Below are positions 1-64,000 of a DNA stretch of 64,000 nt, piece by piece. A model generated the notes under the pieces. The model saw only the letters and a program-made list of their open reading frames with translations, was not told the origin of the DNA and did not search any database. The DNA is taken from NCBI GenBank assembly GCA_003583745.1, contig QXPY01000001.1, positions 248,001 through 312,000 of the forward strand, written 5' to 3'. Source of the stretch: Rhodocyclales bacterium GT-UBC. Lineage in GTDB: Bacteria > Pseudomonadota > Gammaproteobacteria > Burkholderiales > Rhodocyclaceae. The position numbers and the translations under genes were made by a program. Within the stretch, counting starts at the first letter, position 1, and each line of letters opens with the position of its first letter.

Positions 1-917
1 GCGGCCGAGAAGAAGGCGACCGGGATGGCGGCCGGCAGGTACCAGTCGATCGCCTCCGGCAGGTAGGCGCGGAACAGCGTCTGCATGCCGTAGGTGGCGT
101 AGGCACCGACCATCAGCAGTTCGCCGTGGGCCATGTTGATGATGCCCATGACACCGTAGGTAATGGCCAGGCCGAGTGCGCCGAGCAGCAGGATGCTGCC
201 GAGCGACAGGCCGGAGAAGGCGCGGCCGATGTTTTCGGCGATGGCCAGCCGGCTGTCGATCGCCTTGACCGCCGCGATGGCTTCGTAGCGCACCTTGTCA
301 TCGGGCTCGCCGGCCTTTTCGGTGAGCGGCAGCAGCACGCTCTTGATCGTTGGCGACGACGTCGCTGCCAGGGCCTTGACGGCGGCCAGACGGGCAGCCG
401 GATCGGTGTTGGCCAGGTTGGCCTGGGCGTGGGCGAGGGTGAGCAGCGCCTTGATCTGGGCATCGGTCTCCTTGTCGAGAGCGCGAGCCAGCAGCGGGGC
501 CATTTCCGGCGTTACCTGGCTCTGCAGTTTCTGGGCAGAGGCCAGGCGGACGGTGGCGTCGGCATCGAACAGCTTGAGCGCCGCCAGCGCACTGGCCAGT
601 TCGCCGCGAATCCGGTTATTGACGGTGGGCGACTCCGGGTTGGCCGGCATCTTGATCGGCGCGCCGCTGGCCGCATCGAAGGCCTTGTCGCCATCGATGA
701 TCACCGCCTTGTCGCCGGCCAGGAACAGGCTGTCCTCGGCCATGGCCTTGAGAACGCGCACGGCGTCCGGGTCGGCGGTCTGGGTCAGTTGGCGGATGGC
801 AGCGACCTTGTCGCTGGAATCCTCGGCCGTCAGCTGACGTACCTGGGCTGCATCCAGCGCCGCCCGGGCGGGCAGCGTCGAAACGCAGAGCAATAGAATG
901 AGTAAATATTTTGTCAT
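1..917 (-). CDS. urtB: Urea ABC transporter permease UrtB (C-terminus beyond window)
   Basis: Inner-membrane permease of the UrtABCDE urea importer, a branched-chain amino acid permease relative. The reading frame is open to the left edge (305 codons seen). It starts with a signal-like segment, MTKYLLILLLCVSTLPARA, followed by a long helical periplasmic region (about residues 20-225) that is typical of proteobacterial UrtB. The first membrane segments contain SLGSILLLGALGLAITYGVM and the conserved NMAHGELLMVGAY stretch (about residues 250-280) of the LivH/UrtB family. The ATG at 917 gives the signal-like start. The binding-protein gene urtA is not directly upstream, because a divergent dehydrogenase gene begins at 1127. 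The rest of the operon presumably continues to the left. Confidence 0.9.
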   Translation of the reverse strand, partial: MTKYLLILLLCVSTLPARAALDAAQVRQLTAEDSSDKVAAIRQLTQTADPDAVRVLKAMAEDSLFLAGDKAVIIDGDKAFDAASGAPIKMPANPESPTVNNRIRGELASALAALKLFDADATVRLASAQKLQSQVTPEMAPLLARALDKETDAQIKALLTLAHAQANLANTDPAARLAAVKALAATSSPTIKSVLLPLTEKAGEPDDKVRYEAIAAVKAIDSRLAIAENIGRAFSGLSLGSILLLGALGLAITYGVMGIINMAHGELLMVGAYATYGMQTLFRAYLPEAIDWYLPAAIPVAFFSA

Positions 918-1126
918 GGAGGGTCCGTCCGCAATTGGTGCAGTGCAGCGACAGGTTACGGGGCCGGGCTGCGATCAGAAATACGATGAATTGCGTAGTG
1001 GTCGGTCGCCGCCATTCCCGCGCTGCCAGTACGGAAGGGCTTTCCCTGAGTTCCAAAGGGCGCAGCCAGCCGTTATATTGTTCGGCCCGTCGCCCGATTC
1101 GGCGAACGCCCCGAGGAGTCCGCGCC

Positions 1127-2284
1127 ATGTCCCATTTGTTCGAATTCAGCTACCACAACCCGACCCAGATTCATTTCGGACCGAACAGTTTTGCCAAACT
1201 GGGCGAGCTGATTCCGGCCGGGGCCAAAGTCTTGCTGCTCTACGGTGGCGGTTCGATCAAGCGCAACGGGGTTTACGATCAGGTGACGCAGGCGCTGGCC
1301 GGTTTCGCATGGGTCGAGTTTTCTGGCGTCGAGGCCAATCCGACGCTGGAAACGCTGAATCGCGCCGTGGCTGTCGTGCGCGAGCAGAAGCTCGACTTCA
1401 TCCTGGCGGTGGGCGGCGGTTCGGTCTGCGATGGCGCCAAGTTCATTGCTGCCGCAACGCTATACGACGGCGACGGCTGGGATATTGTCAGCGGCAGCCA
1501 TCTCGTGCAGGCGGCCTTGCCGGTCGGTGTCGTGCTGACCCTGGCGGCAACCGGCTCCGAATCGAATGCCGGAGCCGTCGTGACGCGCGCCGCGACGCAA
1601 CAGAAGAAGGTCTTTTTCGCCGAGCCGACCCGGCCGCGTTTCGCCATTCTCAATCCCGAGGTGCTGGCCAGCCTGCCGGACAGGCAACTGGAAAACGGCC
1701 TGGTCGATGCCTTCGTGCATGCCTGCGAGCAATACCTGACCTATCCGGTCGGGGCGCTGGTCCAGGACGGCTATGCCGAGGCCGTGCTGCGGGCGCTCAA
1801 AACGCTGGCCGAAACTTTTGACCAGCGGCGTTCGAGCGAATGGCTGCAGAACCTGATGTGGTCAGCCAACCAGGCACTGTGCGGCATTTTCGCCGTCGGC
1901 GTCCCACTCGACTGGGCGACGCACCGGATGGCCGTCGAACTGACCGCGCTGTACGGCATCGACCACGGCCGTACGCTGTCCATCCTGCAGCCGGCGCTGC
2001 TGCGTGAAACCATCGAAGCCAAGCGGGCCAAGCTGGAGCAGATGGGCCGGCAGGTGTTCGGCTTGGCCGAGCCGAGCGCCGAAGCCTGCATTGAGGCAAT
2101 CGAAGCGCTTTACCGCAGCGTCAATATGCCCTTGCATCTGCGCGACACCGGGGTTGCCGATACCCAGGCCGCCAGTCGCGTCATGCAGGCCCTGCGCGAC
2201 CACGGTAATGCTGCGCTGGGTGGACACGCCGGGCTGGACGAGGCGAAGACCGAGCGCATCATCACCGCTGCTTGCGCGTTGTAA
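1127..2284 (+). CDS. yqhD: Iron-containing alcohol/aldehyde dehydrogenase, YqhD/BdhA type
   Basis: Cytosolic NAD(P)H-dependent reductase of short and toxic aldehydes (385 aa, the normal YqhD length). Seen: the nucleotide-binding GGGSIKRNGVYDQ region near residue 40, GGGSVCDGAKFIA near 95, and metal ligands in the YqhD pattern, namely Asp and His in NGLVDAFVHACEQY and two His 14 residues apart in THRMAVELTALYGIDHGR. The ATG at 1127 is chosen because GAGGAG lies 9-14 bases before it and the protein then begins like YqhD. Longer upstream frames have no family similarity. It stands alone, divergent from urtB and convergent with moaA. The physiological substrate cannot be told from sequence. Confidence 0.93.
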   Translation: MSHLFEFSYHNPTQIHFGPNSFAKLGELIPAGAKVLLLYGGGSIKRNGVYDQVTQALAGFAWVEFSGVEANPTLETLNRAVAVVREQKLDFILAVGGGSVCDGAKFIAAATLYDGDGWDIVSGSHLVQAALPVGVVLTLAATGSESNAGAVVTRAATQQKKVFFAEPTRPRFAILNPEVLASLPDRQLENGLVDAFVHACEQYLTYPVGALVQDGYAEAVLRALKTLAETFDQRRSSEWLQNLMWSANQALCGIFAVGVPLDWATHRMAVELTALYGIDHGRTLSILQPALLRETIEAKRAKLEQMGRQVFGLAEPSAEACIEAIEALYRSVNMPLHLRDTGVADTQAASRVMQALRDHGNAALGGHAGLDEAKTERIITAACAL

Positions 2285-2298
2285 ATTGAGTTTCCCCG

Positions 2299-2319
2299 CC
2301 ACCCCGGCGAGCGGGGTGG
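2299..2319. terminator. Possible hairpin between convergent genes
   Basis: CCACCCCG and CGGGGTGG form an 8-bp stem around a 5-base loop in the 50-base gap between the stop codons of the YqhD-like gene and moaA. No T-run follows on either strand, so intrinsic termination is doubtful. Confidence 0.35.
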
Positions 2320-2334
2320 TGCGTTGAGCCCGGC

Positions 2335-3408
2335 TTAGCCGCCGGTCATCGACATGAAGCGGACGACCTGCGGACTGTCCATTTGCTGGCTGAAGTCGTG
2401 GCCGTAAGGCTTGATGCCCATGCTGTCGATGATGGCCTGGCGCAAGGCCTGCTCGTCGCGTTCGGCGCGGAGAATGGGGAGCAGGTTGAGCGCGTCGTTC
2501 TGGCCCAGGCAAGGGTAGAGCTCGCCTTTGGCGGTGATGCGCACCCGGTTGCAGCTGTCGCAGAAATTGTGGCTGTGTGGCGAAATGAAGCCGATGCGCG
2601 AGACCGAGCCCGGGATGCGCCAGTAGCGGGCGGGACCGCCCGAGTTTTCGGTGGAGGGAATCAGTTCGAAGCGTTCGCCCAGCTTGTCGCGGGTTTCCTC
2701 GGAAGAAATATAGGTGCCGGTGCGGCCGTGGATTTCGCCAAGCGGCATTTCTTCGATGAAGGAAATGTCGAGTTGGCGATCGACGGCGAACTGCACCAGG
2801 TCGAGAAACTCGTCGTCGTTGATGCCGCGCATCATGACGGCATTCAGTTTTGTACGCTCGAAACCGGCGGCCTGGGCGGCTTCGATGCCGGCAAAGACCT
2901 TGTTGATGTCGCCGATCCGGGTGATTGCCTTGAAGCGATCCGGGCGCAAAGTATCCAGGCTGATGTTGAGGCGCCGTACGCCGGCCTGCTTGAGCGGCCT
3001 GGCGAAGCGTTCGAGCTGTGAACCATTGGTGGTCAGCACCAGATTGTCGAGGCCGGGCAAGGCACCGAGGCGTTCGATCAGCCACATCGCTTCCTTGCGC
3101 ACCAGTGGTTCGCCGCCGGTGATGCGCAGCTTGTTGACGCCCAGCCCGACGAAGGCCTGGGCGACGCGCAGGCATTCCTCCAGGCTCATCACTTCGTGGC
3201 GTGGCAGGAAAGTCATTTCCTCGGCCATGCAGTAGGTGCAGCGAAAATCGCAGCGGTCGGTGATGGACAGGCGGACGTAGGTGACCTGGCGTCCGAATTT
3301 GTCGATCAGGGTGCCGGGGGCGTAAGTCTTGGTCGCGTTGATCTGCCGGGGATCAGGCGTGGCGAGGCTGTCAGAGGGAGATTCGGGCCTGAGTGTTTCG
3401 TTGTGCAT
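2335..3408 (-). CDS. moaA: GTP 3',8-cyclase MoaA
   Basis: Radical-SAM enzyme of the first step of molybdenum cofactor synthesis, converting GTP to 3',8-cyclo-GTP with MoaC downstream. Seen: the SAM-cluster motif CDFRCTYC, the GGEPLVRKE motif, the C-terminal second cluster CDSCNRVRITAKGELYPC, and the terminal Gly-Gly tail (MTGG) needed for activity. The ATG at 3408 gives 357 aa; an upstream in-frame start at 3501 would overlap the divergent sodC leader and adds no family sequence. No other moa gene is adjacent. Mo cofactor fits a nitrate- or perchlorate-respiring lifestyle, but that is only an inference. Confidence 0.95.
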   Translation of the reverse strand: MHNETLRPESPSDSLATPDPRQINATKTYAPGTLIDKFGRQVTYVRLSITDRCDFRCTYCMAEEMTFLPRHEVMSLEECLRVAQAFVGLGVNKLRITGGEPLVRKEAMWLIERLGALPGLDNLVLTTNGSQLERFARPLKQAGVRRLNISLDTLRPDRFKAITRIGDINKVFAGIEAAQAAGFERTKLNAVMMRGINDDEFLDLVQFAVDRQLDISFIEEMPLGEIHGRTGTYISSEETRDKLGERFELIPSTENSGGPARYWRIPGSVSRIGFISPHSHNFCDSCNRVRITAKGELYPCLGQNDALNLLPILRAERDEQALRQAIIDSMGIKPYGHDFSQQMDSPQVVRFMSMTGG

Positions 3409-3461
3409 GGCGTGAAGACTTGGGCGTGCGGCAATGATCGTAAAATCGCTGGGTGCTGGAT

Positions 3462-3476
3462 TATCGAGATTCGATA
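3462..3476. promoter_or_regulatory. Inverted repeat between moaA and sodC
   Basis: TATCGA-gat-TCGATA is a perfect 6-bp inverted repeat with a 3-base spacer, in the 95-base divergent gap, 28 bases before the sodC ATG. It could be an operator. No regulator is known for it. Confidence 0.3.
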
Positions 3477-3503
3477 GTCGACAAACAAGTGGAGAGATCA
3501 AAA

Positions 3504-4022
3504 ATGCAAAAGTTCATTCTGACCCTTTTCGTTGTCGCGATCGCCGGCTGTGCAGGTGGTGTGGTCGGCAATGGCGTGGAACGGGTCGAACTGGCGTTGA
3601 TGCCGACAACCGGGAGCAAGGTAACGGGCCGGGTCACCTTTGCCAGGACGGGCGAGAAACTGCGCGTGGTAGCCGAGGTCAGTGGGCTGACTCCGGGACT
3701 GCACGGCTTTCACATTCACGAGTTCGGTGATTGCAGCGCATCGGATGGCGGTAGCGCCGGAGGCCATTTCAATCCTGCCGGTGCGCGCCATGGCAGCCCT
3801 GACAATGCGATGCATCACGCCGGGGATATGCCGCAACTGGTGGCCGATGCGAGTGGTGTGGCACGCCTGACCGCTTACCTGGACGGGGTTTCATTGGCGG
3901 ATGAGGCGCAGGGAATTCGCGGGCGTAGCGTCGTGGTTCATGCACAAGCCGATGACTTCAAGAGTCAACCGGCCGGTAACGCTGGAGCAAGGCTGGCTTG
4001 CGGTGTCATTCCCATGCGCTGA
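3504..4022 (+). CDS. sodC: Lipoprotein Cu/Zn superoxide dismutase
   Basis: Periplasmic dismutase of superoxide (172 aa). The N-terminus MQKFILTLFVVAIAGC is a lipoprotein signal with lipobox IAGC, so the enzyme is probably membrane-anchored. Copper and zinc ligands are visible: HGFHIHEFGDC, then GGHFNPAGARHG, MHHAGDMP, and SVVVHAQADD. The Cys pair (DCSA near the start and RLACGVI near the end) and the active-site Arg in NAGARLACGV are present. The ATG at 3504 is preceded by GGAGAG. It is the only oxidative-stress gene nearby. Confidence 0.93.
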   Translation: MQKFILTLFVVAIAGCAGGVVGNGVERVELALMPTTGSKVTGRVTFARTGEKLRVVAEVSGLTPGLHGFHIHEFGDCSASDGGSAGGHFNPAGARHGSPDNAMHHAGDMPQLVADASGVARLTAYLDGVSLADEAQGIRGRSVVVHAQADDFKSQPAGNAGARLACGVIPMR

Positions 4023-4186
4023 GAAGGCGGGGGCGGTTGTCTGGAAGATGATGGCGAGGGCTTGGTAAAACCGTGCTGCGCGGTAGAATGCGCCGTTATT
4101 CTCATTCACAAACACGTACCGTCGGACGGGGTCCGGTGGTCAGGAGAGCGCGATGTACGGCGATGCAGCAAAAGGCAGGGCAGAAA

Positions 4187-4215
4187 TGAAAACGGCCCGC
4201 ATTGCTGCGGGCCGT
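4187..4215 (-). terminator. Intrinsic terminator of tRNA-Asn
   Basis: A perfect 10-bp stem (ACGGCCCGCA / TGCGGGCCGT) with a 4-base loop is followed on the minus strand by TTTTC. It begins 11 bases after the tRNA 3' end. Confidence 0.8.
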
Positions 4216-4226
4216 GAATTCTGCTC

Positions 4227-4302
4227 TGGCTCCCCGACCTGGGCTCGAACCAGGGACCTACGGATTAACAGTCCGGCGCTCTACCGACTGAGCTATCGAG
4301 GA
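4227..4302 (-). tRNA. tRNA-Asn (GTT)
   Basis: A 76-base cloverleaf on the minus strand. The acceptor TCCTCGA pairs with TCGGGGA, with discriminator G and an encoded CCA. The D-arm contains AGCTCAGTCGGTAGAGC, the anticodon loop is CTGTTAA (anticodon GTT), and the T-arm has GGTTCGAACC. Single gene with its own promoter and terminator. Confidence 0.97.
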
Positions 4303-4314
4303 ACAGAGGCGCGC

Positions 4315-4343
4315 ATTTTAGGTTTGCGTGTTTGGGCTGTCAA
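4315..4343 (-). promoter_or_regulatory. Sigma-70 promoter of tRNA-Asn
   Basis: On the minus strand TTGACA (4343-4338), 17 bases, then TAAAAT (4320-4315), followed by a GC-rich discriminator GCGCGCC. The GC-rich start region is typical of stringently controlled stable-RNA promoters. Confidence 0.8.
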
Positions 4344-4370
4344 GATTTTTGCTGTAATTCAATAAGAAAA

Positions 4371-6059
4371 ATGGCGATGGATGCAAAGCTGATTTACGCT
4401 AAGACCCCGATCGGGGATGAAGCCGTACGGCAAAGTACGCGGGTGGTTCAGCGGAACTTGCGCATGGTTCTGGTGCAGGTGGACGGCAAATTGAGCGTCG
4501 AAGAACTGTCGACCAAGATTGGCGATCCGCGTTTGGTGGAGAATGCGCTGCGTGAATTGGAAGAAGGCGGATTCATTGCTCCGGTGCAGGGTGGGGGGGC
4601 CGAACGCCCGATTAAGAAGCGGAAAGAGAGCTCTGAGCGGGTTTCGGCTCTATCCCAGTTCTCGACGTTCGGCCCTCGCTCGACCTTGCCCGAAGCAATT
4701 TCGCCCGATAGTGCGGCGAGCAATTTTTCGACTTTTGGCAAGCCGATCCTGCCTGCTTCGGGGCGGCATAGTCAGTTGCAGCCGGAACCAGTGCCGAAGC
4801 GGGCAAAAGTTTCTGAAGAGACAGAAGCGCCAGTGACGCGAAAGCGTCGCGGTTCGCCATTGCGTTGGGCCTTGTTGGCAGCGGTTGGCGTGCTGGTTGC
4901 TTGTGTTGCCTTGCTATTGCTTTATCCCTACAAAGGATTGAAGCCCGGGATCGAGTTGGCGGCATCGCGTCTATTGAATACGCCCGTTCGTATTGCCGAA
5001 GTCAGTGTCGCTTTTCTGCCCAAGCCGGCGCTATTGCTCTCGAATGTCAGCATTGGCGAGGGGAGCGATGCCAGTATCGAACAGTTGCGCATACTTTCGC
5101 CGCTTTCGTTGTTGGGGTCGGGGCCTCGCGTTTTGCCGAAGATCGAGGCGAGCGGTGTTGTCATGCCGGCCGACCGCTTGCTCGCCATGCCCTTGTTCCA
5201 GGTCAAGCCAGCCACACAGGCAACGCATCTCGCGTTGCGCCATGTTTCCGTCGAGCACATGGCAGTCACGGCGCGCGACGTCGCTTTGCGCGACTTGTCG
5301 GGTGAAATCGAATTCAGGTCGGATGGGCAAATGGAGCAAGCGACACTGTTTGCGCCCGAGCGCAGTTTGAAAATCCTCGCCAAGCCTGTCGAGCAGGGCG
5401 GAATTCACCTCGATATTGAAGGCCTCGGTTGGAAGCCGCTGGAGGGGGCAATCTCTTTCGAAGTCTTTCAGGCAAAGGGACTATTGCAAAAGGGGCGTTT
5501 GTTACTACGCGATATCGACACGACCGTACTGGGTGGTGTGTTGAAAGGAAACTGGTTGCTGGACTGGAGCAATGGTCTGGTCATGGCTGGAGATGCAACC
5601 GTGGCGCGGCTTGATTGCCGAAAAGTCAGCAAGGTATTTGCCCCGGCGTTGAAACTCGAGGGCGAGTTGGGCGGGGCGCTGAATCTGCGTTCCAGCGGCC
5701 GCGATTGGGAAGGTCTCTGGTTGAATGTCGAGGCCGTGCTCGATGCCGAGATCAGCCGGGGCTTGCTGCACGGGGTTGATCTTGGCGAAATCGTACGTCG
5801 GGGGGGGCAAGCTGTTCGTGGCGGCTCCACCAAATTCGATCATTTGAAAGCGATGGTCACGATCAATCCTCGTCAGGTGATCGGGCGCGATTTGAAAATG
5901 TCGGCTGGCATGGTTTCCGCGACCGGGCAGTTCGTTGCCGGGCGCGAGCGTCCGGTCGATGCCAGCCTGATGGTGACCATGCAGACTTCTGTTTCGACAA
6001 TGCGGACGCCAGTCCGAATTTCGGGCGAGCTTTCCGATCTGGTGGCGTCAGGCAAATAA
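4371..6059 (+). CDS. AsmA-like membrane protein with N-terminal helical domain
   Basis: 562 aa. Residues 1-80 form a charged, helix-rich domain (VRQSTRVVQRNLRMVLVQVD, then KIGDPRLVENALRELEEGGF) that resembles a winged-helix fold. A disordered linker follows, then one membrane segment near residues 165-185 (WALLAAVGVLVACVALLLL). The rest resembles the AsmA family, with KPGIELAASRLLNTPVRIAE after the membrane segment. Topology therefore suggests a cytosolic N-domain and a periplasmic AsmA-like body, a family linked to outer-membrane biogenesis and lipid traffic. The function of the N-domain is unknown. The start could also be the ATG at 4377. Frames extending further upstream run into the tRNA promoter. 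Confidence 0.75.
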   Translation: MAMDAKLIYAKTPIGDEAVRQSTRVVQRNLRMVLVQVDGKLSVEELSTKIGDPRLVENALRELEEGGFIAPVQGGGAERPIKKRKESSERVSALSQFSTFGPRSTLPEAISPDSAASNFSTFGKPILPASGRHSQLQPEPVPKRAKVSEETEAPVTRKRRGSPLRWALLAAVGVLVACVALLLLYPYKGLKPGIELAASRLLNTPVRIAEVSVAFLPKPALLLSNVSIGEGSDASIEQLRILSPLSLLGSGPRVLPKIEASGVVMPADRLLAMPLFQVKPATQATHLALRHVSVEHMAVTARDVALRDLSGEIEFRSDGQMEQATLFAPERSLKILAKPVEQGGIHLDIEGLGWKPLEGAISFEVFQAKGLLQKGRLLLRDIDTTVLGGVLKGNWLLDWSNGLVMAGDATVARLDCRKVSKVFAPALKLEGELGGALNLRSSGRDWEGLWLNVEAVLDAEISRGLLHGVDLGEIVRRGGQAVRGGSTKFDHLKAMVTINPRQVIGRDLKMSAGMVSATGQFVAGRERPVDASLMVTMQTSVSTMRTPVRISGELSDLVASGK

Positions 6060-6060
6060 A

Positions 6061-6088
6061 AAGGGGCGGGACCGAAGTCCCGCCCCTT
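6061..6088 (-). terminator. Intrinsic terminator, aminotransferase side
   Basis: A perfect 12-bp stem (AAGGGGCGGGAC / GTCCCGCCCCTT) with loop CGAA in the convergent gap. On the minus strand TTTATTTG follows, giving a good T-tail for the aminotransferase transcript. The plus-strand tail is not T-rich. Confidence 0.8.
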
Positions 6089-6107
6089 GATCAGGCAATT
6101 GACTCGC

Positions 6108-7316
6108 TTAGCCTTTGGTGACGGTGGCGATGGCCTTGGCCACGTAATCGACATTCTTGCTGTTCAATGCGGCCAGGCAGATACGGCCAGTCGATACGGC
6201 ATAGATGCCGAATTCTTCCTTCATGCGCTCGACCTGGGCGGCGCTCAGGCCGGTGTAGGAGAACATGCCGCGTTGTTGGACAACGAAGGAGAAGTCCTGG
6301 GCTACGCCCTGGGCCTTGATGGCATCAACCAGACCGGTGCGCATGGCACGGATGCGGTCACGCATGCCAGCCAGTTCGGTTTCCCACATCTGGCGCAGTT
6401 CCGGCGAGGAGAGCACGGCCGCAACCAGGGCGCCACCGTGGATCGGCGGGTTGGAGTAGTTGGTGCGGATGACGCGCTTGACCTGCGACAGGACGCGAGC
6501 CGACTCTTCCTTGCTGGCGGTGATGATCGACAGGGCGCCGACGCGTTCGCCATACAGTGAGAAACTCTTCGAGAAGGAGCTGGAAACGAAGAATTGCAGG
6601 CCGGAGGCGGAGAAGGCACGAACGGCCACGGCATCGGCATCGATGCCATCGGCAAAGCCCTGGTAGGCCATGTCGAGGAAGGGCACCAGGCCGCGTTCGC
6701 GGCAGACGTCGACGACTTCCTGCCATTGGGCGTCGCTCAGGTCGGCACCGGTCGGGTTGTGGCAGCAGGCGTGCAGGATGATGATCGAACCGGCTTCCAG
6801 GCCGTTCAGGCAAGCCTTCATGCCGGCGAAGTTAACGCCACGGGTGGCGGCGTCGTAGTACGGGTAATTTTCGACGACGAAGCCGGCCGACTCGAACAGG
6901 GCGCGATGGTTTTCCCAGGACGGATCGCTGATGTACACCTTGGCGTTCGGCGACAGGCGCTTGAGGTAGTCGGCACCGATCTTCAGGGCGCCAGTGCCGC
7001 CCAGTGCCTGGGCGGTAATGACTTGACCATTGGCGATCAATTCGGAGTCCTTGCCCAGCAGCAGGTTCTGCACGGCCTGGTTGTAGGCGGGCGAGCCTTC
7101 GATCGGCTGATAGCCACGCGGCAGGGCGGATTTGACGCGTGCGTCTTCGGCGGTTTTGACGGCGGCGAGCAGCGGAATCTTGCCGTTGTCGTCGAAATAG
7201 ACGCCAACGCCGAGGTTGACCTTGGTGCTACGGGTGTCGGCATTGAAGGACTCGTTCAGACCGAGAATCGGGTCACGCGGGGCCATTTCCACCGCAGCAA
7301 AGATCGAAGAGGACAT
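6108..7316 (-). CDS. tyrB: Aromatic amino acid / aspartate aminotransferase
   Basis: PLP-dependent class I aminotransferase (402 aa) acting on aromatic amino acids or aspartate with 2-oxoglutarate. Seen: LNLGVGVYFDD-like N-terminus (VNLGVGVYFDDNG), the HACCHNPTGADL motif, and the PLP lysine in SSSFSKSFSLYGERVG. The ATG at 7316 gives the family-typical start MSSSIFAAVEMAPRDPILGL; the longer frame to 7457 overlaps uvrB. Subfamily assignment to TyrB rather than AspC is uncertain. Confidence 0.9.
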   Translation of the reverse strand: MSSSIFAAVEMAPRDPILGLNESFNADTRSTKVNLGVGVYFDDNGKIPLLAAVKTAEDARVKSALPRGYQPIEGSPAYNQAVQNLLLGKDSELIANGQVITAQALGGTGALKIGADYLKRLSPNAKVYISDPSWENHRALFESAGFVVENYPYYDAATRGVNFAGMKACLNGLEAGSIIILHACCHNPTGADLSDAQWQEVVDVCRERGLVPFLDMAYQGFADGIDADAVAVRAFSASGLQFFVSSSFSKSFSLYGERVGALSIITASKEESARVLSQVKRVIRTNYSNPPIHGGALVAAVLSSPELRQMWETELAGMRDRIRAMRTGLVDAIKAQGVAQDFSFVVQQRGMFSYTGLSAAQVERMKEEFGIYAVSTGRICLAALNSKNVDYVAKAIATVTKG

Positions 7317-7391
7317 AAGGACTCCATGGAATAATAGGCACAAGATTCGCACGACAATCTTGCCGCGCGAGAGAAACCGAAGAATTTTAGC

Positions 7392-9455
7392 ATGACAGAA
7401 ACCGCGACCAGCATTCCGGTAGTTTGCTTTGAAGGCAGCCCGTTCAAGCTTCATCAACCCTTTCCGCCGGCCGGCGACCAGCCGGAAGCGATTCGCCTGT
7501 TGGTCGAAGGTGTCGAGGATGGCCTCTCGTTCCAGACGCTGCTCGGCGTGACGGGGTCGGGCAAGACCTATACGATGGCCAATGTCATTGCCCGTACCGG
7601 CCGTCCGGCCTTGGTACTGGCGCCGAACAAAACGCTGGCGGCGCAGTTGTATTCCGAGTTCAAGGAGTTTTTCCCGGAAAACGCCGTCGAGTACTTCGTC
7701 TCCTACTACGACTATTACCAGCCGGAAGCCTACGTTCCTTCACGCGATCTGTTCATTGAAAAGGACAGTTCGATCAATGACCACATCGAGCAGATGCGCC
7801 TGTCGGCGACCAAAAGCCTGATCGAGCGCCGCGACGTGGTCATCGTCGCCACTGTGTCGTGCATTTACGGTATCGGCGATCGTGACGAATACCACAACAT
7901 GATCCTGACCATGCGCGTCGGCGACCGACTCGACCAGCGCGCCATCGTCAAGCGCTTGACCGAGATGCAGTACGAGCGCAACGAGATGGACTTCCATCGC
8001 GGTACCTTCCGGGTGCGCGGCGACATCATCGACATCTTCCCGGCCGAACATGCCGAGCACGCCATCCGGGTGTCCTTGTTCGATGACGAGGTGGAAGGCT
8101 TGCAGTTCTTCGATCCGTTGACCGGGCATTTGCTGCACAAGGCCTTGCGTTTTACGGTCTTTCCGGCCTCGCATTACGTGACGCCGCGGGATACCGTGCT
8201 ACGTGCCATCGAAGCGATCAAAGTCGAATTGCGCGACAGGGTCGAATTCTTTACCCGTAACCAAAAGTTGGTCGAAGCGCAACGGATCGAGCAGAGGACC
8301 CGTTTCGACCTGGAACTGCTCGACCAGATCGGCTTTTGCAAAGGGATCGAAAATTACTCACGGCATCTTTCCGGACGCAAGGCCGGCGAATCGCCGCCGA
8401 CCTTGATTGATTACCTGCCTTCCGATGCACTGATGTTCATTGACGAGTCGCACGTTACGATCGGGCAGGTCGGAGGCATGTACAAGGGCGATCGCTCACG
8501 TAAGGAGAATCTGGTCGATTACGGTTTTCGCCTGCCCTCTGCTCTGGATAATCGTCCCTTGCAGTTCAACGAGTTCGAAGCCCACATGCGGCAGACGATC
8601 TTCGTTTCCGCAACCCCGGCTGAATATGAAAACCTGCACGCCGGGCAAGTTGTTGAGCAAGTTGTTCGGCCGACCGGTCTGGTGGATCCGGTCGTTCATG
8701 TCAGGCCTGCCTCGACACAAGTCGACGATCTCCTGGCAGAAATCAACAAGCGAGTAGAGGTTGGGGAGCGTGTGCTGGTTACGACCTTGACCAAGCGCAT
8801 GGCTGAGGATTTGACGGATTTTTTGGCGGACAACGATATCAAGGTGCGTTATCTGCATTCCGATATTGACACCGTCGAGCGTGTGGAGATCATCCGCGAT
8901 TTGCGCCTCGGTGAGTTCGATGTGCTGGTCGGGATCAATCTCCTGCGCGAGGGCCTGGATATTCCCGAGGTCTCGCTGGTCGCCATTCTGGATGCCGACA
9001 AGGAAGGGTTCCTCCGCTCAGAGCGTTCGTTGATTCAGACCGTTGGTCGGGCGGCGCGCCATATCCATGGCACAGCCATCCTTTATGCTGATACGATTAC
9101 GCAATCCATGCAGCGCGCCATGGCCGAGACGGAGCGGCGGCGCGAAAAGCAAATCGGCTTTAATGCGGAAAACGGAATCACGCCTCGTGGGGTGTCCAAG
9201 AAGATCAAGGACATCATCGATGGTGTGTATAGCGCCGAATCCGCCCAGACCGAGCTAAAAGCTGCGCAGCTAGAAGCGGCCTATCAGGCCATGGACGAGA
9301 AAACAGCGGCCAAGGAAATCAAGCGTCTTGAGAAATTGATGCTTGAATGTGCTAAAAATCTGGAATTTGAGAAAGCTGCGGCTGCGCGCGACGATCTTTT
9401 CAGGCTCAGAGAAAGGATATTCGGCGCCGCGCCGCATGACCCGGATGGAGACTAA
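7392..9455 (+). CDS. uvrB: Excinuclease ABC subunit B
   Basis: DNA-damage-binding helicase-like subunit of UvrABC nucleotide excision repair (687 aa). Seen: Walker [13 protein letters not shown] near residue 55, the DNA-clamping beta-hairpin [12 protein letters not shown], Walker B-type [10 protein letters not shown], the helicase motif VGRAARH, and a C-terminal UVR domain that would bind UvrC. It is divergent from the aminotransferase gene (75-base gap) and is followed after 5 bases by the phosphatase gene. No clear LexA box was recognised in the gap. Confidence 0.97.
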
Positions 9456-9460
9456 CAAGA

Positions 9461-9943
9461 ATGACCTATCGCGTGCTTTTGGTTTGCATGGGCAATATAT
9501 GTCGCTCCCCAACGGCAGAAGGTGTTTTACGGTTATTGTTACGAAACAATAACCTGGGTGATGTTGTTGAAGTGGATTCTGCTGGAACGCATGGTTACCA
9601 CGTAGGCGAGGCGCCAGACTCACGGACTCAGCGTGCGGCAGCCTTGCGTGGCTACAACCTGTCGCAACTGCGGGCACGCAAGGTTGCCCGGCAGGATCTT
9701 GATTACTTCGACATTGTCCTGGCCATGGACAAGAGCAATCTTGACAATCTGATGCGTATGGCTAGTCCGGAGCAGCAATCGCGGATCAAGTTGTTCATGA
9801 GCTATTCGAAAAATTTCGATGATGAGGAAGTGCCCGATCCGTATTACGGACTCGGTCATGGGTTCGATCTGGTCCTTGATATGGTTGAGGATGCGGCGCT
9901 CGGATTGATCGAGCAGATCAAGAAAGATTTGGGGCGCCCTTGA
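9461..9943 (+). CDS. Low-molecular-weight protein tyrosine phosphatase
   Basis: Cytosolic phosphatase (160 aa). The P-loop CMGNICRSPTAEG (Cx5R) sits at residues 9-21 and the general-acid Asp lies in VPDPYYG. Directly downstream of uvrB (5-base gap), probably co-transcribed. In this family, members act on protein phosphotyrosine or arginine. No Wzc-type kinase is nearby, so the substrate is open. Confidence 0.9.
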   Translation: MTYRVLLVCMGNICRSPTAEGVLRLLLRNNNLGDVVEVDSAGTHGYHVGEAPDSRTQRAAALRGYNLSQLRARKVARQDLDYFDIVLAMDKSNLDNLMRMASPEQQSRIKLFMSYSKNFDDEEVPDPYYGLGHGFDLVLDMVEDAALGLIEQIKKDLGRP

Positions 9944-10047
9944 TTTGGTGCCGGTTATACTGCGCCCCCTTTTAATCTGGTTTGTTTGGCAGGCCTTTGA
10001 TTCTGGCGATCTTTGAATGATTCGAAACCTCTCGTTTTCGTGCATGA

Positions 10048-11033
<986 letters not shown>

Positions 11034-11764
11034 GTCAGTTGGCCATCCGGCCCGAAGCTGCGCTCATGCAGCCGGATTGCGCCGTTGGCGCGCTGCATGA
11101 GCAGCGTCGAAGCCCGCGTGCCGTAAGTCGGCGATTTGACGAATATGCCAGAAAGCAGGCGTTCCCATTCGAGTGGAACGCCGGTATCGGGTAGTAGGTC
11201 GTCGCTGACGATGTCCCGGTTGGCCAGCAAATTGAAAAACGCAGCCTCGTCAGGCAGGGTATTCATGGCGCGGGAGAAGTCTTCCCTGGCTTTGAGCAAC
11301 TTGGGCCAGGGGCTGTCCAGGCGGTGATTCGATAATCCATAGATACCCGGTTTCAGTTCCCGAGGTGGCAGGTCGCGATTCGAGCAGTAAATCAGCTTTT
11401 CGCCATCGGCCAGCAGCAGGTTGAAACCGGAGTGGGCGGTGTAGTCGAGCTGTTTGGCGTAGTCCTCTGCACTCTCTGAGCCAAGAAGAAAGTTCCGTGG
11501 CAGTTCACCGCGTGAGCGTGCGCCTTTGGCCATGCCGGGTTCGCGGACATTGGTCACCGCTGCGAAGCGTCCGTTGTCGCGAATACCGAGCCAGGTGCCG
11601 CCTGCTTCCAGGTCGCGACCGCCGATAACTTGGGGTGCATCCGGCCAGCGTGCGGCAACGGCGCTGGCGCGGTGGTGATACTCGTCGCGATTGGCGGCGA
11701 CAAGCAGCGGGAAGGCTGCACTGGCCCGCCAGCCAATCACGATCAGGCACATGCTGTGGGTAAC

Positions 11765-12781
11765 TCAGGGATTGACCGCAGTTGCCTGGACGAGCGGTCC
11801 TTCGCGATTGCCGAGGTGGGCGTTGCCGGCGTGTTCGGACTGAATCACTGCCAGCGCTTCGAATCCGCCATTCGGCGACGGGGCCGCGGACATCACCATG
11901 CCGCAGGCTTGTTCGAGGTTGTCCGGCGAGTACAGAGCATCGCCGGCCTTGAGGCTGGTGGCGCTGGCAACGCGATAGAGATGGCGTTTGACCTTGCCGA
12001 GGTACTGGGTACGGGCAACGATTTCCTGGCCGGGGTAGCAGCCTTTCTGGAAGCTGACGCCACCAATTTTTTCGAAGTCGGCCATTTGCGGCACGAACTC
12101 TTCCTTGGTGGCCAAGCTTACCAACGGGAACGCCGCCTGGACATCCAGCCAGCGCCAAGCCGGTACGCCGGCCGGGCGTGCCTTGGCCGACAGCTTCTGC
12201 CAAAGTTGCGACGAGGCATTGTCATCGGCAATGACGATGAAGCGGTTGGTATCAAGGCGGATCACCGTGCTGCCAGCCTGTTCCACAACGCTGAGGGGCG
12301 CGGCCGGGCAGGGAAGGCCGGCATCGTTCAGTGCGTCTTCCGCCTGCGGGCCGGCAATGCCAAGCAGGATGGTGCTTTCCGACAGGTTGCTGAATTTGAC
12401 CTTGGCGCGCAGGACAAACATCTGCAGGCGTTTTTGGGTCGCTTCCTGCAAATCGCTGGCCAGGATCAGGCGATAGCTGTCGCCGTTGCGGAATACCAGA
12501 AAACTGGCCTGCATGCGCCCTTTGGCCGAACACCAGCTGGCGTGTTGAACTGCACCTTCTGCCAGGTGGTTGATGTCACTGGTCAATTGGCCATGAAGGA
12601 ATGACTTGCTGTCTTCGCCTGTCGCTTCAAGCAGGCCGAGCTGGGTCAGCGGAACCAGTACCGTCTGATTCTGTGCGGCAAGAAGTTCTGCCGTAGCATC
12701 GCCGAAATGCAAGGGTTCGGATGTTTCGCTATCGAATACGCATGCAGCGGATTCGAGGAGGCTGCGCCAGTTGGGGTTCAT
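11765..12781 (-). CDS. ygfZ: Folate-binding Fe-S protein assembly factor YgfZ
   Basis: 338 aa, GcvT-like folate-binding protein that helps repair or assemble certain Fe-S enzymes such as MiaB. The signature KGCYPGQEIVART is present with its conserved Cys. The ATG at 12781 has AGGAG a few bases upstream; an extended frame to 12826 lacks one. Divergent from mltG across 92 bases. It fits a genome rich in Fe-S enzymes. Confidence 0.92.
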   Translation of the reverse strand: MNPNWRSLLESAACVFDSETSEPLHFGDATAELLAAQNQTVLVPLTQLGLLEATGEDSKSFLHGQLTSDINHLAEGAVQHASWCSAKGRMQASFLVFRNGDSYRLILASDLQEATQKRLQMFVLRAKVKFSNLSESTILLGIAGPQAEDALNDAGLPCPAAPLSVVEQAGSTVIRLDTNRFIVIADDNASSQLWQKLSAKARPAGVPAWRWLDVQAAFPLVSLATKEEFVPQMADFEKIGGVSFQKGCYPGQEIVARTQYLGKVKRHLYRVASATSLKAGDALYSPDNLEQACGMVMSAAPSPNGGFEALAVIQSEHAGNAHLGNREGPLVQATAVNP

Positions 12782-12873
12782 GAAGGCTCCTGTTGGGGTT
12801 TGGGATATTATATCGCCCGTTTTCACGTGCTCGTTTGCTACGAGCCTGACTGGCCGAGCGCCTTCGAGTTCCC

Positions 12874-13869
12874 GTGCGTTTATTGATTCGTCTTGTTTTT
12901 CTTGTCCTGCTATTGCTGGCCGGTGCAGCCGGCGCTACCTGGTGGTGGGCCAATCAGCCTCTGGTCTTGCGGACTTCGCCGCTCGATTTCAGGATTGTCC
13001 AGGGTAGTAGCTTGCGGTCTGCGATTAGCCAGATGCAGGATGCCGGTATCGAAATGCATCCACTGTTGATGGCGGCGTTGGCACGTGCAAGCAAGGCGGA
13101 GACGGGTATCAAGGCGGGTAGTTATGCCGTGGTGCAGGGCGTGACGCCGCAACAACTCCTCGGCAAATTGACGCGCGGTGAGTTCACCCAAGGCGAATTG
13201 ACACTGGTCGAAGGATGGAGCTTCAAGCAGTTGCGGCAGCGCCTTGATCGTCATCCGGATTTGCGTCATGACACCCGTGACCTGAACGAGGTGGAAATCA
13301 TCGCCCGTCTTGGCTTGAAGGCCGAGCGGCTCGAAGGTTGGTTATTCCCCGATACCTATTTGTTCGACAAGCACTCCTCTGATCTCGATCTCCTGGCTCG
13401 CGCCGTACGCGCCATGCAGCGTCGTCTGGATGCCGAGTGGGCGCGTCGGGACGAAGGCTTGCCCTACAAAACGCCGCATGAAGCATTGGTCATGGCCTCG
13501 ATTGTTGAAAAGGAAACGGGGCGTGAAAGCGATCGCGGTCAAATCGCCGCCGTGTTCGTCAACCGACTGCGACGCGGCATGTTGCTGCAAACCGATCCAA
13601 CCGTAATCTATGGTTTGGGCGAAGATTACGATGGCAATTTGCGCAAGCGGGACCTCTTGGCTGATACGCCCTACAATACTTATACGCGTGCAGGGTTGCC
13701 ACCAACCCCGATCGCCATGCCCGGCATGGCTTCCTTACAGGCTGCTTTGCATCCTGTGGCTAGCGATGCCCTCTATTTTGTGGCCAGAGGAGATGGCAGT
13801 AGCGAATTCTCGCGCACGTTGGATGAACACAACCGAGCAGTTAACCGATATCAGAGAGGTGGGAAGTGA
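12874..13869 (+). CDS. mltG: Endolytic murein transglycosylase MltG
   Basis: Inner-membrane endolytic transglycosylase that ends nascent glycan strands (331 aa). One N-terminal membrane segment ([20 protein letters not shown]), then the YceG domain with catalytic Glu in [16 protein letters not shown] and the [12 protein letters not shown] motif. GTG start. The stop overlaps the tmk start by 4 bases, the usual mltG-tmk order. Confidence 0.95.
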
Positions 13870-14480
13870 AAGGTAAATTCATCACTTTCGAAGGCATAGA
13901 CGGCGCCGGCAAGAGTAGTCACGTCGAATGGCTGGCCGGTTCCTTGCGGGAACGGGGCAAAGTTGTGCATGTCACGCGCGAGCCTGGTGGGACTGAGTTG
14001 GGCGAGAAGCTGCGGACCTTGCTGCTTAACGACGCCATGCACCTCGAGACGGAAACCTTATTGATGTTCGCTGCCCGCCGTGAGCATCTGGCGCGTTTGA
14101 TCGAGCCGGCGCTGGCACGTGGCGAGTGGGTCGTGTGTGATCGGTTCAGCGATGCGACCTATGCTTATCAAGGAGGGGGGCGCGGACTCGACAAGGGCAA
14201 ATTCCTTGCCTTGGAGCATTGGGTGCACGAGCATGTGCAGCCAGATCTGACCCTGCTTTTCGATTTGCCACTCGATGTGGCACGTGAGCGTATCGTGCTT
14301 GCCAGCCGCGTTCTTGATAAATTCGAACAGGAGCGCGCCGATTTCCACGAACGTGTCCGGCAGGCCTATCTTGAGCGTGCGCAGAGCAATCCTTCGCGAG
14401 TCCGCATTGTCAATGCCAACCAGACTCGTGATGAAATTCGTAAATCACTTGAGATTGTCGTTTCAAGTATCTGTTTATGA
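13866..14480 (+). CDS. tmk: Thymidylate kinase
   Basis: Phosphorylates dTMP to dTDP (204 aa). P-loop [12 protein letters not shown] at residues 8-19, the [14 protein letters not shown] motif, and [19 protein letters not shown] start overlapping the mltG stop, and its own stop overlaps the holB ATG (ATGA), giving tight coupling. Confidence 0.96.
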
Positions 14481-15496
14481 ATGTTTTGACGCTGCATAAA
14501 AAAGTGTGGGAGAGCTTGCTTGCGCGGCGCTCCCAGATGCCGCATGCCTTGCTGCTGGTTGGCCAGAAAGGACTTGGGAAGTTTGAACTGGCGCGGCACT
14601 TTGCAGCCAGCCTGCTTTGCGAGGCGCCGCAGGAAAGCGGACTGGCCTGTGGCCGGTGCTTGGCTTGTAATTGGTATCAGCAAGGTAATCATCCGGACTT
14701 CAGACTCTTGCAGCCGGAAGCCCTGGCCGAAGAGGTGGAGGCCGAGGATGGCAAGAAAAAGCCCAGCCAGCAAATTACGATCGATCAGGTGCGTGGCCTC
14801 GATGAATACCTCAATGTCGGTACCCATCGCCATGGTCTGCGTATCATCATCGTCAATCCCGCAGAGGCAATGAACCGGAGTACCGCGAACTCACTTCTTA
14901 AAACACTTGAAGAACCTGCACCAAGTACTCTGTTTTTATTGATTTCAAATGAACCGTTGCGTTTGCTTCCGACCATTCGGAGTCGATGCCAGGTTGTGCC
15001 GGTTCCTGTGCCGCAGCCTGCTGTTTCCATTCAGGCATTGCATGAAGAAGGGATTACTGATGCCGAACGCTGGCTTGCCTTGGCGGGAGGTTCGCCGGGC
15101 CTTGCCCTGGAACTTTCGGCATCAGGTCAGGCAGCATGGCTGGATCTCCTGATCAAGAGGCTGGGGGGCGGTCGGCATGTCGATCCGCTAGCGATGGCCG
15201 GCGAATTGGAAAAGGCGATCAAGGAGAGCAAAGGCAAGTTGTTGTTGAAGGCTGTTGTCGATGCCGTGCAAAAGTGGTCGGTTGATCTGAATCTGGCCAA
15301 GTCTGGTCTGCCGGTACGTTATTTTCTATCTCATCAAGCCACAACGCTTGGCTTGGCTGATATGATTCCGAGCATACGACTGATTCATTTTTATCGTGAT
15401 TTGATCAAGCGTCGCCAGGAAGCAGAGCAGCCACTTAATGCCCGTCTTTTTCTGGAAGGCGTTTTCTTGGACTATCGGGCCTTGTTTGCCAACTGA
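14477..15496 (+). CDS. holB: DNA polymerase III delta' subunit
   Basis: Clamp-loader subunit (339 aa). AAA+ fold with [15 protein letters not shown] in the degenerate P-loop position, a zinc module with Cys residues in [19 protein letters not shown], and the sensor region [20 protein letters not shown]. Part of the mltG-tmk-holB-pilZ-tatD run common in betaproteobacteria. Confidence 0.95.
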
Positions 15497-15502
15497 TCAA
15501 CA

Positions 15503-15865
15503 ATGAGTGAAGCAAAACCAGCGCCGCAGCGCCCCAGCGTTCTATCCCTGAACATCAATTCGAAGTCCGCGCTTTATGCGGCGTTCATGCCTCATCTACG
15601 CAGCGGCGGGATCTTTATTCCAACCACCCGTGGCTACAACATCGGTGACGAAGTATTCATGTTGTTGTCGCTGATGGACGACCCGGCCAAGTTGCCGATC
15701 GCCGGTTCGGTGGTCTGGATTACGCCGCCAGGTGCCCAGAATGGCCGTGCCCAGGGAATTGGCGTGCATTTTAATAATGACGAAAGCGGCCAGGAAGCCA
15801 GGCGGAAAATTGAAGGCCTGCTTGGCGGCGTGATGCAGTCGACCCGCCCGACCCATACTCTTTAA
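15503..15865 (+). CDS. pilZ: PilZ protein (type IV pilus / c-di-GMP-like)
   Basis: 120 aa, of the short PilZ type required for type IV pilus assembly. Seen: SLNINSKSALYAAFMPHLRSG and VVWITPPGAQNGRAQGIGVH. The c-di-GMP-binding RxxxR motif of canonical PilZ domains is absent at the N-terminus, as in P. aeruginosa PilZ, so it may not bind the nucleotide. Sits between holB and tatD as usual. Confidence 0.9.
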   Translation: MSEAKPAPQRPSVLSLNINSKSALYAAFMPHLRSGGIFIPTTRGYNIGDEVFMLLSLMDDPAKLPIAGSVVWITPPGAQNGRAQGIGVHFNNDESGQEARRKIEGLLGGVMQSTRPTHTL

Positions 15866-15874
15866 GCCGTAGCG

Positions 15875-16651
15875 ATGCTGGTCGATTCGCATTGTCATCT
15901 CGATTTTCCCGACCTGCTTGAGGAGTTGCCGTCCGTATTGCAGCGCATGCAGACCAATGGAGTCGGCTGCGCCGTCTGCATTGGCGTCAATCTCGAAGAT
16001 TTGCCATCCATCCTTCAGTTGGCCGAATCCGATCCCCGTCTCTATGCCACGGTTGGGGTTCATCCGGAATATACCGATGTCGAGGATCCGAGCGTCGATC
16101 GCTTGGTTGATCTCGCAATGCATCCGAAGGTGATCGGTATCGGTGAGACCGGCTTGGACTACTACTGGCAGAAGGACAAGCCGGAATGGCAGCGGGAACG
16201 ATTTCGACGTCATATCGCCGCAGCGAAACGTTGCAACAAGCCGTTGATCATCCACACGCGCGATTCAGCCAGCGATACGCTGCGCCTGATGCAGGAAGAA
16301 AATGCCGATGCGGTTGGGGGGGTGATGCACTGCTTTACGGAGAATTGGGAAATTGCGAGTCAGGCGCTTGATCTCGGCTTTTATCTTTCATTCTCTGGCA
16401 TTGTGACCTTCAAGAACGCCTCGGTAGTCAAGGAAGTCGCCCGAAAGTGTCCGCTGGACCGCCTGCTGGTTGAGACCGATTCGCCTTATCTGGCGCCGGT
16501 CCCGTATCGTGGCAAGCGGAACGAACCGGCCTATGTTCGACATGTCGCCGAGGAAATCGCCAGTTTGAGAGGTATTTTGCTGGCCGAGGTCGAGCGGGCG
16601 ACGACTGATAATTTCTTTCGCTTGTTCAAGGATGCGAGCCGCCCCCAATGA
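15875..16651 (+). CDS. tatD: TatD family metal-dependent hydrolase
   Basis: 258 aa, TIM-barrel nuclease/hydrolase. Metal ligands: DSHCHLDFPD (HxH), GIGETGLDYYW (Glu), HTRDSASDTL, HCFTENWE, and ETDSPYLAPVPYRGKRNEP. The family has 3'-5' exonuclease activity and is linked to DNA repair. Its stop overlaps the next start by 4 bases. Confidence 0.93.
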   Translation: MLVDSHCHLDFPDLLEELPSVLQRMQTNGVGCAVCIGVNLEDLPSILQLAESDPRLYATVGVHPEYTDVEDPSVDRLVDLAMHPKVIGIGETGLDYYWQKDKPEWQRERFRRHIAAAKRCNKPLIIHTRDSASDTLRLMQEENADAVGGVMHCFTENWEIASQALDLGFYLSFSGIVTFKNASVVKEVARKCPLDRLLVETDSPYLAPVPYRGKRNEPAYVRHVAEEIASLRGILLAEVERATTDNFFRLFKDASRPQ

Positions 16652-17313
16652 AATTCAATAAGTTCCTTCGTCGAGCGTTTTTCGTCATCGTTTTCCCCAC
16701 TGCCGTATTTGCCGGGACTTACGACGACCTGATGTCGGCCGCCAAATTGGGCGTCACCAAGGATGTCGCAGAACTGGTCGGACGTGGTGCATCGGTCGAT
16801 AGCACGGACCTCTATGGCAATACCTTGATGATGCTGGCTGCACGCGATGGGCATGCAGAGCTGGTTGATTATCTGATCAAGCAGCGTGCCAAGATCAATG
16901 CGCGCAATGCGGCTGGCGATACGGCATTACGCCTGGCGGCATTTCGTGGACATCTGAAAGTTGTGGAGTTGCTGGTGGCGGCTGGTGCGACAATTAATGC
17001 GCCGGGCTGGACGCCCCTGGCTTACGCTTCCTTCAACGGCCATCTGGATATCGTTCGGGTCTTGATCAAGGCGGGGGCCGAAATCAATGCGGCTAGCGAA
17101 AATGGCACGACGCCGCTGATTGCCGCCGCACGTGGCGGACATCTCGAGGTTGCCCGTTTGCTGGTGGCGAACAAGGCCGATCTTAATCTCGCCTTGGATA
17201 CTGGCGAAACGGCCCTCGATGTTGCGGCCAAGACACAAAACACCGATATCGCCGATCTCTTGCTCAAGGCAGGTGGAAAATCCGGGCGTTCGGTCAGTAT
17301 CGAGGTGCGTTAG
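16648..17313 (+). CDS. Secreted ankyrin-repeat protein
   Basis: 221 aa. Signal peptide KFLRRAFFVIVFPTAVFAG, then about five ankyrin repeats, for example DLYGNTLMMLAARDGHAELV and ENGTTPLIAAARGGHLEVAR. It probably binds another protein in the periplasm. Coupled to tatD (ATGA) and convergent with the hemerythrin kinase gene (4-base overlap). Confidence 0.85.
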   Translation: MKFNKFLRRAFFVIVFPTAVFAGTYDDLMSAAKLGVTKDVAELVGRGASVDSTDLYGNTLMMLAARDGHAELVDYLIKQRAKINARNAAGDTALRLAAFRGHLKVVELLVAAGATINAPGWTPLAYASFNGHLDIVRVLIKAGAEINAASENGTTPLIAAARGGHLEVARLLVANKADLNLALDTGETALDVAAKTQNTDIADLLLKAGGKSGRSVSIEVR

Positions 17314-19364
17314 CCTTCTTCAGGCTTCGGGGCGTGAATCGGCAACCATAGGCGGAAGACCGTGCCCTTGCCGGGTTCGCTACTGACATCGATTCGGCCG
17401 CCATGTTTCTTGACGATGATGTCGTAGGAAATCGATAGCCCCAGACCGGTTCCCTGGCCGACGGGCTTGGTGGTGAAAAAGGGTTCGAAAATCCGGTTGC
17501 GGACTTCCTGTGTCATGCCTTTCCCGGTATCCGCGATTTCAAACCAGACATGGCCGAGTTCGCATCCCGAGCGAACGGTGATCTTTCCGCGCTGCTCGAT
17601 GGCATGCGCCGCATTCACCAGAAGGTTCATGAACACCTGATTGATCTGGGCTGGAACGCACTCGACCTCGGGGATTTTGCCCAATTCGCGAATGACTTCA
17701 GCCTTGTATTTCAATTCGTTCCAGACGACGTTGAGCGTGCTCTCCATCGCGCTGTTGAGATTGGCTGGCTGGAAGTCCGTTTCTCCGACATGTGAAAAAT
17801 CCTTGAGATCCTGGACGATTTTGGTGACACGCCCCAATCCCTCCTGCGATTCGGCCAATAGCGCTGGCAGATCTTCGCGCAGGAAGTCGAAATCGGTCTC
17901 GCGCAAGGCCGCATCGAGATCGCGTCGATCACCGCTCGTAAGGGTGTTTTCGTAAACAGTGACCAATTCGAGGAGACGGGTGATGTAATTTTTCAGTGTC
18001 CCCAAATTGGAATTGACGAAACCGATCGGATTGTTGATTTCATGGGCAACCCCTGCGGCAAGTTGGCCGATGGCTGCCATTTTTTCGGACTGCAGCAATT
18101 GTTGCTGTGCTTCTTCGATTTTGGAGAGCAGGGATTGCAGTTCGCGACGCTCGCTTTGCAGTTCGCTGTTGGCTTGCTCCAACTGGGCGGTCCGGGTGGC
18201 GACTTGCTCTTCCAGCCGGTTCTGATAACGGCGGAGTCCTTCTTCGGCCAAATGGCGTTCGGTTACGTCTTGCAAGGTTTCGATGGCACCGATCCGGTTG
18301 CCGGATGAGTCGAAAAGAGGGGCCGCTGTAAAGAACAGCCAGCGTCCATGCTGTCCGAGTTGCGTGAAAAAGGCTTCGCTTTCGAAGGCGCCTTCGATGA
18401 TTTCTGATCGCCGATATCGGTCCTGATAGTAAGTCGAGAACTGCGCTTCGATACAGTCATCGACGATCAAGTCGGCCAAAACCGGGCGTTTTTCCGGATA
18501 GAAGGCACGCCACTGATCCTGGGTGCCGATCATCTCGCCGGCATCGAGACCGCTGATCGCGGCACAGGCACGGTTCCAATGGGTAATTCGGTGCTCGGCA
18601 TCGATGACGAAGGTGGGGACGGGATCGCCATCGATAATCTGGGCCAGCAACTGCTCCATGTTGCGGCGCGCAGCATCGGCTCGACGGTGTTCAGATTCGA
18701 GCAGCTTCTTCTGGGTTATTTCGACTTGTTTCATAGCCAGTCGGAGGCGGCCTTGTTCGACCACCAACTGCTCGTTGCTCTCGCTCAGGGCGCGGGTTCG
18801 GGCTGCAACTTGCTGCTCGAGATTGGCATTCAATTGTTCCAGCGCATCGTTACGTGTTGCGATCAACCGAAAGAGGGCATTCATGGCCTCGAGCAGGCTG
18901 GCGGTAGCCGGATCCTGGCCCCGCTTTTCCTCATCGGCAAAGGCTTCGGCGGGCGAAACGCCAGCCCTGATTTTCCTGATCTGGCGGGCCATGGCCTGAT
19001 CGATGCCGAGGATGTGATGGGCCAGCCAACTGCTCAAAAATCGCAGCAGATAATCGATATCCTGCTGATTGGCCGGGAAGGCGCGCATCTTCGTCACCTG
19101 GTCCGCAAATTCCCGATGCACCCGGGTATGGATGTCGATGAATTTGGAGTCGCAGGCAAATTCGGCCATCAGACTCTCTTCGTGCCGGAAGTGTGTCGCG
19201 GCATAGCTGATCAGATGGTCGAGCACCTCACCGACGTTTCTTTCCTGATGCATGCCGGAGTGGTGCTCGATGACCCAGTTGATGATACGCACCAGTTCCT
19301 GATGTTCGCTATCGACCACGCTTTCGCCGGTGACATAGCGCTCGTTCCAGATGAAGACATCCAT
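17310..19364 (-). CDS. Hemerythrin-PAS sensor histidine kinase
   Basis: 684 aa, no membrane segment, so cytosolic. Residues 1-130 are a complete hemerythrin domain with all di-iron ligands: H21, H58/E62 (HFRHEES), H79/H83 (HTRVHRE) and H117/D122 (HHILGIDQ). It should bind O2 or NO or sense redox. A coiled coil follows (near 160-230), then a PAS/PAC domain (VIDAEHRITHWNRACAAISG), another coil, the His box AAIGQLAAGVAHEINNPIGF and a HATPase domain (NLLVNAAHAI, DTGKGM, GTGLGLSISYDII). Last gene of a five-gene operon, 45 bases after the single-receiver gene that is its likely partner. Confidence 0.93.
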   Translation of the reverse strand: MDVFIWNERYVTGESVVDSEHQELVRIINWVIEHHSGMHQERNVGEVLDHLISYAATHFRHEESLMAEFACDSKFIDIHTRVHREFADQVTKMRAFPANQQDIDYLLRFLSSWLAHHILGIDQAMARQIRKIRAGVSPAEAFADEEKRGQDPATASLLEAMNALFRLIATRNDALEQLNANLEQQVAARTRALSESNEQLVVEQGRLRLAMKQVEITQKKLLESEHRRADAARRNMEQLLAQIIDGDPVPTFVIDAEHRITHWNRACAAISGLDAGEMIGTQDQWRAFYPEKRPVLADLIVDDCIEAQFSTYYQDRYRRSEIIEGAFESEAFFTQLGQHGRWLFFTAAPLFDSSGNRIGAIETLQDVTERHLAEEGLRRYQNRLEEQVATRTAQLEQANSELQSERRELQSLLSKIEEAQQQLLQSEKMAAIGQLAAGVAHEINNPIGFVNSNLGTLKNYITRLLELVTVYENTLTSGDRRDLDAALRETDFDFLREDLPALLAESQEGLGRVTKIVQDLKDFSHVGETDFQPANLNSAMESTLNVVWNELKYKAEVIRELGKIPEVECVPAQINQVFMNLLVNAAHAIEQRGKITVRSGCELGHVWFEIADTGKGMTQEVRNRIFEPFFTTKPVGQGTGLGLSISYDIIVKKHGGRIDVSSEPGKGTVFRLWLPIHAPKPEEG

Positions 19365-19409
19365 TTCAGCGCTCGCGGATGGCCAGCGTGAAGACAGCGG
19401 TCAGGCGCT

Positions 19410-19982
19410 TCATTGTCTTGCCTTGGACAGGAATTCCGGATCGAGCAGTACGGACCCATCCTCACCCCAATTGACGCGGGTGATTCCCGGTTCGATTTCT
19501 TCCAGGCGCTCAGCTTCGATTTGTTCTGCCGTCTTGTCGCCCATTTCGAGCCGGACCAGGTTGGCGAGATGGCGATTTTCAAGCAGCAGTTCGCGGTGTG
19601 CCAGCGCTTGTCCGATAGCTGAAACCAGGTCGTAGTCGTTCCAGGGTTTGCCGATGAAGCGATCAATCCCGACTTCATTGACGGCACGGGTCAGCGCATT
19701 CAGATCGGCGTAGCCGGATAGGATCAGGCGTGCTGCATCGGGTTGCAGGGCTTTGGCCGCCTTGAGGAATTCGATGCCATCCATGCCCGGCATGCGGTAA
19801 TCGCTGATGAACAGGTCGTAGCTTTCATGGCGGGCGTTCTCCAGCGCGGCCTCCGGCGAATTGAAAGTCACTACCTCGAGTGGAAAGCTACGTGTGCCGC
19901 AGGTGCAAGGAGCCAGACGCAACAAGCGTTTGAGTGCATTCAAGATGGCTTCTTCGTCATCGACGATCATGATTCGGTTCAT
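19410..19982 (-). CDS. Single-receiver response regulator
   Basis: 190 aa. Receiver with acidic pocket IVDDEEAILNALKRLL, phosphoacceptor in DLFISDYRMPGMDGIEFLKA and ILSGYADLNALTRAVNE ... IGKPWNDYDL of the RpfG-like receiver class. A loop with CTCGTR is inserted after helix 1. The C-terminus (about 135-190) is a short coil and tail without a known output domain. Its start overlaps the HD-GYP stop by 4 bases. Confidence 0.9.
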   Translation of the reverse strand: MNRIMIVDDEEAILNALKRLLRLAPCTCGTRSFPLEVVTFNSPEAALENARHESYDLFISDYRMPGMDGIEFLKAAKALQPDAARLILSGYADLNALTRAVNEVGIDRFIGKPWNDYDLVSAIGQALAHRELLLENRHLANLVRLEMGDKTAEQIEAERLEEIEPGITRVNWGEDGSVLLDPEFLSKARQ

Positions 19983-21295
19983 GCTGCCTCCTGGCGAATA
20001 TAGACCGTGAGATTCTGCTTTTCGGATTGTTCGAGCTTGACGAGTTGGCCGATGATATCCGCCGTCAGGCTGCTGCCTTTGGCCAGCAGCAAGTAGCCGT
20101 CCCGATGCGGCAGATCGCGCGACAGGACCATGCCGGGTTTGAGGTGCATGGTGCGTAAAGGCAATTCGACCGGCGCACTTTTCTGGGTTTCGGCAATCAT
20201 CTTGACGAAGGCATCGACCGCCGTCGGGTCATAGCGCTTGCCACGGTTGTCGATCAGGAAAGCGATCGCCTCTTCCTGGCGCAAGGGGCGTTGCACCAGC
20301 GTGCCGATCTGCAAGGCGTCGTAATCGTTGGCGATGGCAAGGATTCGGCTGCCCATGGGGATCGCCATACCGGCGAGGCGATCCGGAAAGCCATTGCCGT
20401 CGAAGCACTCGTGATGGTGGCGGACAATGATCGCGGCTTCCTTGAATTTCTCGATACCCAGCAGGATGTTCTGGCCGATCTGCGGATGCTTGATGACCAG
20501 TGCGCGTTGGTCTTGCGTCAAGGTATTGAATGGTTTGGCCAGCAACTCGTCAGGCAGGCCAAGTTTGCCGATGTCGTGCAGCAGGCCGGAAAGCATGATG
20601 TTCTGAGTCTCGGCCTCGCTCAAGCCCAGGCGTTGCGCGAGATTGCGAGCCATATCGGCGACCCGCCGGCCGTGCCCGGCGAGGCGGCTGCCACCGGGGC
20701 CACTGCGTAACTCGATTACGCCGGCAAAGACCTGGACGCTGGTCAGGAATGATTTTTTCAATTCGCCATGCGCCTGCTCGACAAAGCTCAAGGCTTGGCG
20801 CAATTCGGCGGTTCGTTCGGCTACCTTTTGTTCCAGACTGCTGTTCAGGGTTTTGAGTTCTTCGTTTTGGGCCTGGGTCAGCGCGGTCAGGCGGCGATTT
20901 TCCGATTCCAGGCGTTGCCGCTCTAGCGCGTCGGCAACGATCTTGACGATTTCTTCATCGTCCCACGGCTTGGCGATATAACGATAAATCTCCCCCTCGT
21001 TGATCGCGGCGACCGTCGAGCTGACGTCGGCGTAGCCGGTAAGCAGTATCCTGACCGTGTTCGGCCAGCGCTGGCAGGCTTGCTTGAGGAAGGTGGCGCC
21101 ATCCATTTCGGGCATGCGCATGTCCGAAATGATCAGGTCGACCGCTTCCTGTTCAAGCAGGGCCAGACCGGCGGCACCGCCCTCTGCGACCAGGATGCGA
21201 TAACCATGTGGGCGGAAGAGGCGACGCAAGGCGGAAAGAATGCTGGGTTCGTCATCGACGAAAAGCAGGGTGGCGGGAGCGAGCGTTTCGCTCAT
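19979..21295 (-). CDS. Response regulator with HD-GYP phosphodiesterase domain
   Basis: 438 aa. Receiver (FVDDEPSILSALRRLFRP, acceptor in DLIISDMRMPEMDGATFL), a coiled coil, then HD-GYP: GLLHDIGKLGLPDELL with the HD pair, later HHECFDGNGFPDRLAG, which corresponds to HHExxDGxGYP with Gly-Asn-Gly-Phe. The metal residues look intact, so c-di-GMP hydrolysis is expected. Together with the EAL gene at 24864 the operon carries two different c-di-GMP hydrolase folds. The start overlaps the upstream kinase stop by 4 bases. Confidence 0.92.
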   Translation of the reverse strand: MSETLAPATLLFVDDEPSILSALRRLFRPHGYRILVAEGGAAGLALLEQEAVDLIISDMRMPEMDGATFLKQACQRWPNTVRILLTGYADVSSTVAAINEGEIYRYIAKPWDDEEIVKIVADALERQRLESENRRLTALTQAQNEELKTLNSSLEQKVAERTAELRQALSFVEQAHGELKKSFLTSVQVFAGVIELRSGPGGSRLAGHGRRVADMARNLAQRLGLSEAETQNIMLSGLLHDIGKLGLPDELLAKPFNTLTQDQRALVIKHPQIGQNILLGIEKFKEAAIIVRHHHECFDGNGFPDRLAGMAIPMGSRILAIANDYDALQIGTLVQRPLRQEEAIAFLIDNRGKRYDPTAVDAFVKMIAETQKSAPVELPLRTMHLKPGMVLSRDLPHRDGYLLLAKGSSLTADIIGQLVKLEQSEKQNLTVYIRQEAA

Positions 21296-24200
21296 GATGA
21301 GGTCTCCGAAGCATTGGCGACAGTTGCGCCGGGTTCAGGATTGATCGGGATCAGGATGCGGAAGGTGGTACCGACGCCCGGCGTGCTCTCGACATCGATG
21401 CGGCCATGGTGCTTGTCGATGATGCCGTAGGCCAGCGATAGCCCGAGTCCGGTGCCTTTTCCGACGGGTTTGGTGGTGAAAAAGGGTTCGAAGATCCGAT
21501 TCAAGTGCTCGGGGGCAATGCCCTTGCCGGTATCGCTGATTTCGATCCGCACCTTGTCGTCGCCTTCGCGTGCCGTTCTGAGGGTAATCGTCCCCTGTTC
21601 CTCGATGGCATGACCGGCATTGACCATCAGGTTCATGAAAACCTGGTTGAGTTGCGAGATCAGACAATAAACCTTGGGCAGCTCGCCATACTCCTTGACG
21701 ATCTTGCACTTGTACTTGAGTTCGTTCCAGACGATGTTGAGCGTTGAGTCGAGTCCCTGGTGCAGGTCGGCCCATTGCCATTCCTGCTCGCTGACATGGG
21801 AGAAGTTCTTCAAATCCTGAACGATCTTGCGGACTCGCGACAAGCCATCCTTCGACTCACTGAGCAATTGCGCGATGTCCTGGCGGACAAAATCGAAATC
21901 ATGTTCCTCCTTCAGGCGCGCGATACTGGCCTGCCGATCCGGGTCGGCACCCGGTGCGGCGAGCATCCTGTCCTGCGCATCGAGGATATTCATGACGTCA
22001 ATCAAGTAACTTTCCAACGTGCCGAGATTGGAGTGGACGAAGCCGATCGGGTTGTTCAATTCGTGCGCGACGCCGGCTGCAAGTTGGCCGATCGAAGCCA
22101 TTTTTTCCGATTGCAGCAACTGATTGTGCGCTTCCTCCAGGCGTTTGTTGAGCTGTCGCTGGGCCGCCAGGTTTTCCGTCAGTTCGCTGGCTTGCTGCTT
22201 GCGCTCGCTGATGTCGGTCAGAACGCTGTCGTAAAAGCAGGGGCGCCCATCTTCATCGCGCCTCACCGTGCTGCGGTCGAGCACCCAGATCTGTTTTTGC
22301 TCGGCGGTCAGCAGTCGGTATTCCAGTACGTAGGCGTTGGATTCGCGGTCGGCCAGGCGGGCGATTTCATCGCTGACCTGGGCAAGGTCTTCGGGGTGGA
22401 CCAAGTCGCGGAAAGCCGGCTTGCCGGCCAGGAGCTGTTCGGCACGGTAGCCCCAGCGGGTGATGTTCTCGGAGACAAAGATGGCCGAACGCATGTCGTC
22501 GGCACGCCAGCGGAAACAGACCACCGGGCTCGCATTCACCACCTGGGTGGCGATGCGCAAGGCATTTTCCGCCCGCTTGTGGCTGACGATGCGCCAGACC
22601 TCGTTGCTGATCAGCTGGATGGATTCGATATCGCTGTCGGTGTAGGGCGCCTTCTTGTTGCCGGCCCCGGTCACCATTCGTACATGACCATCCTCGAGGA
22701 CCGGCACGTTGATCAAGCGGGTCAGCGCCGAATGTCCTTCCGGCATGCCGTGCTTGTTGGGGGCATTGGCGTAGTCGTTGACGACCACCGGACGTTGCAG
22801 GCGTGCCGCGTCGGCCCATATGCCGGCCTGGCTGATCGGGTAATGGCTGTTGTATTGCGCCGTGCAGTAGTTTTCACGGGTGTTGTGCGACCAGGCAGCC
22901 AGTTCGATGCTGTTTTCGTCCATGTTGACGAAGTGCATGAAGGAAATTTTGCTATCGGTCATCTGCTCGATCAGGTCGAGAGCGTGCTGCATGAAATCGC
23001 GTTCTTCGAGATGGTCGCTCAGGCGCGGCAGTTCCAGCATGGCTGATGAGCGGCGGGCTTGCAACTTGAGCATGGCGGCGATCTCGCGGCTGCCCGTGAT
23101 ATCGCTGGCCACGCCATCCCAGATGATTTCACCGGAGACCAGTCGACGCGGCCGCGAGCGAACCAGCACCCAACCCCATTCGCCGTTGGCGAAGCGGGCG
23201 CGCAATTCCATCGAGAAATCGCTCAGGGTCCGCATGCTTTCCCGTTCCGCCGCATACAACTCGCCAAGTTGCGACGGGTCGATGAACTCGTTGAGCAGGC
23301 CGGGGTCGGCAAGGACTGCATCCGGCGATATGCCGTGGATACGTTGCACACCCGAGCTGATGTAGAGGAAACGGATTTCACCGTTGTTTTGTTTGATGCA
23401 CTGATACACGTAGCTGTCAGGCAGGTTGTTGCCCAGTTGCCGCAAACGTTCTTCGCTGTCGCGCAGGGCTTTTTCCGCCTGCTGCCGCGACGTCACGTCT
23501 TCGATGATGACCAGGAAGTAGTCCACCGTGCCGTTGGGTTTGCGTACAGCCTGGGCGGAAATGAACGTGTCGATGAGTTGCCCATCCTTCCGGATATAGC
23601 GCTTGTGCTGCTCGTAACCGTTGGCATCGCCGCGCATGACCCGCTCGAAATCGAGATTGCTTTGCGCCAGATCTTCCGGATGGGTCAGTTCGCTCCAGCT
23701 TAGTTTGAGCAGCTCCTCGGCCGAATAACCGAGCATTTTGCACAGTGCCGGATTGACCTGGTGCCAACGCTTTTCCGGCGTCGAAATCGCCATGCCGACC
23801 ATGGCACGCTCGAAATAAATGCGGAAGCGGACTTCGACTTCCTTTTCGCGCATTCGGATACGGGTCAGAAAAAGGGCGATCAAGGCTGCCAGGGCAAGCA
23901 TCACGAAGATGGCCGCAATTTGCTGGCGGGCCAGGTTGGGCATCATCTCGGCCAGGCGCCCCGGCGGTAGATGGGTAATCACTTTCCACTGATAGTCGGG
24001 GGCATTCTGGGTCATGTCCGCGATTTGCAGAGGATAGACTGTGGCAATGGTCCATAGGCCGTTGCTGTCGGTGAATTGGCCTTGCCCGGTCGTGCTCAGG
24101 CGCTTCCAGCTATCCGGAAAGCGTACGGCCAGGCTGTTTTCCGGATGGTCGAGGAGAAAGCCCCATTCATCGGCCTTGTTCGGCGCCATCAGGAAGAATC

Positions 24201-24867
24201 CGTCGCGATTGACGACGTAAAGATGGTCTTTGACCGGCTCGGCGACCTCGGCAACGACATCGAGCAGTTCGGCGCTGAGGTAATTGAGGATCAACAGGCC
24301 CCGTTTTTTGCCCTTGCGGTCTGAGAGCGGCGTTGCAATACGCAAGGTAGGTTTGTGCGGCACTTCGATCTGGCCACCTTCGATATTCAGATCGAGCGGT
24401 GATACATAGATGCCACCGGCTGGCAGGGCCATACCTTCAGTGAAGAAATAGCGCTCGGCCTTGTTCTGCAGTTCGCCGTGCAGGCGCTTCTGAGGTCGAC
24501 CATGGCGGCGGTCGATACGAATCAACTCATTGCCCTGGATATCGAACCAGCGAATTTTGTCGTAGCTCGGTTTGGCTAGCGAAAATCCGACAAAGTCGTC
24601 CTCGACCTCCTGGCGTTCCTTGGCAGCACTGGTTTCGATGTAATTTTTCAAGGAACTGTCGGTGGCCAGTGCACGAAGGTCGCTGATCAGCATCTGGACC
24701 CGGCGGTCCAGTACGCCGGCCCCCAGTTTGACGTTGAGCATTTCCACCGACTCGATGCGGCTACGTTCAGCAAAGCGCTGACTGTCGACGTAAAAGTAGG
24801 TAATGAGCAGAATGGCGCCCGCCATCGGCAGGAACCAGCGGAAGAAGTCGATCAGTGGCCGCTTCAT
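21292..24867 (-). CDS. dCache / multi-PAS / GAF sensor histidine kinase
   Basis: 1191 aa inner-membrane kinase. Membrane segment 1 near residues 8-27, then a large periplasmic dCache-like domain (about 30-310, with YDKIRWFDIQGNELIRIDRR and PLSDRKGKKRGLLILNYL), membrane segment 2 (IFVMLALAALIALFLTRI), PAS (MVGMAISTPEKRWHQVNPAL), PAS, GAF-like region (LIEQMTDSKISFMHFVNMDE), PAS, coil, His box MASIGQLAAGVAHELNNPIG and HATPase (NLMVNAGHAI, DTGKGIAPEHLNRIFEPFFT). dCache domains usually bind small extracellular ligands such as amino acids. Coupled by 4-base overlaps to both neighbours. Confidence 0.92.
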   Translation of the reverse strand: MKRPLIDFFRWFLPMAGAILLITYFYVDSQRFAERSRIESVEMLNVKLGAGVLDRRVQMLISDLRALATDSSLKNYIETSAAKERQEVEDDFVGFSLAKPSYDKIRWFDIQGNELIRIDRRHGRPQKRLHGELQNKAERYFFTEGMALPAGGIYVSPLDLNIEGGQIEVPHKPTLRIATPLSDRKGKKRGLLILNYLSAELLDVVAEVAEPVKDHLYVVNRDGFFLMAPNKADEWGFLLDHPENSLAVRFPDSWKRLSTTGQGQFTDSNGLWTIATVYPLQIADMTQNAPDYQWKVITHLPPGRLAEMMPNLARQQIAAIFVMLALAALIALFLTRIRMREKEVEVRFRIYFERAMVGMAISTPEKRWHQVNPALCKMLGYSAEELLKLSWSELTHPEDLAQSNLDFERVMRGDANGYEQHKRYIRKDGQLIDTFISAQAVRKPNGTVDYFLVIIEDVTSRQQAEKALRDSEERLRQLGNNLPDSYVYQCIKQNNGEIRFLYISSGVQRIHGISPDAVLADPGLLNEFIDPSQLGELYAAERESMRTLSDFSMELRARFANGEWGWVLVRSRPRRLVSGEIIWDGVASDITGSREIAAMLKLQARRSSAMLELPRLSDHLEERDFMQHALDLIEQMTDSKISFMHFVNMDENSIELAAWSHNTRENYCTAQYNSHYPISQAGIWADAARLQRPVVVNDYANAPNKHGMPEGHSALTRLINVPVLEDGHVRMVTGAGNKKAPYTDSDIESIQLISNEVWRIVSHKRAENALRIATQVVNASPVVCFRWRADDMRSAIFVSENITRWGYRAEQLLAGKPAFRDLVHPEDLAQVSDEIARLADRESNAYVLEYRLLTAEQKQIWVLDRSTVRRDEDGRPCFYDSVLTDISERKQQASELTENLAAQRQLNKRLEEAHNQLLQSEKMASIGQLAAGVAHELNNPIGFVHSNLGTLESYLIDVMNILDAQDRMLAAPGADPDRQASIARLKEEHDFDFVRQDIAQLLSESKDGLSRVRKIVQDLKNFSHVSEQEWQWADLHQGLDSTLNIVWNELKYKCKIVKEYGELPKVYCLISQLNQVFMNLMVNAGHAIEEQGTITLRTAREGDDKVRIEISDTGKGIAPEHLNRIFEPFFTTKPVGKGTGLGLSLAYGIIDKHHGRIDVESTPGVGTTFRILIPINPEPGATVANASETSS

Positions 24868-27851
24868 GATGTACCTCGCATCGTCGCCATGTTGGCGCTG
24901 TGCTTGGCCATCCGGAAGGCCTCCCGGATGTGCTCGCGCAACTGGTCGTCATCCCAGGGTTTGCTGAGGAATTTGTAGATGTCCCCTCGGTTGATGGCGG
25001 CGGTCACTGGCTCGAGTTCGTTGTAGCCGGTCAGGACCAGCCGAATGGTGTCGGGATAGCGTTGCCGGACTTGCATCAGGAACTCGGTTCCACTCATTTC
25101 CTGCATGCGTTGGTCCGAGATGATCACCTGGATGGGTTCCCGGGCGAGAATCTGGAAGGCTTCGCCTGGCCCTGTCGCCGTGACGGTCGCATAGCCTTCG
25201 CGACGCAGCAGGCGAGAGAGGGAACTGAGTACGTTGGGTTCGTCATCGACCAGCAGCAGTTTCTGGGCACCGTTGCAACTGCTTTCCTGTTGCGGCAGGT
25301 GCTTGTTGCGCAGTAGCAGCGGACCGAACTCTTCGGCGGGTAGCGGTCGGCTGAACAGAAATCCTTGCATCGCATCGCAGCGACGACCACGCAGAAAGGC
25401 AGCTTGCGCTTCGGTTTCGACGCCCTCGGCCAGGACAGCCAGGTTCAGGCTGCGCGCCATGACGATGGCAGCGGTTGCCATCCCCGCATTGATCGGATTC
25501 TCGATGATGTCTTCGACGAAATGCTGGTCGATCTTGATCTTGTCGAAGGGAAAACGAGACAGGTAGGCGAGGGAAGAATAGCCCGTGCCGAAGTCGTCCA
25601 GGGCGAGCTTGACGCCAAGCGATTTGATCCGCCGGCAGATCACCATGGCTTCATCGACATCGCTGATGACGGTCGATTCGGTTATTTCCAGCTCAAGCGC
25701 ACCGGCGGGCAGGCGACTGTCGGCCAACGCCTCGCTGAGGGTGTTGAACAGGTTGATGTGATAGAACTGGCGGCTCGACAGATTGACCGCCACGCGTAGC
25801 GTCTGCAAGCCGAGGTCGAGCCATTCGCGGGTTTGCCGGCAGGCGGTACGCAGCACCCATTCGCCGATTGGGATCAACAATCCGGTGTCTTCGGCAATCG
25901 GAATGAATTCGTTTGGTGAAATGTGGCCGAAATCCGGATTGTGCCAGCGTAGCAGCGCTTCCATGCCAATCATCCGGCCACTGTCCAGACTGATCTGCGG
26001 CTGGTAATGCACGCTCAGTTCGTTCCGCTCCAGGGCCTTGGCCAGCCGCGTCTCCAGGGCAAGCCGGCGGACGGCATCGGCATCCATCTGCGGTGAGAAA
26101 AAGCGGAAGGTATTGCTGCCGGCTTGCTTGGCCCGCAACAGCGCGGCACTGGCGCATTCGATCAAGACGTCGCCACTATCTCCGTTCTCCGGAGCAATGC
26201 CGATGCCGATGCTGGCCGTGACCGTAACCGCATGTCCGTTGATCTCGATCGGCTTGCCGATTTCCGCCAGCAGGCGTTGCGCCAGGGCCGACGCACTCCG
26301 CTGCTGAACCAGATTGGCCATCACAAAGCCGAATTCATTGCCACCGCGTCGCCCGATCGTGTCGCCGGCACGAGCCTGCAGGGTCAGGCGGCGGCCGATT
26401 TCGATCAGGATTTCATCCCCGACGGCCGGACCCAGTTCGTCATTGACTCGGTGGAAGTCATCGAGATCGAGCAGGAGCAGGGCAGTACCGCGCTCGTAGC
26501 GGCGGGCGCTGATCAGGGATTGTTCGAGCCGGTCCGCGAAAAGGTTGAGATTCGGCAGCGCGGTCAGCGTGTCGTGCGAAGAGAGGTACTGGATGCGCTC
26601 GGCCGCCGCCTTGCGTGCCGACAGTTCGCTATAGACCCCGACATAATGTGTAATTTCCCCGGAAGGGTTGCGTACGACCGAAATGCTCAGCCATTCGGTG
26701 AGCAGCGAACCGTCACTGCGCCGGTTGGTGATCTCTCCCTGCCAATTGTCGTGCTGCTGCAAGGTGCTCCAGATTCCCTGATAGAACGCCGCGCCATGAA
26801 CGCCCGATTTGAGCAAGGCAGGGGTCTTGCCGAGCAGTGCTTGCCGGGAATAACCGGAGAGGTGGCAAAAGGCCTCATTGACCAGCAGGATGTGTTGTGC
26901 GGCATCGGTGATACACAGGCCGTCGTTGATGCCGGTAAACACCACTTCGGCGAGCAGTCGCTGCGATTCACTGGCTTTGCGCAGCCCGATGTCGAGCATA
27001 GTACCGATGGTGCGTGCCGGCGAGCCGTCCGGCGTCCGTTCGATGACGCGGCTGCGTGCCTCCACCCACAGCCAGGTCCCGTCGTGCTTGCGGATACGGA
27101 ATTCGCCTATCTTGACCTCGGTGGGCGAATTGACGGAAGTAGCATATTCGGCCGCGAACTGTGGATGGTCTTCCGGATGGATCAGAGCCTGTGCTGCCTC
27201 GATGCTGGCCGGACCTTCCGGGTAGCCGAGCATCTGGCAAAGTCCATCTTCCCATCGATTGCGCCCACTGATGTGGTCGTGCTCCCAGATGCCGAAGCCG
27301 GCGGATTCGAGCGCCAGCTTGAGCCGGGTGTTGAGCAGGGCGTTTTCGCCGATACGGCGTGCCACTTCCTGTTCCAGCCAAGCTTTTTGACCGGCGAGCA
27401 GTTGTTGGGCACGGTGTAGGTCAAGCTGCGCCTTGGCGCGGGCAACCAGCACCGTTCGGTTGATTGGCTTGGTAATGTAGTCGGCAGCCCCTTCGGCGAT
27501 ACCGCGTCCTTCATCGCCCTGGTCGTCGAGTGCGGTGACGAAAATGACCGGAATGTCACGCGTCTCGCCGTGTTGCCGTAGCTCGGCTAGAACGGCGTGG
27601 CCGTCCATGTCCGGCATCATGACATCGAGCAGGATCAAGTCGGGATGGGGTGTTTGCCGAGCGAAGTCGATAGCTTGCCGGCCGTTGGTAGCCGAGCGGA
27701 CCTCGGCACCTTCCTTGCGGAGGATGGCTGACAGCAAGGCCAGGTTGGCCGGCATGTCGTCGACGATCAGCAGTAACGGCTTCTGGCCGTCCGGACCGCA
27801 CAGCCGATTGGCCGGTTCGGTTTGCGGCGTTGTTGTTTCAGCTGTATTCAC
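24864..27851 (-). CDS. REC-PAS-PAS-GGDEF(degenerate)-EAL-REC protein
   Basis: 995 aa, cytosolic, first gene of the operon. Order: receiver (LLIVDDMPANLALLSAILRK; acceptor in DLILLDVMMPDMDGHAVL), coil, PAS, PAS, GGDEF with motif GRRGGNEFGF (Asp replaced by Asn, so cyclase activity is doubtful), EAL with EALLRW, VAVNLSSRQF, LEITES, LALDDFGTGYSS and KIKIDQHF all intact, and a second receiver at the C-terminus (LLVDDEPNVLSSLSRLLRRE). It is probably a c-di-GMP phosphodiesterase under double phosphorylation control. GTG start with AGGGAG upstream. Confidence 0.92.
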   Translation of the reverse strand: MNTAETTTPQTEPANRLCGPDGQKPLLLIVDDMPANLALLSAILRKEGAEVRSATNGRQAIDFARQTPHPDLILLDVMMPDMDGHAVLAELRQHGETRDIPVIFVTALDDQGDEGRGIAEGAADYITKPINRTVLVARAKAQLDLHRAQQLLAGQKAWLEQEVARRIGENALLNTRLKLALESAGFGIWEHDHISGRNRWEDGLCQMLGYPEGPASIEAAQALIHPEDHPQFAAEYATSVNSPTEVKIGEFRIRKHDGTWLWVEARSRVIERTPDGSPARTIGTMLDIGLRKASESQRLLAEVVFTGINDGLCITDAAQHILLVNEAFCHLSGYSRQALLGKTPALLKSGVHGAAFYQGIWSTLQQHDNWQGEITNRRSDGSLLTEWLSISVVRNPSGEITHYVGVYSELSARKAAAERIQYLSSHDTLTALPNLNLFADRLEQSLISARRYERGTALLLLDLDDFHRVNDELGPAVGDEILIEIGRRLTLQARAGDTIGRRGGNEFGFVMANLVQQRSASALAQRLLAEIGKPIEINGHAVTVTASIGIGIAPENGDSGDVLIECASAALLRAKQAGSNTFRFFSPQMDADAVRRLALETRLAKALERNELSVHYQPQISLDSGRMIGMEALLRWHNPDFGHISPNEFIPIAEDTGLLIPIGEWVLRTACRQTREWLDLGLQTLRVAVNLSSRQFYHINLFNTLSEALADSRLPAGALELEITESTVISDVDEAMVICRRIKSLGVKLALDDFGTGYSSLAYLSRFPFDKIKIDQHFVEDIIENPINAGMATAAIVMARSLNLAVLAEGVETEAQAAFLRGRRCDAMQGFLFSRPLPAEEFGPLLLRNKHLPQQESSCNGAQKLLLVDDEPNVLSSLSRLLRREGYATVTATGPGEAFQILAREPIQVIISDQRMQEMSGTEFLMQVRQRYPDTIRLVLTGYNELEPVTAAINRGDIYKFLSKPWDDDQLREHIREAFRMAKHSANMATMRGTS

Positions 27852-27965
27852 GCTGCATCTCCCTGTCTCCCGCGCTCAGTGTCGCGCTAGTGCCCCAGGG
27901 TGTCCAGCCGTACTGCGGACCGGTTCGCGTCGAGGGTTCGCTACTGAAGCATTAACGTGCTTTCA

Positions 27966-27993
27966 ATTTTACACAAATTGTTATTTTTGACAA
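27966..27993 (-). promoter_or_regulatory. Sigma-70 promoter of the five-gene signalling operon
   Basis: On the minus strand TTGTCA (27993-27988), 16 bases, TAAAAT (27971-27966), in an AT-rich island. Predicted start near 27959, about 108 bases before the GTG at 27851. The gap 27852-28002 holds nothing else recognised. Confidence 0.6.
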
Positions 27994-28002
27994 ACATGTG
28001 AA

Positions 28003-28926
28003 TTATTGCTTGCCGTGTGCGGCAAGCCACGCCTCGTAGCCGCCTTGCAGGGGCCGGACTGAGAGGTAGCCGGCCTTGAGCAGCTGACGGGCGGCCTGGA
28101 CCGCACCCGCATCTTCGGGACAGGCGCAAAGGGTGACCACCGGGAGGGTTTTTGGCCAGTCGCTGACGGCTTCCAGCAAACGGTCGTGTTCGGCGACCGT
28201 GGCACCCGGAATCGGACCGGCTTCGGCAATCATCGTGGCGCCCCGCAGATCGAGCAGACGCAGCGGTTGCTCGCCACCGAGCGCGTTCAGCAGTTCGTCC
28301 GGCGTGATGTGGGGGACGGCGCAGAGTTTCCGGAAACGGTACTTCTGCCACAGTTTCCAGCCTAGCCAGAGGGCGGCGATGCCGAGCAGAACAAAGAGCG
28401 CGGTGCCGGCCCGTTCGTTCAAGGCCGCGATGGCCGTCTGGACTTCGTCGCGCAGGATCCAGCCGGCGCCGAGTGCCAGGCCAGCCCACAAGCCGGCGCC
28501 GGCACTGGCGGCGAGCAGGAAACCGCTCAGCCCCATGCGCAAGGCACCGGCGATTGGCGGGGCGACGGTCGAGAAGCCGGGGATGAACTTGGCGATGACC
28601 AGCGAGCCGACGCCCCAGCGGATGAAGCGCGCCTCGGTCTGGCTGACACATGAACCCGGATTGATTGACAGTTTGCACAGGCCGGCCAGGACCCGGTAGC
28701 CGAAGGCGCGCCCGGCCATGTACCAGATCCAGTCGGCGATCACAGAAGCCAGGATGGCGGCGGCCAGTAACTGGCCGAACTGCCCCTGACTCAGCGCCAG
28801 GCTGCCAGCCAGCAGCAGGGTCGGCACGGCCGGAACCGGCAGGCCGATCTGCTGCAGTAGCACGTTCAGAAAGACGACCCAGACCGCGTCGCGTTGCAAG
28901 GTCTGGCTGATCGCGGCGATATCCAT
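28003..28926 (-). CDS. DedA-family membrane protein fused to rhodanese domain
   Basis: 307 aa. Residues 1-195 are a DedA/SNARE-associated membrane protein with several hydrophobic helices and the family motifs LPVPAVPTLLLAGSLALSQG and RWGVGSLVIAKFIPGFSTVA. DedA proteins act as lipid flippases or in membrane homeostasis. Residues 205-307 form a rhodanese domain with a Cys in the active-site position (VVTLCACPEDAG) and a final GGYEAWLAA. The Cys loop is atypical (CACPED). The fusion is seen in other proteobacteria, but its purpose is unknown. Confidence 0.88.
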   Translation of the reverse strand: MDIAAISQTLQRDAVWVVFLNVLLQQIGLPVPAVPTLLLAGSLALSQGQFGQLLAAAILASVIADWIWYMAGRAFGYRVLAGLCKLSINPGSCVSQTEARFIRWGVGSLVIAKFIPGFSTVAPPIAGALRMGLSGFLLAASAGAGLWAGLALGAGWILRDEVQTAIAALNERAGTALFVLLGIAALWLGWKLWQKYRFRKLCAVPHITPDELLNALGGEQPLRLLDLRGATMIAEAGPIPGATVAEHDRLLEAVSDWPKTLPVVTLCACPEDAGAVQAARQLLKAGYLSVRPLQGGYEAWLAAHGKQ

Positions 28927-28951
28927 GTCCGGGGCGTCCTCGTGGTTCGGT

Positions 28952-29500
28952 TTAGTTCTTCAGCTTGCGGGTCCAGGCGGCAAGGGCTCGCATCTGGTCG
29001 CCGATCAGCTGGATCAGCTTGGCATCGCCCAGGTTGCCGTCGGCATCGAAGGCACCGGCGAAAGCATTGGCAAAGACTTCCGGCTTGTTGAGCGGATGCA
29101 GGTCGAGAAAGACGCAGGTCTGGCGCAGATGGTACTGGGCACGCGAAGTCCCCATGCCGCCGCCGGCACCGAGAATGGCCGCCGCCTTGCCGGCGAGCAG
29201 GGCGTTGTTCGGTTCGCGCGAGGCCCAGTCGAGGATGTTCTTCAGGGCCGGGGCCATCGAATAGTTGTATTCCGGGCAGGCCAGTACCAGGGCATCGGCG
29301 CCGGCCATCTGGGCCAGGACCCGGCTGACGCTGGCCGGCTTCTCGCTCAGGTCGGCGTTGTAGAAGGGAATGTCGGAAAGGTCGGCGATATCCATGCTGA
29401 CGCCTTCCGGCAGTTCGGCCAAGGCGGCGCGCAGCAGGCCGCTATTGCAGGATTGCCGGCGCAGGCTGCCGGAGATGCCCAGAAACTTGAGTGTGCTCAC
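28952..29500 (-). CDS. NADPH-dependent FMN reductase family protein
   Basis: 182 aa flavodoxin-like reductase. Seen: LGISGSLRRQSCNSGLLRAA (FMN phosphate loop), PEYNYSMAPALKNILDWASR and AAILGAGGGMGTSRAQYHLR, the usual SsuE/ChrR/YieF signature. It would reduce FMN, quinones or metals with NAD(P)H. GTG start with AAGGAG six bases upstream. Confidence 0.9.
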   Translation of the reverse strand: MSTLKFLGISGSLRRQSCNSGLLRAALAELPEGVSMDIADLSDIPFYNADLSEKPASVSRVLAQMAGADALVLACPEYNYSMAPALKNILDWASREPNNALLAGKAAAILGAGGGMGTSRAQYHLRQTCVFLDLHPLNKPEVFANAFAGAFDADGNLGDAKLIQLIGDQMRALAAWTRKLKN

Positions 29501-29544
29501 ATCGATCTCCTTGATGGTTGGCGGATAACCGCCGGTGGAATCGG

Positions 29545-29562
29545 AAATCGGGCAATGCCCGA
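29545..29562 (-). terminator. Possible terminator after the LuxR-type regulator
   Basis: TCGGGC-att-GCCCGA hairpin followed on the minus strand by TTTCC, 26 bases after the response-regulator stop. A second small hairpin (GGCGG/CCGCC) lies nearby at 29520-29533. The T-tail is short, so efficiency is uncertain. Confidence 0.4.
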
Positions 29563-29587
29563 CCTCCAGTGGAACAACCTGTTCCGG

Positions 29588-30526
29588 CTAAGTTCCCCGC
29601 ATCCGGCTCAGCGCCAGGTTGGCTGCCGCCGTGCGGGTTTCGACGCCGAGTTTTTCAAAGACATGTTCGAGGTGTTTGTTCACCGTGCGCGGACTGTTGC
29701 CGAGAATCTCGCCGATATCGTTGCTGGTCTTGCCCTGAACCACCCAGTAGAGCACCTCGGCTTCGCGCTGGGTCAGCCGGAAGGCGGCAATCAGCGACTC
29801 GATGGCCGAGGCGTCGTTCTCCTCGCGCAGCACGACCAGCCATTCGTCGTCGCCGGTCTGGTCGTGGAAGGAGGCAAGCAGGCGGCGGCTGCCGGCGGCC
29901 AGCAGCAGGGCGGCGGGATCGCGCCCTTCGCGGCGGGCGCGGTGGGCATCGGCGATCCACTTGAGCAGGGTATCCGGCGCCTGGTCGTCGACCGCTTCGA
30001 AATATTCGCCGAGCAGCTTCCTGGCCAGTGGCGTTTGCCAGACCAGCTTGCCGTCGGCGGCGCGGACGGCGACCGTGGCCTGGCCGAAAGCGTCGAGGGC
30101 GGTGCGCGCCTGCTTCATCTGGCGCGCGTTCTGCATGTGGGCGGCAATGCGGGCCAGGACTTCGGGCGGGCGGATCGGCTTGGTGACGTAATCGGCGCCG
30201 CCGGCGGCAAAGGCAGCGACGACGTGCTCGGTCTCGGTCAGCCCGGTCATGAAGACGATGGGGATGTGCTGGGTGGCGAAGTCGGCCTTGAGCCGGCGGG
30301 CGACTTCGAAACCGTCCATGCCGGGCATCATGGCGTCGAGCAGGATGACGTCGGGCAGGCTTTGCCGGGCGCGTTGCAGGGCAGACTCACCGTTGGTGGC
30401 AACCAGTACGGTGTAGCCGGTATCGTCCAGCGCGTCGTGCAGCAGCGAGAGATTTTCCGGCACGTCGTCGACGATGAGGACGATGTCGGAGATGGTGCGG
30501 TCTACGGGATTAACGGGCGGTGGCAT
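29588..30526 (-). CDS. Response regulator, REC with LuxR-type DNA-binding domain
   Basis: 312 aa. Receiver (LIVDDVPENLSLLHDAL, acceptor in DVILLDAMMPGMDGFEVARR), a middle segment of about 100 residues, and a C-terminal LuxR helix-turn-helix (LTQREAEVLYWVVQGKTSND, then GNSPRTVNKHLEHVFEKLGV). Its start lies inside the 3' end of the permease-kinase gene (17-base overlap), so it is its obvious phosphotransfer partner. Target genes are unknown. Confidence 0.92.
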   Translation of the reverse strand: MPPPVNPVDRTISDIVLIVDDVPENLSLLHDALDDTGYTVLVATNGESALQRARQSLPDVILLDAMMPGMDGFEVARRLKADFATQHIPIVFMTGLTETEHVVAAFAAGGADYVTKPIRPPEVLARIAAHMQNARQMKQARTALDAFGQATVAVRAADGKLVWQTPLARKLLGEYFEAVDDQAPDTLLKWIADAHRARREGRDPAALLLAAGSRRLLASFHDQTGDDEWLVVLREENDASAIESLIAAFRLTQREAEVLYWVVQGKTSNDIGEILGNSPRTVNKHLEHVFEKLGVETRTAAANLALSRMRGT

Positions 30527-33500
30527 CGCGCATTTTCCTGAGAATTTCCTTCATGGCATCAAACTGGAATTGTCGCGCCAGATCGCGCAGGACGCGGACA
30601 AATTCTCCATGTTTCGGGTCGAGACGTTCGATCTCGGCCAGCTTGTTGAGCATGCCGCGCAGGTAGCCGAGGCCGATCACCTCGTCGAGCGCAGCCAGGT
30701 GCAGTTCGTCGGGGGCAATCAGCGGCGGCGGTTCGGCCGGTGCGGCGGGCGGCGGCGGGGTGTCGGCCGTGACCCATTCCAGTTCGAGCTTGCGCCCCAG
30801 CCAGTCGAGCAATTCGTGCACGCGCAGCGGTTTGACGATGAAGTCGGCAGCCGCGACGCCGACGTCGTTGTCCAGGCCCTTGTCGAAGGCGTTGGCCGAG
30901 AGGATGGCGATATGGGCCTTGGTCAGTTGTTGCTGGCGGATGCGGCGGATGGTTTCCCAGCCGTCGATGCCAGGCATGCCGAGGTCCATGAAGACCAGGT
31001 GCGGCGAAAAGCGCGGGATGGCCTGCAGGGCTTCATAGCCGCTGGCAGCCTGCTCGACGATGAAGCCGAGCGGCTCAAGCACGCTCTGCAGCATGTCGCG
31101 GTCGACCTTTTCATTATCGACCACCAGGATGCGCTGGCGAACGCCGACGTAGCCGATGCGGTTGAGGCGGGGCAGTTCGCGCGCCGCCTGGGCGGAATGA
31201 ACCTGGGGCAGGAAGAGGCGGATGCGGAACAGCGTGCCTTCGCCAGGCGTGCTGGAAACCTGCATCTCGCCGCCCATCAGGTCGGTCAGCATGCGGGCGA
31301 TGGTCAGGCCGACGCCGCTGCCGCCTGCCTGCACCGTACTGCCGCGGACGAAGGGCTCGAAGATGCGTTGCATGTCCTCGGGCGGAATGCCCGGCCCGCT
31401 GTCTTTAATCTCGAAGATCGCCATTTCACGCCGGCATTCGACCTTGAAGTGGACGCCGCCGCGAACGGTGAATTTGACGGCATTGCCCAGCACGTTGATC
31501 AGGATCTGGCGCAGTCGCTTTTCGTCGACCCGGACCACGGCGGGCAGTTCGCCAGCCGGCTGGTAGTCGAAAGACAGCCCCTTGTTGCGCGCCTGCAGTT
31601 CGAACATGCCGACGATCTGCTGCATGAAGTCAGGGAAGTCGAGCGCCTTGACTTCCAGGGTCAGCTTGCCGCCCTCGATGCGGGCGATGTCCAGCGTGCC
31701 CTCGATGACCGACAACAGGTGGTCGCCCGACTTGCGGATGACGCTGACCGCCTGCTTGCGATTGGGTGGAATGCTTTCGTCGGCGTCGAGAATCTGGGCA
31801 TAGCCGAGGATGCTGTTGAGCGGCGTGCGCAATTCGTGGCTGATCGCCGTGATGTAGCGGCTCTTCGCCTGGTTGGCCTGTTCGGCGATCTGCTTGGCCT
31901 TCTGCAGCGCCTCGTCGGTGCGCTGGTGCGATTCGATCTCCTGCATCAGCAACTGCGTCTGGCGATTGGATTCTTCCTGCGCCACCTGCCGGCTTTGCTG
32001 GGTCAGCACCATCCACCAGGCGGCGACGCCGGAGAGCATCAGCAAGGCGGCAAAGGCCTTGATGAAGCTGTCCTGCAGGGCGGCGACGAGTAAGGTTTGC
32101 TCGGCCCCGATGGCGAGCATCTCATGGGTGTAGAGAATGCCGAGGACCAGGGCGAGGACCGGCACGATGCCGGTCATCAACATCAGGTAATGGCCGAGGC
32201 CGGTCTCCAGGTAGGGTAGCGCCGCAGCTGGCAGCAGGCGGCGCAGCACGCCGTTCCATTGCGCGGTGAGGTTGGCCTGCGGCTTGCACAGGTCGTGGCA
32301 GCGGGCATCGAGCGAGCAGCACAGCGAGCAGATGGCGCCCTGGTAGGCCGGGCAATGGGCCATGTCTTCCTGCTCGTAGCGGCGTTCGCAGATGACGCAG
32401 GTATTGGCGGCGACAGCCGACTCGGCGGCTGGCCGGGCCAGGTAGTAACGGCCGCCGGTGACCCAGGCGATCAGCGGCGAGATGAGCAGCGCGCTGAACA
32501 GCGCGACGAAGGAGGCATAGGGTTGAAGCTCTTCGCCGAACAGCCCGACGAAGGCGGCGATCGAGAGCAGCGAGGCGATACCCATGGCGCCGACGCCGAC
32601 CGGGTTGATGTCGTAGAGGTTGCTGCGCTTGAATTCGATGCCTTTGGGGGACAGGCCGAGCGGTTTGTTGATTACCAGATCGGCGACTACGGCCGCCATC
32701 CAGGAAATGGCAATGTTGGAATACAGGCCGAGCACCTGGCCGAGCGCCTTGAAGACATCGAGTTCCATCAGCAGCAGCGCGATCAGGGTGTTGAAAACGA
32801 CCCAGACAACGCGCCCCGGATGGCTGTGGGTCAGCCGGGCGAAGAAGTTCGACCAGGCCAGCGAGCCGGCATAGGCATTGGTGACGTTGATCTTGAGCTG
32901 GGAGACGATGACGAACAGGGCCGTCGCGCCGATCGCCAGGGTGGTGTTGTCGAACACGTGCGAGAAGCCGATCAGGTACATCTGATTGGGGTCGACCGCC
33001 TTGTCGGCGGGCACGGCGTTACGCAGGGCGAGCCAGGCGAGCAGGGTGCCGCCCAGCATCTTGAGGATGCCGGGCACAACCCAGCCCGGGCCGCCGACGA
33101 TGACGCCGAACCACCAGCGACGGGTGTTCTGCGCCGTACGTTCGGGCATGAAGCGCAGGTAATCGACCTGTTCGCCCATCTGGGTGACCATGGCGATGCC
33201 GACGGTCAGCGCCGCACCGAACAATTGCGGGTTGAAGCGGCCGCCCTGGCCGCTTTCGCCGGCGTAGTGCAGCAATCCGCCCAGGGCTTGCGGTTCCTCT
33301 ATGAACAGGAAGGCATAGGGCAGGATCAGCAGGCCGATCCACAGCGGTTGCGTCCAGGCCTGCAGCTTGCTGATGGCGGTGACGCCGTGGGTGACCAGCG
33401 GAATGACCACCAGGGCGCAGATCAGGTAGCCCCAGGCGGGCGGGATCTTGAAGGCGAGTTCCAGCGCGTAGGCCATGATCGCCGCCTCCAGCGCGAAAAA

Positions 33501-33944
33501 GATGAAGGTGAAGCTGGCGTAGATCAGCGAGGTGATGGTTGAGCCGATGTAGCCGAAGCCGGCACCGCGGGTCAGCAGGTCCATGTCCAGGCCGTGGCGG
33601 GCCGCGGTGTGACTGATCGGCAGCCCGATCAGGAAAATGATCAGGCCGGTGGCGAGAATCGCCCAGAAAGCGTTGATGAAGCCGGCATTGACCAGCATGG
33701 TGGCGCCGACCGCCTCCAGCACCAGGAAGGAAGCGGCGCCGAAGGCCGTGTTGGCGACACGCATTTCCGACCATTTGCGGAAGCTGCGCGGCGTGAAGCG
33801 CAGGGCGAAATCCTCCAGCGTTTCGTTGGCGACCCAGGTGTTGTAGTCGCGGCGGATCTTGATGACCCGCTGGGCGGCATTGGGGAGGTTGGTCGGCATC
33901 GCGGGTCGGCTGGCGGCAAGGGCATTCGGGTTGGTTCGAGACAT
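30510..33944 (-). CDS. NCS1-type permease fused to hybrid histidine kinase
   Basis: About 1144 aa. Residues 1-500 are an NCS1 (cytosine/purine/allantoin) symporter with around 12 membrane helices, for example NAFWAILATGLIIFLIGLPI and ISWMAAVVADLVINKPLGLS. A Cys-rich segment follows (CVICERRYEQ, then CSLCCSLDARCHDLC, possibly metal-binding), two more membrane helices, His box ISHELRTPLNSILGYAQIL, HATPase (NVLGNAVKF, DSGPGIPPED, GVGLTIARML), a receiver (acceptor in LVFMDLGMPGIDG) and a helical C-terminus. Known analogue by architecture: CbrA-type SLC5-kinase fusions. It probably senses the solute it binds or carries. Start is uncertain (33944, or ATG 33899). Confidence 0.9.
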   Translation of the reverse strand: MSRTNPNALAASRPAMPTNLPNAAQRVIKIRRDYNTWVANETLEDFALRFTPRSFRKWSEMRVANTAFGAASFLVLEAVGATMLVNAGFINAFWAILATGLIIFLIGLPISHTAARHGLDMDLLTRGAGFGYIGSTITSLIYASFTFIFFALEAAIMAYALELAFKIPPAWGYLICALVVIPLVTHGVTAISKLQAWTQPLWIGLLILPYAFLFIEEPQALGGLLHYAGESGQGGRFNPQLFGAALTVGIAMVTQMGEQVDYLRFMPERTAQNTRRWWFGVIVGGPGWVVPGILKMLGGTLLAWLALRNAVPADKAVDPNQMYLIGFSHVFDNTTLAIGATALFVIVSQLKINVTNAYAGSLAWSNFFARLTHSHPGRVVWVVFNTLIALLLMELDVFKALGQVLGLYSNIAISWMAAVVADLVINKPLGLSPKGIEFKRSNLYDINPVGVGAMGIASLLSIAAFVGLFGEELQPYASFVALFSALLISPLIAWVTGGRYYLARPAAESAVAANTCVICERRYEQEDMAHCPAYQGAICSLCCSLDARCHDLCKPQANLTAQWNGVLRRLLPAAALPYLETGLGHYLMLMTGIVPVLALVLGILYTHEMLAIGAEQTLLVAALQDSFIKAFAALLMLSGVAAWWMVLTQQSRQVAQEESNRQTQLLMQEIESHQRTDEALQKAKQIAEQANQAKSRYITAISHELRTPLNSILGYAQILDADESIPPNRKQAVSVIRKSGDHLLSVIEGTLDIARIEGGKLTLEVKALDFPDFMQQIVGMFELQARNKGLSFDYQPAGELPAVVRVDEKRLRQILINVLGNAVKFTVRGGVHFKVECRREMAIFEIKDSGPGIPPEDMQRIFEPFVRGSTVQAGGSGVGLTIARMLTDLMGGEMQVSSTPGEGTLFRIRLFLPQVHSAQAARELPRLNRIGYVGVRQRILVVDNEKVDRDMLQSVLEPLGFIVEQAASGYEALQAIPRFSPHLVFMDLGMPGIDGWETIRRIRQQQLTKAHIAILSANAFDKGLDNDVGVAAADFIVKPLRVHELLDWLGRKLELEWVTADTPPPPAAPAEPPPLIAPDELHLAALDEVIGLGYLRGMLNKLAEIERLDPKHGEFVRVLRDLARQFQFDAMKEILRKMRDATAR

Positions 33945-33972
33945 TCTAACCGGCATCGGGGGCCGTATTGCC

Positions 33973-33988
33973 TGTCGCAAAGCCGACA
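33973..33988 (+). promoter_or_regulatory. NifA upstream activator site (TGT-N10-ACA)
   Basis: TGT CGCAAAGCCG ACA matches the NifA consensus exactly. Its centre is about 95 bases before the predicted sigma-54 start site of the rhodanese-GST-NifX operon, the usual UAS distance. Confidence 0.65.
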
Positions 33989-34049
33989 TGCGACGCCGGT
34001 CCTGACGCTGGACAGTCCATGGGACAAGGCTTTACGGGCGTTCAGGTGC

Positions 34050-34065
34050 TGGCATCCCTTTTGCG
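34050..34065 (+). promoter_or_regulatory. Sigma-54 promoter of the rhodanese-GST-NifX operon
   Basis: TGGCAT CCCTT TTGCG: the -24 GG and -12 GC are separated by exactly 10 bases. Predicted start near 34076, about 21 bases before the ATG at 34097. Confidence 0.7.
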
Positions 34066-34096
34066 TTTGCAGGAAAAACACACCCAGGATGTCACC

Positions 34097-34435
34097 ATGA
34101 CCCCAGAGAAACCTGCATTCCAGCGCATTTCCCCCGGCCAGGCGGCGGCAATGATTCGTTCCGCCGAACCGCCCAGTGTTTTCGATGTGCGCGACCTGCC
34201 CAGCTACCAGCAGGGGCATGTCGATATCGCCGCCCACCTGACCGAGCAGCGTGTACTGCTCTGGCTTAACCGGCTGCCTAAGGACAAGCCGGTGCTGATT
34301 TATTGCTACAAGGGCAATGCCAGCCAGACCTATGCCCAGATGTTCATCGATTTCCGCTTTAACGAGGTCTACAGCGTCGATGGCGGCTATGCGCCGCTGG
34401 CTGAGGCCTTGGCCGGCGAGCTTCAGGCGGGCTGA
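34097..34435 (+). CDS. Rhodanese-like protein, nif-associated
   Basis: 112 aa single rhodanese domain. Seen: SVFDVRDLPSYQQGHVDIAA and active-site VLIYCYKGNASQ, ending VDGGYAPLAEAL. It would move sulfane sulfur. With a NifA site and sigma-54 promoter upstream, and a NifX-like gene downstream, a role in sulfur supply for nitrogenase clusters is inferred (compare rhdN of Azotobacter). The ATG at 34097 is chosen because a longer frame would start inside the promoter. Confidence 0.88.
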   Translation: MTPEKPAFQRISPGQAAAMIRSAEPPSVFDVRDLPSYQQGHVDIAAHLTEQRVLLWLNRLPKDKPVLIYCYKGNASQTYAQMFIDFRFNEVYSVDGGYAPLAEALAGELQAG

Positions 34436-34441
34436 ACGGCG

Positions 34442-35071
34442 ATGATGAAGTTCTACATGACGCCCGGTTCGTGTTCGACCGGCATTCACATCCTGCTTGA
34501 GGAGATTGGCCTGGTTTTCGAAGCCTACGTGGTCAACCTGCTCGCCGGCGACCAGTTCAAGGACGATTACCTGGCGATCAACCCAAAGGGAACGATTCCG
34601 GCGCTGGTACGGGATGACGGCAGTGCCTTGTGCGAATTCCAGGCCATTGCCTGGTGGCTGGCCCGGGCCTACCCCAAGCGCAAACTGTTGCCGGAGAGCG
34701 CCGAGGGCGAAGCGCGGGTGCTCGAAATGCTCGGCTACGTGGTGCATACGCTGCATGGCCAGGGCTTTGCCCGGATTTTCACCACCCCGAAATTCACCCC
34801 GAGCGAGACCGACTATCCGGCGGTCCAGGCCCGTGGGCGGGAAATCATCGCTCAGGCCTTTGCCGTGGTCGATGCCCAGCTGGCCGGACGGGACTACGTT
34901 GTCGAGCAGTTCAGCATTGCCGATGCGGCCCTGTTCTACGTCGAGTTCTGGGCGATCCGCAGCGATATCCCCTTGCCGGTCAATTGCCTGGCGCATTACC
35001 GCCGGATGCTGACCCGGCCTGCCGTGCGCCAGGTGTTGCAGGAAGAGGGCTACGCCTCGGCCTTGCGCTGA
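34442..35071 (+). CDS. Glutathione S-transferase family protein
   Basis: 209 aa. Thioredoxin-like N-domain (MKFYMTPGSCSTGIHILLEE, then INPKGTIPALV with the cis-Pro, then LCEFQAIAWWLA) and helical C-domain with FSIADAALFYVEFWA. The Ser/Cys in GSCSTG sits where bacterial beta-class GSTs have their catalytic Cys. GST genes are found in several nif clusters. Six bases after the rhodanese gene, same operon. Confidence 0.88.
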   Translation: MMKFYMTPGSCSTGIHILLEEIGLVFEAYVVNLLAGDQFKDDYLAINPKGTIPALVRDDGSALCEFQAIAWWLARAYPKRKLLPESAEGEARVLEMLGYVVHTLHGQGFARIFTTPKFTPSETDYPAVQARGREIIAQAFAVVDAQLAGRDYVVEQFSIADAALFYVEFWAIRSDIPLPVNCLAHYRRMLTRPAVRQVLQEEGYASALR

Positions 35072-35088
35072 CCATCAAAAGGAGCGAA

Positions 35089-35454
35089 ATGATGACTGAA
35101 GCGAAATCGGCGAGCGAACTGCGTGTTGCGGTGGCAACCAAGGACGGGCAGCAGATCGATCTGCATTTCGGCCATGCCGACGACTTTGCAATCTATCTGC
35201 TCGGGCCGGAAGGGGTGCGCTTTTCGGAAAATCGCCAGGTCGAACACTATTGCCAGGGGGGCTTTGGCGACGAGGACAAGCGGGAGGTCATCCTGCGTGC
35301 CCTGGCCGACTGTCAGGCGCTGTTCGTGGCGCGCATCGGCAATGGTCCGAAAGACCGGTTGGCCAGTGTCGGCATCCTGTCGGTGGATGATTATCCGCAC
35401 GGCGCCATCGAAGCCTCGCTGCTCGACTGGTACGGGAAACGTCCAGCCGCTTAG
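35089..35454 (+). CDS. NifX/NifB-C-terminal-like FeMo-cofactor binding protein
   Basis: 121 aa, one dinitrogenase iron-molybdenum cofactor biosynthesis domain: RVAVATKDGQQIDLHFGHAD at the N-terminus, a Cys in EHYCQGGFGDED, and LFVARIGNGPKDRL. Such proteins bind NifB-co or FeMo-co precursors. Preceded by AAAGGAG; third gene of the NifA-type operon. Which family member (NifX, NafY or an orphan) is not clear. Overlaps the opposite gene by 4 bases. Confidence 0.88.
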   Translation: MMTEAKSASELRVAVATKDGQQIDLHFGHADDFAIYLLGPEGVRFSENRQVEHYCQGGFGDEDKREVILRALADCQALFVARIGNGPKDRLASVGILSVDDYPHGAIEASLLDWYGKRPAA

Positions 35455-36131
35455 GGTTTCGTTTTCGCCTTTTGGCCGGTGCGCTGCTTGATCTCGCCGT
35501 TACAGCTCTCGGCAACGCGGGCGTATTCCTCCGGCGTGTCGATCTGTGCCTGGGCTTCATTGACCCGTTCGATGGCGCGGGTGATGTAGGGCGTCCAGCG
35601 CTCGTCGAGTTCCTGTTGCACCCGGCTGGAGGTCTGGCCGACCGGGCCGCGCCACGGGCCGCCGGTCACGAAGCGCTTGCTGAGCAAGTCCAGCACCTCC
35701 TTTTCCAGGCTGGCCAGATGGGTTTGGTAGGCTTTCACGTGGCGTTGTTCGTGCTGGTAGATCTCGTTATAGGCACAGGTGCCGGGGGGAAACTCGCGGG
35801 CGACATAAACCGTCATCGGGCTAAAACCGTAAGTCAGCGTGATCTGCGGACTGGCGCATTCCCATTCTCCCTTGCGGTCGATATAGCTGGGAATGCTGGT
35901 GGCAAAGGCGACCACGGCATTGCCCCGGGTCAGGCCGAGGATCAGGTTTCCGGGGCGGACGATGCTCTGCCCGATATTGGTCAGGCTGCCATAGCTGTAG
36001 CTCGTGTTGAGCTTGACGGCTTCATCGATGCGTTTCGCCTTGACCGAGGGCGGCGGCAATTCGTCGCAGGGGTCGGCCAGTGCCTGGCCGGCAAAGAGAA
36101 GGCAGAGCAGGGAAAGAAAAACAAGGCGCAT
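35451..36131 (-). CDS. Secreted zincin-like hypothetical protein
   Basis: 226 aa. Signal peptide MRLVFLSLLCLLFAGQALA, then an uncharacterised domain carrying YQHEQRHVKAYQ, an HExxH zinc-peptidase motif, with a possible third ligand further on not identified. Four Cys could form disulfides. Resembles DUF922-type predicted proteases in layout, but this is a guess. The ATG at 36131 gives the signal peptide; the longer frame to 36257 runs over the terminator. Confidence 0.7.
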   Translation of the reverse strand: MRLVFLSLLCLLFAGQALADPCDELPPPSVKAKRIDEAVKLNTSYSYGSLTNIGQSIVRPGNLILGLTRGNAVVAFATSIPSYIDRKGEWECASPQITLTYGFSPMTVYVAREFPPGTCAYNEIYQHEQRHVKAYQTHLASLEKEVLDLLSKRFVTGGPWRGPVGQTSSRVQQELDERWTPYITRAIERVNEAQAQIDTPEEYARVAESCNGEIKQRTGQKAKTKP

Positions 36132-36221
36132 GGGGCGGATATGGGTCGAGGGCGGCTCTGGCCTGTGGCGATGCCTGAATTCTCCTCGATTTCGGATGGT
36201 GCAATGCAACAAATCGAGCGG

Positions 36222-36249
36222 CAAAAAAAAGCCCGCGCTGTGGCGGGCT
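36222..36249 (-). terminator. Intrinsic terminator after the FemAB-like gene
   Basis: AGCCCGC / GCGGGCT stem with a 6-base loop, followed on the minus strand by eight T residues. It lies about 90 bases after the FemAB-like stop. The stretch 36250-36338 is AT-rich and otherwise empty. Confidence 0.75.
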
Positions 36250-36338
36250 AATTCCAATCCTTGGAGGAGGAAGTGGAGGAGACGGTTCCAATATACGAAG
36301 AAAATTGGTGCGTTGCAACATTTTTTTGAAAGAATTTT

Positions 36339-37508
36339 TCAAGGTGTCGTTTCGAGCGTTGTGAAAGTCTTGAAAGGCAGGTGGGAGGCAGCTTCTGCCG
36401 CATAGGCCTGGACCGCCGGACGATTCCTTTCGAGAAAGTCGCCGATCAGTTGCCGCATGCGGCGGTCTTCGATCCAGTGGCAGGAGCGCACGATGGTTGG
36501 AATGAAGCCGCGTGCCACCTTGTGTTCGCCGCCGGCGCCGGGTTCGAAGGTAGTCAGACCCTGATCCAGGCAATAGGCAATGCCCTGGTAGAAGCACAGT
36601 TCGAAATGCAGGCTGTTGAATGTGCCGCTGCAGCCCCAGTAACGACCGTAAAGCGTGTTCTGGCTGCGAAAGCAGATCGAGATGGCCACCAGGATGCCTT
36701 GCTGCCGGGCAATGAACAGGACCATGCGCCGGCCCAGCGTCGCGGCCAGTTCGGCAAAGCAGGCGGGTGAGATGGCGGCGTAGTTGCCGTACTTGTCGAA
36801 AGTGGCGGCATAGAGCTGATAGAGCGCCGGCCATTCGGCCGCATCGATTTCATCGCCATGCCGGGTTTCGAGTTGCAGGCCGTTTTCCGTTACGCGGCGT
36901 CGCTCGGCCTTGATCTTGCGCCGTTTTTCGGAAGGGAAGGCCGCCAGGTAGCCGGCAAAATCGCCATAACCGGCATCGCGCCACTGGAACTGCACGTCGT
37001 GGCTGACCAACAGTCCGCAGGACTGCAGCAGTTCGACCTCGTCTGGGGCAGGCAGGGCAACGTGCCAGGAGGAATAGCCCTGTTCGGCGACGGAGGCCTT
37101 GATCGCGTCGATCAGGGTGATCTTCATCGCGTTCGCACTCGGCCCATCGGCCACCAGCAGGCGCGGCCCGGCTGCCGGGGTGTGGGGCAGGCCGCTGAGC
37201 AGCTTCGGGTAATAGGTCTTGCCCAGCTTTTCGTAAGCCGCGGCCCACGACCAGTCGCGGACGAAGTCGCCATGCGAATGCTCGCGATGGTAGGTCGGGA
37301 CCATTCCGATCGCATTCCCTGTGGCGTCAGTCGCCAGCCGATGTGCGGCACGCCAGCCACAGGCCGGGCCGGCTGCCTGATGCCGTTCGAGGATACGCAG
37401 GAAGTCGGCATTCAAAAAGGGGTGTTCGTCTGGCGCAAAGCGGATCCAGGCGTCGGACGGCAGCGATGCAGCCGAGTCCAGAATGTTGATATGGTCAGTT
37501 GTCTGCAT
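36339..37508 (-). CDS. FemAB-like / GNAT acyltransferase (DUF482 family)
   Basis: 389 aa, double-GNAT fold of the FemAB_like family. Seen: RFAPDEHPFLNADFLRILER at the start, VEFSWAAAYEKLGKTYYPK-like region (DWSWAAAYEKLGKTYYPKLL), FPSEKRRKIKAERR and FCFRSQNTLYGRYWG-like segment. The substrate of this family is not established. The ATG at 37508 is preferred over an upstream frame start at 37559. Single gene with its own terminator. Confidence 0.8.
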   Translation of the reverse strand: MQTTDHINILDSAASLPSDAWIRFAPDEHPFLNADFLRILERHQAAGPACGWRAAHRLATDATGNAIGMVPTYHREHSHGDFVRDWSWAAAYEKLGKTYYPKLLSGLPHTPAAGPRLLVADGPSANAMKITLIDAIKASVAEQGYSSWHVALPAPDEVELLQSCGLLVSHDVQFQWRDAGYGDFAGYLAAFPSEKRRKIKAERRRVTENGLQLETRHGDEIDAAEWPALYQLYAATFDKYGNYAAISPACFAELAATLGRRMVLFIARQQGILVAISICFRSQNTLYGRYWGCSGTFNSLHFELCFYQGIAYCLDQGLTTFEPGAGGEHKVARGFIPTIVRSCHWIEDRRMRQLIGDFLERNRPAVQAYAAEAASHLPFKTFTTLETTP

Positions 37509-37553
37509 CGTGTGCTGGGGTGAAGCGAAGGGATCGTCTCGATTCGACGCCCC

Positions 37554-37576
37554 GATCAAGCAGAATGTGCTTGATC
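37554..37576. repeat. Inverted repeat downstream of the CBS gene
   Basis: GATCAAGCA-gaatg-TGCTTGATC, 9-bp perfect arms, in the 121-base gap between the FemAB-like and CBS genes. A second hairpin (CAGCCGG/CCGGCTG) lies at 37593-37616. No T-run follows either; they may end the CBS transcript or bind a regulator. Confidence 0.4.
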
Positions 37577-37629
37577 ATTCGAATCATGGCGTCAGCCGGA
37601 CCCGATAGCCCGGCTGATGCTATTGGGAC

Positions 37630-38073
37630 TTAAAGAATTTCGGTCAGCGCTTCGCGTTGATCGACTTCATCGATGAAGTGGCGGATTTCCGGACTCAAGG
37701 CATCGCGTGAAGAGACCACGCCGATCGGTTTGCCGGAAAAAGGATCGACCACGGGCAGGTGGCGGAAACCGCCTTCAAACATCAGGTGCAGGGCATGGGC
37801 AAAGGGTTTTTCCGGGCTGATGGTTTCGAGTTTTGCAGTCATGATTTGCCCGACCGGCGTGGTTTTGGCGTCCAGACCTTCGGCCACCAGTTTGAAGGCA
37901 ATGTCGCGTTCGGTGCAAATACCGAGCAGCTTGCCGTCGTTTTCATCGACGACGAGGACGGCATCGGCATGGTAAGTCTGCATATGTACGGCGACCGAGA
38001 ACACACTTTTCTCGGGAGTGGAGGTCAGGAAGTCACGATTCTGGATAACTTTGATCACGGCGCGATTCGGCAT
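37630..38073 (-). CDS. CBS-domain pair protein
   Basis: 147 aa, two CBS domains forming one Bateman module (VAVHMQTYHADAVLVVDEND and GFRHLPVVDPFSGKPIGVVS). Such modules bind adenine nucleotides and gate partner proteins. No fused output domain. The ATG at 38073 has GGAGAC upstream. The partner is unknown. Confidence 0.9.
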   Translation of the reverse strand: MPNRAVIKVIQNRDFLTSTPEKSVFSVAVHMQTYHADAVLVVDENDGKLLGICTERDIAFKLVAEGLDAKTTPVGQIMTAKLETISPEKPFAHALHLMFEGGFRHLPVVDPFSGKPIGVVSSRDALSPEIRHFIDEVDQREALTEIL

Positions 38074-38202
38074 GTTTGTCTCCTTGGGTTGGTCATGAAA
38101 ATGACCGCGGTTCGACTCGTGAAGATGACAACAAGTTTCACCAATCGTGATGGTTCCCGATGATGCCTTGGCATGTGAGAATGTGGATAAAGGAGAAAGC
38201 AG

Positions 38203-39531
38203 ATGGCAACCCATGGTCTGGTCAGCAAGCTTCGTTCATTGGTAGGTTCGGATTCCGAACCCGTGTCTCTTACTGCGCGTGGATTGGAACAGCTACGCGT
38301 GCAACTGCGCGAATGTGCCGCCGGCCTGGGGGGCGAGGTTTCTGCCCGGACCCGTGCCGCCCGATTGGCCGAGTCGTATCTGGGTTTGAACGATGAGGGG
38401 CGTTATCGCTTTCTCAAATTGATCGCTTTGGAGTTCGGTCCCGACCCGGCCAAGGTCGAAGCGGCTCACGCTGCCTACCAGGCCGCGGTGGGCAGTTCGG
38501 AACAATGGAAGGCCGAGGCGGCCTTGCGGGCCGCGATGCGCTCCCGGCGCATCCGCATTCTGACCCAGTTCAATGCCATTCCGCAGGGCGTCAAGTTTCT
38601 GGTCGATTTGCGTGCCGACTTGCTGCGCTATCTCGAACGCGATCGCGAGTTGGCCGTGCTCGACCGGGAGCTGGAGTCGCGCCTCACGGCATGGTTCGAT
38701 GTCGGCTTCCTGGAATTGCAGCGGATTACCTGGAACTCTCCGGCAGCCTTGTTGGAAAAGCTGATCGAGTACGAGGCGGTACATGAAATTCGTTCGTGGA
38801 CCGATCTGAAAAATCGCCTGGATTCGGACCGCCGGCTCTATGCCTTTTTCCATCCCAGAATGCCGGCCGAGCCGCTGATTTTCGTCGAGGTGGCCTTGAC
38901 CGATCATTTGGCCGACAACGTTCAGGCGCTGCTGGATGAGCATGCACCGGTATTCGATCATCGCAAGGCAGACACGGCGATTTTCTACTCGATTTCGAAT
39001 ACCCAGGTCGGCTTGCGGGGCGTCTCCTTTGGCAATTTCCTGCTCAAGCGGGTGATCGAGGATCTCAAGCGCGACTTTCCCAAGTTGGCCAATTTCGCCA
39101 CCTTGTCGCCCTTGCCCGGCCTGGCCGCCTGGGTTCGCAAGAATCCTCAGGTACTGGTCGAAGCAGGTCTGGAGCCATCGTTGGAAACACTGTCCAGTTC
39201 GGCATGGGCCGACGACAAAAAAATGGCGCGTGCGCTGCGTGATCCGCTCAGCCGCCTGGCTGCGCGCTATCTGGCCAGTGCCAAACAAGGTGGCGGCGAC
39301 AGCGGTCAGCCCTTCGATCCCGTATCGCGCTTTCACCTGGGCAACGGGGCGCGGGTGGAGCGCATCAATTACCTGGGCGATACGTCAGCCAAGGGCTTTC
39401 GTCAGTCATTCGGCCTGATGGTCAATTACCTTTACTCGCCGGATGATATCGAAACCAACCTTGAGGCATTCGCCGGCAAGGGCACGATCGCCATGTCGGC
39501 CACCGTACGGCGCCTGGCCCGTCCCCGATAA
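38203..39531 (+). CDS. mcd: Malonyl-CoA decarboxylase
   Basis: 442 aa. Converts malonyl-CoA to acetyl-CoA and CO2. N-terminal helical domain (residues 1-150) and a GNAT-like catalytic domain with FFHPRMPAEPLIFVEVALTD, the catalytic-region Ser in FYSISNTQVGLRGVSFGNFL and FHLGNGARVERINYLGD, as in eukaryotic and rhizobial MCD. No malonate transporter or malonyl-CoA synthetase is adjacent, so it may protect against malonyl-CoA imbalance. Start has AAAGGAG upstream. Confidence 0.93.
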   Translation: MATHGLVSKLRSLVGSDSEPVSLTARGLEQLRVQLRECAAGLGGEVSARTRAARLAESYLGLNDEGRYRFLKLIALEFGPDPAKVEAAHAAYQAAVGSSEQWKAEAALRAAMRSRRIRILTQFNAIPQGVKFLVDLRADLLRYLERDRELAVLDRELESRLTAWFDVGFLELQRITWNSPAALLEKLIEYEAVHEIRSWTDLKNRLDSDRRLYAFFHPRMPAEPLIFVEVALTDHLADNVQALLDEHAPVFDHRKADTAIFYSISNTQVGLRGVSFGNFLLKRVIEDLKRDFPKLANFATLSPLPGLAAWVRKNPQVLVEAGLEPSLETLSSSAWADDKKMARALRDPLSRLAARYLASAKQGGGDSGQPFDPVSRFHLGNGARVERINYLGDTSAKGFRQSFGLMVNYLYSPDDIETNLEAFAGKGTIAMSATVRRLARPR

Positions 39532-39544
39532 ACCGTCGGCCGCC

Positions 39545-39856
39545 TTAGCGCGGCCAGCGGTCATGGCCGACGTATTCCTCCCAGCTCAGGAAGCCATCGC
39601 CGTTCTTGTCCCGTTCGTTGAATTTTTCGGCAAAGTAGGGCAGGTGCTCTTCCGCTTCCGAACGCGAGATTCTTCCATCCTTGTCGCTGTCGGCGGCATT
39701 GAACTTCTCCAGCGCCCGTTCCTTGGCCAGGCGGGCGACATCGCCGCGCCGTCCCTCCATATCCAGCTTCGGTACCATGGTTTGGCCGACTGCGATGCGG
39801 CTCGTCGCCAGCACAAGGACGAGCAGGCTGGCAGTACGGAAGCGAGCGGTCTTCAT
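39545..39856 (-). CDS. Secreted EF-hand protein
   Basis: 103 aa. Signal peptide FRTASLLVLVLATSRIAVGQ, then two EF-hand loops: DSDKDGRISRSE and DKNGDGFLSWEE, both with complete calcium ligands. Its ATG overlaps the hemerythrin stop (4 bases), so it is translationally coupled to that gene. Probably a periplasmic calcium-binding protein. Confidence 0.85.
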   Translation of the reverse strand: MKTARFRTASLLVLVLATSRIAVGQTMVPKLDMEGRRGDVARLAKERALEKFNAADSDKDGRISRSEAEEHLPYFAEKFNERDKNGDGFLSWEEYVGHDRWPR

Positions 39857-40257
39857 GCGACGCCCAGTTCGACGAAAAAGGGTTTGTATTGCATGTCTTC
39901 GTAAAGGATATGGTTTTTCCACCAGCGAGTCAGGTATTCGACGAGTTGGGATATTTCGATGATGCCGAGCGTTGCGCCGAAACTGGTTTCGGTGATGACT
40001 TCGCAAAACTGGGTGTGTTCGCCGCGATGTTTGTCCAGACGCGGGAAACCGTGTCGGGTCATGAGCATTTCTTCATGCTCGAAGTGATACATCGCGTATT
40101 GAACCAGTTCGCCGATTACGTCGCCGACCTGTTCCGAATGGCCGGGGTCGCCTGAGCACTCGGAGAGTCGGTTGATCAGCCAGGCGAGATGGCGGTGATG
40201 TTCGTCGAGGATGTTCACGCCGACGCTGTATTCGTCGTGCCAAACGATTTTGGGCAT
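39853..40257 (-). CDS. Bacteriohemerythrin
   Basis: 134 aa, single hemerythrin domain with the di-iron ligands in LDEHHRHLAW, HFEHEEMLM, DKHRGEHTQF and WWKNHILYEDMQ. Cytosolic O2 carrier or sensor. The ATG at 40257 gives the classical start MPKIVWHDEYSVGVNILD; the upstream part of the frame is not hemerythrin-like. Follows the decaheme/porin operon on the same strand after an 82-base gap. Confidence 0.93.
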   Translation of the reverse strand: MPKIVWHDEYSVGVNILDEHHRHLAWLINRLSECSGDPGHSEQVGDVIGELVQYAMYHFEHEEMLMTRHGFPRLDKHRGEHTQFCEVITETSFGATLGIIEISQLVEYLTRWWKNHILYEDMQYKPFFVELGVA

Positions 40258-40339
40258 GGTTTTCGTTGGTGGGGCAATAAAAGAATGGGCATGCAAGCAG
40301 TTTGCACTTTCTAGAATACCCTTCTCTTCCATTGGAATG

Positions 40340-40546
40340 TTATTTCCCGCTTTCAAGAGCGTTGCGTGGAATGCGAGGGGTACCCATCGAGCGCAAGGCT
40401 GCTGCAGCACGGCCCAGGCTGGCACTGACATCCTGTTGGTTGGCGTTGATGCGGGCCAGTTTGCGGTGCAGGTCATGTACAGCGGTGACGTATTCCTTGA
40501 GCGGATTATTCGGCTCGTTTTTGTGGCTGAAGTGGCGATGCGGCAT
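40340..40546 (-). CDS. Small hypothetical protein
   Basis: 68 aa, basic, predicted helical (KEYVTAVHDLHRKLARINAN, then SLGRAAAALRSMG). No signal or domain recognised. Lies 69 bases after the cytochrome b stop; an in-frame TTG at 40591 would extend it by 15 residues. Reality as a gene is uncertain and rests on position and codon usage only. Confidence 0.4.
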   Translation of the reverse strand: MPHRHFSHKNEPNNPLKEYVTAVHDLHRKLARINANQQDVSASLGRAAAALRSMGTPRIPRNALESGK

Positions 40547-40615
40547 GGCGTGTTTCTCGTCCGGATGATGTTCCTTGATGCAGATCAGCAAAAGCCGGGC
40601 CAGGCGGCAAGGAAG

Positions 40616-41413
40616 TCAATAGGCGTGCAGCAGGCGGTTCAGCGGAACGAGCAAACCGATCAGTTGCTGGGCGCTTGCAATGATGATGCTCATCAGGATG
40701 ACGCAACCCAGTACCGGATGGCGATAATTCAACCAGTCCCGGATTTTTTGGCGTGTGGTGCCGGTTTGGGGACGGCGGACGAGGCGGAGCGCGCCGGCGG
40801 GAATGACGACTGCCCGAGGAATTCTCCGGATGCCGCTCAACATCGCCAGGGCGTAATTTTCCCGATGCAGGCGGGAAGCCCAGATTACGCCGGCCAGGTG
40901 GGCAAGTACCAGGCATGCGGTAAGGTGCCCGAGAAAGCTGTGTAGCGGTACCAGCCAGTTTTCCCAGACATCCGGAATGAGCGTGCCGAATGGTCCGAGC
41001 ATTTGTTGGGCGCTATAGGTCAGCAGGCCGAGGAAACTGTTGATCAGTAGCATGCCAAGCAGGGCATAGACCATGGCCGCCCCCATCGGGTTGTGGCTGA
41101 AATGGTATTCGGCATGACCGTGCCAGGCATTCTTCATGTAACGCAACATTTCGCGGGGACTGAAGCGAAAGCTGGAAAAGCGCGCAGCCCCGGGGCCGAA
41201 CAACCCATAGACGATACGCAGCGTGGTAACGGAGAAGACCAGATAGCCGGCGTAGGGGTGCAAGGGAAATTTCTTGTACTTCAGGTAAAGGGTTGCGAAC
41301 GCAAAGGCCAGCAACCAGTGTCCAATCCGTATGGCCGGGTCCCAGACCCGCATTTCGAGATCGCGCCGTTTGCGCCGTTCGGTGTTTTCCAGCATTCGAG
41401 GAGGGAAGGCCAT
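40616..41413 (-). CDS. Membrane cytochrome b (b561/Ni-Fe-hydrogenase type)
   Basis: 265 aa, four or five membrane helices with His residues for two b haems: RIGHWLLAFAFATLYLKYKK, HPYAGYLVFSVTTLRIVYGL, LHSFLGHLTACLVLAHLAGV and the last helix LGCVILMSIIIASAQQLIGL. Such proteins pass electrons between quinones and periplasmic cytochromes. Nine bases after the chemoreceptor gene and in the decaheme/porin operon, so it may be the inner-membrane quinone partner. Met21 (MRVWDPAIRIGHW) is an alternative start. Confidence 0.88.
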   Translation of the reverse strand: MAFPPRMLENTERRKRRDLEMRVWDPAIRIGHWLLAFAFATLYLKYKKFPLHPYAGYLVFSVTTLRIVYGLFGPGAARFSSFRFSPREMLRYMKNAWHGHAEYHFSHNPMGAAMVYALLGMLLINSFLGLLTYSAQQMLGPFGTLIPDVWENWLVPLHSFLGHLTACLVLAHLAGVIWASRLHRENYALAMLSGIRRIPRAVVIPAGALRLVRRPQTGTTRQKIRDWLNYRHPVLGCVILMSIIIASAQQLIGLLVPLNRLLHAY

Positions 41414-41422
41414 ATGGCTTGC

Positions 41423-43084
41423 TCAAGTCTTGAAACGACCCAGTTCCTGTTCCAGATTCTGGGCCAGTTCGCTTAGCGCCAGGGTGGACTGGTTCATGCC
41501 CTGGATGGCGTGGCCATTATCGCGAGCCAGTCCGGCGATCGATTCGACCTGGGTTGCGATATGGCTGGAGGCAATTTGTTGTTGTTCGGTGGCCTCGCCG
41601 ATCTCGTTCATGCCCATTACGACTTTGTCTACAGCAAGGGACGCCGAGTCGAGAACATTGGCGACGGCTTCCATCGATCCGTGGCTCGATGCCAAAACCG
41701 CCATACCGCTGTGCAGCGCTTGCCGGACACGATCCGACTCGCTGGTGAGCGAACGGGTAATCGAGTCGATTTCGCTTGCCGAGCGGTTCGACTTTTCCGC
41801 CAGCTTGCGAACCTCATCGGCGACGACGGCGAAGCCGCGTCCCATGTCGCCGGCTCGGGCTGCCTCGATCGAGGCGTTGAGCGCCAGGAGATTGGTCTGG
41901 TCGGCAATTTCCTTGACCTCACGCGTCATCTTGGTAATCGATGCCGTACTGGTTACGAAGTGCTCGACTGTCTGCGCAATCTCTTCAACAGCAGTTTCGA
42001 CCCGACTGATCTGGCATTGCAATTGGCCCAGGCTTTCCTTGCCTTCGATTGTCCGGTTCTGGCTCTCGCGAGAGAGCGACTGAACTTGCTGGCAAGACTG
42101 GCCGACGCTGGTCACGGTTGCCGTGATTTCATCGAGCGATTGGGCGGCGGCTTCGGATTCCCGCGTCTGGGCGGCAGAGCCATTGCTTACCAGATCGCTT
42201 TGCGTCTGCAGCTGACGGGCCGAGTCGGCCACATCGCGTGCGGTGCCGTTGATGCGCGTGATCAGGGTCTGCAATTTGCCCATCATGGCGTTGAAGGCTG
42301 CCGAGGCCTCGCCGATTTCATCGCCACCGCGTACGGGCAGGCGGCTGCGCAGGTCGCCGTCACCGCTGGCGATGGCTTTCAGGTTGCTGGCCATCACCGC
42401 AAGAGGTTGGGTAACGAAGCTGCGGACGAACAAGTAAATGAAAAGCAGCAGAGGCAGGGAAATCAACAGTGTTGCGCCGATCAGCGCCAGGCGCGACTCG
42501 TCGATGGTCTCATCGAGGTCGGCCAGGGATATCTTCATCGACACCGCACCGAGAATCTCGAATTCCTTGGCTTCTTCGTGGCATTCCAAACAATTCCGCC
42601 CGAGGTAGTTCTTCGAGGCGATGGCCGGGAAAATGGCGATCAGAACGTGGCCGTGATGCGGGTCGATGGCTTCTTCGAACAGCGGCTTGCCATTTTCGAG
42701 CACGCTTTTCTCCCGTGCATCGGGATTCATCGAGATTTCGTCGCCGTCGCCCATTTCATGAATTACCGTCGGCCCGCGCAGGATGCGCAGATCCTTGATG
42801 GCTTCCGACTGACGGACCTGGTCGTAGTAAATGTGCCGTTTCTTGATGGTCTTGGTGACCTTCATGAACAGCAGGTTGGCCATGGTCATCTGGTTTACGC
42901 TCATGGCCAGATCGTGAGCTTGATGTACGGCCAGATTGCGTTGTTGATGGACCGTCCAGACAATCATGCTGCCCCAGGCAAGACACAGCATGGCGCCAAT
43001 GCAGGCGACCAGGCGCAACCATATCTTGAAATTGTACAAACGAGCGAGCAGGTGCTGTGCCCGGTTGATGAATTGGTGCAGCAT
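41423..43084 (-). CDS. Methyl-accepting chemotaxis protein with periplasmic haem-c motif
   Basis: 553 aa. Membrane segment 1 near residues 22-45, periplasmic domain about 46-200 containing [17 protein letters not shown]: a CxxCH haem-c attachment site at residues 165-169, with [15 protein letters not shown] after it. Membrane segment 2 ([20 protein letters not shown]), HAMP, then the MCP signalling domain with hairpin tip [20 protein letters not shown]-type sequence ([20 protein letters not shown]). Expected to sense redox or ligands at a covalently bound haem. ATG at 43084 with GGAG upstream. Lies between porin and cytochrome b genes. Confidence 0.9.
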
Positions 43085-43100
43085 GATTGACTCCAATGGC

Positions 43101-45263
43101 TCAGCGGAAGGCGTAGCTGACTGAAATGCCGAGGAAATGAACGGTTTCGTTCGGGTTCTGGAAGATCACCGTGCCGTCGGTATAAACATAGGGTCCCGAC
43201 GACGCTGTGCCATTCCAGGTCCAGTCGTCCGTTTTGCGATGGTCTCGGATGTAGTCCAGGCGCAGCTTGATGTCCTTGCTCAAGGCGTAGCGACCAAACA
43301 GCTTGAAGGTCGTTTGATCGTAGGTGATGTCAGGCAGGGGCGACGAGGCCGCAGCACCGCCCTGGTTGTAGGTGCTCCGATCATGCGCGACGGTCAGGTC
43401 GGCGCCGACATCGATCCTGGACGTTAGCTTGCCGCGCAGGCCGGCGCCGATCATCTGGACACGATTGACAATGCCCGATGTCCACAAGGTGGCCACGCTG
43501 TTGCCGGTAGCCTGATCCATCGAGGTGACGCTGCGCGATACCCAACTGTTGAGACGCCAGGCATCGTTGATCGACCAGGCGGCATCGATCGAGTAGAGCT
43601 GCGCGCTACCCTGGCGGGGGCCGATGTCGAGCGAGTCGCGGCCGGCACCGTAGTTGTCTCGGGAGCTCTCGACACCGAATTGCAGCGTAAGCGGTTCGAC
43701 CGGACTCCAGTCGCTGAGCAGGCGGATCTTGTCGCGCTTGCGGTCGCCGATGTAGATCGGCTGCAGACGGTTGGAGTAGGAGGTGCCGCTGTTGAAGGTG
43801 CCGGTGGTGGCGTTCCAGGTCTGCAAGTTCCGGTAGTCGGAGCCATCGCGGTTGCTATGGATGAAGGATAGCGATCCGCTCAGCTCGTCGGCCAAGGCTT
43901 TGGACAGTTCGGCGCGATAGGAGACTTCGTCCGTGCGGTCGCGATAGCCGACGACGCGGACGCCGGCCATCGAATGTTCCTTTTGCTCGAGATCGATGCC
44001 GCCGGTGGCGCGGAAGCCGGCCGGCAACTGGTAGCTGGCTTCCAGTTTGCCGGAGATGACTTTCAGCGAACGTGGCTCGTTGAAACCATCGGTCGTCGAC
44101 GTGGTGCTGGTCACGGTGATGTAGCGCACGACCGGCGTGCGGTCGTGGCGATCCTCGTAACGGAAGTTGCCGAGCAAGGAAAGATCGCTATTGGGGCGGG
44201 AGCTGACACCGAGATTGACCAGCGTCGTTTCGATGCGCCCACCCAGGTCGCTGCGTCCGGAAAGGTTCAGGCCGCCGGCCGGATTGGCGCCGCTGGTTGG
44301 CCCGGGAACGCCGACGAAACCATCGGTTTGGTAGGCGTTGGTGTGCGACAGTTTGAAGGTGCCGCGGGTCCGGTCGGTGAATTGATAGCCGCCCGTCAGA
44401 TGGAATTGATGGGCGAAATTGTCCGGTGCCAGGGCAATCACCGAAAACGGGATGGCCGGTCCGGCTGCGGTGCGCAGGGCGGCATCGCCACCGGCGACAT
44501 TGAGCTGGCTGTTCGCGTTCTGGTACCAGGAACCATAGTAGCCCCCCGAGAGTTGCAGGCGTTCACCGGTGTAGTTGAGAAGCAGATCAAGCTGTCGGGT
44601 CGTCGAGTCGATCGGTTCGATCAGGAACTCCTGAGCGCCACCGGTGCCGCGACCGAACAATCGTTCCCCTTTCTTTTCCTGATTCTGGAAGAGGAAGCGC
44701 AGTTCCAGTTCGGAATTGAACAGATGGGTGAAACCGAGCTTGGCGCCGAGGCGCTCGGTATGCAGATCATTCAGCGTGTTGCTCGCGACAGTTTGTTGCC
44801 CTGAAGTGTTGGCATAGGACAGGTTATGGCTGCCACCGCCCTGCAGGCGGCTGCGCACGTCGTAGGGCGTATAGCGGGTGATCTGGTCGAACTCGGCGAA
44901 ATAGCGCCATTGTCCCTGGCGCTCGTGCTCGATGCGGAATTCGGCTTGCGGAATGCCGAGATTGCGTGCTTCGCTGCGGAACCAGGTGCCGGTGCTTTCG
45001 TCACGGCGGACGATTGAAAATTCGCCGAGGCCGATATAACCCTGCTTGTGCAGGCCGTTGTAGGTGCCAAAGCGTTGGTTGTCGCCGCTGACGCTGCCGA
45101 CGCCGAGCGTGATTTCGCTGCCCGGTGTGATCAGGCGCAAGGTCTCCTCGCTCAGATCTTCATCGAAGACAGCGCTGGCGCTACTCGAGAAGGCGATGGC
45201 GATGGCGATCACCGAAGCCTTGAGCGGCAGGTGATGGGCTGCTTTCCGGTTTTGATAATTCAT
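43101..45263 (-). CDS. MtrB/PioB-type outer-membrane beta-barrel porin
   Basis: 720 aa. Signal peptide ending FSSSASA, then a large barrel with many alternating amphipathic strands (for example [20 protein letters not shown]) and a C-terminal [13 protein letters not shown]. MtrB/PioB/MtoB family members sheath a decaheme cytochrome and carry electrons through the outer membrane. No Cys is present, so the N-terminal CxxC of Shewanella MtrB is missing. The ends differ from the classic terminal Phe by one Arg. Fifteen bases after the decaheme gene. Confidence 0.9.
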
Positions 45264-45278
45264 TGTCGTAGTCCTCGA

Positions 45279-46277
45279 TCAGCGGCGGAAAGTCCGCTCG
45301 TTGCCCACATTGGCCGGGTTGTTCGAGCCATGGGTGTTGGTATGGCAGTTCAGGCAGGAGCGACCCATGGTGATGCCCTTGGTCTTGGTCGCATTGCTGT
45401 TGCCGCTGCCAAATCCGGGAATGCCGCCCTGATGGGTGCTGGGTTCGTGACACTGCTGGCAGAGGAAGGGCGGACGCTTCTTGAGGAGGTTGTCGATCGA
45501 GGAACCGTGTGGGTTGTGGCAGATGGTGCAGTCTTCGGCCGGTTCGTGCTTGCGGACGAAGGGGCCGCGCTTTTCCATGTGGCAGGTGAAGCAGGTGTCG
45601 GCGACGCTGTCGCGTTGCATCAGCTTCGGACCGGCGGAACCATGCGAGGCGTGACAGTCCGAGCAGACGATCTTGCCTTCAAGGATGGGGTGGTGGGACT
45701 GCTTGTTGGCAAGGACGCGCTGCTCCTTGTGGCAGGTGAAGCAGACTTCCGGCTGTGTTGCCTTGTCGCGTACCTTGTCGTGCTCGGCATGCAGTTGGTG
45801 GCAGGAGGTGCACGGTACGTTGCGGGCGGAGTGAATGCTGCCGGACCAGTGGATGAACTTGCCTCCCTTGTGGCAGTTGGCGCAGATCGCGTTGTGCCCT
45901 TCGATGTTGTTCTGCGTTTTCTTGCCGAACGGAAAGGTTGGTAGCGGGCGGTCCTGGCCGCTCTTCGGCTTGATGTGCGACTCGCTTTCGCCGTGGCATC
46001 CGGCGCAATTCGGCAGGCGGCTGTCGGAGCGGGTGCCGTGGCGAGTCTTCCCGATACTGAGAACGGGGTTGCTTTCATTCTCATCGTGGCAACGCGTGCA
46101 TTTTGCGTCGCCTTCGAGAAGGATGTCCTTCCTTGCCGATGCCTTTGTTTCTTGGCCATGTGCGCTTTGACCACCTATAAGGATGGTGAGCGACAGCAAG
46201 GCGAATATGCCGAAGGAAAGGATTCGGCTTCTCGAATTCAGGAAAAACGTGTTTCCTGATCCATTTATTTTCATCAT
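45279..46277 (-). CDS. Periplasmic decaheme cytochrome c, MtrA/PioA/DmsE type
   Basis: 332 aa. Signal peptide ILSFGIFALLSLTILIGGQS, then ten CxxCH motifs in order: CTRCH, CAGCH, CANCH, CTSCH, CFTCH, CSDCH, CFTCH, CTICH, CQQCH, CLNCH. The family plugs into the MtrB-type barrel and spans the outer membrane as a haem wire. Relatives work in Fe(II) oxidation (PioA, MtoA), Fe(III) reduction (MtrA) and DMSO reduction (DmsE). No surface MtrC-like cytochrome is seen in the window, so the pair resembles PioAB/MtoAB most in composition. Direction of electron flow is unknown. Confidence 0.95.
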   Translation of the reverse strand: MMKINGSGNTFFLNSRSRILSFGIFALLSLTILIGGQSAHGQETKASARKDILLEGDAKCTRCHDENESNPVLSIGKTRHGTRSDSRLPNCAGCHGESESHIKPKSGQDRPLPTFPFGKKTQNNIEGHNAICANCHKGGKFIHWSGSIHSARNVPCTSCHQLHAEHDKVRDKATQPEVCFTCHKEQRVLANKQSHHPILEGKIVCSDCHASHGSAGPKLMQRDSVADTCFTCHMEKRGPFVRKHEPAEDCTICHNPHGSSIDNLLKKRPPFLCQQCHEPSTHQGGIPGFGSGNSNATKTKGITMGRSCLNCHTNTHGSNNPANVGNERTFRR

Positions 46278-46304
46278 TATTTACCCCCGTGACCCGATGA
46301 TTTT

Positions 46305-46631
46305 TTAACGGCTGAGAATCCACTGGACGACGTTCTTGATTTCAGCGGCATCCTTGGTTTTGATTTGTTCGTGGTCTTCTTCTTCACCCTCGATCTTCAC
46401 CTTGGGCGAGGTCGTGATATGGGTGGTGATTTTTTGCTCGGCATCGGCCTTCCCCTTGTATTTGGCGGCGATGTCCTTGTATGCCGGGCCATCTTTTTTC
46501 TTGTCGATGGTGTGGCATTTGAAGCAGCGGCTCTTGCGGGCCAGGGCTTCGGCAGCAGCCTCGTCCATGGCGTAGCTCGGTGCGGCACCGGCCAGGCTGG
46601 CGAGGAGACAGATCGGGATCAGTGTTTTCAA
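46305..46631 (-). CDS. Periplasmic monoheme cytochrome c (class I)
   Basis: 108 aa. Signal peptide PICLLASLAGAAPSYA, haem site RCFKCHTIDKKKDGPAYKDI near residue 36, and VVQWILSR at the end. An acidic/basic insert (KVKIEGEEEDHEQIKTKD) replaces the usual Met-ligand loop, so the distal ligand is not obvious. TTG start with GGAG upstream. First gene of the decaheme operon, 27 bases before it; a shuttle like MtoD is a reasonable role. Confidence 0.88.
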   Translation of the reverse strand: MKTLIPICLLASLAGAAPSYAMDEAAAEALARKSRCFKCHTIDKKKDGPAYKDIAAKYKGKADAEQKITTHITTSPKVKIEGEEEDHEQIKTKDAAEIKNVVQWILSR

Positions 46632-46679
46632 AATCGACTCCGGAATTCTCAGTTGCAGGAAGTGTTCGCGGAATCTGTC

Positions 46680-46695
46680 TGCAGATAGCGTGCCA
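46680..46695 (-). promoter_or_regulatory. Sigma-54-like promoter of the decaheme/porin operon
   Basis: On the minus strand TGGCAC GCTAT CTGCA: perfect -24 element including the following G, correct GG-N10-GC spacing, one mismatch in the -12 element. Predicted start near 46669, 38 bases before the cytochrome TTG. The gap 46632-46869 otherwise holds only a doubtful 66-codon frame (46649-46849, minus). Confidence 0.55.
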
Positions 46696-46869
46696 GGATG
46701 GCCGGTTGCCGTCTTGCTTTCCCGTAACTGGTAAAGGGTGGCGTGGGCCTCGGCTTATCTTGCGCACCGGCTTTCTGGCCAAGCGCCCGGGCGAATGCGA
46801 TCGCCCCTTCCGGCCGCTCTTCAATCAGAGGCCGTCCGGTCCGGGGCATTTGTGTTCACTGGCGGCGTA

Positions 46870-47844
46870 TCAGGCGGCGCTCAACCCAAGGCGTTCAAAC
46901 AGCTGATCGTCCCGGCAGCTATCCGCGTTGGGCGTGGTCAGCAGGTTGTCGCCGTAGAACAAAGAGTTGGCGCCGGCCATGAAGCAAAGTGCCTGCAATT
47001 CTTCGCTCATCTCCTGACGCCCGGCCGAGAGGCGGACGACGGAACGGGGGAGCAGGATGCGGGCGACAGCGATGGTGCGGACGAATTCGAACGGGTCGAG
47101 TTTTGCCTGGTCGGCCAATGGGCTGCCGGGAATGGCTACCAGGTGGTTGATGGGTACCGATTCCGGCGGTTTCGGCATATTGGCGAATTGCACCAGCAGG
47201 CCGGCGCGATGGCGACGGGTTTCACCCATGCCGACGATGCCGCCGGAACAGATCTTGATGCCGGCCTGGCGCACTTGGTCTAGCGTATTCAAGCGGTCGG
47301 CATGCGTATGGGTGGAGACGATGTTCGGGTAATAGCTCGCCTCGGTATCCAGGTTGTGATTGTAGAAATCGAGTCCAGCATCCTTCAGGCGTTCGGCTTG
47401 CCCTGGTTTGAGCATGCCGAGCGTCAAGCAGGTTTCCAGGCCAAGTGTCTTGACCCCTTTGACCATGGCGACCACGGCATCCAGATCCTGGTCTTTCGGG
47501 TTGCGCCAGGCGGCGCCCATGCAAAAGCGGGTGGCACCGCGAACACGGGCTTCCAGCGCTGCGGCGAGGACTTCGTTCAAGGGTTTGAGCGGCTCTCTTT
47601 CAACCGGGGTCGCGTAATGGGCGGACTGCGAGCAATATTTGCAGTCCTCGGAGCAGCCACCCGTCTTGATTGAAAAGAGGGCGGAGCGTTGGATGGCTCC
47701 GGGTTCGAAGTGCTCGCGAAGCACGCCTTGGGCTTGCCAGATCAGGTCCATCAGGGGGAGTTCGAAGAGCGCCTGGGCGCGCTCGATGGTCCACTGCGTG
47801 GCTTTGGAAGTGTCAAATGTCTGGGCCCGGCGTGTTTGCGGCAT
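46870..47844 (-). CDS. bioB: Biotin synthase
   Basis: Radical-SAM enzyme inserting sulfur into dethiobiotin (324 aa). SAM cluster motif [16 protein letters not shown], the [11 protein letters not shown] and [13 protein letters not shown] motifs, and [12 protein letters not shown] with the [2Fe-2S] ligand Arg. The ATG at 47844 gives the standard N-terminus; the longer frame to 48033 overlaps the upstream gene. No other bio genes are adjacent. Confidence 0.96.
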
Positions 47845-47917
47845 GGCGATCCTATGGAAAAGTGGCTGATTGGTGGGAGAACAGGGGTAAATGGCGCGGT
47901 CGCTTACTGCGCGGGGC

Positions 47918-49306
47918 TTAATCCGAGTCGGGCGTTTTGGCGCGATGCGGGCAGATTTCGCAAAGACGCCCGGGCTTGTCGCCGTGCAGTACGCGCTGGC
48001 GGGTGGTTCGGAAAACCTGCCCGTTCCAGGCATCGGTGAAGGTGATTTGTTTCAGGTCGGCAGCAAACGAATAGCCCGAGTGATCCTGGGCGCAGGCGAC
48101 GAGATGGCCGTTGGTGCGAATATGCGCTTCGATGAATGGTGACCAGCAATGGCACTTGCCGGCATATTCATCGCGCCGGCTTTCGCTGATATGGTGAAAG
48201 GGCGTTAAGCCAGGCTCGTTGCTGATACGCATGAACGCCTGGGTGAGATGGAAGACGCTCTTGTGGTTGATCTGGACCACCGATATCGCGCAGTGATGAC
48301 CGGTTTTTCGCGTCAATTCGTCTCGGCTGTCGAGCAGGCGACGAATTTGCGCCGCAAAGCAATCGGGTTCGACCGTGGCTCGGCTTTCGGCTTCGGCCCG
48401 CCATTTGCCACTGGCCAGGTTGTAGTCGAGGACCAGCTGATCCAGGCCCGAGGCCATCGCCATGACCAACAATTCCTCGTTGGCGGAGAGCGGGTCGGCA
48501 TGCAGAACGACCTTGGGAAAATGGCAACGCGATTTGGCGAAGCTGATGGCGGAGGGAAGCCAGGCGCAGCGCCGGATTGGTCCGAGATCGGAAAGAACCA
48601 GTTGGCCGATTTTGAGGTTTCCGAGTTCCCTGACGATACAGCGGAAGAAACCTTGGTCCATCACGTCGCCGGCGTCGCGCAGGGCGCCACCCTTGCTGTC
48701 GCGCAGGGTGCGCGAGGCGGTCAGGTCAAGACAGACCGAGGACGGGGTGGGGGGCGTTTCGTTCAAGACAGCCGATAGACGCGGGGCAGGGATCAGTGGC
48801 GCGGGGTGTGGCGGCCGCTTGTCGCCGTGGGCGTTGATGTGCCCCCGGATCAGGGAGGCGAGTTTTGGACGGGGGCTGAAGCCCCATACATCGCTGACCG
48901 AAATGCCTTCGCCCAGGGCAGCATGGTCGCCTTTCTCGATGAGCCGGCATGCTTCCCCGATACTGATGCCGAGGAGAGGGGCGGCATCCTGAGCGCGCAG
49001 GATGACGTTCATCTTGGCCAGGAACATCAGTTCCCGGGCGACGTCGATCGGAAAGCCCTGGCGGCTGCCGTCGCGCGAATCGAGCAGTACCTTGTGAATC
49101 AGCGTATTGAGCTCGCGCGTTCGCCATAGTTGAACGATCTGGCGGGCCAGGTGGGGCATGGATTCGAGGGCGGCACTGGTGTCGCCTGCGATGGTTGCGC
49201 CGGCGCGTGCCGCTGAAGCTGCGGCTGGCGCGGATTCGTGTTCCATCTCGAAGTTGATCGTCGGCAATGGGGTGTTGTCGACCAGGAGAACGGCTGCACT
49301 GTTCAC
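47918..49306 (-). CDS. SPASM-domain protein with degenerate radical-SAM core
   Basis: 462 aa. N-terminal helical domain (about 45-140, [20 protein letters not shown]). The middle follows a radical-SAM-type barrel, but where CX3CX2C should be there is only [17 protein letters not shown] with a single Cys. The C-terminus keeps a SPASM-like cluster-binding region: [22 protein letters not shown], and [10 protein letters not shown]. It may bind an auxiliary Fe-S cluster without SAM chemistry. The GTG at 49306 has AGAGGG upstream and is preferred to a TTG at 49420. Lies between bioB and the HiPIP gene. Confidence 0.7.
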
Positions 49307-49376
49307 GGATAAGCCCTCTGCAAAAGATGGTTCGTCGTCGATGGGGTGAGGCTTGCAACGACCTGGTTCCTGTCTA

Positions 49377-49392
49377 AGCAGCAAGGATGCCA
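49377..49392 (-). promoter_or_regulatory. Weak sigma-54-like site before the SPASM gene
   Basis: On the minus strand TGGCAT CCTTG CTGCT with correct GG-N10-GC spacing, 60 bases before the predicted site-to-GTG distance. A 16-base palindrome-like element TTCCCGA-tc-TCGGGAA lies further upstream at 49446-49461. Confidence 0.3.
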
Positions 49393-49525
49393 AGGCGCCG
49401 AACCCTGTGTGCTGGGGCAACAGGCTGGCTGACGGGGAGAAAGGCTTCCCGATCTCGGGAAAAAGCAGGGGGGGATTCCCTTGTTTGCGAATCGCAGACT
49501 GGCTGCGCTGGCTCGATGGTCAAGA

Positions 49526-49549
49526 AAAAAGGCGCCGAGGCGCCTTTTC
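49526..49549 (-). terminator. Intrinsic terminator of the HiPIP gene
   Basis: AAAAGGCGCC / GGCGCCTTTT stem with a 2-base loop, T-run on both strands, 16 bases after the HiPIP stop on the minus strand. Confidence 0.8.
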
Positions 49550-49565
49550 GCGGAGTCGCTGAAAT

Positions 49566-49823
49566 TCAGCCCTTCTTGGCGTAGGCAACGCAGTAACCCT
49601 TGGCCGACACTTCGGTGTCGCCCGGGAAAATCTTGCAGCCGCCGAGGTCGCCCGAGCCCGGAACGAACTGGACGCAGGTGGCGCATGCCTTGTCGCCTTC
49701 CGGGCTGTCCTTGTATTTCATGGTGGTGCGCATGTTTTCGTTCTTGGCTGCCAGGGCGACGACCGGGATCATGGCCAGGGAAAGACCACCGATTTTCAAC
49801 AGATTGCGACGAGACGGATTCAT
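49566..49823 (-). CDS. High-potential iron-sulfur protein (HiPIP)
   Basis: 85 aa. Twin-arginine signal SRRNLLKIGGLSLAMIPVVA, then a short mature protein with the four [4Fe-4S] Cys: two in KACATCVQF, one in LGGCKIFPG and one in AKGYCVAYAKKG. HiPIPs are periplasmic one-electron carriers between cytochrome bc1 and reductases or reaction centres. Own promoter and terminator, so monocistronic. A natural partner for the cytochromes around it. Confidence 0.93.
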   Translation of the reverse strand: MNPSRRNLLKIGGLSLAMIPVVALAAKNENMRTTMKYKDSPEGDKACATCVQFVPGSGDLGGCKIFPGDTEVSAKGYCVAYAKKG

Positions 49824-49846
49824 GGTGAGATTACTCCTGTGAATGA

Positions 49847-49863
49847 ACCCCGTTAAACGGGGT
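49847..49863. promoter_or_regulatory. Perfect inverted repeat in the HiPIP leader
   Basis: ACCCCGTT-a-AACGGGGT, 24 bases before the HiPIP ATG and inside the predicted leader. It could be an operator or, as RNA, a small 5' hairpin stabilising the transcript. Confidence 0.4.
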
Positions 49864-49952
49864 AAAAAATTAGCAGAAGCCCGGTTGAAGGGCACCCCCG
49901 AGAGGGATACCGGCGGTTCAAGTGCATTTTGCCCCGGTACGGATTCCTGCAA

Positions 49953-49968
49953 TGCAAGCATCGGGCCA
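49953..49968 (-). promoter_or_regulatory. Sigma-54-like promoter of the HiPIP gene
   Basis: On the minus strand TGGCCC GATGC TTGCA: perfect -12 element, one mismatch in the -24 element, correct spacing. Predicted start near 49942, leaving a leader of about 119 bases. Confidence 0.45.
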
Positions 49969-50072
49969 GCCTTTTGCTTCCAACTCATCGCGTCCTGGCT
50001 TGCACTTGCCACGGCAGACAATGCATTATCGGGAAACTGACCGGTTCTTTCCGGTTGCCAGAAAAGCGAAAC

Positions 50073-52502
50073 ATGAAAAAAGCAAGAATCTGGGTGAGAT
50101 TGGTCATCGCCATCCTGCTGGCAGTGATGGTTTCAGGCGCCGGCCTGGTTCATTGGGCAACCCTGGAACAGAAGAACCTGGCAATCGAGCAGTCGAAGGA
50201 TTTCGCGATGAGCGTTCACCAGATGACGCTCGCCGGACTGACCGGAATGATGATTACCGGCACCATCGGGTTGCGGACCATTTTTCTCGACCAGATCAAG
50301 GAGTCGAATCACATCGAGTCCTTGAAGGTGTTTCGCGGTGATGCGGTCGTCAAGCAGTTTGGTCTGGGCTTCGATGGCGAAACGCCTTCCGATGCCCTGG
50401 AAACCCGTGTTCTGGTGACCGGTGAGGCGTATTTCGACGTGGTCAGCAGCAAGCGCGGCGGCGAGCATTTGAAGGCCATCATTCCGGTCAAGGCGACCGA
50501 AAATTATTTGGGCAAGAATTGTCTTTTCTGCCATGAAGTGCCGGTCAACACGGTACTGGGTGCCGTCAGCATGGAAGTGTCGCTTGATCGTGCCGCCGAA
50601 ACGACCCGCAGCTTCGGTTTGCGCGCCTTGTTGGCCGGTGCCGCGCTTTGCCTGCCGCTCGGCCTGTTCATCTGGTTCTTCATTTCGAGAATGGTCACCC
50701 GGCCGATGGCCAAGATGACCGAAGGCTTGAGCAGCATTGCCGACGGCGACATCGCCCAGGCCAATTTGCTGCCGGTTCTGCGTCATGACGAAGTCGGTGC
50801 CGCCATCGAGGCTTTCAATCGCGTAATGGGCAAGACCGGCGAACTGCTGCAACAACAACGCATGTCGCGTATCGTTTTCGATAATTCGCTAGAAGGGATT
50901 ACGGTTACCGATGCTTATTCGCGGATTCAGCTGGTCAATAAGGCTTTTTCCGATACCACGGGTTATTCCGCCGAGGAGGTGATCGGCAAGACGCCGGCCA
51001 TTCTCAAATCCGGCAGGCAAAGCCCGGAGTTCTACAGCGAATTCTGGGCCGCCCTGCAGCGCGATGGCGAATGGCGTGGAGAAATCTGGAATCAGCGCAA
51101 GAACGGGTCGGTTTACGCCGAGTGGCTCAATGTCAGCGCCGTCCGTAACGCACGCGGCGAGGTCGAGCATTACGTGGCTATCTTTTCGGATATCACCGAA
51201 CGCAAGGAGCGGGAGGAGTTGATCACCTTCCAGGCCTTCCACGACGCACTGACCGGGTTGCCCAACCGCTTGCTGTTCAAGGACCGCCTCGAGCAGGCGC
51301 TGGCCCAGGCCAAACGCTACAAGAGCCGGACACCGGCGGTGATGTTTCTCGATCTCGACAAATTCAAGCAGGTCAACGATACGCTTGGGCACGACGTCGG
51401 CGACCTGCTGCTCAAGGAAGTGGCCAATCGCCTCAAGGGCTGCGTGCGTTCGGTCGACACCGTGGCTCGCCTGGCCGGTGACGAATTCACCGTCCTGCTG
51501 CCGGAGGTGACCTGCGAGAGCGATGCCGATGCCGTTGCCGAAAAGATTCTGGCGGCCATGCGCGAGCCGATTGCCCTGGGGGCGGAAGATCGGGTGGTTA
51601 CCACCAGTATCGGCCTCAGCATGTATCCCAGGGACGGCCGGGATGCCGATGCCTTGATGAAGTCTGCGGATGCGGCGATGTATCACGTCAAGGCGACCGG
51701 CCGCGCCGGGCGTTGTTTCTTCTCCGATGAACTGCGCGGCGCGCCCTCGCGGCGCAGCGAGCTGGAGGGACGCCTCAAGGACGCCTTCATCAATCGCGAG
51801 TTCGTCCTGCACTATCAGCCGATCATCGATTTGCAAAGCGGCGAAGTGCATGGCAAGGAGGCCTTGATCCGCTGGCAAACGCCGGAAGGCCAGCTGCTCA
51901 TGCCGGACGAGTTCATCGGTCTGGCCGAAGAGGTCGGTTTGATGGCCAAGCTGGGCGAGTGGGTGCTGGAGACAGCCTGTATCCAGGCGCGCTTGTGGCA
52001 GCTTGAAAATCAGGCGGTGCGAATTGCCGTGAACCTTTCGGCCAGCGAGTTCAATCGGCCGGACCTGGCCGACACCGTACGTGCCATTTTGCGGCGGGCC
52101 GGCTTGACGCCGAATCTATTGGAGCTGGAGGTGCCGGAAAGCCTGGTCATGGTCGATGCCGAGCATTCCAAGCGGGTCTTCCGGGAATTGGCCGATCTCG
52201 GCGTGATGCTCAGCATCGGGAATTTCGGTACCGGTTATACCTGTCTGGCAGCGCTGCACCAGATGCCGATCGATACAGTCAAGGTCGATCGCAGCGTCAT
52301 TCGCCAGTATCTCAGTCAGCATCACGACAAGTCCTTGCTGAACGCCGTGTTTGGCGTTGCTTCTGCGCTTGGTTTGCGGGCAGTGGCCGAGGGCGTCGAG
52401 AGTCTGGAGCAGTTGAGTTTGTTGCAGGAGTTCGAATGCAATCGGGCGCAGGGCTATCTGTTCGCCTTGCCGCTTCCCGAAGGAAAAAAAGACACCGCCT
52501 AA
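50073..52502 (+). CDS. Haem-c sensor diguanylate cyclase with degenerate EAL
   Basis: 809 aa. Membrane segment 1 (VRLVIAILLAVMVSGAGLVH), periplasmic domain with NYLGKNCLFCHEVPVNTVLG, a CxxCH haem-c site at residues 150-154, membrane segment 2 (GAALCLPLGLFIWFFISRMV), HAMP, PAS, GGDEF (RLAGDEFTVL, active-type variant) and EAL. EALIRW is present but the catalytic DDFGTGYSS is SIGNFGTGYTC, losing both Asp, so phosphodiesterase activity is unlikely. Expected output: c-di-GMP made in response to periplasmic redox or a haem ligand. The sensor is a paralogue of that in the chemoreceptor at 41423. No good promoter found in the 249-base divergent gap. Confidence 0.92.
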   Translation: MKKARIWVRLVIAILLAVMVSGAGLVHWATLEQKNLAIEQSKDFAMSVHQMTLAGLTGMMITGTIGLRTIFLDQIKESNHIESLKVFRGDAVVKQFGLGFDGETPSDALETRVLVTGEAYFDVVSSKRGGEHLKAIIPVKATENYLGKNCLFCHEVPVNTVLGAVSMEVSLDRAAETTRSFGLRALLAGAALCLPLGLFIWFFISRMVTRPMAKMTEGLSSIADGDIAQANLLPVLRHDEVGAAIEAFNRVMGKTGELLQQQRMSRIVFDNSLEGITVTDAYSRIQLVNKAFSDTTGYSAEEVIGKTPAILKSGRQSPEFYSEFWAALQRDGEWRGEIWNQRKNGSVYAEWLNVSAVRNARGEVEHYVAIFSDITERKEREELITFQAFHDALTGLPNRLLFKDRLEQALAQAKRYKSRTPAVMFLDLDKFKQVNDTLGHDVGDLLLKEVANRLKGCVRSVDTVARLAGDEFTVLLPEVTCESDADAVAEKILAAMREPIALGAEDRVVTTSIGLSMYPRDGRDADALMKSADAAMYHVKATGRAGRCFFSDELRGAPSRRSELEGRLKDAFINREFVLHYQPIIDLQSGEVHGKEALIRWQTPEGQLLMPDEFIGLAEEVGLMAKLGEWVLETACIQARLWQLENQAVRIAVNLSASEFNRPDLADTVRAILRRAGLTPNLLELEVPESLVMVDAEHSKRVFRELADLGVMLSIGNFGTGYTCLAALHQMPIDTVKVDRSVIRQYLSQHHDKSLLNAVFGVASALGLRAVAEGVESLEQLSLLQEFECNRAQGYLFALPLPEGKKDTA

Positions 52503-52822
52503 CGGCTTCTGGCGTTCAGCGTCGTGCCAAGATCGAACAGGGCGCTCGGGACGGCAGGCCGGGTAAGGCTCTGACGATAGGTGCAGCAACCGCTATCACT
52601 GTTTTCGCCATCGGATTGCCAGTGTTGGCAATAAGGGGCGATACACGAAAAACGCAAGGGAGGCGGCCCTTGATGGCGCGAATAGTCGAGCGGCTTGTCG
52701 CCTTGTTCGGAATGCAAGTGGTTGTAGAGCATGGAATCGCAACTCTGGTGCAGGGCGCGCAAGCACCAGCGGGCCAGGCTATTGGCGGTGGCTTGGGGGG
52801 TGTGGTGTTCTGGATGATTCAT
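52499..52822 (-). CDS. Small Cys-rich hypothetical protein
   Basis: 107 aa, no signal peptide, six Cys including FSCIAPYCQHW and SGCCTYRQ, and several His (MNHPEHHTPQ). No family recognised. Its ATG overlaps the triheme cytochrome stop (4 bases), so translation is coupled and the gene is probably real. Could bind a metal or take part in cytochrome maturation; this is speculation. Convergent with the cyclase gene (4-base overlap). Confidence 0.6.
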   Translation of the reverse strand: MNHPEHHTPQATANSLARWCLRALHQSCDSMLYNHLHSEQGDKPLDYSRHQGPPPLRFSCIAPYCQHWQSDGENSDSGCCTYRQSLTRPAVPSALFDLGTTLNARSR

Positions 52823-53490
52823 GGTTTGCTGGCTCCGGTTTTCTGTGGCGGCACGGTGTTTTGTGGAACGCTGTGGCAGCGCTGACAGGAAAAGAAGGTA
52901 ATGAAGGCGACGCGGTCGTGGCACATGCCGCAGAACTCACCCCGGAAAATGTCGGCCATTCGGATCTGCGTGCTTCCGGCTTGCGCCTTGAAGGGGGCCG
53001 GGTGGCAATTGGCGCAGGCGAGCCACAAGGTATGGGATTTGTGGGGGAAGCGGACGAAGGGCATTTCCTTCGTATTGCGCATGACGATATCGAGGTCGAG
53101 GACCTCCATGTTTTCCTTCCCGCTCAAGCCGGACCGCGGTTTGATCAAGCCTTCGTTAAGGGCTTTCATCCAGTCCGGGAAGCGATTCGCGTCATAAGGC
53201 ATGTTGCGGGTTGCCTCGCCGATATTTTGCAGGCGCAGGTAGTCCGGGTTGTTGGGGTCGAGTAGTGGCGATGCGTCGATGGCGCGGCGGGCGACCGGCT
53301 GGCTTTCGACGCTTGCCGGGGCAGCAGGCACTTCGTCGGCGAGGCCCTGGTTGGCGGCAGGGCGCAAGTAGGCGAGCCAGGGGCTGAAGACGCGATGCTC
53401 GCCGGCTGGTGCCTCAGCCAGGCTGAGCAGGGCGAGGCCCAGCGTCAGCAGGGCGCGCAGCAGATGATCGATGCGGTTTGGCGCGACGAT
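52819..53490 (-). CDS. Periplasmic triheme cytochrome c7-type, non-canonical start
   Basis: About 223 aa. Three CxxCH motifs: CANCHPAPF, CGMCHDRVA and CQRCHSVPQ, each with nearby His (FPHKSHTLW), a c7-type triheme module at the C-terminus (residues 150-215). A good signal peptide (HLLRALLTLGLALLSLAEAP) precedes it, but between the in-frame stop of the upstream gene (53494-53496) and this signal there is no ATG, GTG or TTG. ATC codons at 53493 and 53490 follow GGGGAG at suitable spacing; CTG codons come next. The coordinates given use ATC 53490. Third gene of the kinase-regulator operon. Confidence 0.75.
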   Translation of the reverse strand: MVAPNRIDHLLRALLTLGLALLSLAEAPAGEHRVFSPWLAYLRPAANQGLADEVPAAPASVESQPVARRAIDASPLLDPNNPDYLRLQNIGEATRNMPYDANRFPDWMKALNEGLIKPRSGLSGKENMEVLDLDIVMRNTKEMPFVRFPHKSHTLWLACANCHPAPFKAQAGSTQIRMADIFRGEFCGMCHDRVAFITFFSCQRCHSVPQNTVPPQKTGASKP

Positions 53491-53493
53491 GAT

Positions 53494-54540
53494 TCAGCTC
53501 CCCAGCATGCGGCGCAGAAAGCCGCCGACCTGACTGATCAGCGAAGTCGGGGATGCGGATTCGGGCGATGTTGCAGCGGCCGGCGCGGTATTGTGTGAAA
53601 GCGGCGCGGCGGTGCTACCCGCAGCGGTAGCGAGATCTTCGTTGGCCGGCAGGGCGACTTGGTAGCGCAAGCCAAGCCGCGGGTTTTCGCGCAATTCGTT
53701 ATGGCGCGCGATGGCCGATTTCAAGGTCAGGCGGAGATAGCCCGCCTTAACCGGCTTCGGGATGAAGCGGTAAATCTGTCCCTGATTGATCATGCGCGTG
53801 ATCAGGTTGCTGTCCATCGTCGAAGTCAGGACGATGCTGACGATTTGCGGGTGCTGACGTTTCAGCAGGCAAAGCAGGTGGGTCAGGTCGGTTGTGCCGA
53901 GATTGCGTTCGGCCAGGATCACGCCAATCTCTTCTTTCTCGAGAATGCCGAAGGCTTCGGCCGGATTGGTCACATGAATGACCTCACCCAGATCGCCGGC
54001 GCTCATTTCGACGGCGGAATGCGTCGCCTCGTCGTCGTCGAGGACGAGAAGGCGGGTCGGTTGCGAGATTGCGTTCGGGCTCGGCTCGTCGGCCGGCGCG
54101 AGGGCTTCGCCTTCGCTCTCCTGGCGGCGGGCGATCTCGGCCGCCTGGGCGACGATGGCCGGCAGTTCTTCGACGTTCCAGGGTTTGTTGATGAAGCGGA
54201 AAATTTCCGATTCGTTGACCGAGCGCAACACGGCTTGCATGTCGGAATAGCCGGTGAGCAGGATGCGCATTGCCCGCGGCGCCAGTTGGCGGACTTCATT
54301 GAGAAAGTCGACGCCGCTCATTTCCGGCATGCGCTGATCGCTGATGACGACATCGAAGTCGCTGTTCCTCACCAGGGCAAGGCCCTCCTGCGCGCTGACC
54401 GCGGTCACGACGTGAAATTCCTTTTTGAGCAACCAGGATAGCGCACGCAAGATATTCGGTTCGTCATCGACGCACAGCACGCGTCCTTTTGGGGCGGCGC
54501 TGCTGGTCGGCATGGTGATGGACAGGGAATTGGCTGACAT
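53494..54540 (-). CDS. Double-receiver response regulator
   Basis: 348 aa. Receiver 1 (LCVDDEPNILRALSWLLKKE; acceptor in DFDVVISDQRMPEMSG; TGYSDMQAVLRSVNESEIFR and KPW) is complete. Receiver 2 (LLVLDDDEATHSAVEM) has Glu at the acceptor position (GVILAERNLG), which cannot be phosphorylated normally. A low-complexity Ala/Ser/Pro tail ends RRMLGS. No DNA-binding or enzymatic domain. The ATG at 54540 is used; the frame upstream is a shadow of the kinase gene. 26 bases after that kinase. Confidence 0.9.
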   Translation of the reverse strand: MSANSLSITMPTSSAAPKGRVLCVDDEPNILRALSWLLKKEFHVVTAVSAQEGLALVRNSDFDVVISDQRMPEMSGVDFLNEVRQLAPRAMRILLTGYSDMQAVLRSVNESEIFRFINKPWNVEELPAIVAQAAEIARRQESEGEALAPADEPSPNAISQPTRLLVLDDDEATHSAVEMSAGDLGEVIHVTNPAEAFGILEKEEIGVILAERNLGTTDLTHLLCLLKRQHPQIVSIVLTSTMDSNLITRMINQGQIYRFIPKPVKAGYLRLTLKSAIARHNELRENPRLGLRYQVALPANEDLATAAGSTAAPLSHNTAPAAATSPESASPTSLISQVGGFLRRMLGS

Positions 54541-54566
54541 GACGTGGTTCTTTCTGTTGCTCGGGT

Positions 54567-56102
54567 TCAAAGCTGCATCACGGTTTCGGGGGCCGAGACG
54601 GGCAGGGTGACGACGAAGGTCGTGCCAAATCCGGCCTGGGTGGCGACCGAAAGTTCGCCGCCATGATTGCGCACGATGTCGCGGGCGATGGAGAGGCCGA
54701 GACCGGTTCCAATGCCTTTCGGTTTGGTCGTGAAGTAGGTGTCGAAGATATGCGGCAGCACTTCGGGCGGAATGCCGCTTCCGTTGTCGCTGACCTCGAT
54801 GCGGATGGTGCTGCCCTGGAGGGCGGTATTGATGCGGATTTCCCCACTGTCTTCGATGGCCTGGGCGGCGTTGGTGATCAGGTTGAGGAAAACCTGGTTC
54901 AATTGCGACGGATTGCAATCGATGTGCGGCAGCTGACCGAAGCTTTCGCTGATTCGGACGCGGGATGGAATCGCACTGCGCGCGATGTAAATAACCGTTT
55001 TCAAGGTTGCATTGATATCGGTATCGACCACCTTGCTGCGGTCGAGACGGGTGAAGTCGCGCAGGTTGTCGACCAGTTCGCGCATTTGTTCGAGTCCTTG
55101 CAGGACGTCGCCCAGCATCAGGCAGAGGTGCTCGATGTCTTCGGGTTGTGCCGAGTAGTTGCTCAGCAGATGGCGCGACTTTTGTAGATCGAGTTTGATC
55201 GTGTGCTGATCGGCGGGCAGTTTGCGTACCACGCCGGCAAAGCGGCTGGCGATGCGCATCGGCAGCTCAAGGTTCCGGATGGCCGAGATGGCCAGGCTGA
55301 CATTGCTGTGCGAGAAGGCGATCGGCGTGTTGAGCTGGTGCGAGACGCCGGCGACCAGCAAGCCGAGCGACCCCATTTTTTCTGCTTGAGCAAGTTGCTG
55401 CTGGCTTTGCCGATTTTCTTCCGCCTGCCGACGGATGATGCGTTCGGCACGCAAGACGATCAGGAACAAAGAGGTAAAAAGCAGACCCATGGCACCAACG
55501 ATCATTACCAGCAGCCGGATCTCGGTGTCGCGGATTTCGGCGAGCAGGGGCGTGACGTCGGAGTAGATCTCGAACACGCCAGCCGTCCGTTTTCCGTCGT
55601 TGGCGAATTGTGGAATGTAGCTTTGAATCAGGTCGCGGTTTTCGACGACTTGCTCGAACGCGCTGAATTTTTCCTTGTGAACCAGTTCGGTACGGGTTTG
55701 TCCGTCTCTCGCGCCGAGAAAGCCGGGGTTCTGCGATTTGTCTTCGCCGATCTGTGCGAGTTCGGAAGAGTACAGGGTGCGGCCCTGGAGGTCATAGACC
55801 TTGATCTTGTAAGTGCTGCTGCCCCGCATCAAGGCCAGTACGTCGCGATGGATTTCCGGAATACGGGAAAGCGTTTTCAAATTTGAGGATGACGTATGCC
55901 CTGCTTCTTCCAGCAGATCGACAAAGTGGCGTTGCCAAAGCGTATTGGCGAATACTCGGGTCAGATTGACATTGTTGTTTTCCTGCTGTCTGATCATTCT
56001 CGACAAGGCCATTTCCCTGTAATAGAGGCCGAGGAGGCTGCCAATCGCGGCAAACAGCACCAGGCTGGTCAAAGAGAAATGGCGAACCAGACGAAATTTC
56101 AT
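54567..56102 (-). CDS. Membrane sensor histidine kinase
   Basis: 511 aa. Membrane segments near residues 10-28 (LTSLVLFAAIGSLLGLYYRE) and 198-216 (MIVGAMGLLFTSLFLIVLRA) enclose a periplasmic domain of about 170 residues with IKVYDLQGRTLYSSE. Cytosolic coil, His box MGSLGLLVAGVSHQLNTPIA and HATPase (NLITNAAQAI, DNGSGIPPEVLPHIFDTYFT, GTGLGLSIARDIV). Head of an operon with the double receiver and a periplasmic triheme cytochrome, suggesting it monitors the same electron-transfer route. Confidence 0.92.
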   Translation of the reverse strand: MKFRLVRHFSLTSLVLFAAIGSLLGLYYREMALSRMIRQQENNNVNLTRVFANTLWQRHFVDLLEEAGHTSSSNLKTLSRIPEIHRDVLALMRGSSTYKIKVYDLQGRTLYSSELAQIGEDKSQNPGFLGARDGQTRTELVHKEKFSAFEQVVENRDLIQSYIPQFANDGKRTAGVFEIYSDVTPLLAEIRDTEIRLLVMIVGAMGLLFTSLFLIVLRAERIIRRQAEENRQSQQQLAQAEKMGSLGLLVAGVSHQLNTPIAFSHSNVSLAISAIRNLELPMRIASRFAGVVRKLPADQHTIKLDLQKSRHLLSNYSAQPEDIEHLCLMLGDVLQGLEQMRELVDNLRDFTRLDRSKVVDTDINATLKTVIYIARSAIPSRVRISESFGQLPHIDCNPSQLNQVFLNLITNAAQAIEDSGEIRINTALQGSTIRIEVSDNGSGIPPEVLPHIFDTYFTTKPKGIGTGLGLSIARDIVRNHGGELSVATQAGFGTTFVVTLPVSAPETVMQL

Positions 56103-56155
56103 GCAGGCTGTTCCAAGTGACGTACTATTGGGATGGATATGTCTTTAGTAATATA

Positions 56156-56171
56156 CGCATTGTCCGTGCCA
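56156..56171 (-). promoter_or_regulatory. Sigma-54-like promoter of the kinase-cytochrome operon
   Basis: On the minus strand TGGCAC GGACA ATGCG: perfect -24 element with the following G, correct GG-N10-GC spacing, one mismatch in TTGC. Predicted start near 56145, 43 bases before the ATG. AT-rich DNA follows. Confidence 0.5.
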
Positions 56172-56210
56172 AGTTTTTCCTCCTGAATCGGGGGCGCAAA
56201 GGGGGTCGCG

Positions 56211-57104
56211 ATGAAATGGCAGTTTGACCGGGCTTGTCGCCAGGGGATGCTGGCGGGGCTGTTGACAGCCCTGTGTTTGGCCGCGGGGGCGGCAATCTTC
56301 CTGCACGCAGAGCGGGACCAAAAGGAAATCGAAGCGCGGGCGGCGGCTGAAGCCTTTGCTTCCCGTATCACGCAGCGAACCTATGAAACTGTCAGTCCGG
56401 TGTACATGCTGGCTTCGATGGTGAAGTTGAATCGGGGCGAGATCCCTGAGTTCGATCAGGTTGCTTCCGATCTTCTGCAGGAGTTCCCCTTGGCGCGCGC
56501 CCTGGAACTGGCGCCGGCGGGCGTGGTTCGTCAGGTGTATCCGTTACGTGGTAACGAGGCGGTGCTGGGCCACGACTTGCTGAAGGACCGGGGTCGTAAC
56601 CGTGAAGCGCATCTTGCAGTATTCCGCAGGCAGATGATGGTAGCCGGCCCGTTTGAGTTGATCCAGGGCGGCCTTGGCGCGGTGGCGCGTTATCCGGTTT
56701 TTCTGATGGGCGATCAGGGGAAGGCGAGTTTCTGGGGGTTCGCCATCGTGCTGTTCCACGTCAAGGAGCTTTTAACCAGTGCCGGCTCGATGGAAATCGA
56801 GCGCAAGGGTTACGCTTACCAGATTTGTCGGGTCATGCCCGACGCGGATGGCGGGGAGTGCAAGGTTTTTGCCCAGTCTTCTGCGGCTGAGTTGTGCGCA
56901 CCGCTGGGGGTGACCGTCGATTTGCCGAACAATACCTGGCGCCTGTCGGTAGCCCCTCTTGCCGGGTGGATCGATCAGGGGCATTGGCTGGCTGCGATCG
57001 CAATCGTCGTTCTTGGCGGCCTGGCGGCCGGCTATGCGCGATGGCAGGCTTGCCGCCAGGCGGCCGATGATGCAGGCTGCGACGAATCAACGGTGGCGGA
57101 GTGA
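56211..57104 (+). CDS. Stand-alone CHASE-domain membrane protein
   Basis: 297 aa. Membrane segments near residues 12-32 (GMLAGLLTALCLAAGAAIFL) and 258-276 (AIAIVVLGGLAAGYARWQA) enclose a CHASE domain with GPFELIQGGLGAVARYPVF. CHASE domains bind small extracellular ligands and normally sit on kinases or cyclases; here the protein stops about 20 residues after the second membrane segment, with no output domain. Overlaps the 3' end of the opposite cyclase gene by 18 bases. Possibly a co-receptor. Confidence 0.85.
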   Translation: MKWQFDRACRQGMLAGLLTALCLAAGAAIFLHAERDQKEIEARAAAEAFASRITQRTYETVSPVYMLASMVKLNRGEIPEFDQVASDLLQEFPLARALELAPAGVVRQVYPLRGNEAVLGHDLLKDRGRNREAHLAVFRRQMMVAGPFELIQGGLGAVARYPVFLMGDQGKASFWGFAIVLFHVKELLTSAGSMEIERKGYAYQICRVMPDADGGECKVFAQSSAAELCAPLGVTVDLPNNTWRLSVAPLAGWIDQGHWLAAIAIVVLGGLAAGYARWQACRQAADDAGCDESTVAE

Positions 57105-60100
57105 AAAGGGCAGCGGTCGGATATTCGGCATGCCGTCCGTACTGCGTGCCGGCAGCTTGAATTGGTGCTTGCGTTGCAGCAGTTCTTCGAATTGCCGCGC
57201 CGGCAAGGGGCGCGAGAAATAGTAGCCCTGCAGGATGTCGACCGAAACGTCGCGTAACAGCTCGACTTGTTCGATGTTCTCGACGCCTTCCGCGATGATG
57301 TCGAATTGCAGGCTATGCCCCATGGCGACGATGGCCTTGATGATCGCGCTGGCATCGTCGTCGACGGCCGCGTCGATGACGAAACTGCGGTCGATCTTCA
57401 GGGTGTCGAGCGGCAGTTGTTTCAGGTAGCTCAGACTGGAATAGCCGGTACCGAAATCGTCGATGGATAGCTTGATGCCCAGGTCGCGGATCTGGTTCAG
57501 GGTGCGAATGCCTTGTTCGCTGTCCTGCATCACCGCGCTTTCAGTCAGTTCGATTTCCAGGTGTCGTGGATTGAAGCCGGTCTCGCGCAGGATGGCCCGG
57601 ATATCGGATATCAGGTTTTCATCGGAGAGTTGAATGGCCGAAAGATTGACGGCGACGAACAACTCCTCCCCGGTCAGTTGTTGCCAACGCAGGTTTTCTT
57701 CGCAGGCCTTGCGCAATACCCAGGCGCCAATGGGGCGGATCAGTTTGGTTTCTTCCATCAGCGGAATGAAGACGGCCGGACTGATCGGTCCGCCCAGTTC
57801 GTCCGTATGCCAGCGCAACAGCGCTTCGGCGCCGGCGATGCGACCGCTGAGGGCGCATACCAGGGGCTGGAAGAATACGGATAGTTCGCCGCGTTCAAGG
57901 GCATGATGCAGTCGGCTTTCCAGACGCATCCGTTCGGCCGAGCGGGCATTCATGTCTTGCTGGAAAAAGCGGAAGGCATTGCCGCCTTGCTCGACCGCCG
58001 CATACATGGCCGAGTCGGCGCTGCTGATCAGGCTTTCGGCGCTGTCCGCATCATCCGGGTAAAAGCCGATCCCGATGCTGGCTGACAGGTGAATTTCGTG
58101 GTGCTCGTGGATGATGGGTTGGCGCAAGCGGCGTTGGCAGGCATTGGCGAGCATCGTCGCATCGGCCGGACCATCGGCGCTGGTGGCGATAATGGCAAAT
58201 TCATCTCCGCCCAGCCGGCACAGGATGTCACCCGGCCCGAGGCAGGCCTTCAGGCGGTTCCCGGCTTCGACCAACAGCCGGTCGCCGGCGCCGTGGCCCA
58301 TGGTGTCGTTGAATATCTTGAAGCGATCAAGATCGAACATGAGCAGGGCGATTTTCGCATCCTGGTTTTTGGCATGTTCAATGGCGTGCCGGAGTTGCTC
58401 GTGGAAGAGCACGCGATTCGGCAATGAGGTCAGGGAATCGAAATGGGAGAGGAAGGTCAGACGGTTTTCGGCTTCCTTGCGCTTGGTCAGGTCGGAAAAC
58501 ACCGCGACGTAGTTGTTGATGCTGCCGTCGGTTTGGCGGGCGACGCTGATGTTGAGCCATTCCGGATAGATTTCGCCGTTCTTGCGGCGGTTTTCGATTT
58601 CGCCGCGCCATTCCCCATCGCGTTGCAGAACGCTCCACATCTCATGGTAGAACTGTGTGTCCTGCCGGCCGGAGCTGAGTAGATTGGGGTTCTTGCCAAT
58701 GACTTCCTCGGGCTGGTAACCGGTGACGGCGGAAAAGGCCTTGTTGACCAGCAAAATGCGATTTCTCGCATCGGTAATGATGATGCCCTCTGTGCTGTTT
58801 TCAAAAACTCGCGCCGCCAGTTCCAGTTGCTCGGCGGCTTGCCGTCGCTCGGCCTCTGCCTGCATGCTTTCCAGGGCATGCCAGATATTGTGGGCGAGGT
58901 CGTCGATCAACTGCTTCTCGTTGTTGCCGAAGGCTTCGAGGCTGGCATCGAGCATGCGGATGGAGCCGAGGGGCTGGCCTTGGCGCTGCAAGGGCAAGGC
59001 AATGAAAGCGTTCATGCCTTCCTGGGCAAGTCGTTCGCCCAGTGTGCCGGGGAAGACTTCCTTGGCCGGGAGGTAGAGGCAGTCGTCGAGCTTGGGCAGG
59101 GTGCCAAGGTCGGCCAGCTCGCGAATCAGTGCTGGCGGGTGCTGGCAGTCCTTTGATATGACCAGCTCCTCGGTGTCGTCGAGCTGTATCCAGGCGATGG
59201 GGAATTTCCCGCTGCGACAAAGCAAGTCGGCAATCACCGAGAGCAAGCGTCCCGGTTCGCGTAGCCGAACGATGGCCTGGTTGGTGTCGCTGAGCAGGGT
59301 GAGCAGCCGATTGAGTCGTGCTACCTGGACTTCGGCCTGCTTGCGCTCGGTAATGTCGAGCAGGATGCCGACTATCCCGCCAATATCGCCATCGGTCTTG
59401 TGGAAGACCGCTTTGTGAAAAATGACCTCGCGTTCGCTGCCATCGGCATTGCGCACGCTGCTTTCGTAAAGTTGGTTGCCGCCGGCAACGAGCAGATCCA
59501 TGTCGGCCCGGTGATGGGCGTAGGCCAACGGTGGTGAGGAGATATCGAAGACCGTCTTGCCGGAAATATCTTCCCGCTGTACGCCGATATAGTGTTCGAA
59601 TGCGCTGTTGACGCCGATGTAGCGCCCTTTCGTGTCCTTGAAATATAGCGGGCCGGGAATGGCGTCGATCAATTGTTCGAGGAAGTGCAGGTGTTCGCGC
59701 AGGCGAAGATCGAGCATTTCCTGTTCGGTGACGTCCTGGGCGAATTCGAGAATGTATTCCGGCGCACCGTTGTCGCCGAGCAGCACGGTCTTGCGCATCT
59801 TCACCCAGCGGGCGGGTTGCCCGGGCATGGTGATTTGCTGGAGCGGCACATCGACCTGGCCGCGTCCATGGATCACCTCGTCGTCGCTGTGGTTGAAACC
59901 GTCGGCTTGCTCGCTGCCGTAAATTTCATCGTTGCTGCGCCCGATCAGGGATTGCCGCGACCGATTCAGGATGTCTTCGCCGGAGCGGTTGATGCGTGCG
60001 ATCCGCCGATCGTTGGCGCGCTTGAGAACGATCATGCCGGGAATATGTTCGAAAATGCTGTCGAGGAGACGATGCGAGCGTTCCAGCATGCGTTCGGCTT

Positions 60101-61025
60101 CCTGCCGGCCCTCGATCTCCATTTTCAGAACACGCTTCTCGTCGTCGAGAAGTTGCGTGCGCAGTCGCACCTCTTGCTCCAGTTGATTGGGCCGTCTGAG
60201 CAGGTGCAGGTTGATCGCATAAAGCGCCAGGCTCCCCAGAATCAGGTAGAGGAGGGGCGGAATTCCGATACCGAGCCATGCCGGAGATGCGGATGCGATT
60301 TCGACGCGGAATTGGCTGCTTCCCGGCAAGCGCGTTTCACGCCGAGCCAGTACGGCGCCCTGCGCCGGAATGGTATCGAACAATACGGTGCCGGTGGCGT
60401 GGCCATTCGACAAGTATTGAACACGGATGGCCAGTCCTTCGGAAATGAGTTCGGGCAGCTGCGTCGCTTCGGCCAGGGCGGGAAAGTGCAAGGCGATGCC
60501 GATATGGCCCCAGAAATGGGTTCGTCCTTCCGGAGAACGATTGATCAGCGATTGGCTGATCATCAGTTGCTGACCCCGGATGCTGATCAGCGGTTCGCCC
60601 GAGGGAACAGGGTTCGGCCAAATTCCGGAACTGGCGAGTACCGCTTTCAGCTGGTCGATGGGTTGTTCGCTCTTGCTGGTTTGCACCAGGCTGGGTTTGC
60701 CATCCGGGCTGATTTCCAGCAGCGAAGCCGGGCTGACCAGTTTGAGAATGCTCCCGGCGAGGCGGGAGAATTGGCTGGGCGGCGTGTTATGCAGGCTTTC
60801 GGCAATCAGTGTCGTTGCCGTCGCCGCCTGGGTCAAGGCGAGCTCGACCCGCTGGCTGTAGATCTCGGCATGCCGAATGGCGCGCGATTCGAGTTCGTCG
60901 CTACGCTGGCTGTATTGGTAGAAAAGGTAGCCGCCAATCGGTGCGACAAAAAGCAAGCTGAGGCCTGCTGCGCTGAAGTGAGCAGCCTCCCTGGCTTTTG
61001 TTGCGGCGATTTGCCAAATACCCAT
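57087..61025 (-). CDS. CHASE-like / PAS / GAF / GGDEF / EAL protein
   Basis: 1312 aa. Membrane segments near residues 18-36 and 258-278 flank a CHASE-like periplasmic domain (ISQSLINRSPEGRTHFWGHI). Then a coil, PAS (DSIFEHIPGMIVLKRANDRR), PAS, a GAF-like domain (LLSVIADLLCRSGKFPIAWI), PAS, GGDEF (CRLGGDEFAII, intact) and EAL (AEALLRW, VAVNLS, LTESAV, SIDDFGTGYSSLSY, all intact). It can in principle make and break c-di-GMP. The ATG at 61025 has GGGGAG at good spacing; a GTG at 61049 is possible. Confidence 0.92.
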   Translation of the reverse strand: MGIWQIAATKAREAAHFSAAGLSLLFVAPIGGYLFYQYSQRSDELESRAIRHAEIYSQRVELALTQAATATTLIAESLHNTPPSQFSRLAGSILKLVSPASLLEISPDGKPSLVQTSKSEQPIDQLKAVLASSGIWPNPVPSGEPLISIRGQQLMISQSLINRSPEGRTHFWGHIGIALHFPALAEATQLPELISEGLAIRVQYLSNGHATGTVLFDTIPAQGAVLARRETRLPGSSQFRVEIASASPAWLGIGIPPLLYLILGSLALYAINLHLLRRPNQLEQEVRLRTQLLDDEKRVLKMEIEGRQEAERMLERSHRLLDSIFEHIPGMIVLKRANDRRIARINRSGEDILNRSRQSLIGRSNDEIYGSEQADGFNHSDDEVIHGRGQVDVPLQQITMPGQPARWVKMRKTVLLGDNGAPEYILEFAQDVTEQEMLDLRLREHLHFLEQLIDAIPGPLYFKDTKGRYIGVNSAFEHYIGVQREDISGKTVFDISSPPLAYAHHRADMDLLVAGGNQLYESSVRNADGSEREVIFHKAVFHKTDGDIGGIVGILLDITERKQAEVQVARLNRLLTLLSDTNQAIVRLREPGRLLSVIADLLCRSGKFPIAWIQLDDTEELVISKDCQHPPALIRELADLGTLPKLDDCLYLPAKEVFPGTLGERLAQEGMNAFIALPLQRQGQPLGSIRMLDASLEAFGNNEKQLIDDLAHNIWHALESMQAEAERRQAAEQLELAARVFENSTEGIIITDARNRILLVNKAFSAVTGYQPEEVIGKNPNLLSSGRQDTQFYHEMWSVLQRDGEWRGEIENRRKNGEIYPEWLNISVARQTDGSINNYVAVFSDLTKRKEAENRLTFLSHFDSLTSLPNRVLFHEQLRHAIEHAKNQDAKIALLMFDLDRFKIFNDTMGHGAGDRLLVEAGNRLKACLGPGDILCRLGGDEFAIIATSADGPADATMLANACQRRLRQPIIHEHHEIHLSASIGIGFYPDDADSAESLISSADSAMYAAVEQGGNAFRFFQQDMNARSAERMRLESRLHHALERGELSVFFQPLVCALSGRIAGAEALLRWHTDELGGPISPAVFIPLMEETKLIRPIGAWVLRKACEENLRWQQLTGEELFVAVNLSAIQLSDENLISDIRAILRETGFNPRHLEIELTESAVMQDSEQGIRTLNQIRDLGIKLSIDDFGTGYSSLSYLKQLPLDTLKIDRSFVIDAAVDDDASAIIKAIVAMGHSLQFDIIAEGVENIEQVELLRDVSVDILQGYYFSRPLPARQFEELLQRKHQFKLPARSTDGMPNIRPLPFSLRHR

Positions 61026-61079
61026 CCCGAAATCTCCCCTGTTTGCCACATGAGCGGCGCTGCGAACAGGTGGAGGTAT

Positions 61080-61095
61080 TGCAAGATGGGTGCCA
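61080..61095 (-). promoter_or_regulatory. Sigma-54 promoter of the large GGDEF/EAL gene
   Basis: On the minus strand TGGCAC CCATC TTGCA, a perfect match to the core consensus. Predicted start near 61069, 44 bases before the ATG at 61025. Confidence 0.75.
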
Positions 61096-61145
61096 GTCGT
61101 CGCCTGACGGCTTGGGTACGATCAACCTGGGCGAGAGACGACGGG

Positions 61146-62129
61146 TCAGGGCGCTTTGCCTTCGTCGCGCAGCGGGTAGAAGGCGCGGTTGATGTAGGCG
61201 ACAACGGACTGGATGTCGCGCTCGCTGAAGACGTCCTTCCAGGCCGGCATCGAGGTGTTGGGCAAGCCTTCGCGGATGGCGTGGCGGATCGTCTGCCTGG
61301 TCGCGCTGGACATGAAGTTGATGTCGCGCAGGTTGCGCGGATGCGGCTCCATGAACTTGCCGATCCAGTTCTGGCCGGTGCCGTCGGCCCCGTGGCAGAA
61401 GGCGCAGTTCTGCTGGAACAGTCGTTCGCCGCGCCGTTCCAGCGGGTTCATCCCCTTCACCTTGGGCGGGATGTCGTGCTTGGCATACGGGCTGGCACTG
61501 GCGATGGCATCCGGCTTTGGTGCGTTGGCCAGCGAGAAGTTGTTGCGCGGGAAAGAAAGCGGCCGCGAATCCCAGGTGATGTCGTCGTCGGTCGGTGCGC
61601 CACGATCATGACAGCTGACGCAGCTGGCGAGGTAGAGACGCTTGCCTTCGCTCTGTTGCGGGGTCAGGTTTTCCCATGGTCGGGAAAGCGGTATCTCGCC
61701 TTTGGCAAAGGGGAAGGCGGCCTGGTAACGCTGATGATCCGGCCAGCCGTTCTCGAGCGTGTGGTATTGCGTGTTGGGCGCCTTGCGCTTGACGAATTCG
61801 TCGGCAACAAAGGCGGCGACGGCCTGCATCTCCGTCTCGCTGACAATGCCGGTAAAGGGTTTCATCGCTGTGCCCGGCTTGCCTTGCCTGAGGACCTCGA
61901 CAATCCGCGCCGGGGTCAGGTAGGCCGGGTCGGCGCGGGTGAAGTCGGTCGGACGCGGCGCCAGGTAGCTGGCGGCAAGGGTTTTCCCGTCGCCCGAGTA
62001 GCCGTGGCAGAAATAGCACCGGAAGTTGTAGACCGCCCGGCCTGCCTCGATCTGTTCCGAGGCGCCGGCCGTGGTGGGGAGGAATGCAAGTGCAGCGAGT
62101 GCAACCAGTGATAAGACGGGCAGCTTCAT
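61146..62129 (-). CDS. Periplasmic cytochrome c with three haem domains
   Basis: 327 aa. Signal peptide MKLPVLSLVALAALAFLPTT, then three class I type modules with FRCYFCHGYSGDGK, ASCVSCHDRGAP and QNCAFCHGADGTG. Met-containing loops such as PGTAMKPF and NTSMPAWKD could supply distal ligands in domains 1 and 3. Resembles cytochromes of nitrite/oxidase-linked or EET routes, but no exact family was recognised. 21 bases after a similar gene, so the two were probably duplicated and are co-transcribed. Confidence 0.9.
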   Translation of the reverse strand: MKLPVLSLVALAALAFLPTTAGASEQIEAGRAVYNFRCYFCHGYSGDGKTLAASYLAPRPTDFTRADPAYLTPARIVEVLRQGKPGTAMKPFTGIVSETEMQAVAAFVADEFVKRKAPNTQYHTLENGWPDHQRYQAAFPFAKGEIPLSRPWENLTPQQSEGKRLYLASCVSCHDRGAPTDDDITWDSRPLSFPRNNFSLANAPKPDAIASASPYAKHDIPPKVKGMNPLERRGERLFQQNCAFCHGADGTGQNWIGKFMEPHPRNLRDINFMSSATRQTIRHAIREGLPNTSMPAWKDVFSERDIQSVVAYINRAFYPLRDEGKAP

Positions 62130-62150
62130 GAAAACGCCTTGTGACGATGC

Positions 62151-63182
62151 TTATTTTTTGCCGTATTTCCCGGGTTGGGCAAAGCGGCGGAAGACAAATT
62201 CACTGACGTCGGCGATTTCCTGATCGTTGAGGACCTTGCTCCAGGCGGGCATTTCGGCACCCAGCCGGCCGTCGTGGACCGCAGTGTAAATGGCCGGGCG
62301 GTTGAAGGCGAATCGGAAGCTCTTGTCGAGGAAATTGCGCGGCTTCGGATTGATGAAGTAGGCGCGCGGCCCCTTTCCGTCACCAAGCACGCCGTGGCAG
62401 GTCGAGCAGTTGGCCATGTAGGTCTTTTCACCCTTGGCCGGATTGCCGATCAGGCCGTTCTGGAAGGGCTGGTTCATGCCGTCGGTACTGGTCAGCTGAC
62501 CGCCGCTGCCGTTGGCACTGGTCCCGGAAATCCGGCTGGTGGCCGGCAGCATCAGTGCGGCACGGACGTAATCGACCGCCGCTTCGATATCCTCGGCTGG
62601 CAGGCGACCGGCAAAAGCGGCCATGGCGGTGTTCGGCCGGCCGTTGGTGACCGAGCTCAGCATCCGGTCGCGGGTCAGTTCGCTGCGTGCCTGCGGCGTC
62701 GTGAAATCGCGCGGCGGGATCAGGCCGGTGGCGCTGGGGGCCCCCTGGCCGCGATCGCCATGGCAGACCATGCAGTTCTGGGCGTATACGGTACGGCCGC
62801 GTTGCAGCTTCGGGTCGAGCGACAGCTGCATGAAGGTCGAGCGTATGTAGTCGACCACGGCGGCGATTTCCTTGCTGTCGAGCTGGGTCTTCCAGGCGGT
62901 CATCGCCGTGCCCGGCTTGCCATGGGTGACGATGGTGAGCATGGTGTCGCGGGTCAGTTCGCTGGCGCGGGTGAAGTCGCGCGGTGGCGGAACCAGGCTG
63001 TTCTTGGCCCGGCTGTTGCCGTCGCCGCGGTCGCCGTGGCAGACCGAGCAGTAGTTGTGATAGATCGCGCTCGGGTTGAGCGGGCCTCCTTTGGCCGGGC
63101 GTTCGCCGGCATGGGCGAGCAGGGTACAGCTGGCTGCCGCCAGGGAAAGCAGAATGTGGGTCAGGCGAGTTGGCCGAGTCAT
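62151..63182 (-). CDS. Periplasmic cytochrome c with three haem domains
   Basis: 343 aa. Signal peptide LLSLAAASCTLLAHA, then three modules with NYCSVCHGDRGDGN, QNCMVCHGDRGQG and ANCSTCHGVLGDG, each followed by a PRDF or PRNF motif and a Met loop (GTAMTAW, NTAMAAF, GAEMPAW). The repeated build shows internal triplication of one domain. Divergent from the small cytochrome gene at 63344. Confidence 0.9.
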   Translation of the reverse strand: MTRPTRLTHILLSLAAASCTLLAHAGERPAKGGPLNPSAIYHNYCSVCHGDRGDGNSRAKNSLVPPPRDFTRASELTRDTMLTIVTHGKPGTAMTAWKTQLDSKEIAAVVDYIRSTFMQLSLDPKLQRGRTVYAQNCMVCHGDRGQGAPSATGLIPPRDFTTPQARSELTRDRMLSSVTNGRPNTAMAAFAGRLPAEDIEAAVDYVRAALMLPATSRISGTSANGSGGQLTSTDGMNQPFQNGLIGNPAKGEKTYMANCSTCHGVLGDGKGPRAYFINPKPRNFLDKSFRFAFNRPAIYTAVHDGRLGAEMPAWSKVLNDQEIADVSEFVFRRFAQPGKYGKK

Positions 63183-63233
63183 GGCGGGGCGATCTCCGTC
63201 GCGAAGTGGTCTGAATTGTATGCCGTTCTGGCA

Positions 63234-63249
63234 AGCAAAATACGGGCCG
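63234..63249 (-). promoter_or_regulatory. Weak sigma-54-like site before the triheme pair
   Basis: On the minus strand CGGCCC GTATT TTGCT: perfect -12 element, two mismatches in the -24 element, correct spacing. Predicted start near 63224, 42 bases before the ATG at 63182, the same geometry as the stronger sites. Confidence 0.35.
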
Positions 63250-63264
63250 AATTTTCATTATCTA

Positions 63265-63280
63265 TGGCACGAGGATTGCT
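63265..63280 (+). promoter_or_regulatory. Sigma-54 promoter of the small cytochrome c gene
   Basis: TGGCAC GAGGA TTGCT, a perfect match including the G after TGGCAC. Predicted start near 63291, about 55 bases before the start codon. Confidence 0.8.
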
Positions 63281-63343
63281 AGCAAGGATTTGTCGTCCCA
63301 TGCGTTTGGGACTTGCCTGCGATAGCGCTTTTTCTAACCGGAT

Positions 63344-63688
63344 GTGCACGTGAACAATCATTGGCTCCTTGTCGTTCCGCTGCTTCTGCTGGCACACCAT
63401 GCCATGGCAGCGAAGCCGGTCGAGCAGGAAAGGTTGGCTGCGCGGGAGCTGAACGGACGGGAGGTCTATGTCCAGACTTGTGCCATGTGCCACGCCAATG
63501 GCGTTGGTGGAGCGCCGCGCCCCGGCCGGCCCGATGATTGGGTTGAGCGCAGTCGTAATGGCACGGCAGAGTTGCTGGTTTCGGTCTTGCGCGGCAAGGG
63601 CGCGATGCCACCCAAGGGCGGCAATGCGTCGCTGACGCGTGCCGAGGCCTATGTGGCACTGGATTTCATGTTGAATGGCGCGAAATAG
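63344..63688 (+). CDS. Small periplasmic cytochrome c5-like protein
   Basis: 114 aa. Signal peptide WLLVVPLLLLAHHAMA, haem site QTCAMCHANGVGGAPRPG near residue 47 and the Met ligand in KGAMPPKGGNAS, all as in cytochrome c5/c555. GTG start at 63344, with a second GTG at 63350 equally possible. A single-electron shuttle for the larger cytochromes is likely. Confidence 0.92.
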   Translation: MHVNNHWLLVVPLLLLAHHAMAAKPVEQERLAARELNGREVYVQTCAMCHANGVGGAPRPGRPDDWVERSRNGTAELLVSVLRGKGAMPPKGGNASLTRAEAYVALDFMLNGAK

Positions 63689-63714
63689 TTTCAGACGGGC
63701 TACCGGAAGCTGAG

Positions 63715-63738
63715 AATTAACCCACCTCCCTGTTAATT
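63715..63738 (+). ncRNA. Possible small RNA or 3' UTR hairpin with anti-SD loop
   Basis: AATTAAC and GTTAATT form a 7-bp AU-rich stem around the loop CCACCTCCCT, which carries ACCTCC, complementary to a Shine-Dalgarno sequence. It is followed by a strong terminator. Stem-loop plus terminator is the layout of a short regulatory RNA, processed from the cytochrome mRNA or with its own promoter. Confidence 0.3.
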
Positions 63739-63757
63739 TTTCCGGTGGTCATTTTCC

Positions 63758-63790
63758 CGCAGTCCGAGTGATCGGACTGCGGCTTTTTTT
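63758..63790 (+). terminator. Intrinsic terminator after the cytochrome c5-like gene
   Basis: CGCAGTCCGA / TCGGACTGCG perfect 10-bp stem, loop GTGA, followed by seven T residues. Only 17 bases separate it from the next start codon. Confidence 0.85.
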
Positions 63791-63807
63791 GATTCAAGGG
63801 GCGTTGA

Positions 63808-64000
63808 TTGTTCAGAGCGGTTATCCGGATTGGTTTTGTGACGCTATGGCTGCTTGGCGGACTGGCTCACGCGGCTGATATCCGTACGACGCCGCACAAT
63901 CTGACCAAGCGTGGCGCGACGGTCGAGGCGGACGAGGTTTGCGTGTTCTGCCATACGCCGCAGGTCAACGTTGATTTCGGCGGGCGTAGCAGTAGTGCGA
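63808..64000 (+). CDS. Multihaem cytochrome c, partial (runs off window)
   Basis: 64 codons seen. TTG start with AAGGGG upstream, signal peptide MFRAVIRIGFVTLWLLGGLA ending near HAA, then ADIRTTPHNLTKRGATVEAD and the haem site EVCVFCHTPQVNV. The spacing resembles multihaem cytochromes with many CxxCH motifs, but only one is visible. It starts right behind a strong terminator, so its expression needs another promoter or read-through. Confidence 0.75.
   Translation, partial: MFRAVIRIGFVTLWLLGGLAHAADIRTTPHNLTKRGATVEADEVCVFCHTPQVNVDFGGRSSSA

What the first reader, a model, noticed from the sequence alone, without database searches (positions are those of the whole stretch)
46680..63280. A sigma-54 regulon of electron-transfer and redox-signalling genes
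Seen: correctly spaced -24/-12 sequences lie 38-60 bases before four units. Two are perfect (63265 TGGCACGAGGATTGCT; 61080 TGGCACCCATCTTGCA) and two have a perfect -24 with one -12 mismatch (46680, 56156). Weaker ones precede the HiPIP (49953), the SPASM gene (49377) and the triheme pair (63234). Such a concentration in 17 kb of cytochrome and sensor genes is unlikely by chance. Known: sigma-54 promoters need an enhancer-binding protein; none is encoded in the window. Inference: one activator switches on a whole electron-transfer module together with its sensors.
Basis: partly seen in the sequence, partly recalled or inferred. Interest (0 to 1): 0.72.

Follow-up and report, generated by a model that had tools for sequence, protein, structure and literature searches.

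The report
Sigma-54 regulon of electron-export genes
A cluster of genes that lets a Dechloromonas-type bacterium pass electrons through its outer membrane carries matching on-switches of one special kind, kept by its relatives, and the likely master switch protein lies just beyond the stretch that was first read.

Summary
The two perfect sites (63265+, 61095-) and the one-mismatch site (46695-) are as described; 56171- has two mismatches in the 16-mer. In the 56-kb cytochrome island 9 of 27 upstream regions score as sigma-54 promoters, against 2 of 170 in 400 kb elsewhere in the genome and 0.135 expected from shuffles. The SPASM-gene site does not (0 of 5).

A candidate for the missing activator exists: an NtrC-type enhancer-binding protein with its histidine kinase, 27 kb beyond the window in the same island. 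In 399 genomes of the order it co-occurs with the tetraheme cytochrome UetA (10 of 13 and 10 of 14). A palindrome TTCCCGN4CGGGAA, often two copies 22-24 bp apart about 100-150 bp upstream of -12, precedes the uetA and ccmF-like promoters, recurs in other families, and is held at DNA level inside two coding genes: the probable enhancer. HiPIP and 62151/63350 lack it, so 'one activator for all' is unproven. The module resembles the published Uet pathway; my searches listed no paper linking Uet to sigma-54.

The parts
63265..63280 (+). -24/-12 promoter TGGCACGAGGATTGCT of small cytochrome c 63350-63688
   Evidence: present in 7 of 7 genomes (own included) at the same place, also where no ortholog of the gene was called
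63234..63249 (-). -24/-12 promoter CGGCCCGTATTTTGCT of triheme cytochrome 62151-63182, back-to-back with 63265+
   Evidence: GG and TTGCT kept in 7 of 7; matrix score only 8.4-12.9, under 9 in 4 of 7
62151..63182 (-). triheme cytochrome c (Cytochrome_CBB3 x3)
61146..62129 (-). second cytochrome c (3 CXXCH); carries candidate enhancer at 61671
61671..61686 (.). candidate enhancer TTCCCATGGTCGGGAA inside the 61146 gene, about 600 bp upstream of the 61095 promoter
   Evidence: 11 of 12 positions in 7 of 7 genomes; CTT, TCC and GAA codons identical in 7 of 7 against 31 of 152 (20%) identical codons overall
61080..61095 (-). -24/-12 promoter TGGCACCCATCTTGCA of GGDEF-EAL gene
   Evidence: 7 of 7 genomes score 11.2-17.7 at d50-56
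57087..61025 (-). multi-PAS/GAF GGDEF-EAL protein
63350..63688 (+). small monoheme cytochrome c
56156..56171 (-). -24/-12 promoter TGGCACGGACAATGCG of histidine kinase gene
   Evidence: TGGCAY..ATGC in 4 of 4 genomes with the gene, own included
55854..55869 (.). candidate enhancer TTCCGGAATACGGGAA inside the 54567 kinase gene, downstream of its promoter
   Evidence: kept in 4 of 4 while amino acids change; intergenic in the two relatives without a kinase ortholog
54567..56102 (-). membrane histidine kinase
53494..54540 (-). response regulator with two receiver stretches and no output domain found
49953..49968 (-). -24/-12 promoter TGGCCCGATGCTTGCA of HiPIP, 131 bp before the gene
   Evidence: 7 of 7 genomes, d127-135; highest z of 51 genes
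49566..49823 (-). HiPIP
   Evidence: PF01355
49377..49392 (-). weak -24/-12 TGGCATCCTTGCTGCT before the SPASM gene; own genome only
   Evidence: 0 of 5 orthologs
49446..49461 (.). candidate enhancer TTCCCGATCTCGGGAA, 76 bp upstream of the SPASM -12
   Evidence: 12/12 in the own genome; only 10/12 matches in 2 of 5 relatives
46680..46695 (-). -24/-12 promoter TGGCACGCTATCTGCA of cytochrome c 46305, decaheme and MtrB-like genes
   Evidence: 3 of 3 genomes with the gene, own included
43101..46631 (-). small cytochrome c, DmsE-family decaheme cytochrome, MtrB/PioB porin
63838..64000 (+). start of a four-CXXCH gene (to w64527) that runs past the window's end; from here the island continues outside the window. 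Parts there, coordinate = C9 position minus 248000: two candidate enhancers at 65706 and 65729; promoter 65828-65843 of uetA-like gene 65910; Uet-like operon 65910-78658; candidate enhancers from 83422 and promoter 83543-83558 of ccmF-like gene 83591; histidine kinase 89666-91174; NtrC-type enhancer-binding protein 91208-92584
   Evidence: gene; sites and enhancers; domains; activator

Best explanation
A 56-kb island for moving electrons through the cell envelope is transcribed largely by sigma-54 RNA polymerase. SHOWN from sequence: conserved -24/-12 elements precede uetA, the ccmF-like operon, the two divergent cytochrome units, HiPIP, the GGDEF-EAL gene, a histidine kinase and (where present) the MtrAB-like operon. 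A kinase plus NtrC-type activator with a GAFTGA loop is encoded in the island and co-occurs with it. A palindrome TTCCCGN4CGGGAA stands upstream of the uetA and ccmF-like promoters. INFERRED: the kinase senses an unknown, perhaps periplasmic redox, signal and phosphorylates the activator; the activator binds the palindromes, loops DNA and opens sigma-54 promoters, so conduit, heme-maturation and c-di-GMP genes are switched on together. Promoters without a palindrome are served by distant copies or by another activator.
For: Sites; enrichment 9/27 vs 2/170; conservation in up to 7 genomes, z 7.1-10.9 for the best nine of 51 genes (one of these nine, 70463, is confounded by coding); sites stand out of otherwise diverged upstream DNA. 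rpoN present. Activator and kinase in the island; activator orthologs in the same 7 of 36 congeners that hold the island and in 10 of 14 order genomes with UetA. Palindrome: 5 of 12 strict genome copies in the island; a copy 97-143 bp upstream of -12 at uetA in 7 of 7; tandem copies 22 bp apart in two other families, G299 and G344; codon-level constraint at 61671 and 55854. L121, not used to define the motif, has both site and palindrome at uetA.
Against: No transcription data. A palindrome of 10/12 or more within 1 kb was found at HiPIP in 0 of 7 genomes, 63350 in 0 of 4, 62151 in 1 of 7 and 46305 in 1 of 3. UetA upstream regions of 8 of 13 other-family loci show no site that I accept with the start used, five of them with the activator present (G180, G080, G205, G398, G421), and G364 has a strong site without an activator match at E<=1e-160. 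The activators of G299 and G421 read GAFTSA and that of G180 did not match my loop pattern. G344's palindromes are 10/12 (p 0.06 for the best). The palindrome was first seen in alignments of this island, so the genome count is partly circular. Nothing but position, symmetry and co-occurrence ties it to this activator.
Confidence: 0.85

Rival explanations
1. (Compatible with the last sentence of the main explanation.) The sigma-54 promoters are real but belong to two or more activators: the island's NtrC-type protein drives uetA, the ccmF-like operon and perhaps the two signalling genes, while HiPIP, 46305 and the divergent cytochromes answer to others of the 20-odd activators in the genome.
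For: Palindrome absent or rare near HiPIP, 62151, 63350 and 46305; 23 PF00158 matches in the genome, about 20 of them strong.
Against: All these promoters travel in one island with one activator in it; enhancers can act over kilobases (general knowledge).
Confidence: 0.4
2. The palindrome is bound by an unrelated dimeric regulator and the island activator uses another site.
For: No binding data; in the nine stretches outside the island that I looked at, the neighbouring genes have no heme motif except one gene with a single CXXCH.
Against: Place (about 100-150 bp upstream of -12), tandem 22-24 bp phasing, dyad symmetry, and the same element in other families that hold the activator.
Confidence: 0.12
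3. The -24/-12 matches are chance.
For: Two perfect sites in 56 kb alone give p 0.03.
Against: Shuffles, background and conservation.
Confidence: 0.01

Closest known systems
Uet (undecaheme electron transfer) pathway of Ca. Tenderia electrophaga and Gallionella (PMC10734462, PMC5371394; passages seen)
   Same: Gene content: tetraheme, peptidyl-prolyl isomerase, beta-barrel, triheme cytochromes, NHL-type proteins, undecaheme cytochrome (against the passages)
   Different: No sigma-54 control is described in the passages seen; here the island also holds ccm-type genes, HiPIP, c-di-GMP and kinase genes and an NtrC-type activator. No direct sequence comparison with Tenderia was made.
RpoN regulon of Geobacter sulfurreducens (PMC2725144; passages seen)
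   Same: Sigma-54 promoters (consensus TTGGCACGGTTTTTGCT) and cytochromes of extracellular electron transfer in one regulon
   Different: There a passage puts extracellular electron transfer among the genes that changed without detectable RpoN elements, possibly indirectly; here elements, activator and candidate enhancer sit in the same island.
NtrC/AtoC/ZraR-type enhancer-binding response regulators
   Same: Receiver, AAA+ with GAFTGA, Fis-type HTH; nearly whole-length hits to AtoC and NtrC models
   Different: Below the cut-off of each of the 25 NCBIfam families shown of 115 matched (best AtoC 440 against 714 bits).
MtrAB/MtoAB porin-decaheme conduit
   Same: MtrB_PioB 454 bits; DmsE-type decaheme over cut-off
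   Different: Found in 3 of the 7 islands only, as a unit beside the Uet-like one

Membership tests
sigma-54 promoter | GG at -24 and GC at -12 with fixed spacing | tested here: met
sigma-54 promoter | more than chance and conserved | tested here: met
   not met for the SPASM site
sigma-54 promoter | rpoN in the genome | tested here: met
   PF04552 225.6 bits
sigma-54 promoter | transcription start 11-13 bases after GC; loss in an rpoN mutant | not testable with these tools
   no expression data
bacterial enhancer-binding protein (91208) | AAA+ domain with GAFTGA, HTH, receiver | tested here: met
   (own protein and the genus; G299 and G421 read GAFTSA, G180 no match)
bacterial enhancer-binding protein (91208) | upstream activating sequences at its promoters | tested here: inconclusive
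   palindrome at uetA and ccmF-like promoters, not at others; binding untested
named NCBIfam activator families (AtoC, NtrC, PEP-CTERM-box regulator, ZraR, NorR) | score over the curated cut-off | tested here: not met
Uet pathway | gene content and heme numbers 4 / 3,3,3 / 11 with PPIase, barrel and NHL-type genes | tested here: met
   the third triheme frame is read at 73486-73850; NHL matches of 73847 (26 bits) and 74845 (an NHL family below its cut-off) are weak; the barrel has no Pfam match and is called barrel by its place and size
Uet pathway | sequence homology to Tenderia Uet proteins | not tested
   only a 47% match of the 74845 protein in a Gammaproteobacteria MAG
MtrAB/MtoAB | MtrB-type porin next to a decaheme DmsE/MtrA cytochrome | tested here: met

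The most novel reading that the evidence does not exclude
A dedicated two-component sigma-54 switch, conserved in several families of the order, controls a Uet-type electron conduit together with its cytochrome maturation genes, periplasmic carriers and c-di-GMP signalling. It acts through TTCCCGN4CGGGAA enhancers, some hidden inside coding genes, and includes back-to-back sigma-54 promoters with -24 boxes 13-15 bp apart that two polymerases probably cannot occupy at once.
Probability: 0.55. Interest if true: 0.7.

Novelty: new member of a known kind. Interest (0 to 1): 0.58.

Why it matters
How bacteria decide to build outer-membrane electron conduits is little known outside Geobacter and Shewanella (recalled). 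If right, induction of this switch could serve as a marker of electron exchange in uncultured relatives.

Tried and rejected
Rejected or weakened: (1) The SPASM-gene promoter as a conserved element: 0 of 5 orthologs, though the own genome has a full palindrome 76 bp upstream of its -12. (2) The TGGCAAGAAAAATGCW site before cyt c7 gene 70463: found in 7 of 7 (TGGCGCAAAAAATGCT in G015) but it lies in the coding end of 68097 over a conserved GGKKNA-type peptide (seen), so its conservation proves nothing; it is one of the nine best z values. (3) The palindrome at 64200 in gene 63838: not kept in G005 and G015. (4) The site 90846 upstream of the activator gene: inside the kinase gene, kept in the five relatives shown, not tested for codon constraint. 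(5) Palindromes elsewhere in the genome as further targets: I looked at nine stretches (all seven strict copies outside the island among them); neighbours have no CXXCH except one gene with a single motif next to C4:191210. The places C1:14293, C2:72320, C2:412735, C3:282676, C10:22984 and C10:198217 were not looked at. (6) 40602-: scores 15.6 but precedes a doubtful ORF without orthologs; five relatives have a weaker site 291-293 bp before the next gene, the own one is at 255; inconclusive, yet it is one of the nine. (7) L126 (Gammaproteobacteria MAG): my gene caller, trained on this genome, found three genes there, too few to test promoters. (8) For G005 the first 83591 'ortholog' was another copy; the right one is on L128. 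(9) For G421 the UetA start differs between (site TGGCACGGAGTGTGCA, d155; no site).

Limits: the sigma-54 matrix was typed from recall of published frequencies (the consensus was checked in PMC2725144); genes and starts come from a simple codon-score caller of my own that ignores genes cut by stretch ends, so some 'intergenic' labels in short stretches are uncertain; the 400-kb background is 20 stretches that I picked by hand; the nulls are single-base shuffles, that keeps dinucleotides.
Full report
CHECK OF THE OBSERVATION. The four main sites lie 50-71 bases before my gene starts, not 38-60. With an approximate matrix typed from recall (consensus checked in PMC2725144, passages), 9 of 27 upstream regions (gap of 40 bases or more) in the island w39,500-96,000 score 12.5 or more. 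This compares with 2 of 170 in twenty 20-kb stretches elsewhere in the genome, 1 of 41 in the rest of the window and its flanks, and a mean of 0.135 in dinucleotide shuffles of the island regions; Fisher 2e-7 against the background, and between 2e-7 and 3e-4 over the seven thresholds tried. One of the nine (40602) precedes a doubtful ORF. Genome-wide the perfect pattern occurs 23 times against 5 for its reversed control; by my gene calls in short stretches 19 of the 21 outside the window are intergenic, several before genes that look to me like nitrate assimilation and hydrogenase. So the pattern seems meaningful in this genome.

WHERE IT IS. The window is C9:248001-312000 of a 4.68-Mb draft. 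Coordinates above 64000 here are C9 minus 248000. The island runs to about w96,000. It was aligned with six same-genus genomes, G005, G012, G017, G025, G026 and G015. A further record, L121, is an uncultured Dechloromonas. The MtrAB-like unit w40,616-46,631 is shared with only two of the six.

CONSERVATION. Best sites upstream of the genes, counts of genomes with the gene, own included: 46305 3 of 3; HiPIP 49566 7 of 7 at d127-135; kinase 54567 4 of 4; GGDEF-EAL 57087 7 of 7 at d50-56; triheme 62151 7 of 7 by eye (scores only 8.4-12.9, under 9 in four); 63350 4 of 4, and the same site in 7 of 7 regions; uetA-like 65910 7 of 7; ccmF-like 83591 6 of 7, and the seventh genome (G005) has TGGAACTGATCTTGCT at d33 on another contig. 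Among 51 genes tested against single-base shuffles the nine highest z (7.1-10.9) are these eight plus 70463. I discount 70463 because its site lies in a coding end over a conserved peptide. Alignments show most sites as islands in otherwise diverged DNA. The SPASM site is not conserved (0 of 5).

THE ACTIVATOR. Of 23 PF00158 matches in the genome one is C9:339631, gene w91,208-92,584, next to a histidine kinase w89,666-91,174; both are syntenic in the relatives, and in G005 they lie on a second contig. The protein has receiver, sigma-54-interaction and Fis-type domains, a GAFTGA loop, and a C-terminal helix IGLSSLYRKLEE that is the same in the genus and nearly so in the order. In the order the loop is GAFTSA in G299 and G421 and did not match my pattern in G180. 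The protein is below the cut-off of each of the 25 NCBIfam families shown of 115 matched. At E<=1e-150 it occurs in 7 of 36 genus genomes, the same seven that hold the 62151 ortholog at 71% identity or more. In 399 order genomes 13 have it (E<=1e-160), 14 have UetA at E<=1e-60 and 10 have both (Fisher 1e-14). Two more genomes, G046 and G417, have only weak UetA matches (about 1e-23) and were left out of the 14; with them the counts are 13, 16 and 11. Two of the three with activator alone (G068, G113) carry it beside genes that look like other iron-sulfur and membrane redox genes.

THE CANDIDATE ENHANCER. Upstream alignments showed TTCCCGN4CGGGAA. The strict form TTCCCN6GGGAA occurs 12 times in the genome, 5 of them in the island (p 2e-7); the motif was found here, so this is partly circular. 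The loose form TTCCN8GGAA is no more common than its control genome-wide (84 against 82). At uetA each of 7 genomes has at least one copy with 10 or more of 12 positions 97-143 bp upstream of -12; a second copy 23-24 bp from it is seen in all (in the own genome it is 9/12; G012 has a third at 153). At the ccmF-like gene 5 of 7 (96-140 bp), plus G005's other copy (TTCCCGATTTAAGGAA); G015 has none. At 57087 a copy 548-598 bp upstream, inside the 61146 gene, is kept in 7 of 7; its CTT, TCC and GAA codons are identical in all seven, while only 31 of 152 invariant residues (20%) use one codon. At 55854, inside kinase gene 54567 and downstream of its promoter, the motif is kept in 4 of 4 while amino acids change, and it is intergenic in G025 and G026, which have no kinase ortholog. 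A third coding copy, 64200, is not kept. Within 1 kb upstream, copies of 10/12 were found at HiPIP in 0 of 7, 63350 in 0 of 4, 62151 in 1 of 7, 46305 in 1 of 3 and 54567 in 2 of 4 genomes.

OTHER FAMILIES. At 13 UetA loci outside the genus a site that I accept precedes the gene in 5: G364, G330, G344, G167 (weak, 10.2, p 0.02) and G299. G364 has no activator match at E<=1e-160. In G421 a site appears only with the earlier start. G183, G251, G180, G398, G080 and G205 show none; G289's match (11.4) falls past the start. So four further genomes with the activator (G180, G398, G080, G205) lack a visible site here. G299 and G344 have tandem palindromes 22 bp apart (108 and 86; 126 and 104 bp upstream of -12); G299's are 12/12 and 11/12, G344's 10/12 each (p 0.06). 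The ccmF-like gene has a strong site at d33 in G344 and G398, the Dechloromonas distance. L121, not used to define the motif, has both elements at uetA.

WHAT THE MODULE IS. CXXCH counts of w65,910-78,658 in order are 4; 0 (peptidyl-prolyl isomerase); 0 (barrel-like by size and place, no Pfam match); 3; 4; 0; 3; 3 (small frame at 73,486-73,850, counted by eye); 0 and 0 (NHL-type, weak); 11. This fits the Uet pathway as described in PMC10734462 (passages); PMC5371394 (passages) names the undecaheme and triheme cytochromes. I did not compare sequences with Tenderia. PCC3 (PMC5566968, passages) differs in heme numbers. In the rows listed by searches (49 and 50 showed 20 of 36 and 15 of 344) I saw no paper joining Uet or Dechloromonas conduits with sigma-54, and the word sigma has no occurrence in the main texts of PMC5566968, PMC10734462, PMC12442390, PMC5371394 and PMC13386937 (passages seen). 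Geobacter RpoN work (PMC2725144, passages) links RpoN and cytochromes, partly indirectly.

MECHANISM. Shown: promoters, activator, kinase, conserved palindromes, co-occurrence. Inferred: phosphorelay, binding, looping, joint induction. The divergent promoters 63234-/63265+ have -24 boxes 13-15 bp apart in 6 of 7 genomes and 31 in G015. Two holoenzymes would probably collide there (inference from recalled footprint sizes), so the two cytochrome units may share or compete for one polymerase.

VERDICT. A real, conserved sigma-54 regulon and a strong candidate for the missing activator. It is a known kind of regulation applied to a conduit for which I found no such report; whether one activator serves every promoter remains open.

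Noticed in passing
window 63234-63280: Back-to-back divergent sigma-54 promoters with -24 boxes 13-15 bp apart in 6 of 7 genomes (31 in G015); probably mutually exclusive polymerase binding.
   Followed up: partly
window 41423-43084 and 50073-52502: A chemotaxis receptor and a GGDEF-EAL protein each carry one CXXCH in the N-terminal sensor part: likely c-type heme sensors.
   Followed up: no
G025 and G026 islands (L103-L108): Kinase 54567 has no ortholog there, yet the palindrome remains (intergenic), and in G025 a TGGCACAATGAATGCG site lies 243 bp before the 53494 ortholog.
   Followed up: partly
L153, L154 (G068, G113): A 56-57% relative of the activator lies beside genes that look like other iron-sulfur and membrane redox genes; in G113 a four-CXXCH gene there has TGGCACGACTTTTGCG at d125. 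The activator family may serve other respiratory complexes.
   Followed up: no
window 46870-47844: A gene with biotin-synthase-like sequence (from recall) sits between the MtrAB-like unit and the SPASM gene without a site; in three relatives its ortholog lies beyond the w39,500 end of the island.
   Followed up: no
G000:C14:130670-131135 (L112): Two copies of the palindrome 20 bp apart outside the island, by genes without heme motifs; a sigma-54-like site (CGGCACATCAATTGCT, 14.5) lies about 430 bp away, before gene 130727.
   Followed up: partly
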